Assembly (NCBI GenBank): GCA_963965975.1
Contig: OZ014422.1
Coordinates: forward strand, 5,479,155 to 5,543,154
Origin: Xestospongia bergquistia
Taxonomy: Eukaryota; Porifera; Demospongiae; Haplosclerida; Petrosiidae
DNA: 64,000 nt
Reading direction: 5' to 3'
The translations under genes and the position numbers were made by a program. Shown here in pieces: positions 1 through 64,000 of the stretch; the first letter of the stretch is position 1, and each line of letters begins with the position of its first letter. The notes beneath the pieces are model-generated. The model was not told the origin of the DNA, ran no database searches, and saw only the letters and a list, made by a program, of their open reading frames with translations.

Positions 1-3000
1 CTATTAAGCCTGTCATTTAGATATACTGTATTTCTAGAACGATACATTATGTGAATGTCTTTGTTGTGTTTTAACTGGTAGTTTTATTGTTGCTAGGTGT
101 AGAGACTAGTACACTTTGTGGCATACTCTTTAACTCTTTATGTGCTAATCATCCAATTTTTGACAGCTGGCTGCATTTTCTTTTCTATAATATTATGTAA
201 CATGTTCATTTCATTATATATATATATTACACAGGTGTACATGCATGTCACAAGATCCATTTAGTGACTGGTTTTAACTGGTAGACAATTACATGACCAT
301 TAAATTTCATGTTCTTTACTCTTCAAAGAAATTTTTTTAGGTTGGACTAACTTGATAAGATAATTAGCCATGTGGATGTTACAGATCAGAGCTTGGCTGT
401 GGTCTTTGGTTTTCCTCTAAACTAACAGTTAATTGAGGCAGCTGGTCACATGTATAAGGTTTGGTCATGCAGTGTGGAAATTGGTCAGACATAGAACAAG
501 TTATTGAAACCAGTTTGACGTATATGGAACTGCTTGTTAATATTGTTGTGTATAAAACTGAGAACAACTTGGTTTTAATGAACTTGTTGTGGAAACTGGT
601 TTATATGTGAATTTTGTTAATATAGAATTTGCTATAGAAACAGGTTTTGTATACCCCATAGATAACCCTGCTATAAAACTGGTTATAGAAGCAAGTTATG
701 TATAAACTATAGTAGATTATACTATAAAATTGCATGGTTATAGAAACAGGTTATGAGATGTAGAAATTTTTGTGGACATAAACATGGTCATGTTTCTGTA
801 AATATATATATATATATATGCTTAATATAACAGCTGTATCCTTTACTGTAGCAGGCTTAAAAATAATTCCAGGTAGTTTATTTTAAGCTATTATCAGGAT
901 ATGTTAAGTATTTGGAACAGAAGTTAGCTCTAAAGTATTAAGTTGGCAGAATTTGTCAACTGATTAGTTAAAATTTGGCACATTAAGTAACCAATTAAAA
1001 TGCATTTTTCGTAGCAACCAAAATTAATAATCATAATAGGAATTATGACATCATCATGATATCATCATGATATTTGGTAGTATGTGTTCTCCAATGTTAC
1101 TCAGACTAAATATACCATTTAATATTAGACCACATGGAGGAGTATGAAGATGAGTAAGTAGCGACAGAAGAACTTGCCATTTAAAGTCAAAATGAAGCTT
1201 ATTTCTAGACAGACAGATGGAAGATAAACATTGAATTAATGAAGTATCATATATCACTGTTACTAGTGTGAGAATCAATCATAAGTGACGTTGATGTAGT
1301 GAGTACTGCATGCTCTCATGAGTTGTGTGTGTTTGATCAGAACACACACAAATAGAGTTAACCTATTTTACTATCCCTGTGGGTTGTGTGGGCGTCTTAT
1401 TTTTGTTTTAATGTTACTCCATTACCATTAAGAGTAAACAGTGCTGACATATGCAATATATCCCGTAATACCAATTATTATAAAAATATATTTTTTATTT
1501 GTAGTAGAGAATGAACTTTGCAAACTACGTATATTATAATAAATGAAATGTATATTATGTATTGTGGTTAAATGAACTTTAATTGTACTTTTGAAAGATC
1601 ATTTATTTAATTAAATGAATCATTGAAAGTGTCCACATTATGACAAATATACTAAGATATACTATGATATACTGAGATATTACTGACCTGTGCGTCATAC
1701 TACTACCTATGATATAGTGAGATATGACTGACCTACGTATTATACTACTTTCTATGATATAGTGAGATATGACTAGCCTACGCAATATGCTACTACCTAT
1801 GATACATTGAATTATTACAATCCTACACAATATACTCTACTGCCTACTTATATGGCAAAAATCATTAATAACTTGTTACTCTATCCTTTTTTACTGAATA
1901 GCCTGTGGGTTTGCATTTTTGTCCCTAAGTCATATGTTCTTTCAAGAGCTCTACTACAAAGTAGAAAGACCATATCTAGTAATGCGATATAGTAGTTGCT
2001 CTTTGTTTATACGACTTGTTGTAGTAGAAGGGAATGTTAACATTAAATCTAGTAGTGGTAAATGACGGTATCGGTGGCTGTTTGTCTAAATGGTGTAGTG
2101 ATACCACCTGGTGATTGAAGTGGATTTTAATGAACAATAACATTTTATTTAATTGTTTAAGACATTCTTGTGTGCATAATATAATATATGGCTTACTGGT
2201 ATGTAATAACACCATTTTGTAAACTGTGTTGGAGACAAAGTTAGTTTGTATTCCTTCATCATATATGGTATGTACCTGTAGTGTTATAGTGACGTGTCTC
2301 GTGTGTCGTAATCTTGACTAAGTAGCTTCTGAGAGTGTTGTCATAGAGATTGATCATTTAATTTGTTATAATGTGGTGTTATTAAAAGAAAATAGATCCA
2401 CCTGTTGTCTATTTACTGATAATTATGTTAGCAACATTTTTTGACATAATTATTCTATTGATGACGAGAATTTCCCTCATTCCTACATTTTGTAGTGAAA
2501 TTTGTAATGAACTATTTTTCACAAACAAATTGTGATTCTAAAAATATGAGTAGTGATAATTGCTATAGTGCCATTGAAAACCACAGTTATGTAAAATATG
2601 GCTATACAAATAGTAGAGAAAAAAATAAAAGTAATAAATTTCTTTAAAAGTCATTTGTCACACTAATATTTGTTGTTGTTTTTTATTGTACCTTAGACCA
2701 AGAGGCAATCTGAAACCACGCCCCTTCTTGAAGCTAGCCTGTAAACATTTATTAATGTAGCGTGAGTTATGAAATCAATTAACTCAATAATTCTTTTTTT
2801 AAATAATAATTTTGAAAAATTCAATGATTGTTAAATTTGTAACGAATATATTTTTATATATTATTTATCATAAGTGTTTATTTATTAATCTTATATTACT
2901 ATATGCATTCTTAAAATAGCCACAATCATACATACCAGTGAACGGAGACAGCGTGAAAAACACAACAGAAGATATAAATGCTGTGCAATTTGTAGAACGC

Positions 3001-4299
3001 GACTTTGTTTGCGGCAAAATATGTTATCAAATTACCTTCCTTCTAAATTACTATGAAGTCATTATTATTGTAACCTTTCATATGTCAAAAGTTAGAAACA
3101 ACAACAACATTTATTATGTAACTAATAATTGCAGGAAGGAAACAATATTAGAGTATTTGGTCATTTACAAATCCAATCACTAATTGTCCCTATGGACTTA
3201 ATATACAATAGATTTTTAATTTTTCCATCCTTAGTGTCACTTAGTTATAATGGCAAGCCAAGTTCTTAGAAATGTCACTTGTAACAGTGCTATTTAGAGA
3301 GAGAGATGGACAGTTACATTTAGTGTTGTAGTAACAATTTCTCTTCCTGCATTTCAACACTACAAAGGGAAAGTTTGCTAGTAGGATCAGACATTGATTA
3401 TAATATTCTCATACAAGATATCAGTGTTTTAAATGACCATAAAAGGAACTTATATGCTAAGGAATTTGGAAGTTTAGATGTAAGTGCAGGAAAATAGGCA
3501 TCACATTTTGGCACTGTTAAAAATTAGATCATGGAAAATTACATGTGTGACTAGTCTTGCATATGTCATTATTGTCAGAGCCAAAATATGAAGGAATTAT
3601 AAAAATACAATGTTAATGTGATTTTTTGCAGACAATCTATTTTTATCTGGAATGAAAAGCATGTGCAGTTTGCAACAGCCATGTTAACAAACGTCACTAA
3701 CTAACATTGCTGTTCAATATTTTGTTTACTTATCACATGCCAATGTTTGAGATAATAGTATTAAATACCTACTTAATTTAATACAGCCAATGACTGTAAT
3801 GAGAATATTAGAAGAGATGGCCAGGTGCACACATCGGATTGAAGTGATGGACTATGCTCAAACAGACATAGGTTCTAGTTAAAGTTAATAGAAATTGTAG
3901 ATTAGGATTAATTGGCAGATAGATTGAATATGATCACATCAATAGTGTTGTAAGTTTTTGTACTTAGTGGTTGCATAGAATATGACATCTTATATGACTA
4001 CAAAAGCTGGTAACGTACTACATTGGATAGTTGTAAATAACTTCCTTTAAAGCTTTTGATCAAATTACTCACAGTATATCTTACAGACTCTCTCCGTATT
4101 GCTCCGTTTACATCCGTTCATTGATACATCCCACGTTGACTTTTGGAATGTAATACTTCCTATTTACATAGCATAATAACTTTAAACCACACTCCTTCAA
4201 TTCATTCTCAAGTGTGTCTCTTAAAGTGTTTAACACTGATTGAGTGACTATTTATTCGCAAGGGAGTTGAAGCAGTCGCATAAAGGAGCGCTAGACTTC
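1..4299. other. Non-coding upstream region of APC
   Basis: No open frame here has recognisable protein content, and the small open stretches are AT-rich and without family features. The region holds a (TA)n run at about 802-819 and a 45-bp minisatellite at 1662-1841. The promoter of APC should lie at its right end: just before the proposed start codon at 4300 is a slightly more GC-rich stretch (about 4255-4300). No clear TATA box or initiator was seen there. Confidence 0.5.
1662..1841. repeat. 45-bp minisatellite, four copies
   Basis: Four consecutive 45-bp units start at 1662, 1707, 1752 and 1797, each opening with CTATGATA and containing a TACTAC-type segment near its end. The first three are close copies, differing at several positions each; the fourth is clearly diverged. 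The open stretch on the minus strand across it is a by-product of the repeat and is not a gene. Confidence 0.85.
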
Positions 4300-7200
4300 A
4301 TGGCTTATTCCTGGAGTAAGTTCTGCAAAATATCTCTCTATATATAAGTTTATAATAATATAGATATTATATTATATTGAGCAAAGAGACTTGTGCATTT
4401 GTGCAATAAATCATTTGCAAGAAATATTACTGTACTTGTTATATATAATATTAATCTGTGGATCAGAGATTTTATTAGCCAGTTCAACTCTCTACTCTTT
4501 TTACAGTAGTGGGTAAGTATGTTGGCTTCACCAAGAAGCAAAGAAGCATTACAAAAACCATTTGTCTTTCTATAGTTGTATTATTTTTTTTATTATATTA
4601 ATGCATACCCTTTGTTTGTGAAGGGGTGTAGTGTCTCCATAAGAGACAGGTAGCATTATATTTACTTTGAGCACAAACAAATTTTATTCATACTGAAATG
4701 AATACAGTTGTCCCTGGCTTGGGGTCTCTCTCCACAGCCACTCCCTGCATCAAATAACTGTAAATAGTCTTATGCTCTCTCTTGACTGGTTATATCTGCT
4801 GTTCTTTAGGTGAACGAAGTGGCTCTAGTGGCATTTCACCTGGGTCATCTGCATACGAGGACGCTTATAGCTTAGGTCAACAAGCTCTGGAGAGTTCTAG
4901 ACCTCGAGTATACAGTGGAGACGAGTACTATAGAGATACTGCCTATTTTACTGAAAGCCAGTCAACGGATAACGATCCTCTAATTGTCTATCCAACGACA
5001 GTTGAGGTAAGAAATTCAGAAATGGCTCAATATTTAGTTTGTTTCTTAAATGAAAGAGTCTTTGTGTCTTTGAAGTTTAATATGTAGATTGTTTGTTCCC
5101 AAATTTGTTTGTAAAATTCCTTGTTATTTTCTATATTGTGTAAGTACCAGTAAAACAAGCTGTATACTATGTGTTGGTAGCTGATATGAGTGTATCTGGA
5201 AATTTAGTGAATGTGCAACTCAGCATGGTGGCCTGCAGTGAAGAACAACCAGCTGGGTTGATTTGATTGGCTTCTATCTTTAGGTGTTAATTTAATTGAA
5301 TGTGATAAAGAAATTGCAAATTACTGTACTTTTGCCTTAAGAGTCACAAATCTGTTCAAATATTGTAGTTTATACATAGATCATTTCTCCTTATGAGTAT
5401 CATCCTGTGAATGTATACTTAACATCCGGACAAAAGCTATTAGGTCTGTTCTCCTTGATTTAGCTAAAATAACTTTTAGTACTTGTAAAGTTCCTTTGAA
5501 TGGTAATAGGATACAAGAATTTTTATTGCGTAAAAGGTGCCTTTGTGACTAACTAAATACTTGGTATTTGACCTCATTATAGGATCATTTAGTTATAATT
5601 GCTATCTTTAATTTTCAATGTCCTTATGAATGGCAATAGTAATTACTTTACTGCAGTAACTTGATGCCTGCTTGTCGTTGCTATGTACCTATTATAATAC
5701 ACTTGTTGATCCCCTTGAAAAGCATGCATCTCTTACTCCTATCTGTCATTGCTTGAGTTCCATGTCTATAGTTAAATTTTATATACTTTGACTGGGTGGC
5801 TATTGTTTTGACATGGTTAATAATAGTCATGGATTGAGTTAAACAATATTCATACAATAAATAGCGATCCTCCCACTAACCCTCCTCCACCCCATGAGAC
5901 TTAAAAAGGGATAGTCTGTCTATCTAGGAGGGCGGTTATAGAGGTGATGGACTGCAATGCTTCAATGGGATGGATGGATGAATGAAAATGCAATGATGGA
6001 TGAATGGAATGCTGAATGGATTGATGGGATAAGAAGATAGACATATAAATTTCAAAATTGTTATGGCTAATGGTGGTTATGAATTTAGTTTAAATTTCTC
6101 TGGACATAAAATTACTTTGTATATAAAAGAGAATTTGATATAAACAGGTAGATAGTGTGAAGAAAATAAAAGATAGATTAAAAATCAAATTTCTTAAGTT
6201 CTTCATGAATGGCCTCTTCCTGAGAACATCATAAAAAACTTAGCTCTTTCTCATCCACACCTGCTTGCAGACATCTGGCTGCTTTCATTAACAATAACAC
6301 AGGAGATACCCAAGCAATGCCCAAGTATACAATGTCTGCTTTTGTTTGTCCATTATACCAATCAACTCTTACATAAGACTCTACTGATGTGTGCATATTA
6401 TGCCTAAACTATGACCTCAGTTGTTATAAACTATTAGTATCATTTTATGATTTGTCGATTGATGTGGATGTCTTTGTGGAGTTAGTCTAAATCGTAAGGT
6501 TTACGTTCCCTGAGAAAGGGGATGTCTAGAAAATTGTGGCCAGTCATATTCTCTCCAGACTTCCTTGCCTACAATGTTTAGGAATCCCTTGAAACAGTAG
6601 TATGGTAGAAAAAGGTCTGGCTCTTTGACCAACTTACACCTGTTAATAATGATATAGCTCTAGGTTTTCTATATAACTTGACCACAGTTCTGACCCAAAT
6701 ATTTCATAAGAGATGAGATCCTCCTATTCTCCATCTGCTTAACTACCCACATTTACTTGTTCAGCAGTAATCCACCTGGGCTGTGGTCACAGTAATCTTT
6801 AAAAGTGAGAGATCGGTTGCTATGGCAACCAAGGATGTGATTCTTTCCAATATCATTACCCCAATTATGTTATAAAGTTATAATTATTTGCGATGAATGA
6901 AAGAACCAGAATGAGCAAGAACTTTTTTGAAACTATAGCTTTTTTGCCCAACTTAGAGAATTAACTTTACATCACAGGACACACAATAGAAGTTCAATGC
7001 TAAATTATATTTTGATTTTTAACTGCATATTAACAAGAGGATTCTAGCATAACATTTTATGAATACTATTGTCATTACTTCTGTGGAAATGCTCTCTCAG
7101 TGTCTCCATATGTACATTACATGATAGTCTCATCCACATGCACTATGCTAACAATTCAACTACTAGTTTATATAATTTACAACTACTGCTTGACCACAGC

Positions 7201-10200
7201 ACACTTCATAAATACTACAAAGTGATCTTATGCTGTTTGCTCCCCCGAGAGGAACTTATCATAAGAAGAGACGATATTCTACTCACTTACTTTTTATATT
7301 GTGCATCTAAAAATTTGATCTGTGTATGTGAGGCAATGTTATCAGTCAGTTTATTTAAAATGTTGTGTTAAGATCGACCTACAAAAATAACACATCCTTC
7401 CAAAACAACCTAAGTATGTCCATTTCATTTAACATCAATGGATAGATAGATGGATAGATAGATAGATTATTTACAGACCATTAATTAATCCCCATTGTGA
7501 GGCTACAATATACTCACTTGCATTCCAAACATTCCCTTGGTGTGTTTAATTGAGTTAGTCTTTCAAATACCATAAGATTCAAGGAACCATAATGACATAT
7601 CTTTGCCACTCCTCTTCATAATAACTATTACACAATTTCTTTGTGAGCATAAATGCACTCACACGTGTCATGCTTATTACAGAACGTTGTTGTCATGCCA
7701 ACCACAAGTTCTCTATAACTGACAATCCAATCAAGAATATTATATAACTTATATAATTATATGCCTTTGGCAATGTTTCAAGTAGCAACTGTACACATTC
7801 ATTAATGTCGCTACCTTTAAAGGTAGAACTTTAAGACTATCAAATCTCTTCCTATTAGCTTCATGTTACTCTCTGGAGAATATTTCTAACCTTTTTATGG
7901 CTAAAGGAAGAGATATTCAATCATTAACCTCAGTTTAAACAGTACAGGATACATACTGTGATGTCATAATATATAATATAATATCATACATGCAATAGAG
8001 CCATCTGCTGTCCTCTTACCACATCAAACTGTATAGGTTATCAATTTACTAACCCTTTATAACATTAGTAGACCAAATGTTATCCTATGGTTTTGTGATA
8101 GCTATATCATTAATTCATTATAATGTGTTTGAGATAGGGCTTAACTCAGAATACTCTTATGACTTAAGCCTTTTGTTATGTGGTTCAAATACAATATTGG
8201 ATCATTTATTTACATCTACTTGTATCACGTGATCATGATCTCATGTAATAGACTTGATATTTTAATACATACAGCTGTCACTGCTGATTGCTGCTGGATA
8301 TGACATTTTTATTAAATAAAATTTAGCTTTATAAACTAATCAGTATTATCTAGAGATTAGATCTACCTACGCATCTGGACTAGATAGTTATCTAAATTTT
8401 ACAAGACATAACACAATCGATAGATTACATAGACGAGCATATGTGTATATATGAAACGTCAGATGTATTGAAGCAACCCTTTTATGATATTATGGGTTGT
8501 AGAATAAAGTATTCTATATATTTGCTGATGTGTATGATGCAGTCTAACTGGATGAGAACACTTAGAATACAAAGTATAAAGGGAAAGATCAGAGAGCCAT
8601 TGCTCCATATAGTATAACAATTAATAGAATTATGCGCAAGTGTTAGTGTGCCTTAGGTGAGTGTCGACTCTTTGCACAAGCTCCCAAGAGACATAGGAAT
8701 TGCATAGATGGGGAAACTTCAAGCAAATAGTTGGCATTCTCAGACAACTTGAAATATCCTTTCTTATACTACTAAAGTGGGCTAGTTAGTATCACTATAT
8801 CAGATAAAGCTTTAGTGTGGTATTTAGCTGTACAAACAAATTGTAGTGTTAATAAAAGTGGTTATAAAGTGGTAGAGTAGTGTGAGTCCACTGAGAGTAA
8901 ATAATTCAATTGGTGGGAGAGAGAGAGTGGGAGACCAGACTGTATCAACAGACACTCTCTCTCAATGTTTTGTAAACTTCCTGTTTTCTTATTTCATCAT
9001 TATTAAATCATGTGGTTAATAAATGTCTGGAGTAAGCAACCTATAGACAACAAGAGAACAGTAGTCAGCGTTGTCCCACAATAATTCTTTTTTTTCTCAG
9101 GAAGAGAGAGTGATAGCACTCTCTATGCAGGAATGGCATAAAGTTCTAAGTTTCTTTATCCTCACTGTATCTGTTATTGCTTATTATAACTTCATGATTT
9201 AAATTTTAAAATAATATATAATTTTATGTCATAAATAAGTGTATTTATAATCCACTTTATACCATATTCATTATAACACATTGTGTATGTTATGTGAACT
9301 GTACAATGTGAATATATCTAACTATATCCTAAAAAGGTCATAATGAGATTAAGTGTTTTGGAGTTGAGTGTAAAATAACACTGTGAATAACAGTAGGCAC
9401 ATTTCATAACCAGTTAAACTGGTTTGATGACCACATAACCCTCGAGCTGTTTATCAGATACTTTATGAATGAATAAACTTGTGATAGCATGTGTACATAA
9501 TGTACATGAAAACAATACAAGAGTACATATGTTGTACATGTAAACAAGTATTATCCTGTGTATTTATAACATACCTTCTATGGTTTTGCCTAAGCATGCA
9601 CAAGTAGTTATAGAAGCATGCCATACTAATTGTCTCTTTTAAAAGTCTATTTTTTTTCTATCACATGGATATCGTCCAAGTTTTGCTTAATTTCAAATTA
9701 ATTGGTGTCTTTTCATCGAAACACCTGCTAGTAACAACAATACGATAACTAGATCAACCAGTTAGACAGGTTGCATTACTGACTGATCAAATTAAGACAC
9801 AAAGACTAAATAATAGTTACTGTAGTATTTTATAATTAATTGCTTATAAGTGAGGTAGGTAATAGGGGAGGATTCTGTATATTGGGTGTCAACCAACGAA
9901 ACAAATAACTCCATATATAATGTCAGACATAATGTCTAGTCTTCAAGTTATTATTCTAATGTAATTGTAGTAATTATGCCTTTAATGACACTATGGCTTG
10001 CCATGTTAAAAGACCTAAAATAATGAACTGTTGTACCTACAGACCTTTTTCTTGAACCTATGGCTAGATAGGGTGGGTGGTTGGGTGTCTGTTACAGGAA
10101 ATATTGACATGTGTTATGGGAAAAATGTCTTCTGTGTCCCACAGCTTTGACCTTTTCTAGTTAAAATGAAACATGTCTATATTGTAACAACATTGATTAG

Positions 10201-13200
10201 TTAAGGGCAACAGCACTGGCATAGAAATTTAGTAATTATTAGTAGGGACTTTTATTATTACCAAGTATCAGGTGATAATTAATATTAATAGTGTTTACTA
10301 TAAAGTTTTCTTGATCTCTCTTTGATGATCAGTAACACACAAACAGTGAGTGAATGCCCTTTGATGTTTACTAGTCTAGAGTTTAATTATCCTAGATCAT
10401 TACTAAATAATGATGTTTACTAGTCTAGAGCTGACTAATGGTATCTATCTTAGATCATTACTAAATACTAACGTTCACTTAATACTAATGGGAACTACTT
10501 ACTAAATACTGATTTTCAGTTAATACTAATGTGAGCTACCCTAAGCCACTGTTGGAAGTAATGATGTTCACCACTAGTAAGGTCTAGACTAGTCAACATC
10601 ATTGATTATTACAATGACCTAGTTAGGACTATAACTCTAGATATTCTAATGCTGTATCTGTTGGTTGTCAAGGTGACAAACTACCCAATACAAATGTTAC
10701 AACCAAAACAATTTATATCAACAAATGGCTAGAGAGAAACACTCACAATATCACTAAGTGACTGACAAACCAAAACACAACACTCAATAGCACACGAGCA
10801 GTCAATAATAAACTATTGTCAGATCATTATATAACAATCAAAAAAGAGACTGTCACTTTTTGTGTGTTTAATTCCTATTTAATTGAAGTATGATTATTTT
10901 GTATACAAAGTATTGTTCTGTATTGACTGACACTGAAGTCAAACCTAACCTACACAAGATATCATGTGTCAAAGTGGTCATTCATTATAATGATGGTGGT
11001 CACTCAATTACACTAAACTTTAACTGCCAAAAACACTACAGGTTGTGGGCAGAGTAGCTTTATTAGTGCAGCTGTGTGTTGTCTGTATTATTTATTAGTA
11101 TTTACCTTTAGACTGGTTCTAAGAATAATTAAATTACTTTTACTCTTCTTTTCTCTTTTAGCCTTCACACACCCGAGTCAGAAGAAGCCATCATCGTCGA
11201 CCTGAAATGTCTGCACAAGTTCAAATGGCTCATTTAATCCAAGAAAGGTGATTTTCAATGCATTATGGATGGATCGATATAGAAATGAATAAGTAAAATA
11301 CACGTAAAAGTTTAATCTTTGTCTCAGCTATTACTACTGATGTCATATGTTGTCACAATATGATAATTGTATAATGTAATTTTAAGATACTCTTCTTTAA
11401 TACACACCATCTGTTGCTTGCTGAAATCAGATATCCTAAAAGATCTCCTCACTGGAGCCTCCAATGCCATCTTACACTCTAGTAGATTATGCAAAGTTAC
11501 ATAATTTTTCTTAATATTTGAGATTAAAAATCTGTTTGGTTTGTACTACATGACCAATTTGTAGACTAATTGATGGTATATGTTTCCGTTATTGTCATCC
11601 CACATTATTCTTATGTCACACTGTCTCCTACAGAGAAGCCATTTTGAAGGAACAGAGTCAATTCAGAGATGTTCAACGTTATTATGTAGAAGAAATCACA
11701 AAAGTTGTTGCTGAACAGCAAAAATATGGCCCTCATTCTCCAGAGGTATGACAGCTATTGACCCATTGTCCTTTCCTTTCCATTCATCCTTCCATCTATC
11801 AACTCAAATAAATATCATTTCTTAATTTAGTTTCAAGAAATTCAATGCGATATTACAGAAATAATGCAGCAAATGTACAGTCAAGTTGGAACGCCAGAAA
11901 ATGCCGAACGCATGCAACAACAATGGGACAACCGTCTACTTGCTATAGACGAGAGACTAAAGGTCTTTCAACCTCCTCATCACCATTCACCAAGTACCCC
12001 AGATAGCCAGGTAATTATTGGCATATTAAAATACATATTGTACAATTATATAACTATTTGTATATTTATGTACAAATATGTCAATGGAAGTAAGTCAGTG
12101 GAAGTAAACAGGAAGACAACAAATAGTATTACTTATTATAGTTCCAATTGCTCTAATCCAATCAAAAATATGCTAATCAATCATAAGAAAGTATCAGTTA
12201 TCACATGCTTCCCAGCTTTCTACCTAACTCTCTTTTATGGTAATTGCGTTGCACATTATTATATCTCCTGGCGAGTTCTTTGCCAAATATTTTTTAATAA
12301 GGACATTAATTTAAGTTGATTATTTAATTTATAAAGCTTAAATGTGTGTTAATTATTTAATGAACTGTTGTCATGGAAGTGATGACAGAGTAATATAGAA
12401 TTAAATAGTAAATAATTAAATCTTATTGGGTGTCATTTGTCCATAAAGAAGTGTTTCTACTTATTAAGGTCATTTTGATTAAACTATTAATTGAATCTAA
12501 TATTGTAATGTACAACTAAATGTCTATTTATGTACAAATACTCAATATATACAGAGCTTATCTGTTTAATGTGGACAGACAGCTGCTATGTGTGGTTTGC
12601 ATAGAGCTTCTGTCAATGTAGACAATACTATCATTGATTGATGGTAATGTGCTAACTGTGTTAGGTCTTGGTTAATATTAGGTCTGATTTATACTGACAT
12701 GAATCCTTTTCAGTTCTTACCACAAGTTAACCACTTGCAGTAGTTGAAAACCTATGATGTTATTGAATTAGTGGTTCAGAATATTACCATTAAAGCCAAT
12801 GATATCCCTGTGTTTTTTTAAGAGAAGAAAAGACTGTCTGATTGAATTACACAGCTGTATAAACTACTTTGCCTTTAAAAGTTATTAGATGTGTTGATAA
12901 AGGTCACAAGAACATACTAAAAAGATTGTGGTTATCATTATAAAATTTAGATGTGTTAAATTTTTTTTCTGAGATGTGAATTTAATCAGTCTATCACTGT
13001 TCCTTTTTAGTCAGTGATACATGATAGATCCTAATTGATGATATCAAGAAAAATGTTTGTTTCATTAGCCAAACTCCTCTCCCACTGTCAATGTTACTAC
13101 TCCTCAACCTCAACCCACATTATATACTTAATGTATTAATGCAGTTTGGCAAGTCATATTACCATTACTTACTGTAGCATGGTATAATTCTATCATATTT

Positions 13201-16200
13201 ACAAATTAAAGCCAATTGTAGAATAGTGTTGATGTAAACATCGTCATCAGTACTGCATATAAGATCACACCAATCACCTTTTTAAATGATAATTGCAATA
13301 ATGTTTTAAGCTTGGATTACACAGGTCATATCATATACATTACTCTAGTAGTTGTCATAGTTTCAAGCCATATATTAACCTTAATTGTAGATAGCAAAGG
13401 AGAGTCAAGCCATATCTTAGTTGTGGATAGTGAAGAATATAGATAGAGTAGATGAGGAAAAAAACAGGAAAATATTCCACCCTTTCTCTTTTGCCTCTTA
13501 AGGAGTTTTAGATAAATATTTTGTTGGCATGAGTTCTCTTCTTGATGATAAGTCTATCCTCATCCGTTGTTTGTACTTAGTTTCCTTTAAACTTGGGTGA
13601 TAACATAATTCAATGATTGTTCTTTTTCATGTACTGTCTATGATTGTGCATGAATTCAATTTAAAAAAATGCGAAGCGTGTCCAGAAATGATATAGTAAC
13701 TAATTCAATGTATGTAGCTAATGCTAGCTATCTAGTATTTCTGTGTAACCCTTGTGTAGGAGAGTCAGTTTGGAAGTGTGACCAGCTTAGACATGGTGGA
13801 AGCCATTACTATTATTACCAGTAATTATATACCAATATGCCTTTATACATATTATCATAATGGACATTATGGCGCTGTTTAATACAGTGGTATGTTACAC
13901 ACTTATATAATGATGTTCTTCTTTAACTCCCTCTTTAAACAATGTAATAATAAGTACCTGTGCTTATAGAAGAATGCATATTAGTTCATGCCCACACAAA
14001 GACAGACCACCGTTACAAACGACCTATCAGTACTATTAGTGTTATTTTAATGTAAGTATGTCAACTTGAGACATTTGATATTAACTGTTATATTTTGTAC
14101 ACTTGCTTTATGGAAGAGAGCCGTGTGTGGGATAAAACAGATCGTTAGCAAGTGCTTAAGTGAAGTAAATAGAACAATGTTACAGTCAATCGATTGTTCA
14201 GACTAGCATCAGTGTGCAAAACCACAAGCAATATTTGTGGTTTTAGTGTTACTATTTATAGTAACAAGTTATTTTGTGTAGTGGTAGTAGTAGTAATACT
14301 ATGGAGTTGTTAATATTGTGCATCAATATTATATCTTTTGCTTTTTCCACACAAAAACCTGTTTTTAAAACAAGTTTTGCCGTTAAGACCAAACTGTTTT
14401 AGCATTGAAAATTCTTTCCATTGTTTACTTATTTGTAATTAAGTGTAGTCCATGAATTGTTACTTTATTTACAATCTTGTTGCCACATCTAATGGTTTCT
14501 GTGGTTGAAACCAATTTATGAAATATACCCTGGTCTTCTTTGTGTATCTCAATATATTCATTTCTATAGTAAATGTTCATTGCCATAAATCACTGATCTA
14601 GAGTTTAGTAATGGTATTAGCTATAGGTCACTGTGGTAGGTTCATTTATTGACAATCACTGTGGTAGGCTCACAGATCTGCTTACTAAACTCTAATCACA
14701 CAATTTGTCAACATACATTTTTGTCTAATCAACTGGACTTCCCTTTGAAAAGTAATTTTTGCCTTTTAATCTATCTCTCATAATTCAGCATACTCAGTAA
14801 ATCTACTTGTATTGTACTTGTCTCAAATGCTAGAATTGATGCTTTGAAAGTGATACCACACAAATTCATCTGAACTCATTGCCAAACTCTTGAGTCCATA
14901 AAAGTTCCCATTGAAAATTGGCTTATAGAATTCATACATGTAAACTTTGCTTGCGTCAGAAGTTTGGCAGCTGCCTTTGGCAGGTACCTTTCTCTCTCTG
15001 GTGTCTTGTAATGATTTCCATTGAAGGTATTTTTTCCAGCTAATGCATAACTTTCAAATGCTATTCTTAGTTAATTACTCTTCTCTACAGTTGGTCGGTC
15101 TTGTAGTTTATTATGTTAGAATCTAACTTTGTTTTGCATGGCAACCTCACAGACTATTATTTGTAATTCCGCTAAACCAATATTCATACTCCACTGAGGT
15201 AATATTGGAATGACAAACACGATACCATTTGGGAGTAGAAATAACTGTGAAACTATTTTGAGTGTTTGGTTTTTTTTCTTTCTCTAATTGGCTAGCTAAT
15301 ACTAACTATTCTAATTATTCAAAAGATATAACATGTAGACAAAATAACAGATGACCTGTTGACTTTGTGTGGCTTCTGTGTCCATAGTAACAATATAATA
15401 TGAACGATTATATAAAATTAATAACTAATGTTTATCAACTAAACCACTTCCTGGGTTGGCTGACAGTATAAAAAAGGGACAAAGTTGAGAGTGAAGTTTA
15501 GAATCAGTTTCCCCACTGAAAGACAGCTTAGTTGTAAATATTAGGTTTTTAATAAGACTGCAACATTAGTGTGCAGTGTAGCTGGCTATTTTGAAAGAGT
15601 ATCTTTTTGTCCTTTTTGCTAAATATTTCTCAACTCATCTCTGCAATGAGTCAAGATAAAATGGCAGCTGTTTGTGACTGTGGTTTCTACTATGGCAATC
15701 ATCATCACTATGCTTCATCTGGTTTTCATTCTCCAATTGTAAGTATTCTTTTTTAAGCTAATGGCTACTGCTTTAAAAATACAGAAGCATGTATTTAGTA
15801 AAAACTGTTAAAATACCTAGTGTTTGTGTCTGTGTAGTGAACATAACTTTTGTTCTATTACTTGTTGTGTGGTTGTTTGGTTTGTCTGTTGATGAAGTGT
15901 AAACAATTTTATTTATATTTTAACAAATACCTGTTATGAAACTAACCAACTACAAAATCCTGAAATATTTGTTTTGTACACTGTGTATATTTTTAATCAG
16001 TGTGTTTGTGAACAAATTAGTGCATTAGTATGATTTGTTTGTGATTATTTCAAATGAACAATGTGATGAATAAGTAAGAGAGAAAAGTAATTAAATGTGA
16101 AAAGCATTCCTATGTAACAGTTATACTCCAATCAAGTTTGCGTCTGCATATTTCATCCTAAACAACAAACCCGTACTAGGTAGTGAGTTTACAGTCTCTT

Positions 16201-19200
16201 TAAACTTTGCAATTTATCAGATTCTACAAATGACACACAAGATGGGGGCTGAGGAGCTAAAGTAGACAAGAGAGACACAGTGATATGACACTTGATTCCA
16301 ATTGTCATATCTGTCTAGATCAGATTCTCTCCTTTTCCCTTTTTGGGCATGTTCTATGACATCATGCATGTTTGCCCAATTCCCATTGGACTAGTACTTA
16401 TAATAATATCAAAATGTTTGTTATTCCCATGTGCACCTACCTATCGTCATCCCACCTAACGAAGAGTACATGCAATTTAAACAGAATATCTTCATCAAAT
16501 AAAGTTATTTACATGTCCCAGTACACAACAATAGCATCTTGTTTGTAGCTTTTGTTCTATCCCATTTTTTGCTAGAAAAGAATCTTTGATATGCCTTGAA
16601 CAAATTAGATTAATTAATAGTTTTGGCTTGATGGTCACTTAATTATGTACATATATACACTATTACATGTCTTGTGAAACCTTAGAGGAAGTTTGCGGTC
16701 ATGTTCTAACAGAGTGTGATATAATGTCTTGTAGAATGAGTAGTAGTATTAATTTTACTCAAAACTTTTATTCCAAGAGTTACAATTACATCAACGTCAC
16801 AGTGTAATATTAATGTATATGTGTACACAATGTGTAGGTGGGGGTAGACATAAGTGTCAGTAGATTAGTGGGAGAGCGTAGGAGTTACTGAACTCAATAA
16901 ATATTTGTTAGTCGTATGGAGGGGTGCACCATTAGACACAATTGACTAACAGGCATACGGTGTTGTACTAATAAGGGAAATTATACTACTTAAGTTACTA
17001 CTTGTAGACAGACCAAAGACACCTAGAGTCTGTCTTTTCCCTTTGTGAGTAAAATGTTGTAGTGTTGGTATTAATGGTGATTGAGTTTGTGGTTTGTATG
17101 GCATTTTACTCATGTGCTATATGCGCAAATGTTTGTAGTAGTAACTTCCAGTATTTTACTACCATAAGTGATTATATCTTTCTTTTTCATTAGATGGCTG
17201 GTTCATCTCAATGGAGCAGTCCAGTTGAGTCTGTTGCCTCTTTTCCAGACCACGGACCACCTGATAGAGTGCCTCGACATTCTATCAATACTAGGGAAGC
17301 CTATGAGACTGAATCCCACAGCACAAATAGCTCAGGTGCTCGCAAGGATTTAAGTCCATATTCCATATCTGATCATGGAGGACACTACCTTGACAAATCC
17401 TTACAAATTGGTTACATGCCTCGTACCTCTTCCTCCGTTTCAGCTGAGGAACATATTAGTGAATCAATAGAAGAAGCAGCTGATGTTCTTGAGGCCGTAC
17501 ACCACCATCCTCGTCACCATAGGCGCCACAACATGCGTCCCCATAATTTTCCCTTCCAGTTGAGTCAAGACAGTGACTACAATGGTCATTTTGCTTCAAC
17601 TAGTTCCACTTCTCTGCCCCTCACCCAATCTACTGGCCACTCTGGATATCATCGTGGTTATCGTAATGGACCTTACAAACCAAGCTCTCCAGGTTCTAGC
17701 AGTGATAATGCAAGTTTAACATCATCCATCCAGCATCGTCTAGGATCAGGTCCAGCTAGTGAAGCTTCTTTCTCATCCATTAATCTTAGTCAGTCGACTA
17801 CTTCAAGTCGTAGTGGATATGTATACAGGCTACCACGTCCATCTCTTCCCGGGAGTAACCCAGGAAGTGCAACCAATCTCATTCCTTCCCGCCATTACCA
17901 GTCAATTCCACAAGGGGACCTGCCCACATCTAACGACAAAGCTATTCCATATTATCATCACCCAATGCCAAAGAAAGGTTTCCATAGCCCTGATGAGTAT
18001 GAACCACACAGTCATCATTCTCCAGACAAACGTACCAGCACTGGCCCTCAAAAAAGAGGTGACATGAGAGAAAAGAAACACTCAGAGGGTAAATCAGAGA
18101 GAGATTCCTTTACTATGAAGATAGACATGGTAATGTCCATGATGTCTGCACTTTCTTCATCCTCTGAATCAGATGCAGATGCAGTCAAACTTTTGTTAGC
18201 TCTTTCGCAATCATCCGAGACATTGAGCGTTCTTCGTCACTCTATGTGCATGAACTTGCTGATCAAATTTATTCACAACTATGAAGAGACAACTCCAGAG
18301 CAAGCTGAAATCAAAACAAAGGCTTTACAAGCACTTCATAACATCATCGAATCAAATCCTGCACCTAAACAACGACGCTGTGAAAGATCCGTTTTTGCAA
18401 CACTCAACAAAGTCCGTAGTCACTGTGGCAAACTGTTCACTTTCATACACAACATCAAACATCAAAAATCAATAGCTACCACAGAGCTTGAAGATCTACA
18501 AGCATCTTGTAATGCATTGATGGTGGTACTACGCAAAATCTTCAAATTCTCAAGTGATAAAGAACTTCATCGACCAGCCATTCTCAGTTTAGGTGGGCTT
18601 CATACTATGGCTGATATCTTGATAAGTGATTACCAACTGCCAACAAATAAAGACCAGAAGAAAATCATGGGACATAACTCCGAAACAATTGCCATCACAA
18701 TTACCATCTTGATCAACCTGACGTATGGCGATATTAACAATAAGATAATTCTCTGCAACATTCCTAACTTTTTAAATGCTCTTATGTATCATCTGTATTC
18801 TTTAGACGAACAAATCATGTCCAAAGGAGCTCAAGTGCTTCGTAATCTGTCGTGCAAAGCCACACCCGAAATCAAAGAGTGCCTTAACAAGTGTAATGCA
18901 GCTGTGGCATTAATGGAAGCCGTCGATGGTGCAAACAGTGAACCCACAATACAGCACATCACTAGTGCTTTGTGGAATATTTCTGCACACTCAATTGACA
19001 ACCGTCACAAGGTGTGCCGCACTAAGAATGGAATTGAGACCCTAGTAGGATTACTCTCCTATAATAGTCCTTCTGGAGCCACTGTCATAATTGAAAATGT
19101 TGGTGGAGTTTTGAGAAATCTTTCTAATGTCATCTCACAAGAGGAAGGATATCGACGAAGATTCCGTGAAGCAGGAGGGCTTGCTAAGCTTGTACAGCAC

Positions 19201-20508
19201 TTAAAATCTCGAAACAGAGTTGTCCTTGCAAATGCTACAGGTATTTTGTGGAACCTATCAGCACGCTGTCCAGAAAACCAGAAACTTCTCTGGGACTTGG
19301 GTTGTATCCCACTTTTAGATGTACTTCAGAGCACAAAACAAAAGAACATTTCGGAGAATGCTCGTGGAGCACTTCGCAATTTGCTTGCTTTTGGTCAGAG
19401 CAAAGGATGGACGAGCAAAGTCGATCTTCCAACTCCTCCTAGTGTCGTTAGATCTCGGCATCCTCATTCTAGGAGTACCACTACACTGATCAGTGGAGGC
19501 TCCTTAAATCAAGTTAACGGACACAACCAATCAGGTCGTAACAGTGCTCCTTTTGTCTCAACAAAAGCAAGTGCTATGCACAACTCAACAAACAGTTTGA
19601 TACAGATAAGAAGTCACAGTGATCACATACCATACATTGAAAAATCAAGTTTGAGATCAAGTATGAATAAAGTCAGTCCAAAGACCACCCACAGTCATGG
19701 GTTTTTACCTCGTGACCAACTAGATGACTATTGTAATAGAGATAACCATTATAATCAATACAGTACCAATAGTACACCAAAGTTCTCCAGAGTAGCTTCA
19801 GCACCACAAGCCAATGATGAGAGAGAAGAAGAATGGATGAACTATCGACCAGGAGCTAAACAGGGAAACTCTCCTGAAATGGTGGATAAATATCAGTCAT
19901 ACCATCAACATCTTGTCCCTGGTTCTAGAAAGCCAAAAATTAGCTCTGGACATCATCATATCAAAATGTCCAATGGTCATAGCTATCCCTATTCTCAGAC
20001 CGAATCATGCGATTCTGAGTTCCAGTCTATTAGTGGTCCTAGTCTAGGTCAGAGTCCAACAGAGATACTTGGGGAAGGTGTCCCACCCAACAGAGAGGTA
20101 GCATATGATGAGCTAGAAATTGAACTTGATGATGAAGAAACCTTGAACACATCACACTATAGACATCCTTCTGAAGCAGAGTCTGAGACATCAGAACACC
20201 TCTCGATTGCAGATCAGTTTGCACGTGACAGGGAAAGCAAAAGACGAATGACATACAACCCACCACCTACGTCTAATTCTCCTTCAAAACTCTCTCCAAG
20301 TCTTAGTCAACACAAAGCCAATGCTTTTATGAGTGATTTAGCTCGAACCCTTGGCACCAGTGGCCTGGCATTGGATGGCACAGCACCCACCCAAGATGGA
20401 CTAGAACCTATTTCTGAATCAAATGTTGCCTCTTCTCCTAATTCCCGTTCTGACAGTTCTCGTTCTCATGCTAACAGCATTTCATCAGAGATGAATTCTG
20501 ACCTTTAA
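4300..20508 (+). CDS. APC: Adenomatous polyposis coli (APC) homologue, short form
   Basis: APC is the scaffold of the beta-catenin destruction complex and also acts at microtubules and cell cortex. Proposed exons: 4300-4315, 4810-5006, 11162-11247, 11634-11745, 11831-12010, optional 13760-13795, and 17194-20508; all junctions are GT-AG and phases agree, giving about 1301 aa (1313 with the optional exon). The start ATG is chosen because a 16-base exon ending in GTAAGTT joins exon 2 in phase. Exons 3-5 encode a charged coiled-coil-like segment comparable to the APC region before the armadillo repeats. Armadillo repeats fill about residues 505-930; motifs such as ALWNISAH, GGVLRNLS and GILWNLSAR match APC closely. 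The protein is less than half of human length. I see no 20-residue beta-catenin repeats, SAMP repeats or large basic region. An acidic DELEIELDDEE segment (20107-20139) resembles beta-catenin-binding peptides, and the C-terminus NSDL fits a class I PDZ ligand. The family call is firm; the 5' exons are less so. Confidence 0.88.
5966..6030. repeat. Degenerate (GGAT)n / (GAAT)n simple repeat
   Basis: A run of GGAT, GAAT and related tetranucleotides interrupted by substitutions, inside APC intron 2. Confidence 0.7.
6816..6829. promoter_or_regulatory. RFX X-box-like palindrome
   Basis: GTTGCTATGGCAAC is an exact match to the two half-sites of the X-box bound by RFX factors (GTTRCC/GGYAAC type, one permitted change at the centre). 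It lies in APC intron 2, far from any exon seen here. A single match in 64 kb can be chance, so the regulatory role is unproven. Confidence 0.4.
7440..7468. repeat. (GATA)n microsatellite
   Basis: GATA tetranucleotides with one GATG interruption, in APC intron 2. Confidence 0.8.
10362..10466. repeat. Direct repeat of about 50 bp, two copies
   Basis: Two successive segments each begin GATGTTTACTAGTCTAGAG and end AGATCATTACTAAATA. Weaker echoes (ACTAAATACT, TTAATACTAATG) continue to about 10520. It lies in APC intron 2 and shows no coding content. Confidence 0.6.
15467..15476 (+). promoter_or_regulatory. TATA box of a possible internal APC promoter
   Basis: TATAAAAAAG stands about 180 bases before an ATG-containing exon that splices in frame to the armadillo exon. 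The spacing would leave a 5' leader of about 150 bases. It would produce an APC isoform without the N-terminal coiled-coil exons. No transcript evidence is available here. Confidence 0.45.
15646..15738 (+). CDS. APC: Candidate alternative first coding exon of APC
   Basis: This exon has an ATG, 31 codons (starting MSQDKMAAVC, rich in His and Tyr) and then a perfect GTAAGT donor. It ends in phase 0, as required to join the exon at 17194. A TATA box lies upstream. The alternative is an ordinary internal exon, since a pyrimidine-rich stretch precedes the ATG, or a chance open stretch. The short protein segment itself matches no domain I recognise. Confidence 0.5.
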
Positions 20509-21024
20509 TAGTGCAAAGTGTCCAAGAAAACTGTATAATATCTATAATTTTGATATGCCATGTATAATAGCCGATTAATAATATGTCGCTTTGTAACGAC
20601 TCTCTTTCAGTCAACCACCTTTTTGTTTCCAATAGATTAAACAATGTCTTTTATATATTTTAAAATTACCTCTTTATTTCTTTTATTTTTGACTGATGTT
20701 TAATTATAACTAAATTGACCTTTCTCACTTAAATGTAATAATTATATAGTGTATGGATTTTTTTTGGGTATAATGCAATGTTATATGTGATAGTTCAAAA
20801 TTTGTATTATTATATTTAATGTTTATATAATTATAATATTATATGCTGTTTTTTGTGCCTTTTGTTTCAATACTTTCTTTTGCTAATATTAAAAAAATAT
20901 TCAAATTATTTCTTGATGACGAATATTGTACAGGAGAGAATATACAATGAACATAATTGTAACAAAGTGATATTATTGGATTGGATTAAACAAACTATAA
21001 TATGTATTGTTATTTGGTGTTATA
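20509..21024. other. Convergent intergenic region APC / CCDC89
   Basis: AT-rich sequence holding the 3' ends of both genes, whose stop codons face each other about 516 bases apart. No canonical AATAAA was found directly behind APC. The small open stretch at 20853-21056 is AT-rich and has no coding character. Confidence 0.6.
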
Positions 21025-22368
21025 TTACAGTGCTAAGAATTTCAACTTTGAATTAAGTCGCTTTTCTTGTTGGATCAACTCTTTAGTGTGTTTCTTGAAA
21101 GCATCAAACTCCTGAAATCACACATTATAAATGATCTGACAATATTAGCTAACCTTCTTTAAAGTATCAAGTTGATCTTTTGTCATTGACAATTCATCTT
21201 TCAATTTTCTAAGAGTCTTATCTTTTGACACAATATCGACCTGACTTCTAAAAGAGAGTACAAACAATTATGACAACATACATTATATAATTTACTTGAA
21301 TTGTTCTTCTTTTTGGTTAATTTCTTCTTTTTTCTCAATAACCTGCTTCTCAAACTGAACAGCCTTTTCTTTCCATTTCTGTTCTTCCAACTTCACTTCT
21401 TGCAGAGACTTCTTTGTCTCTTCATAGTTCTTTCTAACAGCAATGTGTTCTCTCTTCTCATTGCACAACATTTCACTTAATTGTGTTTTACTAGCATCTA
21501 ATTCTAAAAACAACAACCATAAACCCTAAACCCTTCCAGTCGTCAAACAATACAAAATATATATTTAATACCTTTCATTTCTTCCTCTAATTTCTTTATT
21601 TCTACTAGTACATTTCTATATTCATTGTTAGTATTTACTTCTCTTTTCTTTACAGAGTCATATTCAGTGTTTAATAGAACCTGCTGCTCTTCTAAACTTT
21701 TATTTTCTTCTGACATCTCTTGTAATTGTTTTTCCAAGTATCTTATTTTGTCAAGCAAAAACTGAGAATTCTCTGACATTGTTGAATGTTCTGTGGTTAG
21801 TGTCTGAACCAGAACCTTTAGTGACTCATTTTCTTGTTTGTACTCATCTTTGAATTTTATCAACTTTTCATGATTTTCTGAAAGGGTTTCAAAACGACTT
21901 AACAGAATTTCTCGTTGTCGCTTTTCGGTTTCAAGTTGGCCCCGAAGTTGTTCATTGTCATCTTGTAATTCCTTATATCTTTTCTGGATGGCATCCAACT
22001 ATAAGATCATATTATGATATAATTAGTGTATGTAAGCATTATTACATTTTGTAACTTGAGTGTATGTAATGTCATGAAATGAGATGTCATTATCTTCATA
22101 ATCTAATTATTGTCTAATCTCAATAATACCTGATGTATTAGGTCATCACTTCTTTTTTTCATTAAAGCTATTAATTCAGATTGTTGTTGGATGCGCGAAT
22201 CCAATTCTCTTCTTTTATTTAAATCACTACTGATAACAGTAGTAGATCTATCATGTGTCAAATGTATGACAGTAGCTGGTTTAGAAGACAGTTCCTGCAT
22301 ATTATTCTATAGACATAACAAAGGAAACTCTTTGTCTAGTATCACTGTAGTTAACTTACCATTGCCAT
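21025..22368 (-). CDS. CCDC89: Coiled-coil domain-containing protein 89 (CCDC89) homologue
   Basis: Six exons on the minus strand (22360-22368, 22130-22306, 21572-21998, 21296-21503, 21154-21247, 21025-21111) join in phase to 333 aa; the human protein is about 374 aa. Nearly the whole protein is predicted coiled coil, rich in Glu, Lys and Gln with heptad-like spacing. Three blocks match CCDC89: SRIQQQSELIALMKKRSDD near the N-terminus, ETLSENHEKLIKFKDEY in the middle, and FDAFKKHTKELIQQE near the C-terminus. The first coding exon is only 9 bases (Met-Ala-Met). CCDC89 is poorly characterised (reported as a testis HEY1-binding protein in mammals), so a function in this animal is not known. It starts 73 bases from SRP19, which runs the other way. 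Confidence 0.82.
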
Positions 22369-22441
22369 GATTTAAAAATGCCTTTGTTTGTACTCACCTT
22401 TCAGCTAAGCCACGCCCCCTTATTGATTTCTACCAATCAGA
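22369..22441. promoter_or_regulatory. Bidirectional promoter CCDC89 / SRP19
   Basis: Only 73 bases separate the two start codons. The interval holds CCACGCCCC (GC/CACC-box type, about 22418-22426) and an ACCAATCAG CCAAT box that ends just before the SRP19 start codon. Leaders must be very short or the promoter must extend into transcribed sequence. Confidence 0.6.
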
Positions 22442-23628
22442 ATGGATCTTCCTAATCCTTATGAGGTTGCTGCTCCAGATGACAAAAAGAGGTAACTTTT
22501 AACACCATATATACGATGACTGTGTCACGTGATAATTTTTATAGGTGGTTAGTCATTTATCCAGCATACATCAATGCTAAAAAGACACAGGCTGAAGGAC
22601 GAAGAATACCAAAATTAAAGGCATGATTGTGCATTTTAATAGGAACTGAGAGAACTCCATACTTAAAGTAGTGGGCATGAGTAACTAGCATCAAAATCCC
22701 AAACTCAATATATACTGAGAGAAAAGACAATAGGGATACTTGTCATGCCACACCCTATTATATTATTGATTTATTTAGTATCATAATAATTATGCATGAT
22801 AAAGTACAGACTTCCATTTAGTTCACTTAGAACATTGCCACAGTTTTCAGTTGTAATTCTACCTTCTATAGGCTGTAGATGTACCACAGGTGACTGAAAT
22901 AAGAGATGTATTAGTAAGTCAAGGATTTATGGCTGAAATTGAGGTGACTAATATTACATTTAAAATTAATATCTTCTCAGATAACTTTGGGTTAGCACAC
23001 CCTATGGGGTAATACAATGTAGATATATCTGGTTACCTTCTAATTTACCGACCTACTCTCTCTCATTTCCTTTAAACATATTTGTCCTATTATAACTCTA
23101 ACATCTAAACATTTAATAAATAAACAAAAAGACAAAGATGGTAGTACATGAAACAAGAGTAAGAAATACTAGTTAACATAGCCTCCTCCAGGAGGAATTG
23201 GGTGACGTGGGCTGTTGATATATGTATCCATTTTTGGATCACATCATTAATGGATCTCGACTCCCCTAGACCCTACTAAACCTAATGTTGTATTACATGC
23301 AAAACAACTGTAACGTGAGACTATGGTATTAATATATCAAGTTATCAGGTGGTCAATGAATCAATCTTTTGTCTATTAGGCCAAACAGTATCCACGGGAA
23401 CATGCTAGGGACAATCTGCATAGTGGACGTGTTCGTGTACAGTTAAAAAACTCTGAAGGGGACCCGGTGAAGCCTGAAGTGTGTTCACGTCAAGATGTCC
23501 TCCTATTGGCCTGTGAACTGATACCTAAATTGAAGAGCCGTCAGTCACGGGGTGCTGAGGGAGGAGATGGTGGCAGTCAAGGAGGACAAGGTGGCGGGAA
23601 CAAAAAGAAGAAAGGCAAACGTAAATAA
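22442..23628 (+). CDS. SRP19: Signal recognition particle 19 kDa protein
   Basis: SRP19 binds SRP RNA helices 6 and 8 in the nucleolus and prepares it for SRP54 loading. Exons 22442-22491, 22545-22620, 22872-22943 and 23380-23628 give 148 aa (human 144). The family block WLVIYPAYINAKKTQAEGRR and the later GRVRVQLKN are clear, and the C-terminus is the usual Gly-rich then Lys-rich tail. Intron 2 begins with GC (AAAG|GCATGA), not GT; the reading frame and family alignment require this junction. It is divergent with CCDC89 and convergent with RPS27, with 120 bases between stop codons. Confidence 0.95.
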
Positions 23629-23748
23629 TTTTATAAAACAATCATGTTCTCTTCATCAAAACATCAATAATTTTTTTCATGAAAAAGTTTAAAGATTACA
23701 ATAGAACACGATGGTGTCTGATTGTGTAGTTACTGTAGACCCTCTTCT

Positions 23749-24528
<780 letters not shown>

Positions 24529-24696
24529 GGTGGAATGACACTAGTATCACTTATAGAACCTGTTACTGTTGTCCAGTTAGTTTAAACACAGGGAAAAGAG
24601 TGGTTTGGTGTGCCTCCTAGTTGCACCATGAACACGAGGTCAAAGAGGAAGTGCGCATGCTCAGTACACCGAAATTGTACCACACAAACACTGCAA
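24529..24696. promoter_or_regulatory. Bidirectional promoter RPS27 / CEP20
   Basis: 168 bases between divergent start codons. It contains an NRF1-like TGCGCATGCTCA (24652-24663) immediately after an ETS-like GAGGAAGTG (about 24645-24653), and the candidate TOP tract of RPS27 at 24592-24601. Confidence 0.6.
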
Positions 24697-25629
24697 ATGG
24701 CTAATGTGGAAGAGTTAAAATCAGGTGTGTCACAATCACTATTGAGATTTTATTAATTTTCATTCATTTAGTGTTAAAAGAGACTTTAGAAAATCGAGGA
24801 GTATTAGGTCAAATGAAGGCACAATTAAGAGCAGAGGTTTTTAAGGCACTAGACGATCAGGTACAGACGTGTCTCACTACTATTGAACACATTAAATAAA
24901 ATTATCAATAAAAACTATCCAGTCCACATATTATCATTTTGTATTTTATTTTATAGTCTGAGCCCAAGCCTTCATTGACTCATGAAAATTTTCTAATAAA
25001 TGAACTCATTCGTGAATATTTGGATTTTAACAAATACAAGTACACCAGTTCAGTATTAATAGCAGGTATTGTAATATTGACTGTAGTCTAATGATTAGTA
25101 TTTTTATAATTAGAATCAGGTCAACCAAAGGAGTCATTGGAACATAATTTTTTAGCTCATGAACTCAATATAGCACCACAAGATGGACAATTGTAAGCTA
25201 CTTATATAAGTATTAGTTTAATAGTCTTCCTGTAATATTAAGTCTAATATATAACAAAGTGTCTGGAGTCCCAAACAAAGAAATGTCATACTTCACTGCC
25301 AATTGAATAAATTAAGGTCTAGAGTTCAGTATTAATTTCATATACGAAGTATAGCATTTTCTGTTAGGACCCCTTAGAGACCATATATATGAAAGACACA
25401 GTATCATTTTAACTCTACTGAACTATAATACATGTAGTGCATTATTTAACAAGTCATTGTGATTCTTTATAGACCTTTGCTGTACAGTATGGTTGGACAT
25501 TTCACCAGACGTTCTCAAGCCACATCACAACAACATCACTTACCTGATCCACCAGTACCTCAAGTAGACAAAGATGAACAAGAACAGTTTATAGAACCAC
25601 ACCCACTTAAAATAGAAGGACAAAGATAA
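24697..25629 (+). CDS. CEP20: Centrosomal protein CEP20 (FOR20/FOPNL)
   Basis: CEP20 is a LisH-domain protein of centriolar satellites and basal bodies needed for ciliogenesis. Exons 24697-24724, 24772-24860, 24957-25065, 25114-25192 and 25473-25629 join in phase to 153 aa (human 174). The N-terminal part (VLKETLENRGVLGQMKAQLR) and the LisH block (NELIREYLDFNKYKYTSSVL followed by IAESGQP) match the family almost residue for residue. The C-terminal tail is unlike that of vertebrates and shorter. The partner on the other strand is RPS27. Confidence 0.93.
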
Positions 25630-25804
25630 TATGAACCGGCCACATTATTTTTAATACAATAACAAGATACCTAACAATGATTACAAGAGGGTTAAAATGA
25701 ATAGTTGAATAGTCTTGTGAGGTAGAAGGATGAGATAAGTGACTTTGTGTAGAATAAATTTAGTCAATAGTGAAGAAAGTAGAAAACAAGGTGAGATCAA
25801 AAGC

Positions 25805-26595
25805 TTATAACTTGAGGTCATCTAAGTCAGGTAATTCAAACGAGAGATCAACTGTAAAATCTTCAATATCACCAATATCAGGTTGACAGAATAGACCTGT
25901 GGGTGGAATTAAGGGGTGGGGTTATTGACATGATGTATTCTTACCAGCTGCCTCACTAGGGAATGCACTGGGTCTAGTAGTGGTATCAAAAGTGTGCTTT
26001 TCAATGTCTTTTAAAGTGTCTGACTCAGTCCTATATCGTATTGGACTGGGCCTTAAGACAAGTTCAATAAGACCCTTAAAATAAGCAGGAGGTTGATATG
26101 GTTTGTCTTCCTTCTCTGAAAAAAGAAATGATAATAAACATTTTAAAAGATTTACTTACCTTCTCTGGTATGTACGGGCATGTACTCTATTTCTGGAAAT
26201 GTTTCTTCTTCTGTCAGTGAAGATATCTTTGCAGCGATACTTCTCTCTTCATCTATTTTCAATGGTGGTGGTTGTAACAGAGTAGGTGGTTCTTTTTTAG
26301 TTGTTACAACTCTTTTTGGTTTGGCAGATGGAGTTTGGTGAGCTGTATTACTAAGATTACCCAAAGCTTGTCTTGGTGCTCGTGCTGAAGTGGTTAAAGT
26401 TGGTGCCATTTGCTTACCTAAATGGGTGCCTGGATTTTCTAAGGAAGAATTCAGTTAATTTTTTCACCAAACACATTTCTTACCTTGCTGTACATTTTTA
26501 TGTGAAATACTAGATTTAGAAGACTTTATTCCTTTCACTCTGTTCTCTTCTGTAGCCTTGGTAGAAGGATAATTGCCTCCTAACACAACAGACAT
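25805..26595 (-). CDS. Securin-like protein (PTTG1 family)
   Basis: Securin inhibits separase until anaphase. Exons 26484-26595, 26160-26438, 25945-26115 and 25805-25896 on the minus strand give 217 aa (human 202). Seen: a basic, low-complexity N-terminal half; a destruction box RQALGNLSN (RxxLxxxxN); a segment ENPGTHLGK aligned to the GEPGTR-type block of vertebrate securin; FPEIEYMP, matching the YPEIEKF separase-contact segment; and an acidic C-terminus (DIEDFTVDLSFELPDLDDL). The canonical KEN box position reads QEN, so the second APC/C degron looks lost. Securins diverge fast, so the combination of degron, PEIE motif, length and acidic tail is the basis of the call. It is divergent with SNRPG, 139 bases between starts. 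Confidence 0.72.
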
Positions 26596-26734
26596 GATCT
26601 CCCTCTTCGTATTCGAAACAAACAAAGAAATGCGCATGCGCAGATAACACGTGTAAAAGGTGTGGTAATTGCAAACAACGAAGTAAGGACGTTTCTGTAG
26701 TTTCATTTGTGAAAGAGAAGCAAGTCAAGCAACA
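26596..26734. promoter_or_regulatory. Bidirectional promoter securin-like / SNRPG
   Basis: Contains a perfect palindromic NRF1 site TGCGCATGCGCA (26631-26642) and an E-box CACGTG (26648-26653) between divergent start codons. Confidence 0.65.
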
Positions 26735-27209
26735 ATGAGTGGTCGAGCACATCCACCAGAATTAAAGAAGTAAGTAAAATCTGCTAAGACAGCAAGCAAG
26801 GCTAAAATGCTTTTCCAATTAATGCTCACTTGTTCTCTTTTTGTAGGTACATGGACAAAAGACTACAATGTAAGGACCTGTAGTATCAGTATTGCTACTT
26901 ATAACAATGGGAGATGAAATTGCAATTAATAGCAAAAAATAAGATGATGTTTTTTTCATTTTTAGTGCGTCTAAATGCAAACCGCACTATTTCTGGAATA
27001 TTAAGAGGGTTTGACCCCTATATGAATCTAGTACTAGATGACTGTGTAGAAGAGCGCACCAATCATACAAAATTTAACATTGGCATGGTGGTTAGTTAAC
27101 TATTAATATATATACATGTTACAAATGGTCATATGTTCATGTTATGTTACTATAGGTTGTCCGTGGAAACAGTGTTGTCTTAATAGAGGCATTAGAGAGA
27201 ATCATTTAA
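26735..27209 (+). CDS. SNRPG: Small nuclear ribonucleoprotein G (SmG)
   Basis: SmG is one of the seven Sm ring proteins of spliceosomal snRNPs. Exons 26735-26769, 26847-26869, 26966-27090 and 27156-27209 give 78 aa (human 76). The Sm1 core [19 protein letters not shown] and the Sm2 motif [16 protein letters not shown] are both present. One internal exon is only 23 bases. The start Met is followed by [11 protein letters not shown], as in animal orthologues. Confidence 0.96.
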
Positions 27210-27382
27210 TTCTGTAACTCTACTACTGCAAACACATTTTCATGTCACATACATTATTATTGTATATGTCTCCACCTGTTGACTTGATTTTTGATATAAA
27301 CATGAGTATAAATTGATAGGATAAAATAGTATATAGTTGAAATAGTTGTACAAAATATTGCTTTACAATATTATAGTTTTTG

Positions 27383-28793
27383 CTAACTCTCAACTGGTTT
27401 AGTTTTTTGAAGTGTCTCCTTATCTTCTATAACACCTGTTGGAGTTTCTTGGGCTCTCTTTTCTTGATCAATGTCATCAGCATTTAGAAAGGGGAGGGAT
27501 AAATCTACTTTTTTACCATCTAGAGGTTGTGTTGTTTCTTGAAAACTGGTACCAGTTTGTGCCTCCTCTTCCTTCCTAGTACTGTCAGGAATTGGCTCTG
27601 TTGCTGCTACCTCTGAGGTTAAAAATGTTTCATTGATAGATTGAACATTGTATTGTTTCAAAGAATAGAAATCTTTGAGAACAGACAAGCAACAAATATT
27701 CTAGAAAAGAATAAAAATTATAAAAATATTTCTAATATTTTTAACGAGTACTCCTTACTCTGATGATTTCTGCACACACTACTAATTGAGGATGCTTCAG
27801 ATTCACAACATGATCATATGCTCCCTCATCTGTTACCAAAGATGCAAGAAGTCTAATAACATCTTCACGTTTCATTACATGATTATTACGAGCCTTGTAA
27901 TGCACAGCAAACTAGTATAAAATTATATAATTATTCCCCTAAAATATATAGTAGCAACTACCTCTAATGGAGAAGGGTCATCCCCATGAAAATAAGGGAA
28001 AAGAACGTTATTAGCACATTTTTTAATATCATTAATCGTAGCACGGCATACTGCAGTTACAGGAATAATTCTTAAACAAAACCTAAAATTGAAACAAAAT
28101 CAAAATTTTTAAATATAATTTTAAAAAATTTAATTTAAAATTTTAATATTTAAATAAAAATAATACACTAACCTTGTTTTAATGGTTTTATTATCTACAA
28201 TATCACATAACATGTGATGAACTAAATTACAAGGGTCAATAGTTTCATCACATTGTACGAAAACAACATTTTTAGCTCCTGACAAAACTGCCTGAAATCT
28301 TCTTTTCCGTTCTTTACTTTTAATAGCATTAATTTCATGTGTTAATTGTTCTTCAATGTCTTCATTATCAGAAGAGATTTTCTCCTCAATTTCAGGACCA
28401 TAGAGTTTATCAGCATACTAAAAACAATTTGCCAATAAAATAAACCATCAGTCAATGTGGGAATATATAGGTATTTTAAGCATATTCTAACTACTAACAC
28501 TAAGGACAGCTTTCAGTCTTCTGCTATAGTGAGGTTTTAGTGGATGCACTCACTTCATTTAAGAGTTTATATGCTTCATTTACACAGAGTTTTTCTTTGT
28601 CATTCGTTGTTATCAGTATTCCTTTCATACCAATACTTAACTCTGACATTTTCTTCTTCTAAAAAGTACAAAAATAATTTGATTTTATTATCAAATTAAT
28701 TACCCTCTTAACTTGTTTGAAGGCATATTGTGATTGAGTCCTTTTTCTGTCTTTTCTCTTGTCATCAGTACTTTCTTCACTAGCCTCAGCCAT
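27383..28793 (-). CDS. THUMPD1: THUMP domain-containing protein 1 (tRNA acetylation adaptor, Tan1 family)
   Basis: THUMPD1/Tan1 presents tRNA to NAT10 for acetylation of cytidine 12. Exons on the minus strand (28704-28793, 28554-28658, 28173-28417, 27962-28082, 27759-27911, 27383-27700) join in phase to 343 aa (human 353). Matches include GMKGILITTNDKEKLCVNEA, SGAKNVVFVQC, RIIPVTAVC and the THUMP core VHYKARNNHVMKREDVI. The C-terminal 80 residues are acidic low complexity, as in relatives. It runs head-to-head with CIAO2B and tail-to-tail with SNRPG. Confidence 0.93.
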
Positions 28794-28914
28794 TTTTTTA
28801 TCAGCAGCAACACGTGGTCGACGTTTACGGAAGGAAGCGGAAACATTCTGAAATTTCTACAGAAATGTTATTGATGAAACGATACTCTAGTCCGTATATT
28901 AAAACCACACCCAA
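28794..28914. promoter_or_regulatory. Bidirectional promoter THUMPD1 / CIAO2B
   Basis: 121 bases between divergent starts, with CACGTG (28811-28816) and ETS-like ACGGAAG (28827-28833) followed by another GGAA. Confidence 0.6.
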
Positions 28915-29766
28915 ATGTCTATGTTGGAGAACGTTAATCCTGTGGTGATTGGGAAAGTGAAGGAGAGACAAGTGACAGTTGAAGAAGAAGAGGATAGCAT
29001 ACATGATGAAATTGATGGACGAGAAATCTTTGGTGAGTACCAACCATATTGACTTGAGATGTATATCTTGATATCTTAGATCTAATACGCTGTATAAATG
29101 ACCCGGAGCATCCCCTTTCATTAGAGGAACTCAATGTAGTTCAAGAGGACCTTGTTGAAGTCAACGATAAAGAGAGTCGAGTACTAGTATATTTCACACC
29201 TACAATACCACACTGTAGTATGGCAACATTAATCGGTCTATCAATTAGAGTAAGATTATTGAGAGCCTTACCTGAACGATTTAAAGTAAGTTAGGATACT
29301 GACTAGTAATGCATTCATTATGTTATAGTAGTACATTGATTGATATACATAGTATATAATATTTATCTTTAAGATATTCATCAATATCTAGATGTATTAC
29401 AGGACTGGAAGTCCATACTTCATTGTGTATTAAATCAATACCTCCTAGACTATTTACTTTATTATTTTATAAGTATTATACACTATTTAGCAAACATTAA
29501 ACACTTTTTTACTTAAATATATTGTATACTTGCTGAATGAAATATCATTGTTAATCTCTATTCTTTTTCTATAGGTTGATATTAAAATCACTCCAGGATC
29601 ACATGCATCAGAACATGCTAGTATGTCATTACTTTTTAATATTCCATTCATTTCTGTCTATTTATTAGTTAATAAACAATTAGCAGATAAAGAAAGAATA
29701 GCAGCTGCATTAGAGAACAACCATTTATTAGAAGTAGTTCATCAATGTTTAAGTATAAAGACATAA
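28915..29766 (+). CDS. CIAO2B: Cytosolic iron-sulfur assembly component 2B (MIP18/FAM96B)
   Basis: CIAO2B belongs to the CIA targeting complex (with CIAO1 and MMS19) that delivers Fe-S clusters to cytosolic and nuclear proteins. Exons 28915-29032, 29080-29285, 29575-29620 and 29669-29766 give 155 aa (human 163). DUF59 motifs are nearly invariant: [48 protein letters not shown] and [15 protein letters not shown]. The conserved Cys sits in [10 protein letters not shown]. An alternative start three codons in (second Met) is possible. Confidence 0.96.
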
Positions 29767-30315
29767 TTACATCACAATTACGTCATCATAATGTTTGTTC
29801 AATAATAATTGTATCAACCATAAAATTTTAGCTTGTTATAAAAATAAAGAGCACAGATAATCAGTACAGACCTCTGTGATTGGTACACTAATTATAGTGA
29901 TATAGTGGATGTTTTATAACTATAACAATGGAGTATCTCAGTCAAGAAATAACCTGGTTAGATAATACAGTACAATAATGTAATTATTGATAGCTTATGG
30001 ACAGTACAAGTAGTCTTTTAATGATTAAAATGTGAATGTTATCACCTCTCATAAGTGTACTGTTATATATTTTTGTAAAAAACAACTATTAAAAATTTAA
30101 TAGAAACAAAAAAGTTAAGAATTATTTGTAGTAGTAGTATTCAATAATGTCCATTATCATTGTATAAGAAAATGTACATTATAATCATCACTGTTTTATT
30201 GTTTGTTCATTTTTTGTAGAATTAGCAAAACTATGAAGTATTGTCATCTTGTACAATTGATTATCTCATGAATATTATTATTAAACTATGAATATTAGAT
30301 ACTTAAGAGAATAAA
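29767..30315. other. Intergenic region CIAO2B / TADA1
   Basis: AT-rich, no coding content seen. It holds the CIAO2B polyadenylation signal and presumably the TADA1 promoter; no TATA box at a useful distance was recognised. Confidence 0.6.
29843..29848 (+). terminator. Polyadenylation signal of CIAO2B
   Basis: AATAAA 77 bases after the stop codon, followed by mixed T/G sequence. Confidence 0.55.
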
Positions 30316-31463
30316 ATGGCAGATCTCGAGAAAGCTAGACGGCGACTTATAGACGCTCTCAGGGACAAGAGTTCTAAATATTGGGAACTTATGAAAAATT
30401 GGTACAAGAGAAGGATCTCAAAAGATGATTTCGACAACAAAGCTAGACTCCTCCTTGGAGAGGAAGGTATCCAACTTCACAATGAATTCTTGTTTGCTAT
30501 ACTAGTTAAGTGTCAATCTGGAGCCGAGATAGCTACCTGTAGACCAGGTCCTGTACTTCCTGATCATCATACAACTACTCCAGGACTCTCTGAAGAACCA
30601 GGATTGAGAGAAAAACGTATTAAACTTGACACACCCATTGTTGATCTTACACCATATGGAGCATTAAATGACTTTAATTACATGGTACCTACTCAAACCA
30701 TAATGTGTGGTAAAGATCTTGATAGACTATTATTATGTTCTCATGAGTTACTCTTACCTGATTTACCAACAATGCATACTCGAATGCTGTTAGGAGCATG
30801 GGAGTCTGGCCTTGAGGAGGCTACAGAGGAATCTGCAAGGTACTTAATGATTGCTGTTGAGGTAAGTATTATTGCAGGGTCTTCCCCTTTTCATATTAAT
30901 TTAGTAGATACTTTTGATATCAACCATGTTTTTTTATTCTAGTATTTTTTAAAGAATGTAATAGCTGCTTGTATATCAGATGGTACTAGTTGGAGGTTGA
31001 GATCACGTAGATTTCAACATTCGTTTGGTAAAGGTTACAACAGTCTGACCACACCCACATCTAACGAGCAACTAGCACACATCACTACAAAGTAAATGAA
31101 TATAGTCTAATTTTATATCTTTTATAACTCCTAGTTTCATTCATCCATTTCCTATTCATTATGTATCCATTCTTTCACATTATTCATCCATTTGTTCTCT
31201 TTATATATCCATTTAGTAAAGCATTACAAACAGAAGCTTTAGAAGCTGAACACATGTCCATGATGTCTCATGAACCTCTCTCAAAATCTATTACTTTATA
31301 TAGTTTAATAGACACATTACAAGTTAATGGTACAATATGTATACCAGATCATACTGTATGTCAATGTATTATAGAAAGAATACTAGCTAGATTATGGCAT
31401 CCTAGTAGAGAAGAGTTACTGTGTAGACAGTCAGTAGAACAATGGCAGAAACAACTTCATTAA
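30316..31463 (+). CDS. TADA1: Transcriptional adapter 1 (SAGA subunit TADA1)
   Basis: TADA1 (Ada1/STAF42) is a histone-fold subunit of the SAGA coactivator complex. Exons 30316-30861, 30943-31091 and 31217-31463 join in phase to 313 aa (human 335). Matches: YWELMKNWYKRRISKDDFD near the start, LLCSHELLLPDLPTMHTRML in the middle, then SRRFQHSFGKGYN, and a conserved C-terminal block ending ERILARLWHPSREEL. The last exon together with about 75 bases of the intron before it was copied twice downstream (37331-37577 and 44217-44463), marking the left edge of the tandem array. Those copies keep an intact acceptor and frame, so they could in principle serve as distant alternative last exons. Confidence 0.93.
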
Positions 31464-31467
31464 TAAA
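31462..31467 (+). terminator. Polyadenylation signal of TADA1
   Basis: AATAAA overlaps the stop codon (TAATAAA). The 3' untranslated region would therefore be very short, which fits the 162-base distance to the next gene. The same overlap is preserved in both exon copies. Confidence 0.5.
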
Positions 31468-31546
31468 TTCTGTAATCTTGTAATGTTGAATCATTTCAGT
31501 TAACATGACAACTTATTTAAATATCAGTAACAACCATCTTTTGTGG

Positions 31547-31561
31547 TGACTGGGTGTGGCT
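31547..31561 (+). promoter_or_regulatory. Conserved promoter block, copy 1
   Basis: TGACTGGGTGTGGCT lies 65 bases before the start codon and is kept unchanged upstream of copies 1-4. GGGTGTGG is a CACCC-type (KLF/Sp) motif on the minus strand. Its role is inferred from position and conservation only, and the whole region is recently duplicated. Confidence 0.4.
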
Positions 31562-31625
31562 AACTAATAATCGTCTGGAGATCACACTGACCATTATTTT
31601 TGATACTTTTTCTTGTTCTGTCGAA

Positions 31626-34600
31626 ATGGGTCAGCAGCAGATCAAGCAAGATCAGCCTGCTAATGTAAGTTCTTTACATACATTGTATCAGCTGTTGCTA
31701 TCTTAGGGACTGATTCAAAGTTAAGAACTTGAGTTTTCAGTGTTACTAGCTAAATTTCATTGTCAGGGCTGTTGTAAAAATTGTAAATACCACAACCAGT
31801 ACTTTGCTGTGTATAGTTAATGTTTAAGATTAGGGAGTGGAAATCAGTATTGTCATAATATACACCAATATAGTAACCTCTGTCATATGAATATATCCTG
31901 TTATAGCAATACTGTAATAGAAATGGGAGGGGCTAAGTAGACAAGGTTACAATCCTTTGTCGTTATTTATTCTCTAGAGCTACTATTTACCATTAATTAA
32001 TTACTGATGTATAGTCTAAACATGTTTATCATATATAATATTAGTTTATGACTTCATCTATAACTTTATATCATAGTTATTAGTTCTATATCATTATAGA
32101 CTGATGATCATTATGTTGTTAAGAAGAATGTTACATATCAAGTACCTACTACTACACAGTAAGTACCAGTATATATAAGACGACTAATGAGATGTTACTA
32201 TAGTAACAATATGTATCATCCTTGTATAGAGAGTATTAATAGAGTGTTCCAATCAGAAATATTAATAATATGTAATGATGTAGTACTTAGTACATGTTGT
32301 ATACTGCAGTATAACAGACAAAGTATATACCATCTACTATATCCTCTATAATGTATTATATGATGACTGATATTATCTTGTATTGTCAGACTATCAGTGT
32401 CTCTGCCATTCATTGATGAACCCATCCTTCTCTCTGTGGGAGATAGAATATTTATACCAGTAGAGTTTTGGAAGTTTGTGGCTGGAGTTGTTAACAAAAG
32501 ATTATCAGTACCACCTCCTTGGTTATTACCAGAAGTTGATATCACTGGTACAGTGAGATGGCTAGGAACATTACCTCCTGTTGGTGACAGTCAATATTTT
32601 GCTGGAATAGAAACAGTGAGTATATATACATGTATTGGTAATGTTCACTGACTAAGTCTCATATCACTAGTAGTTTGAGTTTGATGTTATATGTTGTAAT
32701 TTTAATCAGTTTTAGTTTTAAAGATTATCTCACATGTAGTAATAAGTAATAACTGATGTGTGTTTGAATATTCAGATCACATAATATAATGTTATATATA
32801 CAAATTAAGAATGACATTTCAAGTCTAGACTTAAAGATTATTTATCTAATATATTTATTTTATTAACAATGACATTTTATATACATAAATTATAATTGAG
32901 TAATTAAAAGTAGATATTAAGTCACTTCTATTAATATCTCTACAAATTAATATCCTCTTTATTGGATGTTAATAATTCATCTATATCATTAACAAATGAC
33001 AAACTCATTTAAATGTTATAATGTACTAGATCATTGTAATAACAACGATATCTCCTAGGTGATCAGATATATGTATAGTAATTAATATAGAGTGTAAAAC
33101 TTTATATCATAATTTCCTTTGTTATCTTTTAACAGGACACTTCAGTTGCTACTGATAATGAGTACCCTAGTGGTTGCTATGGCGACATTTCTTGTTTTAC
33201 TTGTCCTAAAGGACATGGAGTTTTCCTTCCTGTGGAGTGTGTTGTCTGTTATTCTAAAAATCTAAAAGAGACACCAACACCAGCTTATCCTATGAATGCC
33301 AGACCACATGGTATTGCATTGATTGTTATATGGGAAAATCATCGTGATGGTCGTCTGCTAACAGGAGGACAAGCTAATTCTTCAAAGCTGACAAGTATAT
33401 TCCAGTACTTACAATATTCAGTTCAACACCACACTAATGTTACTAGCACACAAATGATACAACTAGTGGAAGAGATAGCTAGTATGGATCACACAGCTTA
33501 TGACAGCTTTGTCTGTTGTATATTTAGTGATGGACATAACAACCACTATATGCGTTGTAATGATCATCATTTTGTCAATATCTATGAACTAGTAGACAAA
33601 GTACAGCAGTGTCCTACACTTCAAGGAAAACCAAAACTATTTTTTATTAATATTAATCGACGTCATGATAAACGAGCTCCTCCACCTACTCCATACAAGA
33701 TTGGATCAGATACATTCATATTGTGGTCAACTCAAAGAAGAAAAACGTATGGTACTACTAACATTGGGAGTTATCTTACATTAGCTTTAGAGGATGTCTT
33801 CAAATTCAAATCCAAATACACTGATCTCCTGTCAATGGCAACAATTGAAGTACCTACTATTATCAGTATGATTCCACCATTTTTTTCCAGTGTTACAAGC
33901 AGGATTACTGGAAAATGTAGTGAAGTTGAGTCTCAATTAAAATATAAAGTTTTCTTTTTTAATGAAGATGAAGTACCTGGTAAGTATACTACACTATTTG
34001 TTATCTCATTATATGATCACTGATTGTTTTATAGATTATTCTGGTTTACTGGATCATGCCCTCAATGAAGGTTATGTCATTGTTAAGTGGACCAAACTCA
34101 CTCTCTGTGGTCCTCCTGGATCTGGAAAATCATCCATTATAAAGCTTCTCCTCAATGAACCTCCACCTTACACTCATGACAGTACACCAGTGACTGTAGC
34201 ACCTGAAGTAAGAAAGGTAGACATCACTAGTATGACAGCATTAGGTGATCGGTCTATTCAATGTTGGAATAAAGTAGATTATGAGTCACTTAAAGGAATG
34301 GTTGCTCAAACAATGAAGGAAGGATTGATGACTAGAACAATGATTACAGAAGAAGAAATTGAAATACTTGAAGATGATGTCAATCAAGATGTCAATGATG
34401 AAGATATTCATGTTACCTCTACAGTTACCACACTTACCAAAGAAAGTTCTCAGCCAAACAAAACACCTCTGTCATCTCCATCAACACAGGAGGTAGTTCA
34501 ACTCTTACCTATTGTACAGAAGTCTCCTGCTCTATATGAAACACACTGGATCTACTGTATAGATTCAGGTGGTCAGGCTGCATTTATAGATATTGCTCCA

Positions 34601-36690
34601 GCATTATTACATTATAATCCAGTCAATATTCTCACACTCAAGCTAAATGAAAAGCTTGAAGACAAGCCCGAGTTTTTCTTCAGTGTCAAAGGAGAGCGTA
34701 TTGGTCAACCAGTGAAACGACAGATCACACATCTACAACTCCTTGAAGCATCATGTCGTTCATTAGCATCTGTTAATCCACCTGATTTACGTAACATTTA
34801 CATCAATCTTTCCCATAAAGAGCCTCACTTTATAATACTGGGGACATATTATGATAAGATTCGTGAGTGTATTGGTGAGTCATTGGATGATAAAAATGCT
34901 ATTCTCTGGTCAACTTTGGAGAGATTTAGTGAGATGATAGTAAGTTATCGTCAATCTGGTAAGAAGATGATCTTTCCAATCAATGCTATTGGTCGAAATG
35001 AAGAGGAGATTGAAATGGCTGATTTGATTCGTCGTAAGATATGTCGGTCTTACATAGAGGCAGAAATCCCAGCTCGATGGTTTTTATTCCAGCTAGACTT
35101 AGACCAACTCCAGAAGACCTCTCAAACAAAGATTATTAGCAAGTCTGAATGTTTAAGAATTGGTGAGGCTCTCAAGATGGTTTCTCAAGATGTAGAGGCA
35201 GCCTTGATGTACTATCATGATCTTACCATCTTCCTGTACTTCCCTCAAGTCCTTCCCCATGTTGTATTTTTACATCCACAACCATTATTTGATAAGCTAT
35301 CAGAGTTAATCAGTATCTCTTTTGCTGATGCTGTGGATCATTTAGAGGATAAAGGTATCAATATTCCACCAGGTGCTCATGTACAACTCAAAACTGAAGG
35401 AATCTTTCGAGGAGAGTTACTGACATCAGTCTTGTCTCAAGGATTCTCTCGAGAGTTCTCATCAGATGATTTTCTTAAATTAATGGAGAATGTATTTATC
35501 ATTGCTGCTTTACCTCAAGAAGGGAAATACTTTATCCCTTGTGTTCTACCGACTACAACTCTCTCTGAGGACTTGAGATCTATTTTCAATAAGGACACAG
35601 ACCCTCTTATTCTAACGTGGGGTATGAGCCCTCTACCTCAAGGACTATTTCCTGCATTAGTTGTCAATCTCCTCCGTCTAAAATGTTCCATCAAGTTTGA
35701 TCTCCATCCTGGCAAGCAACAATATCGTAATGCTATTCGTCTAACATGTACTGGTCTGGGAGGTGCAGTTCTATTAGTAGATGCTATATACTGGTTGGAG
35801 ATATATTACTCTGGTCCTGCAGAGAAATGCTATATTATTCGAAAATCAATCAAAGAAGGAATTGATGCTGTTGTCAAGAAATTTCAATATAAGCCAATTC
35901 TTTCAATACCTCAAGAGAACTTTCATTGTACAATACATAAAACAACTGATCATCTTTGTTGTCCAAATGATACAATGAAGAAAGTGACATGTTGTGATGA
36001 TGGTGCTTCTGTAGATGATATTAACCCATTACGTCAAGGTGTCTGGCTAAAAGAAATAGTCACTGATAATCCTATTACTGATCAAGGTTAGTGAGTATAT
36101 AATATAAGTATTGAGTATTATAAAGTATATTAATTATAATACTTGTATCAGATGTAATGTTGTATATATATAACCTCAATGACTTCCCAGTTTCCATTTA
36201 AACAGAGTCTATCAAAATTGTCAGTTGTATATAATTAATACTGATGACACACCCCCAGTTGTTAGTGTTCTCAACTAGTTTTGTCTATACATGTATACCA
36301 ATAGTATAGTTATACTTGTTTATATAATACAGTTTATTTTATTATATTATTATTAATATATCCTTTTATTTAATTTCCATATTAGGTAATATAGCTGAAG
36401 GAGATATATATGTATCTACTTTATCAGATCAAGTTTTGGATCAACAACCTTCCATTCTAGAAATAACTACACATGCTAGAACTGCAGAGTGGAATCAATT
36501 GGGTGTGCAACTAGGACTGAATGATGTGGATTTAGCTGGATGTCATGACTGTACCAGGATATATCAGTTATGGATACAGGAGAATGCTGATAATGCAACA
36601 AGGAGAAATTTAATATCTGCTTTAATAGCTATTAGACAGAAAGATGTAGTACAAAAATACAAAGATTATCTGAAAACAGTTTCTAAGTGA
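31626..36690 (+). CDS. Array copy 1: CAP-Gly-like / pseudo-caspase / Roc-COR-like GTPase / Death domain protein
   Basis: Exons 31626-31664, 32100-32158, 32390-32615, 33136-33979, 34035-36086 and 36386-36690 join in phase to 1174 aa. Order of parts: short N-terminus MGQQQIKQ; CAP-Gly-like fold at about 50-145 (GTVRWLG, then FTCPKGHGVFLPVE) with the GKNDG loop replaced by SGCYGD; caspase-like domain about 159-345 (DHTAYDSFVCC, LQGKPKLFFI), where the catalytic His position is Asp 240 (SDG for SHG) and the catalytic Cys position is Asn 282; GTPase with P-loop GPPGSGKS (415-422), G3-type DSGGQ (566-570) and a GTYYDK segment near 659 at the G4 position; COR-like region about 738-892; Death domain about 1090-1170 (LGVQLGLNDVDLAGC). 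A long acidic Ser/Thr-rich insert separates P-loop and DSGGQ. The likely role is a signalling switch or sensor, not a protease; this is inference. It is the array member nearest TADA1. Confidence 0.85.
32194..32207. promoter_or_regulatory. Perfect 14-bp palindrome, X-box-like (copy 1, intron 2)
   Basis: GTTACTATAGTAAC is a perfect inverted repeat with X-box-type half-sites. The same 14 bases occur at the same place in all five copies and once more before copy 4. Confidence 0.4.
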
Positions 36691-37330
36691 ATCTAAGGTA
36701 TTTTTCAAAATACCTCTACAATAATGATTTTGTCTGATGGCAAACCTTTTCCCTTTAGACTAGACCTTTTTAATTTTCTTATACTGTACCTTTAATTTGA
36801 CTACTTTATTTACCATTTGAGTAATGTCTTTACTTTTTATATTGTTTATTTGACTGATCAAATTGTGTCTTTCTCTTTTAAAGTTGATTATTCTGAATAT
36901 CAATGTAAGAATTTTTATCTTATGTTAAATATTTGACTTAGCTTTGAACGTTTGTTCATTTATTATCTATAGTACATGTATTGTTTTGTATTGTTTATTA
37001 TAGTGAACTATTTGATTTGACTAATTGTGCCCTTTCTTTGTAATATTGATTACTTTATAATTGTGTGATTATTTTTGCAACAAAAATTTAACCATTATCA
37101 TTGATGTTCATGACAAGTACTATATCATTATTATCATGTAGACAGATGATACCTTTAATACTATGAACTTAGTGTAGAATGTTATGTACTATTATAATTT
37201 TGTCAATAACCACATTTTGTCTTGTCTCCAAGTTTCTTTGACAGATTTATCTTCTATCCTATTTCCTATTCATTATGTATCCATTCTTCCACATTATTTA
37301 TCCATTTGTTCTCTTTATATGTCCATTTAG
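36691..37330. other. 3' flank of copy 1 and unit 1/2 junction
   Basis: AT-rich and without coding content. It is almost the same as 43579-44216 behind copy 2. The junction to sequence copied from TADA1 intron 2 lies at about 37255-37262 (TATTTCCTATTCATTATG). Confidence 0.65.
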
Positions 37331-37577
37331 TAAAGCATTACAAACAGAAGCTTTAGAAGCTGAACACATGTCCATGATGTCTCATGAACCTCTCTCAAAA
37401 TCTATTACTTTATATAGTTTAATAGATACATTACAAGTTAATGGTACACTATGTATACCAGATCATAGTGTATGTCAATGTATTATAGAAAGAATACTAG
37501 CTAGATTATGGCATCCTAGTAGAGAAGAGTTATTGTGTAGACAGTCAGTAGAACAATGGCAGAAACAACTTCATTAA
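37331..37577 (+). pseudogene. TADA1: Duplicated last exon of TADA1 (first extra copy)
   Basis: 247 bases, as long as the TADA1 exon at 31217-31463, with the same acceptor TTTAG, an open frame, stop codon and AATAAA. Amino-acid changes are few (Ile to Leu in NGTLC, Thr to Ser in DHSVC). No TADA1 exons 1-2 accompany it, so it is an orphan exon unless the real TADA1 transcript splices to it over copy 1. Confidence 0.85.
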
Positions 37578-37660
37578 TAAATTCTGTAATCTTGTAATGT
37601 TGAATCATTTCAGTTAACATGACAACTTATTTAAATATCAGTAACAACCATCTTTTGCGG

Positions 37661-37675
37661 TGACTGGGTGTGGCT
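37661..37675 (+). promoter_or_regulatory. Conserved promoter block, copy 2
   Basis: TGACTGGGTGTGGCT, 74 bases before the start codon of copy 2; same element as in copies 1, 3 and 4. Confidence 0.4.
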
Positions 37676-38312
37676 AACTAATAATCGTCTGCGAGCCTTG
37701 AGATCATACTGACCATTCTTTTTCGATTCTTTTTCTTGTTCTGTCGAAATGGGTCAGCAGCAGATCAAGCAAGATCAGCCTGCTAATGTAAGTTCTCTAC
37801 ATACATTGTATCAGCTGTTGCTATCTTAGGGACTGATTCAAAGTTAAGAACTTGAGTTTTCAGTGTTACTAGCTAAATTTCATTGTCAGGGTTGTTGTAG
37901 AAATTGTAAATACCACAACCAGTACTTTGCTGTGTATAGTTAATGTTTAAGATTAGGGAGTGGAAATCAGTATTGTCATAATATACACCAATATATTAAC
38001 TTCTATATCCTGTGATAGGTATTTACAATACTGTAATACAAATGGGAGGGGCTGGATAGACAAGATAACAATCCTTTGTAGTTATTTATTCTCTCGAGCT
38101 CCTATTTAACATTAAGTGACTACTGATGTGTAGTCTAAATGTGTTTATCATATATAATATTAGTTTATGACTTCATTTATAACTTTATATCATAGTTATT
38201 AGTTCTATATCATTATAGACTGATGATCATTATGTTGTTAAGAAGAATATTACATATCAAGTACCTACTACTACACAGTAAGTACCAGTATATATAAGAT
38301 GACTAATGAGAT

Positions 38313-38326
38313 GTTACTATAGTAAC
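38313..38326. promoter_or_regulatory. Perfect 14-bp palindrome, X-box-like (copy 2, intron 2)
   Basis: GTTACTATAGTAAC, same position as in copy 1. Confidence 0.4.
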
Positions 38327-38915
38327 AATATGTATCATACTTGTATAGAGAGTATTAATAGAGTGTTCCAGTTAGAAATATTAATAATATGTAATGATGT
38401 AGTACTTAGTACATGTTGTATACTGCAGTATAACAGACAAAGTATATACCATCTACTATATCCTCTATAATGTATTATATGATGACTGATATTATCTTGT
38501 ATTGTCAGACTATCAGTGTCTCTGCCATTTATTAATGAACCCATTCTTCTCTCTGTGGGAGATAGAGTATTTATACCAGTAGGGTTTTGGAACTATACAA
38601 CTGGAATTGTTGATAAATGGGAAGGAGCTCCTTGGTTATTATCTAATATACCAGAACTTGGTATCACTGGTACAGTGAGATGGCTAGGAACATTACCTCC
38701 TGTTGGTGACAGTCAATATTTTGCTGGAATAGAAACAGTGAGTATATATACATGTATTGGTAATGTTCACTGACTAAGTCTCATATCACTAGTAGTTTGA
38801 GTTTGATGTTATATGTTGTAATTTTAATCAGTTTTAGTTTTAAAGATTATCTCACATGTAGTAATAAGTAATAACTGATGTATGTTTGAATGTTGAGATC
38901 ACATAATATAATGTT

Positions 38916-39469
38916 AGATTGGGAAACTTTCGTGTTACAAAAGTTTCATGTAAAAAATTAACATGTTAAAAAAATTTCGGACACAAGAGGCGTGTACGAA
39001 AATTTATTAATTCCTAAATTTGCAACATGTAACACATTGAACAAGAGTATGATTATTTTATTCATGTATATAATTTGAAAAAAGAAATGCAAGGCAGCAG
39101 TAACATCATGATGACTAGCATATTTACCAACTTTAGCTCGTATGCCTGAACTTTACAGCTGATAAGGTCCACATTTTCTGGACACACTTTAATTTCATGG
39201 CCTTCCTAGCTTTATCATTTGCTCGAGCAATTGCCTGTGGCTGTATGGAGGATGATAAAACCTTTTGGATAATCTGTAAGTTTCAGATATCTCAAAAGAG
39301 CTATCTTAGTTGTATCTATACTCTCTACACTTCAAACACTTCCTACACTACCACATAACATGTGGACTACATATCATAAATATTTCAATGTATAATAATT
39401 TTAGTGTAATTAATTTTCTTACATTGTCCAACATTCAAACTTTTTTTAACAACGAAACTTTCCCGATCT
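38916..39469. mobile_element. Non-autonomous TIR element (MITE-like), copy 2 intron 3
   Basis: About 554 bp, inserted relative to copies 1 and 5, where the flanks (AATGTTA and TATATACAAATTAAG) meet directly. The ends are inverted repeats of about 22 bases: AGATTGGGAAACTTTCGTG at the left, and the right end reads AGATCGGGAAAGTTTCGTTG on the other strand. A short duplicated flank is suggested (ATGTTA left, ATGATA right) but not exact. No transposase frame was found. A stretch on the minus strand around 39120-39270 stays open for about 45 codons but matches nothing I know. Confidence 0.8.
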
Positions 39470-42400
39470 ATGATATATACAAATTAAGAATGATATTTTA
39501 AGTCTGGACTTAAAGATTATTTACCTAATAGATTTATTTAATTAACAATGACATTTTATATACAACGCAAGTTATAATTGAGTAATTAAAGCAGGTATTA
39601 AGTCACTTCTATTGATATCTCTACAAATTAATATCCTCTTTATTGGATGTTAATAATTTAACTGTATCATTAACAAATGATAAACTCATTTAAATGTTAT
39701 AATGTACTAGATCATTGTAATAACAATGATATCTCCTAGGTGACCAGATATATGTATAGTAATTAATATAGAGTGTAAAACTTTATATCATAATTTCCTC
39801 TGTTATCTTTTTACAGGATGCTGAAATTGCTAGAGATAATGAGTACCCTAGTGGTTTCTATGGTGATGTTTCTTGTTTTACTTGTCCTAAAGGACATGGA
39901 TTTTTTCTTCCTGTGGAGTGTATTGTCTGTTACTCTAAAAATCTAAAAGAGACACCAACACCAGCTTATCCTATGAATGCCAGACCACATGGTATTGCAT
40001 TGGTTGTTGTAAAGGAAAATCATAGTGATGGTCGTCCTTACAAAGGAGGACAAGCTAATTCTTCAATGTTAACAAGTATTTTCCAGTACTTACAATATTC
40101 AGTTCAACACCACACTAATGTTACTAGTACACAAATGATACAACTAGTGGAAGAGATAGCTAGTATGGATCACACAGCTTATGACAGCTTTGTCTGTTGT
40201 ATATTTGGTGATGGACGTAATGACCACTATATGTATTGTAATGATCATTGTTTTGTTAATATTTATGAACTAGTAGACAAAGTACAGCAATGTCCTACAC
40301 TTCAAGGAAAACCAAAACTATTTTTCATTGACATTAATCGAAATCAACATAAACAAGCTCCTCCACCTACTTCATACAAGATTGGATCAGATACATTCAT
40401 ATTGTGGTCAACTCAAAGAGGACAAAGAATCGGCACCATTAACAGTGGGAGTTTTCTTACATTAGCTTTAGAGAATGTCTTCAAATTCGAATCCAAATAC
40501 ACTGATCTCCTGTCAATGGCAATAATTGAAGTATCTACTGTTATCAGTATGATTCCTCCATTTGTTTATGACAACAAGATGGTTGGATTTTGTAGTCAAG
40601 TTGAATCTCAATTAAAATATAAAGTTTTCTTTTTTAATGAAGATGAAGTACCTGGTAAGTATACTACACTATTTGTTATCTCATTATATGATCACTGATT
40701 GTTTTATAGATTATTCTGGTTTACTGGATCATGCCCTCAATGAAGGTTATGTCATTGTTAAGTGGACCAAACTCACTCTCTGTGGTCCTCCTGGATCTGG
40801 AAAATCATCCATTATAAAGCTCCTGCTCAATGAACCTCCACCTCATACTCATGACAGTACACCAGTGACTGTAGCACCTGAAGTAAGAAAGGTAGACATC
40901 ACTAGTATAACAGCATTAGGTGATCGGTCTATTCAATGTTGGAATAAAGTAGATTATGAGTCTCTTAAAGGAATGGTCGCTCAAACAATGAAAGTAGGAT
41001 TGAAGACTAGAACAATGATTACAGAAGAAGAAATTGAAATACATGAAGATGATGTTGATCAAGATGTCAATGATGAAGATATTCATGTTACCTCTACAGT
41101 TACCACACCTACCAAAGAAAGTTCTCAGCCAAACAAAACACTTCTGTCATCTCCATCAACACAGGAGGTAGTTCAACTTTTACCTATTGTACAGAAGTCT
41201 CCTGCTCTATATGAAACACACTGGATCTACTGTGTAGATTCAGGTGGTCAGGCTGCATTTATAGATATTGCTCCAGCATTATTACATTATAATCCAGTCA
41301 ATATTCTCACACTCAAGCTAAATGAAAAGCTTAAAGACAAACCCAAGTTCTTTTTCAGTGTCAAAGGAGAGTGTATTGGTCAACCAGTTGAACGACAGAT
41401 CACACATCTACAACTCCTTGAAGCATCATGTCGTTCATTAGCATCTGTTAATCCACCTGATTTACGTAACATTTACATCAACCTTTCCCATAAAGAGCCT
41501 CACTTTATAGTACTGGGTACATATTTGGATAAGATTGATGAGTGTAGTGGTGAGTCATTGGATGATAAAAATGCCATTCTCTGGTCAACTTTGGAGAGAT
41601 TTAGTGAGATGATAGTAAGTTATCGTCAATGTGGTGAAATGATGATCTTTCCAATCAATGCTATTGCTCGAGGTGAAGAGGAGATTAAAATGGCTGATTT
41701 GATTCGTCGTAAGATATGTCTTACATAGAGGCAGAAATCCCAGCTCGATGGTTTTTGTTCCAACTAGACTTAGACCAACTCCAGAAGACCTCTCAAACAA
41801 AGATTATTAGCAAGTCTGAATGTTTAAGAATTGGTGAGGCTCTCAAGATGGTTCCTCAAGACGTAGAGGCAGCCTTGATGTACTATCATGATCTTACCAT
41901 CTTCCTGTACTTTCCTCAAGTCCTTCCCCATGTTGTATTTTTACATCCACAACCATTATTTGATAAGCTATCAGAGTTAATCAGTATCTCTTTTGCTGAT
42001 GCTGTGGATCATTTAGAAGATAAAGGTATCAATATTCCACCAGGTGCTCATAAACAACTCAAAACTGAAGGAATCTTTCAAGGAGAGTTACTGACATCAG
42101 TCTTGTCTCAAGGATTCTCTCCAGAGTTCTCATCAGATGATTTTCTTAAATTAATGGAGAATGTATTTATCATTGCTGCTTTACCTCAAGAAGGGAAGTA
42201 TTTTATCCCTTGTGTTCTACCGACAACTACTCTCTCTGAGTCATTGAAGTGTATTTTTAGTATGAACACAGACCCTCTTGTTCTAACATGGGGTATGTGT
42301 CCTCTACCTCAAGGACTATTTCCTGCATTAGTTGTCAATCTCCTCCGTCTAAAATGTTCCATCAAGTTTGATCTCCAACCTTCAATACCAAGTAGCAATC

Positions 42401-43578
42401 TACAATATCGTAATGCTATTCGTCTAACATGTACTGGTCTGGGAGGTGCAGTTCTATTAGTAGATGCTATTTACTGGTTAGAGATATATTACTCTGGTCC
42501 TGCAGAGAAATGCTATATTATTCGAAAATCGATCAAAGAAGGAATTGATGCTGTTGTCAAGAAATTTCGATATAAACCAATTCTTTCAATACCTCAAGAG
42601 AACTTTCATTGCACAATACATAAAACAACTGATCATCTTTGTTGTCCAAATGATACAATGAAGAAAGTGACATGTTGTGATGATGGTGCTTCTGTAGGTG
42701 ATATTAACCCATTACGTCAAGGTGTCTGGCTAAAAGAAATGGTCACTGATAGTCCTATTACTGATCAAGGTTAGTGAGTATATAATATAAGTATTGAGTA
42801 TTATAAAGTTATTAATTATAATACTTGTATCAGATGTAATGTTGTATATATATAACCTCAGACTATCTAGTACTGATATAAGGTTACTATAAGTACTTTA
42901 TAAATACTATAACAATTACTATATACTAGACTCTGTTATATATATTACTTCCTTATATGGTATTATTGGTTTGTTAATGAAGTAGACAGCTATACATGAC
43001 AACAATTTATTTCTGTGTGCTATTATGTTAAATACCAGGTTAATTGAATATATAAATGTTTATTGAATGACTTCACAGTTTCCATTTAAACAGGGTCTAT
43101 CAAAATTGTCACTTGTATATAATTAATACTGATGACACACCCACAGTTGTTAGTGGTCTCAACTAGTTTTGTCTATACATGTATACCAATAGTATAGTTA
43201 TACTTGTTTATATAATACAGTTCATTTTATTATATTATTATTAATATATCCTTTTATTTAATTTCCATATTAGGTAATATAGCTGAAGGAGATATATATG
43301 TATCTACTTTATCAGATCAAGTTTTGGATCAGCAACCTTCCATTCTAGAAATAACTACACATGCTAGAACTGCAGAGTGGAATCGATTGGGTGTGCAACT
43401 AGGACTGAATGATGTGGATTTAGCTGGATGTCATGACTGCACCAGGATGTATCAGTTATGGATACAGGAGAATGCTGATAATGCAACGAGGAGGAATTTA
43501 ATATCTGCTTTAATAGCTATTAGACAGAAAGATGTAGTACAAAAGTACAAAGATTATCTGAAAACAGTTTCTAAGTGA

Positions 43579-44216
43579 ATCTAAGGAATTTTCCAAAATA
43601 CCTCTACAATAATGATTTTGTCTGATGGCAAACCTTTTCCCTTTAGACTAGACCTTTTAAATTTTCTTATACAGTACCTTTAATTTGACTACTTTATTTA
43701 CCATTTGAGTAATGTCTTTACTTTTTATATTGTTTATTTGACTGATCAAATTGTGTCTTTCTCTTTTAAAGTTGATTATTCTGAATATCAATGTAAGAAT
43801 TTTTATCTTATATTAAATATTTGACTTAGCTTTGAATGTTTGTTCATTTATTATCTATAGTACATGTATTGTTTTGTATTGTTTATTATAGTGAACTATT
43901 TGATTTGACTAATTGTCCCCTTTCTTTGTAATATTGATTACTTTTATAATTGTGTGATTATTTTTGCAACAAAAATTTAACTATTATCATTGAATGTTCA
44001 TGAAAAGTACTATATCATTATTATCATGTAGACAGATGATACCTTTAATACTATGAACTTAGTGTAGAATGTTATCTACTATTATAATTTTGTCAATAAC
44101 CACATTTTGTCTTGTCTCCAAGTTTCTTTGACAGATTCATCTATCCATTTCCTATTCATTATGTATCCATTCTTCCACATTATTCATCCATTTGTTCTCT
44201 TTATATGTCCATTTAG
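43579..44216. other. 3' flank of copy 2 and unit 2/3 junction
   Basis: AT-rich, no coding content; near-copy of 36691-37330. The junction to TADA1-derived sequence is at about 44136. Confidence 0.65.
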
Positions 44217-44463
44217 TAAAGCATTACAGACAGAAGCTTTAGAAGCTGAACACATGTCCATGATGTCTCATGAACCTCTCTCAAAATCTATTACTTTATA
44301 TAGTTTAATAGATACATTACAAGTTAATGGTACAATATGTATACCAGATCATACTGTATGTCAATGTATTATAGAAAGAATACTAGCTAGATTATGGCAT
44401 CCTAGTAGAAAAGAGTTATTGTGTAGACAGTCAGTAGAACAATGGCAGAAACAACTTCATTAA
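44217..44463 (+). pseudogene. TADA1: Duplicated last exon of TADA1 (second extra copy)
   Basis: 247 bases, open frame, acceptor, stop codon and AATAAA all kept; one clear amino-acid change is Glu to Lys in HPSRKELL. As with the copy at 37331, no upstream TADA1 exons accompany it. Confidence 0.85.
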
Positions 44464-44546
44464 TAAATTCTGTAATCTTGTAATGTTGAAACATTTCAGT
44501 TAACATGATAACTTATTTAAATATCAGTAACAACCATCTTTTGCGG

Positions 44547-44561
44547 TGACTGGGTGTGGCT
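44547..44561 (+). promoter_or_regulatory. Conserved promoter block, copy 3
   Basis: TGACTGGGTGTGGCT, 99 bases before the start codon. From here to the start codon copies 3 and 4 share a sequence different from that of copies 1 and 2. Confidence 0.4.
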
Positions 44562-44645
44562 CACTTTAATATCGACCTTTTGCTTCGACTCTTGTCTTCA
44601 TACTGACCATTCTTTTGATTCTTTATCTTATTATAGTATGTTGAA

Positions 44646-47600
44646 ATGGGTCAGCGACAGAGCAAGCAAGATCAACCTGCTAATGTAAGTTTTCTATATA
44701 TAGTGTATCAGTTAGTGCTATCCTATGAAGAAGATATGACTAACTGATTCAAAGTTGAGAACTTGAGTTAGTCAGTGTTACTAGCTAAGTTTCATTGTCA
44801 GGACTGTTGTAAATATTGTAAATGCTGTAACTCAGCTGAACGTAGATTTATAAGCAGCCACAACCCAACTCAAATTTATATTAAATCCTATAATTTCTTT
44901 ATACAACTCTTACCATAGTACAGTAGCTATTAGTACAGTAGGTAATTTACTGTATATAGTTATTGTATTAGGAAGTGGAAATCAGTATTATCATGATATA
45001 TATAACAAAATATTAACATTCTGTCATACACTCTTTGTCTATCCATATATATTATCTGTTTAATTTGAGAATAACCATTAACTAAACGTTATAACTCGTA
45101 GTCATTCTCAATATGAATAGGATATAATATCTGTAGTTTGCCCATAGAAGTGGGAGGGGTTGAGTAGATAATTCCTATGTAGTCCTTCATTTTAACATTA
45201 AGTAACTACTGATATATAGTCTAAATATGTTTATTATAGATAATATTAGTTTATGACTTCATCTATAACTTTATATCATAGTTATTAGTTCTATATCATT
45301 ATAGACTGATGATCATTATGTTGTTAAGAAGAATATTACATATGAAGTACCTACTACTACACAGTAAGTACCAGTATATATAATGAGATGTTACTATAGT
45401 AACAATATGTATCATCCTTGTATAGAGAGTATTAATAGAGTGTTCTAATTAGAAATATTAATAGTAATGTAGTACTTAGTACATGTTGTATACTGCAGTA
45501 TAACATACAAAGTATATACCATCTACTATATCCTCTAAAATGTATTATATGATGACTGATATTATCTTGTATTGTCAGACTATCAGTGTCTCTGCCATTC
45601 ATTGATGAACACATCCTTCTCTCTGTGGGAGATAGAGTATTTATACCAGTAGAGTTTTGGAAATATGTAACTGGATATGTTAATAAATGGGAAGGAGCTC
45701 TTTGGTTATTACCTAAAGTTGATATCACTGGTACAGTGAGATGGCTAGGAACATTACCTCCTGTTGGTGACGATCAATATTTTGCTGGAATAGAAACAGT
45801 GAGTATATATACATGTATTGGTAATGTTCACTGACTAAGTCTCATATCACTAGTAGTTTGAGTTTGATGTTATATGTTGTAATTTTAATCAGTTTTAGTT
45901 TTAAAGATTATCTCACATGTAGTAATAAGTAATAACTGATGTGTGTTTGAATGTTCAGATCACATAATATAATGTTAGATTGGGAAACTTTCGTGTTACA
46001 AAAGTTTCATGTAAAAATTAACATGTTAAAAAAATTTTGGACACAAGAGGCGTGTACGAAAATTTATTAATTCCTAAATTTGCAACATGTAACACATCAA
46101 ACAAGTGTATGGTATAGATTATTTTATTCATGTATATAATTCAAAAAAAGAAATGCAAGGCAGCAGTAACATCATGATGACTAGCGTATTTACCAACTTT
46201 AGCTCGTATGCCTGAACTTTACAGCTGATAAGGTCCACATTTTCTGGACACACTAATTTCATGGCCTTCCTAGCTTTATCATTTGCCCGAGCAATTGCCT
46301 GTGGCTGTATGGAGGATGATAGAACCTTTTGGATAATCCGTAAGTTTCAGATATCTCAAAAGAGCTATCTTAGTTATATCTATACTCTCTACACTTCAAA
46401 CACTTCCTACACTACCACATAACATGTGGACTACATATCATAAATATTTCAATGTATAATAATTTTAGTGTAATTAATTTTCTTACATTGTCCAACATTC
46501 TAACTTTTTTTAACAACGAAACTTTCCCAATCTACGATATATACAAATTAAGAATGATATTTCAAGTCTGGACTTAAAGATTATTTACCTAATAGATTTA
46601 TTTTATTAACAATGACATTTTATATACATAAGTTATAATTGAGTAATTAAAAGTAGATATTAAGTCACTTCTATTAATATCTCTACAAATTAATATCCTC
46701 TTTATTAGATGTTAATAATTCAACTATATCATTAACAAATAACAAACTCATTTAAATGTTATAATGTACTAGATCATTGTAATAACAATGATATCTCCTA
46801 AGTGATCATATATATGTATAGTAATTAATATAGAGTGTAAAACTTTATATCATAATTTCCTCTGTTATCTTTTAACAGGATGCTCAAGTTGCTACTGATA
46901 ATAAGTACCCTAGTGGTTGCTATGGTGATGTTTCTTGTTTTACTTGTCCTAAAGGACATGGAGTTTTTCTTCCTGTGGAGTGTGTTGTCCGTTACTCTAA
47001 AAATCTAAAAGAGACACCAACACCAGCTTATCCTATGAATGCCAGACCACATGGTATTGCATTGGTTGTTGTACATGAAAATAGCTCTGATGGTCATCCA
47101 TACATAGGAGGACAAGCTAATTCTTCAAAGTTTACAAGTATTTTCCAGTACTTACAATATTCAGTTCAACACCACACTGATGTTACTAGTGCACAAATGA
47201 TACAACTAGTGGAAGAGATAGCTAGTATGGATCACACAGCTTATGACAGTTTTGTCTGTTATATATTTAGTGGTGGACTTAATGACCATTATATGCAATG
47301 TAATGATCGTTGTCATGTCAATATCTATGAACTAGTAGACAAAATACAGCAGTGTCCTACACTTCAAGGAAAACCAAAACTATTTTTCATTGACATTAAT
47401 CGACGTCATGATAAACAAGCTCCTCCACCTACTCCATACAAGATTGGATCAGATACACTCATATTGTGGTCAACTCAAAGAGGGAAAAAAGTTGGCACCA
47501 ATAGCAGTGGGAGTGTGCTTACATTAGCTTTAGAGGATGTCTTCAAATTCAAATCCAAATACACTGACCTCTTGTCAATGGTAACAATTGAAGTACCTGA

Positions 47601-50600
47601 TATAATCAATATGACTCCTCCAAAACTATCCAAAACAACAGGAATGATTTCAGGAAGATGTAGTCAAGTTGAGTCTCAATTAAAATATAAAGTTTTCTTT
47701 TTTAATGAAGATGAAGTACCTGGTAAGTATACTACACTATTTGTTATCTCATTATATGATCACTGATTGTTTTATAGATTATTCTGGTTTACTGGATCAT
47801 GCCCTCAATGAAGGTTATGTCATTGTTAAGTGGACCAAACTCACTCTCTGTGGCCCTCCTGGATCTGGAAAGTCATCTGTTATAAAGCTCCTACTCAATG
47901 AACCTCCACCTCACACTCATGACAGTACACCAGTGACTACAGCACCTGAAGTAAGAAAGGTAGACATCACTAGTATGACAACATTAGGTGATCGGTCTAT
48001 TCAATGTTGGAATAAAGTAGATTATGAGTCTCTTAAAGGAATGGTCGCTCAAACAATGAAAGTAGGATTGAAGACTAGAACAATGATTACAGAAGAAGAA
48101 ATTGAAATACTTGAAGATGATGTTGATCAAGATGTCAATGATGAAGATATTCATGTTACCTCTACAGTTACCACACCAACCAAAGAAAGTTCTCAGCCAA
48201 ACAAAACACCTATGTCATCTCCATCAACACAGGAGGTAGTTCAACTCTTACCTATTGTACAGAAGTCTCCTGCTCTATATGAAACACACTGGATCTACTG
48301 TGTAGATTCAGGTGGTCAGGCTGCATTTATAGATATTGCTCCAGCATTATTACATTATAATCCAGTCAATATTCTCACACTCAAGCTAAATGAAAAGCTT
48401 AAAGACAAACCCAAGTTCTTTTTCAGTGTCAAAGGAGAACGTATTGGTCAACCAGTTGAACGACAGATCACACATCTACAACTCCTTGAAGCATCATGTC
48501 GTTCATTAGCATCTGTTAATCCACCTGATTTACGTAACATTTACATCAATCTTTCCCATAAAGAGCCTCACTTTATAATACTGGGTACATATTTAGATAA
48601 GATTGATGAGTGTAGTGGTGAGTCATTGGATGATAAAAATGGCATTCTCTGGTCAACTTTGGAGAGATTTAGTGAGATGATAGTAAGTTATCGTCAATCT
48701 GGTGAGATGATGATCTTTCCAATCAATGCTATTGCTCGAGGTGAAGAGGAGATTAAAATGGCTGATTTGATTCGTCGTAAGATATGTCAGTCTTACATAG
48801 AGGCAGAAATCCCAGCTCGATGGTTTTTATTCCAACTAGACTTAGACCAACTCCAGAAGACCTCTCAAACAAAGATTATTAGCAAGTCTGAATGTTTAAG
48901 AATTGGTGAGGCTCTCAAGATGATTCCTCAAGACGTAGAGGCCGCCTTGATGTACTATCATGATCTTACCATCTTCCTGTACTTTCCTCAAGTCCTTCCC
49001 CATGTTGTATTTTTACATCCACAACCATTATTTGATAAGCTATCAGAGTTAATCAGTATCTCTTTTGCTGATGCTGTGGATCATTTAGAAGATAAAGGTA
49101 TCAATATTCCACCAGGTGCTCATAAACAACTCAAAACTGAAGGAATCTTTCAAAGAGAGTTACTGACATCAGTCTTGTCTCAAGGATTCTCTCCAGAGTT
49201 CTCATCAGATGATTTTCTTAAATTAATGGAGAATGTATTTATCATTGCTGCTTTACCTCAAGAAGGGAAGTATTTTATCCCTTGTGTTCTACCAACTACA
49301 ACTCTCTTTGAGTCCTTGAAGTGTATTTTTAGTAAGAACACAGACCCTCTTGTTCTGACATGGGGTATGTGTCCTCTACCTCAAGGACTATTTCCTGCAT
49401 TAGTTGTCAATCTCCTCCATCTAAAATGTTCCATCAAGTTTGATCTCCAACCTTCAATACCAAGTAGCAATCTACAATATCGTAATGCTATTCGTCTAAC
49501 ATGTACTGGTCTGGGAGGTGCAGTTCTATTAGTAGATGCTATTTACTGGTTAGAGATATATTACTCTGGTCCTGCAGAGAAATGCTGTATTATTCGAAAA
49601 TCGATCAAAGAAGGAATTGATGCTGTTGTCAAGAAATTTCGATATAAACCAATTCTTTCAATACCTCAAGAGAACTTTCATTGTACAATACATAAAACAA
49701 CTGATCATCTTTGTTGTCCAAATGATACAATGAAGAAAGTGACATGTTGTGATGATGGTGCTTCTGTAGATGATATTAACCCATTACGTCAAGGTGTCTG
49801 GTTAAAAGAAATGGTCACTGATAGTCCTATTACTGATCAAGGTTAGTGAGTATATAATATAAGTATTGAGTATTATAAAGTTATTAATTATAATACTAGT
49901 ATCAGATGTAATGTTGTATATATAGACTATCTAGTACTAATATAATTCTAACCCGCTCTGTCTAAACGACATCAAGCACTCTTCAACAGACTTAGATACT
50001 TCAGTATATATATATATATATATATATTGTATTACATACATGAATTAATAAACTGATATTTACAAACTGTGTCTATTTGATAAGATTGTATATAATAAGA
50101 AATTTACCAATGATTAATTGTAATCATAATTTTATTATACTATCCCTGAGTTAATTATTTTAATATAAGCTATTGAAACTAATCAATGATAATAAATCAT
50201 TTATTTGTTTGGTTATAGGTTTTCTCAATCAAGAAGACAATGACATTCAAGAAGATATTCTAACTCTTAATCAAAGTAAGTTTATGACTGATTGTAGAAC
50301 TTGACCCTGCTTTAACAAAGTGTATGGATCAAAATGACAATGTTATACAATTGAGATATAGTACTGACTGATATAATTAATTTAGCTGAGGTTACTATAA
50401 TGAAACTGGGATTATTAAAACTGATGTTAACCACAACAAAAAATAATCAGCCTTAGTTTTCTTTAAAATCTGTCCACTTACAGTTAGTTATATCATGTAC
50501 ACTTGGTCACCTAATTTTCTGTATATAACTAAAATTATAAATTAATAAATATATCTACATTATTATATTTGAATAATATGTAACTGAATGATTATTGTAA

Positions 50601-51181
50601 CAATTACTAACAACTACTGGTCTTGAGATAAGGGGATAATTTTACCACTGAGCTAATTAATAAAATTTTCAAAGTGACATACATATGTTGTTAAAATTGA
50701 TGATTTTTTTGTTTGATTATAGTCCTTTTCAATAAAGAAGACAATGAAGATTATAACATTCATGAAGATACTCTTAATCAAAGTGAGTTTATGATTAAGT
50801 GTTTATTTTATTTAATATAGCATCTTGGAACATGATATGTGTAATTCTAACAAGTGTTGACAATTGAAATATCGTTATATTTTCTTATTTTGTATAGCAC
50901 ACTATTCAGATATAATGGAGGATATACAAGAAATAGCTGTTGATTATAAAAGACTAGCAGCTGCTTTAAAGTTACCAATTGCTACAGTAAGAGCTATTGA
51001 ATATCATCGTAGAAATTGTCCTCCTTGGAATGCTCTAAGTGATGTCATTACTGAATGGTTAAAGTGGAACTGTGATTGTAAGACTTCAGAGGGATATCCT
51101 AACAGACGATGGTTAGTAAATGCTGTGAAATCTATTAACAATGAACTTGGTACTAGATTAGAAGAAAAATATAATGTTTAG
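44646..51181 (+). CDS. Array copy 3: CAP-Gly-like / pseudo-caspase / Roc-COR-like GTPase / second Death-domain type
   Basis: Exons 44646-44684, 45305-45363, 45579-45798, 46879-47722, 47778-49841, 50219-50275, 50723-50782 and 50898-51181 give 1208 aa. The N-terminus MGQRQSKQ fits an N-myristoylation motif (Gly2, Ser6, Lys7). The CAP-Gly-like and caspase-like parts are as in copy 1 but with loop changes (SGG at the catalytic His position, IDINRR at the Cys position). GTPase and COR-like parts are almost identical to copy 1. After exon 5 the C-terminus is new: two short acidic exons with similar wording (LNQEDNDIQEDIL and FNKEDNEDYNIHEDTLNQ), then a different Death-like domain (DYKRLAAALKLPIATVRAIE, GYPNRRWLVNAVKSINN). 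The swap point lies in intron 5 near 49943, where similarity to copy 2 stops. Confidence 0.85.
45390..45403. promoter_or_regulatory. Perfect 14-bp palindrome, X-box-like (copy 3, intron 2)
   Basis: GTTACTATAGTAAC, same position as in copies 1 and 2. Confidence 0.4.
45977..46533. mobile_element. Non-autonomous TIR element (MITE-like), copy 3 intron 3
   Basis: About 557 bp, the same element at the same place as in copy 2. Here the right terminal repeat reads AGATTGGGAAAGTTTCG on the other strand, nearly the perfect partner of the left end. It was carried along by duplication, not inserted anew. Confidence 0.8.
50005..50027. repeat. (TA)n microsatellite
   Basis: A pure TA run in intron 5 of copy 3, close to the place where similarity to copy 2 ends. 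Confidence 0.85.
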
Positions 51182-51962
51182 AACATAGTAACATGACTGT
51201 GTTATCTCCTTTGTTTTGTTAAAGTTTTGTTTATTAAGAACTTGGTTTTGTTTAAAGATGTTTCTATTTTCAGAAATCCTATTTGAGGACTTTAAATATT
51301 TATGTAATTGAATATTTGGTGGAAAAGAGTGTTTTTACCATTTAAAAATAACCACTAATTAACAACATATTATATACCTGATTACATCTGTGATGTGTGG
51401 GAGTGGTTAACACTTTTAGTACGTGTACAATGACCCTCAGTTCTATTTATAGTAACACTAACTATTAATATCACTATAATATAATAGATAAATCTTGTAT
51501 ATTCTACAACTTTATATAGAGAGTTATGACACTATATATGAAGTGAGCTGATGTCATTATTAACTGTTCTATTATAATAACTACAGACATTATATTAGTC
51601 TTATCTCCTCCTCCTTTAATAATCCATTACCTACTATTAATAAGATCATCATTGCTCTCTTTATACTAAAGTATGATCACTTTATATATATCAGTCAGTA
51701 AGACTCTGTCAAAGTATCTACTGACACTATATCATTATATGTTCATATGATATCAGTCTATTTTATATTATGTACAGTTCAGTTACTGTATACATAAAAT
51801 GATATTTATATGTGTGTACATGTAATAAGAGTGTATTAAATATTATATATGTATTATGTATATTAGGTCTTTATACATTATAATATGTATTTGTTGAATT
51901 ATTGTCAAATTTTAAATAAACTAGAAAAAAAGTTTAAAATTATACAGTTAATTTTTATAGAA
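51182..51962. other. 3' flank of copy 3
   Basis: AT-rich; most of it is matched by 58561-59345 behind copy 4, so it is part of the duplicated unit. No coding content seen. Confidence 0.6.
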
Positions 51963-52443
51963 TCAATCAACTCTTATATTATTATAATACAGATCTTGAA
52001 CAAGATCTGGTTTAAATATATCTTCATATGATCTACTCTCAAAACAACTTTCCCATGACAAATTAAGAACAGCTGCTGGAGCTTAATAAAATAATACCAT
52101 AGACAATCGATTATATTATATTCCTGTTATTATTAGTATTAATTAAACCCTACTGTTAAATTAATAATAAACTAGTCATATATAGAGTGATAGACAATAG
52201 ATCTTGTCATAATTCATTAGTTAAGTGTGGTTACTAATATTAATTAATTTATTTATTTATTAATAATTAATTATAGTTAGTGCAGTAATATTATACTTAC
52301 TAATCCTAATTGAGCTAATGTAGCTGTATCTTCTAGTAATGATGTCTGTAAGAAGACAAAACTAAACTGTTGAGTTGGATCAATGATAGAATTAGACACC
52401 ATTTGTCTAACTTCTGATAATGGATCTTTTGGATAGAATACAC
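51963..52443 (-). pseudogene. Broken UBX-domain gene fragment (TUG/ASPSCR1-like)
   Basis: On the minus strand an exon-like segment 52301-52443 encodes a UBX-type sequence (FYPKDPLSEVRQMVSN, then LEDTATLAQLGL). A second segment at 52081 downwards continues it (PAAVLNLSWESCFESRSYED) to a stop at 51963-51965. Together they resemble the C-terminal UBX domain of TUG/ASPSCR1 (FFRPSETVGDLRDF, then FPAALVHL). The GTAAGT donor and the AG acceptor between them do not restore the frame: the match needs one extra base. No further exons lie upstream before copy 4. I read it as a decayed fragment carried in by rearrangement; a functional exon pair with odd splicing is the alternative. Confidence 0.55.
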
Positions 52444-52598
52444 CTGTAATAAATGAGAGTACATTAGTTAATATCATCTAGTATTACAATGATTTATTAT
52501 GTTGCTATTTATAATAATAAAGAAATGTCTCACTTTAATGAGATCTCATTTTAACATTAACATAATAGAGTGTCTATTATCAGTACATTAATCATATC

Positions 52599-52612
52599 GT
52601 TACTATAGTAAC
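52599..52612. promoter_or_regulatory. Extra 14-bp palindrome at the left edge of unit 4
   Basis: GTTACTATAGTAAC again, but here immediately at the point where similarity to unit 3 begins (AACTTATTTAAATATCAG). Its position at a unit boundary hints at recombination between palindrome copies; this is speculative. Confidence 0.4.
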
Positions 52613-52649
52613 AACTTATTTAAATATCAGTAACATCCATCTTTTGCGA

Positions 52650-52664
52650 TGACTGGGTGTGGCT
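52650..52664 (+). promoter_or_regulatory. Conserved promoter block, copy 4
   Basis: TGACTGGGTGTGGCT, 100 bases before the start codon of copy 4. Confidence 0.4.
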
Positions 52665-52749
52665 CACTTTAATATCGACCTTTTGCTTCGACCCTTGTCT
52701 TCATACTGACCATTCTTTTTGATTCTTTATCTTATTATAGTATGTTGAA

Positions 52750-55700
52750 ATGGGTCAGCGACAGAGCAAGCAAGATAAACCTGCTAATGTAAGTTTTCTA
52801 TATATAGTGTATCAGTTAGTGCTATCTTATGAAGAAGATATGACTAACTGATTCAAAGTTGAGAACTTGAGTTAGTCAGTGTTACTAGCTAAGTTTCATT
52901 GTCAAGACTGTTGTAAATATTGTAAATGCTGTAACTCAGCTGAATGTAGATTTATAAGCAGCCACAACCCAACTCAAATTTATATTAAATCCTATAATAT
53001 CTTTATACAACTCTTACCATAGTACAGTAGGTAATTTGCTGTATATAGTTATTGTATTAGGAAGTGGAAATCAGTATTATCATGATATATATAACAAAAT
53101 ATTAACATTCTGTCATATATATATACACTCTTTGTCTATCCATATATATTATTTGAGAATAACCATTAACTAAACGTTATAACTCGTAGTCATTCTCAAT
53201 GTGAATAGGATATAATAATCTGTAGTTTCCCCATAGAAGTGGGAGGGGTTGAGTAGATAATTCCTTTGTAGTCCTTCATTTTAACATTAAGTAATTACTG
53301 ATGTATAGTCTAAATGTTTTTATCATAGATAATATTAGTTTATGACTTCATTTATAACTTTATATCATAGTTATTAGTTCTATATCATTATAGACTGATG
53401 ATCATTATGTTGTTAAGAAGAATGTTACATATCAAGTACCTACTACTACACAGTAAGTACCAGTATATATAAGATGACTAATGAGATGTTACTATAGTAA
53501 CAATATGTATCATCCTTGTATAGAGAGTATTAATAGAGTGTTCCAATTAGAAATATTAATAATATATAATGATGTAGTACTTAGTACATGTTGTATACTG
53601 CAATATAACAGACAAAGTATATACCATCTACTATATCCTCTATAATGTATTATATGATGACTGATATTATCTTGTATTGTCAGACTATCAGTGTCTTTGC
53701 CATTCATTGATGAACCCATCCTTCTCTCTGTGGGAGATAGAGTATTTATACCAGTAGAGCTTTGGAAGTATGTAGCTGGATTGGTTAATAAATGGAAAGG
53801 AGCTCCTTGGTTATCATCTAATCTACGTGAAGTTAATATCACTGGTACAGTGAGATGGCTAGGAACATTACCTCCTGTTGGTGACAGTCAATATTTTGCT
53901 GGAATAGAAACAGTGAGTATATATACATGTATTGGTAATGTTCACTGACTAAGTCTCATATCACTAGTAGTTTGAGTTTGATGTTATATGTTGTAATTTT
54001 AATCAGTTTTAGTTTTAAAGATTATCTCACATGTAGTAATAAGTAATAACTGATGTGTGTTTGAATGTTGAGATCATATAATATAATGTTAGATTGGGAA
54101 ACTTTTGCGTTACAAAGTTTCATGTTTAAAATTAACATGTTAAAAAAATTTCGGACACAAGAGGCGTTTACGAAAATTTATTAATTCCTAAATTTGCAAC
54201 ATGTAACACATTGAACAAGAGTATGGTATAGATTATTTTATTCATGTATATAATTCGAAAAAAGAAATGCAAGGCAGCAGTAACATCATGATGACTAGCG
54301 TATTTACCAACTTTAGCTCGTATGCCTGAACTTTACAGCTGATAAGGTCCACATTTTCTGGACACACTTTAATTTCATGGCCTTCCTAACTTTATCATTT
54401 ACCTGAGCAATTGCCTGTGGCTGTATGGAGGATGATAGAACCTTTTGGATAATCTGTAAGTTTCAGATATCTCAAAAGAGCTATCTTAGTTGTATCTATA
54501 CTCTCTACACTTCAAACACTTCCTACACCACCACATAACATGTGGACTACATATCATAAATATTTCAATGTATAATAATTTAAGTGTAATTAATTTTATT
54601 ACATTGTCCAACATTCAAACTTTTTTTAACAACGAAACTTTCCCGATCTATGATATATACAAATTAAGAATGATATTTCAAGTCTGGACTTAAAGATTAT
54701 TTACCTAATAGATTTATTTTATTAACAATGACATTTTATATACATAATGTTATAATTGAGTAATTAAAAGCAGATGTTAAGTCACTTCTATTAATATTTC
54801 TACAAATTAATATCCTCTTTATTAAATGTTAATAATTTAACTATATCATTAACAAATAACAAACTCATTTAAATGTTATAATGTACTAGATCATTGTAAT
54901 AACAATGATATCTCCTAGGTGATCAGATATATGTATAGTAATTAATATAGAGTGTAAAACTTTATATCATAATTTCCTCTGTTATCTTTTAACAGGATGC
55001 TCAAGTTGTTACAGATATTAAGTACCCTAGTGGTTGCTATGGTGATGTTTCTTGTTTTACTTGTCCTAAAGGACATGGAGTTTTCCTTCCTGTGGAGTTT
55101 GTTGTCCGTTACTCTAAAAATCTAAAAGAGATACCAACACCAGCTTATCCTATGAATGCTAGACCACATGGTATTGCATTGGTTGTTGTAAAGGAAAATC
55201 TTCCTGATGGTCGTCTATACAGAGGAGGACAAGGTAATTCTTCAAAGTTAACAAGTATTTTCCAGTACTTACAATATTCAGTTCAACACCAAACTGATGT
55301 TACTAGTACACAAATGATACAACTAGTGGAAGAGATAGCTAGTATGGATCACACAACTTATGACAGCTTTGTCTGTTGTATATCATATGATGGACGTAAT
55401 GACCACTATATGTATTGTAATGATCGTTGTTTTGTCAATATCTATGAACTAGTAGACAAAGTACAGCAGTGTCCTACACTTCAAGGAAAACCAAAACTAT
55501 TTTTCATTGATATTAATCGACTTCACTATAAACAAGCTCCTCCACCTACTCCATACAAGATTGGATCAGATACATTCATATTGTGGTCAACTCAAAGAGG
55601 AAAGAAAACTAGTGGCACTACAAAAGGTAGCATTTTTATAAAAGCTTTAGAGGTTGTCCTCAAATTCAAATCGAAACATCTTGACCTCCTGTCAATGGCA

Positions 55701-58560
55701 ACAATTGAAGTACCTACTATTATCAGTATAATTCCTCCATACATTTCCAAAACAACAGGAATGATTTCAGGACAATGTAGTGAAGTTGAGTCTCAATTAA
55801 AATATAAAGTTTTCTTTTTTAATGAAGTTGAAGTACCTGGTAAGTATACTACACTATTTGTTATCTCATTATATGATCACTGATTGTTTTATAGATTATT
55901 CTGGTTTACTGGATCATGCCCTCAATGAAGGTTATGTCATTGTTAAGTGGACTAAACTCACTCTCTGCGGTCCTCCTGGGTCTGGAAAGTCATCTGTTAT
56001 AAAGCTCCTACTCAATGAACCTCCACCTTACACTCATGACAGTACACCAGTGACTACAGCACCTGAAGTAAGAAAGGTAGACATCACTAGTATGACAACA
56101 TTAGGTGATCGGTCTATTCAATGTTGGAATAAAGTAGATTATGAGTCTCTTAAAGGAATGGTCGCTCAAACAATGAAAGTAGGATTGAAGACTAGAACAA
56201 TGATTACAGAAGAAGAAATTGAAATACTTGAAGATGATGTTGATCAAGATGTCAATGATGAAGATATTCATGTTACCTCTACAGTTACCACACCTACCAA
56301 AGAAAGTTCTCAGCCAAACAAAACACCTCTGTCATCTCCATCAACACAGGAGGTAGTTCAACTCTTACCTATTGTACAGAAGTCTCCTGCTCTATATGAA
56401 ACACACTGGATCTACTGTGTAGATTCAGGTGGTCAGGCTGCATTTATAGATATTGCTCCAGCATTATTACATTATAATCCAGTCAATATTCTCACACTCA
56501 AGCTAAATGAAAAGCTTAAAGACAAACCCAAGTTCTTTTTCAGTGTCAAAGGAGAGCGTATTGGTCAACCAGTTGAACGACAGATCACACATCTACAACT
56601 CCTTGAAGCATCATGTCGTTCATTAGTGTCTGTTAATCCACCTGATTTACGTAACATTTACATCAATCTTTCCCATAAAGAGCCTCACTTTATAGTACTG
56701 GGTACATATTTGGATAAGATTGATGAGTGTAGTGAGTCATTGGATGATAAAAATGGCATTCTCTGGTCAACTTTGGAGAGATTTAGTGAGATGATAGTAA
56801 GTTATCGTCAATCTGGTGAGATGATGATCTTTCCAATCAATGCTATTGCTCGAGGTGAAGAGGAGATTAAAATGGCTGATTTGATTCGTCGTAAGATATG
56901 TCAGTCTTACATAGAGGCAGAAATCCCAGCTCGATGGTTTTTATTCCAACTAGACTTAGACCAACTCCAGAAGACCTCTAAAACAAAGATTATTAGCAAG
57001 TCTGAATGTTTAAGACTTGGTGAGGCTCTCAAGATGGTTCCTCAAGACGTAGAGGCAGCCTTGATGTACTATCATGATCTTACCATCTTCCTGTACTTTC
57101 CTCAAGTCCTTCCCCATGTTGTATTTTTACATCCACAACCATTATTTGATAAGCTATCAGAGTTAATCAGTATCTCTTTTGCTGATGCCGTGGATCATTT
57201 AGAAGTTAAAGGTATCAATATTCCACCAGGTGCTCATAAACAACTCAAAACTGAAGGAATCTTTCAAAGAGAGTTACTGACATCAGTCTTGTCTCAAGGA
57301 TTCTCTCCAGAGTTCTCATCAGGCGATTTTCTTAAATTAATGGAGAATGTATTTATCATTGCTGCTTTACCTCAAGAAGGAAAGTATTTTATCCCTTGTG
57401 TTCTACCGACTACAACTCTCTCTGAGTCCTTGAAGTGTATTTTTAGTAAGAACACAGACCCTCTTGTTCTGACGTGGGGTATGTGTCCTCTACCTCAAGG
57501 ACTATTTCCTGCATTAGTTGTCAATCTCCTCCGTCTAAAATGTTCCATCAAGTTTGATCTCCAACCTTCAATACCAAGTAGCAATCTACAATATCGTAAT
57601 GCTATTCGTTTAACATGTACTGGTCTGGGAGGTGCAGTTCTATTAGTAGATGCTATTTACTGGTTAGAGATATATTACTCTGGTCCTGGAGAGAAATGCT
57701 ATATTATTCGAAAATCGATCAAAGAAGGAATTGATGCTGTTGTCAAGAAATTTCGATTTAAACCAATTCTTTCAATACCTCAAGAGAACTTTCATTGTAC
57801 AATACATAAAACAACTGATCATCTTTGTTGTCCAAACGATACAATGAAGAAAGTGACATGTTGTGATGATGGTGCTTCTGTAGATGATATTAACCCATTA
57901 CGTCAAGGTGTCTGGCTAAAAAGAACAGTTTGCAGTGAGCCAATTTTAGAACAAGGTTAGTACTAGTTATTGTGACACTTAGATATTTTGACTGCATGAT
58001 TATTGTAACAATTATACTGGTCCTGAGATAATAGGATAATTTTTACAATTTTTTAACTGAAATATGTTGTTAAAATTAATGATTTTTTTGTTTGATTATA
58101 GTCCTTCTCAATAAAGAAGACAATGAAGATTATAATATTCATAAAGATACTCTTAATCAAAGTGAGTTTATGATTAAGTGTTTATTTTATATAATATAAT
58201 ATCTTGGAATATGAAACGTGTAATTCTAACAAGTGTTGACAATTGAAATATTGTTATATTTTCTTATTTTGTATAGCACACTATTCAGATATAATGGAGG
58301 ACATACAAGAAATAGCTGTTGATTATAGAAGACTAGCAGCTGCTTTAAAGTTACCAATTGCTACAGTAAGAGCTATTGAATATCATCGTAGAAATTGTCA
58401 TCCTTGGGATGCTCTAAGTGATGTCATTACTGAGTGGTTAAAGCAGAACTGTGATTGTAAGACTTCAGAGGGATATCCTAACAGACGATGGTTAGTGAAT
58501 GCTGTGAAATCTATTAACAATGAACTTGGTACTAGATTAGAGACAGAGTACAATGTTTAA
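52750..58560 (+). CDS. Array copy 4: CAP-Gly-like / pseudo-caspase / Roc-COR-like GTPase / second Death-domain type
   Basis: Exons 52750-52788, 53394-53452, 53684-53912, 54996-55839, 55895-57955, 58102-58161 and 58277-58560 join to 1191 aa. The start MGQRQSKQ again fits N-myristoylation. The caspase-like part has YDG at the catalytic His site and IDINRL at the Cys site, so it is inactive. GTPase motifs (GPPGSGKS, DSGGQ, GTYLDK) are intact. The end of exon 5 differs from the other copies (KRTVCSEPILEQG for KEMVTDSPITDQG), and the first of the two acidic linker exons of copy 3 is missing, so a recombination or deletion joined exon 5 directly to the second linker. The Death-like domain is the copy 3 type (DYRRLAAALKLPIATVRAIE). 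Confidence 0.85.
53488..53501. promoter_or_regulatory. Perfect 14-bp palindrome, X-box-like (copy 4, intron 2)
   Basis: GTTACTATAGTAAC, same position as in the other copies. Confidence 0.4.
54091..54649. mobile_element. Non-autonomous TIR element (MITE-like), copy 4 intron 3
   Basis: About 559 bp, same site and same ends as in copies 2 and 3, with a few further substitutions (left end AGATTGGGAAACTTTTGCG). Confidence 0.8.
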
Positions 58561-60332
58561 AACATAGTAATATGATTGTGTTATCTCCTTTGTTTTGTTA
58601 AAGTTTTTGTTTATTAATAACTTATTTTTATTTGATTTAAGATGTTTCTATTTTCAGAAATTAAATTTGACTATTTTAAATATTTATGTAATTGAATATT
58701 TTAGTAGAAAAGAATGTTTTTATCATTTAAAAATAACCACTAATTAACAACATATTATATACCTGATTACATCTGTGATGTGTGGGAGTAGTTAACGTTT
58801 TTAGTATATGTACAAATGACCCTCAGTTCTATTTATAGTAACACTAACTATTAATATCACTATAATATAATAGATAGATCTTGTATATACTACAACTTCA
58901 TATATAGAGTTATGACACTATATATGAAGTGAACTGAAGTCATTATTAACTGTTCTATTATAATAACTACAAACATTCTCTTCCTCCTTTAGTAATCCAT
59001 TATTATCTTACTTACTCTTAGTAAGATAATCATTGCTCTCTTTATACTCAAGTATGATTACTTTATATATCAATCAGTAAGACTCTGTTAAAGTATATAA
59101 CATTATATATGTTCATATAATACAGTATCAGTCTATTTTATATTATGTACAGTTCAATACTGTATATATAAATGATATTTATATGTGTGTACATGTAATA
59201 AGAGTGTATAAAATATTATATATGTATTATATATATTAGATCTTTATATGATAATTATATAGCTCCATTTAGTACATGTATCTGTTGAATTATTATCAAA
59301 TTTAAAATAAACAAAAAATCTTTTTAAATTGCACAGTTAAATTTATAGAATCAAACAGCTCTTACATTACAATATCATTAAAGACCTTGTATTCTTTGAA
59401 CAATTATATATATACATCAGAGTTGTATAATTATAATAGTTGAAATTATTAAACTAAAGTTGTTAATTCAGTTGAGTTTATGATTACAGTATAAAGTAAT
59501 TTTCTCAAGATTTTATGATATGGAGTAGAGAAAACACACTTGTTATGATATATGATGAGCATAATATTATTTGACATGATTCATGAAGTCAACAATACAA
59601 GATTATTTTATTTACTCTTGTGATTTTATTAGTAGAAATATTGTTATGAAGTGTTTCACCAATGATTCTAATAGATGTAATCACATCTTATTTTGCTTGA
59701 AATAATGATGACAGATCTAATGTGGTATTAATAAAGGCTAAATGAGTACTGACAACATCTGTGAACATTTTGGATTTGTGTACTGTATATTATCAGCAAT
59801 CAGCTTTACGCTTCAAGATTATGTCTTCAAATTTAATGAATCAAGTCAGTGAACTTCTCCAGGATGACAGCCAATTTATTGACGAGGAAAGCCATGTTGG
59901 AACTATTAAATGTATCCTGGATTTTTTCATTGTGTAATAGAAGTGGTCCTAGGGGACCGTAGTTGAACTAAAAATTTTCCGGGGGCCAAAAACGGCACTG
60001 TAAGTTAAGTGGCCGTAGGAGTGTCATTTGCGGTCTGCTTTAGTCTTCTTCTTATCTGGTAAGATATATCTGTACACTCTTTATTACAGATTCTTATGGA
60101 TGCCTTATCTTAAACGTTCATATGAATAATGTTCAGGAGAAGGAAAAAATAGAGGAAGGTTCAAAAATTATGATTATTTCTAATTATTACATACTATCTC
60201 CAATTTTGTCGCATTTGGTGTTCCATAGGATCTCCTATTAACACTGACTGAGTTTACAACTAATCCCTATCTCTCATTACAGTCAAGTTCAACTCTTGAT
60301 TCTGTTGTAGTTAACATATTGAAGACTGAGAT
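58561..60332. other. Spacer between copy 4 and the MSP-domain gene
   Basis: 58561-59345 repeats the 3' flank of copy 3. From there the sequence is unique and AT-rich. A short open frame lies at 59821-59937. At about 59945-60059 there is a local GC-richer patch (CCGGGGGCC within it) ending in CTG|GTAAGA, and at about 60282 an acceptor CATTACAG, which together suggest a 5' untranslated exon of the MSP-domain gene that starts at 60333. Confidence 0.45.
59821..59937 (+). CDS. Small open frame of unknown nature (38 codons)
   Basis: ATG to TAA, beginning MSSNLMNQVSELLQDDSQF and continuing with EESHVGTIKCI. The last part looks slightly like the start of a CAP-Gly domain (VGTIKxIG type), and a GT follows the AAAT codon, so it may be the remains of a first exon. 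No further exon was found. Treat as hypothetical. Confidence 0.25.
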   Translation: MSSNLMNQVSELLQDDSQFIDEESHVGTIKCILDFFIV

Positions 60333-62426
60333 ATGACTACTACAACACCACAAATATTAGAACTTGATCCACCCATTGAGCTAACATTTCAAGGTAAGTT
60401 CTCCTTTCAAATCAATGATGAATTATTGATGAGTTAACACAATTATTATGTGGATGTTATTTTAATACATTTTGAATGTGTGCTTAACATTCTTGTGTAT
60501 ACCTCTTACAGTTGCCAACACCAACATTACTCTAACCCTATTTGTCTCTACATAATACTGTGACATAAATTATTGTTTTAAACACACTCTACATTGAGGA
60601 CACTTGTTCTTTGTATTAAGGTAGCAGATAACATAAGATGACAATGAAGAATTGACCAGATAATTTAGAAAATTTTTGTTAACACTTACGATTAATATTA
60701 GATATTTATTGAGAATTTAATCAAAGAAGTTTTTATTTATGGAATTGTTAATATTTTATTAAGCTGAACAATCAGTGATTACAAAGATTATAATATTATT
60801 ATTAAATCATTATTTGTTTGTGCTGCCAACAAAGGAAAGCCTCAATATCCCATAAGAGGAGGTATTATTAAATGTTTTGATCATAATTACAGTAATAATG
60901 TTCATGAAGAGCATTGACAAAAAGTGCACAAGAACATCTGACATGTTGTTAGCTCGTCTACTTTCACACAATATTTTTCACCCACACTCAAAATTAATTT
61001 TAGCCTTACTATAACACTGTGGACAGTTTGTGATTATTAATAGTATACATAGTCATGCCAAACTGTCATAATAATTGTTATATTTATTTAAATATTAAAT
61101 TGTCTAATAATTAAAGGATTATTCTCTTTTCTAATGTTTTAGGTCCATTCTCAAAGGTTGTCGAAACCAAGCTCACACTTCGTAACCCCTCTAACAATAG
61201 GGTGGGGTTTAAAATGAAGGGCACTGTTCCTAAACAATATAATGTCACACCTCATACTGGAGTCATTGTACCTCGTGGAGAACAGGAAATATCAGGTATC
61301 CTGTAATTACTAGTAATAGTAATAATAATATCAGGTATCCTGTAATTGTTAGTATTAGTAAGAGTACATTTAAGTGTGAACATTTCTTGTAATGTCTGTG
61401 GTTGATATATAGAGCTCAAAATTCAATGGTAGAAAAAATAATAAAATTCTACTCAAGCTGTCATTGTTATGTTACCAGAAGGTCACAGACATAAGAGAGC
61501 TCTTCCTTAGATTTTAAAATTTTAGTTAATATTACGTTATTCACGTTCTTCCTTTTATTTGTCTTTTCTCTTTATGCTACTGAGTGTGTCTATACAAAAT
61601 TATCAATTAATGAACCTACAACTTCACTAAGAAGGACTGTAGTCATTAACTGACTACTGTAATTTCATTGATTCTGTTTCCACTTTCAAACTGGAGTTAC
61701 ATAATCCTTTGCAAGGCTATATGAAAAGTAGTATCTTGAACAGTATGCTACTTTCATTTTATCATAGGAGATTAAATGCTTGTTCTACATGACTAGTCAG
61801 TGTAGTACTAATATAATCTAATAGTAATATGATAATAGTATAGTTGTAATATATTTCCTGCAAAGGAGATGAATAAAGTTAAGAGATCATCCAAATTATA
61901 AAATTTAACTCCGATATATACAATGGAACCTCTCATAAAGGACACCCTCTATATTCAGGACATATCTATAATTATACTAAAGACAATTTCTGTAGTGTCT
62001 ACTACAGTGATCATAATGTCAGAGAAGTTGAATTAAGATTCTCAATTCAATAGAACAGATACTATTTATCTATTAGCCATATATAAAATGTACAATAGAT
62101 ATTACATATATATTATATGTGTTTATAATATGACCCAGTAGCTACTATATTGTCTCCTTCATATATAGTTATGTTGCTACCAATGGATGAAGTGGCTGTA
62201 AAAGGATCTATTAAGCATAATTTTTTGGTCCAGTCATTGCATGTAGATGATGACCTTGCTGTTGAAGGTCTGGATACTGTTGTAAGAATTACTGAATACT
62301 AGTGTGACATTATTTAGAGAATTTTTTGTATTTCTATAATAGATGAAAAATGTTGATAAGAGGAAACTTATGAAATCAGAATTAAAGTGTCTGTTTATTG
62401 ATGCTGAAGTTCCGTCATCAAAACAA
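60333..62426 (+). CDS. MSP-domain protein of the VAP family, 3' part replaced by array copy 5
   Basis: VAP proteins are ER tail-anchored receptors that bind FFAT motifs through their MSP domain. Exons 60333-60393, 61143-61295, 62169-62281 and 62343-62426 encode 137 aa in phase: ILELDPPIELTFQG, then LTLRNPSNNRVGFKMKG, then VMLLPMDE and KHNFLVQSL, and LMKSELKCLF. These follow VAPA/VAPB through the whole MSP domain. In the FFAT pocket the KFM-type motif of VAP reads NFL here. The coiled coil and C-terminal membrane anchor are not seen. Exon 4 ends in phase 0 with a GTAATT donor, and the next acceptor is exon 2 of array copy 5, 134 bases on, also phase 0. A fusion transcript is therefore possible; otherwise the gene is truncated or its last exons lie beyond the window. 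Confidence 0.8.
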
Positions 62427-62560
62427 GTAATTAATTATTTAGTTCATTTAACATTAAGTAACTACTGATGTATAGTCTAAATATGTTTAGCATAGATAAT
62501 ATTAGTTTATGATTTCATTTATAACTTTATATCATAGTTATTAGTTCTATATCATTATAG

Positions 62561-64000
62561 ACTGATGATCATTATGTTGTTAAGAAGAATGTTACATATC
62601 AAGTACCTACTACTACACAGTAAGTACCAGTATATATAAGATGACTAATGAGATGTTACTATAGTAACAATATATATCATCCTTGTATAGAGAGTATTAA
62701 TAGAGTGTTCTAATTAGAAATATTAATAATATGTAATGATGTAGTACTTAGTACATGTTGTATACTGCAGTATAACAGACAAAGTATATACCATCTACTA
62801 TATCCTCTATAATGTATTATATGATGACTGATATTATCTTGTATTGTCAGACTACCAGTGTCTCTGCCATTCATTGATGAACCCATCCTTCTCTCTGTGG
62901 GAGATAGAATATTAATACCAGTAGAGGTTTGGAAGTATACAACTGGAATTGTTGATAAATGGGAAGGAGCTCCTTGGTTATCATCTAATCTACGTGAAGT
63001 TGATATCACTGGTACAGTGAGATGGCTAGGAACATTACCTCCTGTTGGTGACAGTCAATATTTTGCTGGAATAGAAACAGTGAGTATATATACATGTATT
63101 GGTAATGTTCACTGACTAAGTCTCATATCACTAGTAGTTTGAGTTTGATGTTATATGTTGTAATTTTAATAAGTTTTAGTTTTAAAGATTATCTCACATG
63201 TAGTAATAAGTAATAACTGATGTATGTTTGAATGTTCAGATTATATAATATAATGTTATATATACAAATTAACAATGATATTTCAAGTCTGGACTTAAAG
63301 ATTATTTACCTAATAGATTTATTTAATTAACAATGACATTTTATATACATAAGTTATAATTGAGTAATTAAAAGTAGATATTTAGTCGCTTCTAGTAATA
63401 TCTCTACAAATTAATATCCTCTTTATTGGATGTTAATAATTTAACTATATCATTAACAAACGATAAAGTCATTCAAATGTTGTAATTTACTTTATATCAT
63501 AATTTCCTCTGTTATATTAACAGGACATTCCAGTTGCTACTGATAATGAGTATCCCAGTGGTTGCTATGGTGATCTTTCCTGTTTTACTTGTCCCAAGGG
63601 ACATGGAGTTTTCCTTCCTGTGGAGTGTGTTGTCCATTACTCTAAACATCTAAAAGAGACACCAACACCAGCTTATCTTATGAATGCCAGACCACATGGT
63701 ATTGCATTGATTGTTGCAAAGGAAAATCATCCTGATGGTCGTCCAGTTAAAGGAGGACAAGCTAATTCTTTAATGTTAACAAGTATTTTCCAGTACTTAC
63801 AATATTCAGTTCAACACCACACTAATGTTACTAGTACACAAATGATACAACTAATGGAAAAGATAGCTAGTATGGATCACACAACTTATGACAGCTTTGT
63901 CTGTTATATATCATATGATGGACGTAATGACCACTATATACAATGTAATAATCGGTGTCATGTCAATATCTATGAACTAGTAGACAAAGTACAGCAGTGT
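62561..64000 (+). CDS. Array copy 5 (partial, lacks first exon, runs off the window)
   Basis: Exons 62561-62619, 62851-63079 and 63524 to the window end match exons 2, 3 and 4 of the other copies; all splice sites are kept and the frame stays open to 64000. The sequence covers the CAP-Gly-like part (GTVRWLG) and the caspase-like part up to the region just before the missing Cys position; the catalytic His site reads YDG. No MGQ-type exon 1 and no conserved promoter block are found upstream; similarity to the other units starts at about 62440, inside intron 1. Intron 3 is short and lacks the TIR element. Its likely first exons are those of the VAP-like gene. Confidence 0.8.
62655..62668. promoter_or_regulatory. 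Perfect 14-bp palindrome, X-box-like (copy 5, intron 2)
   Basis: GTTACTATAGTAAC, same position as in the other four copies. Confidence 0.4.

Follow-up and report, generated by a model that had tools for sequence, protein, structure and literature searches.

Tandem sponge genes joining CAP-Gly, dead caspase, Roc-COR-like GTPase and death-type domains: candidates for a family of variable receptors

Gene models and the tandem array

The window, by which we mean the whole 64-kb stretch of Xestospongia bergquistia DNA analysed here, carries a tandem array of related genes; four units open with exon 1 and a fifth was recognised from exon 2 onward. The spliced model of copy 1 is one open, stop-free frame of 1174 aa. 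Its Pfam domains, from the N to the C terminus, are CAP-Gly (1.7e-7; 31.5 bits against a cut-off of 26.5), Peptidase_C14 (1.3e-19), COR-A (7.9e-10; 39.2 bits against a cut-off of 35.3) and Death (5e-5), all over the curated cut-off in the whole model; values for single exons are given with the features.

31215..31464, + strand: terminal coding exon of a TADA1-like gene (upstream), repeated at 37329-37578 and 44215-44464
31626..31664, + strand: copy 1 exon 1 (MGQQQIKQDQPAN), splice model; counterparts start at 37749, 44646 and 52750
32100..32158, + strand: copy 1 exon 2, splice model; present in five copies
32390..32615, + strand: copy 1 exon 3, variable stretch and N-terminal half of CAP-Gly (splice model, Pfam)
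33136..33979, + strand: copy 1 exon 4, pseudo-caspase preceded by the C-terminal half of CAP-Gly (Peptidase_C14, 1e-20)
34035..36086, + strand: copy 1 exon 5, GTPase with P-loop and DSGGQ, plus COR (COR-A, 4.4e-10; residues of the presumed G1 and G3 motifs invariant)
36386..36690, + strand: copy 1 exon 6, type A Death domain followed by the stop (Death, 7.3e-7)
37749..43578, + strand: copy 2, spanning exons 1 to 6, with a frameshift in exon 5 near 41719
44646..51181, + strand: copy 3, with type B tail at 50897-51178
52750..58560, + strand: copy 4, with type B tail at 58279-58557
62561..64000, + strand: copy 5, with exon 2 at 62561, exon 3 at 62851-63079 and exon 4 from 63524; it continues to about 65052, beyond the window

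The frame of exon 5 in copy 2 is shifted by a 4-nt deletion; copy 2 is therefore probably a pseudogene. Copy 5 still has the caspase exon, together with a short stretch in frame (judged by eye) and a tail of the type seen in copies 3 and 4; tblastn on the window end joined with L044 and L059 found no GTPase exon in it. The first-pass annotation had described five tandem genes, all with the first three parts and copies 1-4 with a Death-type domain as well. The order of parts stands in copy 1 and recurs in related arrays; corrections concern copy 2, which is frameshifted, and copy 5, devoid of the GTPase.

All copies compared come from one genome, where the arrays of groups C12 and C11 repeat the exon order and borders of copy 1. 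The exon 3/4 and exon 4/5 gaps have GT/AG-type borders across the 26 copies compared, with few exceptions (a GC donor in m5428; gap ends, as cut by BLAST, that are off AG in C11e, C11g and C11m). Chance open reading frames are ruled out by this recurrence of exon order and borders.

One could suppose that the CAP-Gly/caspase exons and the GTPase exons are transcribed apart, as separate genes. The parts do occur singly, as in copy 5 (caspase without GTPase) and in L070, a gene elsewhere in the same genome that has the GTPase without this caspase; moreover, without splicing, exon 4 reads on through 15 intron codons before meeting a stop, and on the upstream side of exon 5 its frame stays open, with in-frame ATGs; sequence alone is therefore compatible with two genes. 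Against this stand the exon 4/exon 5 intron of copy 1, only 55 nt long and with matching phases, and the similar GT/AG borders in 25 of the 26 copies compared; we regard separate genes as very improbable.

Copies with stops occur among the 67 matches found in the genome. The exon upstream of copy 1 matches SAGA-Tad1 (3.7e-17), and this terminal exon of the TADA1-like gene is carried along within the repeat unit. No tRNA was found within the 64-kb window. Among pattern matches, tblastn found no relative in 201 stretches of prokaryote genomes, searched with the GTPase alignment, or in 112 stretches of viral contigs, searched with the caspase alignment.

Domain identities and exon histories

The profile of exon 4 matches a caspase-3 chain (6wi4) at 6.8e-25. 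We aligned the caspase part of 24 of the 67 matches (5 from the window array, 8 from the minus-strand C12 array and 11 from C11; the sole fetched row dropped, L050, has a stop). The catalytic His position is kept in none of these 24 copies, and neither is the catalytic Cys, whereas the Arg following the Cys position is retained in all 24. By comparison, true caspases of the same genome have both [ST]HG and QACRG in 10 of 10 cases (the best 10 of 99 listed Peptidase_C14 places). An active protease is thus ruled out, as the earlier reading of the caspase part as inactive had proposed. At position 75, the counterpart of the S1-pocket arginine in the alignment, just 6 of the 24 copies have R. Region 262-281, which we take to be the dimer interface strand of caspases, is conserved, with 1.7 distinct residues per column versus 5.8 in the variable loop L1.

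The GTPase of copy 1 has a P-loop, GPPGSGKS, and a DSGGQ motif; residues G25, G30 K31 S32 and D176-S-G-G-Q180, presumably the G1 and G3 motifs, are invariant across 25 rows. Checking exons against Pfam gave, in copy 1, the four expected domains CAP-Gly, Peptidase_C14, COR-A and Death, but not Roc (PF08477), which had no match up to E=1; a whole-genome Roc search likewise had no match inside the window among the matches listed. Similarity to a Roc-like protein is limited to a local stretch of 55 residues (5e-4 against 26 sequences), and when the GTPase alignment was compared with PDB by profile, the two matches obtained were both to RNA polymerase (E=1.1). With Pfam at the same limit of E=1, copy 1 gave no kinase or ankyrin match and none to NACHT or LRR; the absence of NACHT and LRR rules out an NLR identity. 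The locus L070 has a related GTPase-COR, preceded on the same strand by ankyrin repeats. Judged from these profile and motif comparisons, the C-terminal half is closest to a Roc-COR of the ROCO/DAPK type, not to NACHT.

For the CAP-Gly part, the best PDB chain reached only E=0.074, and the listed matches are CAP-Gly proteins. The motif by which CAP-Gly domains bind tubulin tails, GKNDG, is absent from the 24 aligned rows (by eye); copy 1 has YPSGCYGD there.

The family has several C-terminal tail types. The tail of copy 2 is 98% identical to the Death exon of copy 1, while copies 3-5 carry a different tail, type B, which is weakly Death-like: Pfam Death gives E=0.12 in copy 4 and no match in copy 3, and profile comparison with Death domains gives E=0.36. 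On these values we rejected type B as a proven Death domain; the Death-type label formerly given to copies 1-4 is supported for copies 1 and 2 and is at most tentative for copies 3 and 4.

The exons have mosaic histories. Identity in exon 4 is 80 within the window array and 79 between the window and minus-strand arrays; for exon 5 the values are 94 and 68, and exon 5 of the minus-strand array is closer to C11 (75) than to the window array.

Variation and selection in the caspase part

Codon site models favour diversifying selection on the caspase part in two array groups, mostly in the active-site groove loops. In exon 4, M2a was preferred over M1a with 2dlnL of 96.2 in C12 (13 copies; ∼11% of codons at w 4.1) and 81.1 in C11 (12% of codons at w 3.5; 13 of 14 minus-strand copies, the stop-bearing one being dropped). 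The groove loops, as placed by sequence alignment, hold 11 of the 14 selected sites of C12 (p 7e-5) and, in C11, 8 of the 11 selected sites that could be mapped (p 0.002; one of 12 is unmapped on copy 1). Loop borders follow what we take to be caspase-3 numbering and were drawn after the alignment had been viewed. Between C12 and C11 the posteriors of single sites are correlated (r 0.32); none of 279 shifts reached this value. Exon 3 also gave a signal in the 13 C12 copies (M2a p=5.5e-10); the CAP-Gly half of exon 4 gave no M2a signal in either C12 or C11.

The GTPase is more constrained than the caspase part: M0 w is 0.33-0.35 versus 0.58-0.59 for exon 4. Exon 5 gave M2a p 0.008 in C12 (11 copies; frameshifted copy 2 was dropped and copy 5 has no exon 5). 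The C11 GTPase also passes M2a (71.6; 12 of 14 copies, two with exon 5 cut by the locus end being left out), and this falls to 3.1-15.8 per segment. A role of the N-terminal half as sensor, suggested in the first-pass annotation, thus gains support from a selection signal that lies in exon 3 and the caspase loops and is smaller in the GTPase.

A more ordinary history would be a lineage-specific ROCO expansion whose loops seem fast merely since gene conversion homogenises the remainder. Recombination tracts are visible, and broken copies exist (copy 2 and those with stops). Loop pS is 2.1x that of the remaining caspase part (rank 3 of 230 circular shifts), so part of the difference comes from older divergence or from conversion acting on the framework. 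However, loop pN is up 4.9x (rank 1 of 230), exceeding the rise in pS, and caspase segments given their own trees keep the M2a signal in 6 of 6 cases (p 0.016 to 1.5e-10), above the recombination nulls run. Null simulations gave 0.5 to 18.3 with four trees (3 of 7 over 5.99) and 0 to 8.3 with one tree (1 of 7 over 5.99); M2a here is our own implementation, and optimisation ran for fewer steps on the nulls than on the observed copies. On balance, a mere expansion of this kind is rather unlikely.

Pairwise counts make a weaker case for selection: dN/dS over the whole of exon 4 is 0.61-1.04 in the 10 window pairs. In the pooled loops pN is 0.249 and pS 0.232, a ratio of 1.07 (0.89 to 1.37 for single loops), and relaxed constraint could be an alternative source of such a value. 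One death-fold protein with a catalytically dead caspase domain is c-FLIP, which also has DEDs. A similar regulator would pair with true caspases by its conserved last strand and tune cell death, with loops varying since the pocket is unneeded. The loss of both catalytic residues, the conservation of 262-281, as in a (presumed) dimer interface, the pooled ratio near 1 and copy 5, a caspase plus tail with no GTPase, would all suit it. Relaxation, on the other hand, predicts w near 1, and both array groups have a class of codons with w near 4; dozens of diversified array copies would be odd for a core regulator; c-FLIP itself, as we know it, has DEDs where the window family has CAP-Gly and GTPase, and forms no hypervariable array. 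We see a regulator of this type as unlikely, if worth keeping in mind.

A proposed receptor and its relatives

We give roughly even chances to the family being a ROCO-type switch in which the dead-caspase groove, joined to CAP-Gly, is a variable sensor that signals via the tail. CAP-Gly and the catalytically dead caspase would take the place of the LRR or ankyrin sensor usual in a ROCO protein. The groove might bind variable ligands, either caspase inhibitors or proteases made by microbes or partners in self/non-self recognition; docking could release the Roc-COR GTPase, leading to dimerisation or a change of nucleotide state, and the tail would then recruit death-fold adaptors and caspases. 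The GTPase-less copy 5 might serve as an adaptor, or as a decoy, that lacks the switch.

As a special case of this sensor model, the dead caspase may be an integrated decoy, baiting microbial inhibitors or proteases directed against host caspases, so that docking fires the receptor. Variation is located where inhibitors presumably dock on true caspases, and the integrated decoys of plant NLRs, as we understand them, offer an analogy; yet a good bait should share pocket features with true caspases, and R is scarce at position 75. We consider the decoy rather improbable.

Returning to the sensor model in general, we put at a little under even the chance that a dead protease fold serves as a hypervariable recognition module for intracellular immunity or allorecognition. 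Such a module would keep its framework and presumed dimer strand fixed and diversify five loops of the active site, and its history would differ from that of the GTPase switch and from those of the exchangeable death-type tails, of which there are several. The family may then comprise immune or self-recognition receptors that use an old enzyme pocket as variable sensor. Variable immune recognition usually resides on LRR, Ig or lectin folds. If the proposal is true, the use of a caspase fold for variable recognition, coupled to a ROCO switch, would have been invented independently of these and would link recognition straight to the machinery of cell death. Early animals would gain a candidate for intracellular self/non-self recognition that can be tested; the model predicts that swapping loops would alter the trigger.

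In the published literature searched we did not find a fusion of CAP-Gly, dead caspase, Roc-COR and Death, and the earlier statement that no named family has all four parts is uncontradicted there. The accompanying idea that the GTPase replaces NACHT gives way to a ROCO switch, which fits better, with precedents of ROCO joined to Death in DAPK1 and Trichoplax that the first-pass annotation had mentioned incompletely. DAPK1 has the order kinase, ankyrin, Roc-COR, Death. The window family lacks the kinase, has CAP-Gly and dead caspase instead of kinase and ankyrins, and forms fast-changing arrays. ROCO proteins with Death domains are already described for DAPK1 (PMC6337361) and Trichoplax (PMC4104024); the DAPK1 type shares with our family a Roc-COR followed by a C-terminal Death domain, and L070 adds an ankyrin link in this genome. 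In Trichoplax ROCO genes (PMC4104024) and the actiniarian Roc/COR immune genes NG1 and NG3 (PMC5094078), Roc-COR is joined to CARD, death or TIR, likewise in early animals; fusion to CAP-Gly or a caspase domain is unmentioned in the sections of these papers drawn on here. Brown algal LRR-ROCO candidate immune receptors (PMC11378527) are alike in having a Roc-COR switch, a sensor diversifying at putative ligand-binding sites, and exon shuffling; their sensor is LRR, in place of CAP-Gly and pseudo-caspase, and the LRR-ROC-COR layout, as described in part of that source, is without a Death domain.

Among sponges, the Amphimedon TRADD-N expansion (PMC8195603) is also large and mixes death-fold, caspase and other domains; it differs, as far as passages of the paper describe it, in its TRADD-N core and in a caspase that is a potential enzymatic effector, and CAP-Gly occurs 0 times in its main text. 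The Dysidea avara NLR repertoire (PMC12909245) is another sponge expansion of death-type receptors; going by portions of that article, its core is NACHT and LRR, both missing from copy 1, and a figure legend names CASc and COR with NLRs.

Gene model and the inactivated caspase part

The array described here lies in the window C12:5479155-5543154 of a genome of 146.5 Mb (21 contigs). For copy 1, its first tandem unit, the splice model joins six exons into a predicted product of 1174 aa.

Exons and Pfam matches of copy 1 (exons from the splice model; matches above the Pfam cut-off)
31626-31664, + strand, exon 1
32100-32158, + strand, exon 2
32390-32615, + strand, exon 3
33136-33979, + strand, exon 4
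34035-36086, + strand, exon 5
36386-36690, + strand, exon 6
residues 85-143, CAP_GLY
residues 167-347, Peptidase_C14
residues 735-894, COR-A
residues 1105-1168, Death

The first-pass annotation had proposed CAP-Gly, caspase-like, Roc/COR-like and Death parts; Pfam recovered CAP_GLY, Peptidase_C14, COR-A and Death in copy 1 and left out Roc, with only sub-threshold NTPase matches in the P-loop region. As COR adjoins and the motifs are present, we characterize the GTPase, by sequence, as Roc-like on COR linkage and motifs, with the Pfam Roc model silent. The P-loop and DSGGQ residues were the same in all 25 aligned copies; also, L071, a Roc-like locus of this genome picked up with the Pfam Roc model, shared with window copies a 55-residue similarity spanning the P-loop (E 5e-4, set of 26 sequences).

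Placement of exons 1-6 on one transcript is predicted by the splice model; it falls short of proof because the unspliced exon 4 frame of copy 1 stays open for 15 codons of the 55-nt intron before reaching a stop, and the exon 5 frame is open 5′ of the exon and contains in-frame ATGs.

In the PDB the exon 4 profile matched caspases, the best at 6.8e-25 (181 sequences at E ≤0.01, the best 60 of 181 being listed). In this alignment the catalytic His falls on exon 4 position 132, occupied in 24 copies by D, G, P or A, and the catalytic Cys on position 174, occupied by N, S, H, D, I or G; the next residue, R175, was unchanged across the 24 copies. The genome's best 10 caspases carried [ST]HG and QACRG in 10 of 10 cases, as well as a spacer of variable length between large and small parts, missing from the array copies. 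Within the caspase part, the region around the last strand is conserved, which would fit a retained dimer interface.

Variation and codon-model tests

In pairs of window copies, whole-exon dN/dS was 0.61-1.04 in exon 4 (10 pairs) and 0.38-0.46 in exon 5 (three pairs); exon 3, which offers few sites, ranged over 0.54-4.25 (10 pairs). Among 13 copies of contig C12 (78 pairs), pN in five caspase loops was 4.9 times that of the remaining caspase part and ranked first among 230 circular shifts; loop pS was also elevated, 2.1 times (rank 3 of 230). Pooled loop pN/pS was 1.07, with several framework parts at 0.15-0.38. These pairwise ratios are also compatible with relaxed constraint, i.e. with loops simply freed from constraint and no diversifying selection.

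We compared codon site models without (M1a) and with (M2a) positive selection, in our own implementation with M0 branch lengths. M2a was favored for exon 4 by 2dlnL of 96.2 (C12) and 81.1 (C11), and for exon 5 by 9.7 (C12) and 71.6 (C11).

Loop ratios and exon 4 sites with posterior >0.95 (copy 1 numbering)
L1, C12: pN/pS 1.30
His loop, C12: pN/pS 1.37
Cys loop, C12: pN/pS 1.12
L3, C12: pN/pS 0.89
L4, C12: pN/pS 1.02
C12 sites: 66, 70, 75, 131, 145, 180, 205, 207, 208, 209, 213, 216, 228, 249
C11 sites, mapped to copy 1: 70, 75, 76, 134, 140, 144, 184, 202, 210, 219, 254

The loops, delimited with caspase-3 numbering and the alignment to PDB caspases, comprise 65 of 233 positions and contained 11 of the 14 C12 sites and 8 of the 11 C11 sites; p-values for this enrichment are generous, since the borders were drawn with the alignment already seen. 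By eye on the HMM alignment, site 75 aligns with the S1-pocket arginine, 131 adjoins the catalytic His and 205-213 fall in the S2-S4 pocket loop; the pocket roles of 75 and 205-213 are those we assume from caspases.

With a separate tree per segment, the caspase segments were positive in 6 of 6 cases (p 0.016 to 1.5e-10), as was C12 exon 3 (p 5.5e-10); the CAP-Gly half of exon 4 gave no positive-selection signal (p 1 and 0.78). The C11 GTPase segments gave p 0.013, 0.024, 0.21 and 0.0004. In null simulations (n=7 each, fitted with fewer optimisation steps than the real data) the maximum 2dlnL was 8.3 for a single tree and 18.3 when four trees were used; thus recombination has an effect, yet in those few runs it stayed short of 96. 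The M2a signal of the C11 GTPase may come largely from recombination.

Arrays, tails and mosaic histories

The GTPase search of the genome (65 of 624 first-look candidates scored) gave at least 66 matches and the caspase exon search at least 67; among the matches listed, longer close caspase-exon matches lay on C12 (5393-5543 kb), C11 (6283-6474 kb) and C13. In 24 merged contigs exon 3 (CAP-Gly) was again followed by exon 4 (caspase) and then exon 5 (GTPase), with three exceptions: two C11 plus-strand loci with no exon 3 match, where only 156 and 400 bases were available upstream of exon 4, and window copy 5, with no exon 5 (followed beyond the window end; L044:1501-3029, C12). In copy 5 the donor after exon 4 is retained and leads to a short in-frame piece like the exon 5 end, then to the tail (frame by eye); its predicted product would be CAP-Gly, pseudo-caspase and tail, without GTPase. 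In copy 2, a 4-nt deletion at 41719 breaks the exon 5 frame.

Copies 1 and 2 have tail type A in common (98% identity), and copies 3, 4 and 5 type B. At least two more types, C and D, occur 3′ of exon 5, their representatives scoring barely over the Death cut-off (8.6e-5 and 5.1e-5). On the C12 minus-strand array, L012 and L014 carry type B and L013 (m5391) a C-like tail with Death at just 0.092. No such tail was found within 1.5 kb past exon 5 in copies C11c, C11f, C11h and C11k (ORFs of at least 62 aa). Loci L033 and L032 (C11 plus strand) have paired successive look-alike exons 3′ of the GTPase exon, Death-like by eye.

Mean identity of exon 4 was 80 within the window array, 79 between window and minus arrays and 79 within the minus array; for exon 5 the values were 94, 68 and 89. 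For minus-array exon 5, identity was 75 with C11 and lower, 68, with the window array, although minus-array exon 4 was distant from C11 (59). In L012-L014 the exon 5 end was 86-95% identical to copy 1 and the remainder 66-67%. From the differing exon identities and tail types we infer that sensor, switch and tail histories are separate in part.

Repeat spacing in the window array is 6-9 kb. A TADA1-like gene (SAGA-Tad1 3.7e-17) directly precedes the array region, and its terminal coding exon (31215-31464) recurs inside repeat units at 37329-37578 and 44215-44464 (98.4% identity); the array duplication therefore probably started within this gene. The extra last-exon copies are orphans. Upstream of the array lies an armadillo gene (Arm 5.8e-11) of one long exon, 17194-20505, which is probably APC-like.

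Proposed working and related genes

On sequence evidence, the N-terminal half resembles a sensor shaped by diversifying selection, the GTPase a conserved switch with greater similarity inside arrays, and the tails a set of exchangeable outputs. By ROCO biology, a ligand docking in the dead-caspase groove would switch the GTPase; by ROCO and death-domain biology, the tail would then recruit death-fold partners.

A fusion of CAP-Gly, dead caspase, GTPase and tail was not found in titles and abstracts (literature search with thin coverage of subscription papers), and the term CAP-Gly had 0 occurrences in the main text of the six comparison papers searched for it (from PMC8195603, PMC11378527, PMC12909245, PMC4104024, PMC6337361, PMC8242945, PMC5094078). 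According to these papers, ROCO joined to death, CARD or TIR domains is already known from early animals (PMC4104024, PMC5094078), and diversifying ROCO receptors from brown algae (PMC11378527).

Elsewhere in this genome, the GTPase gene L070 (C1) is preceded on its own strand by ankyrin repeats (Ank 9.2e-8, 4.6e-10), its COR-A score of 30.5 bits being under the cut-off. The genome is very rich in death domains: PF00531 gave 983 first-look candidates, and 150 of 150 scored were matches, hence at least 150. Among the CAP-Gly matches listed, 20 of 39 lie in G000:C6:8377614-8637181, which suggests another CAP-Gly gene cluster.
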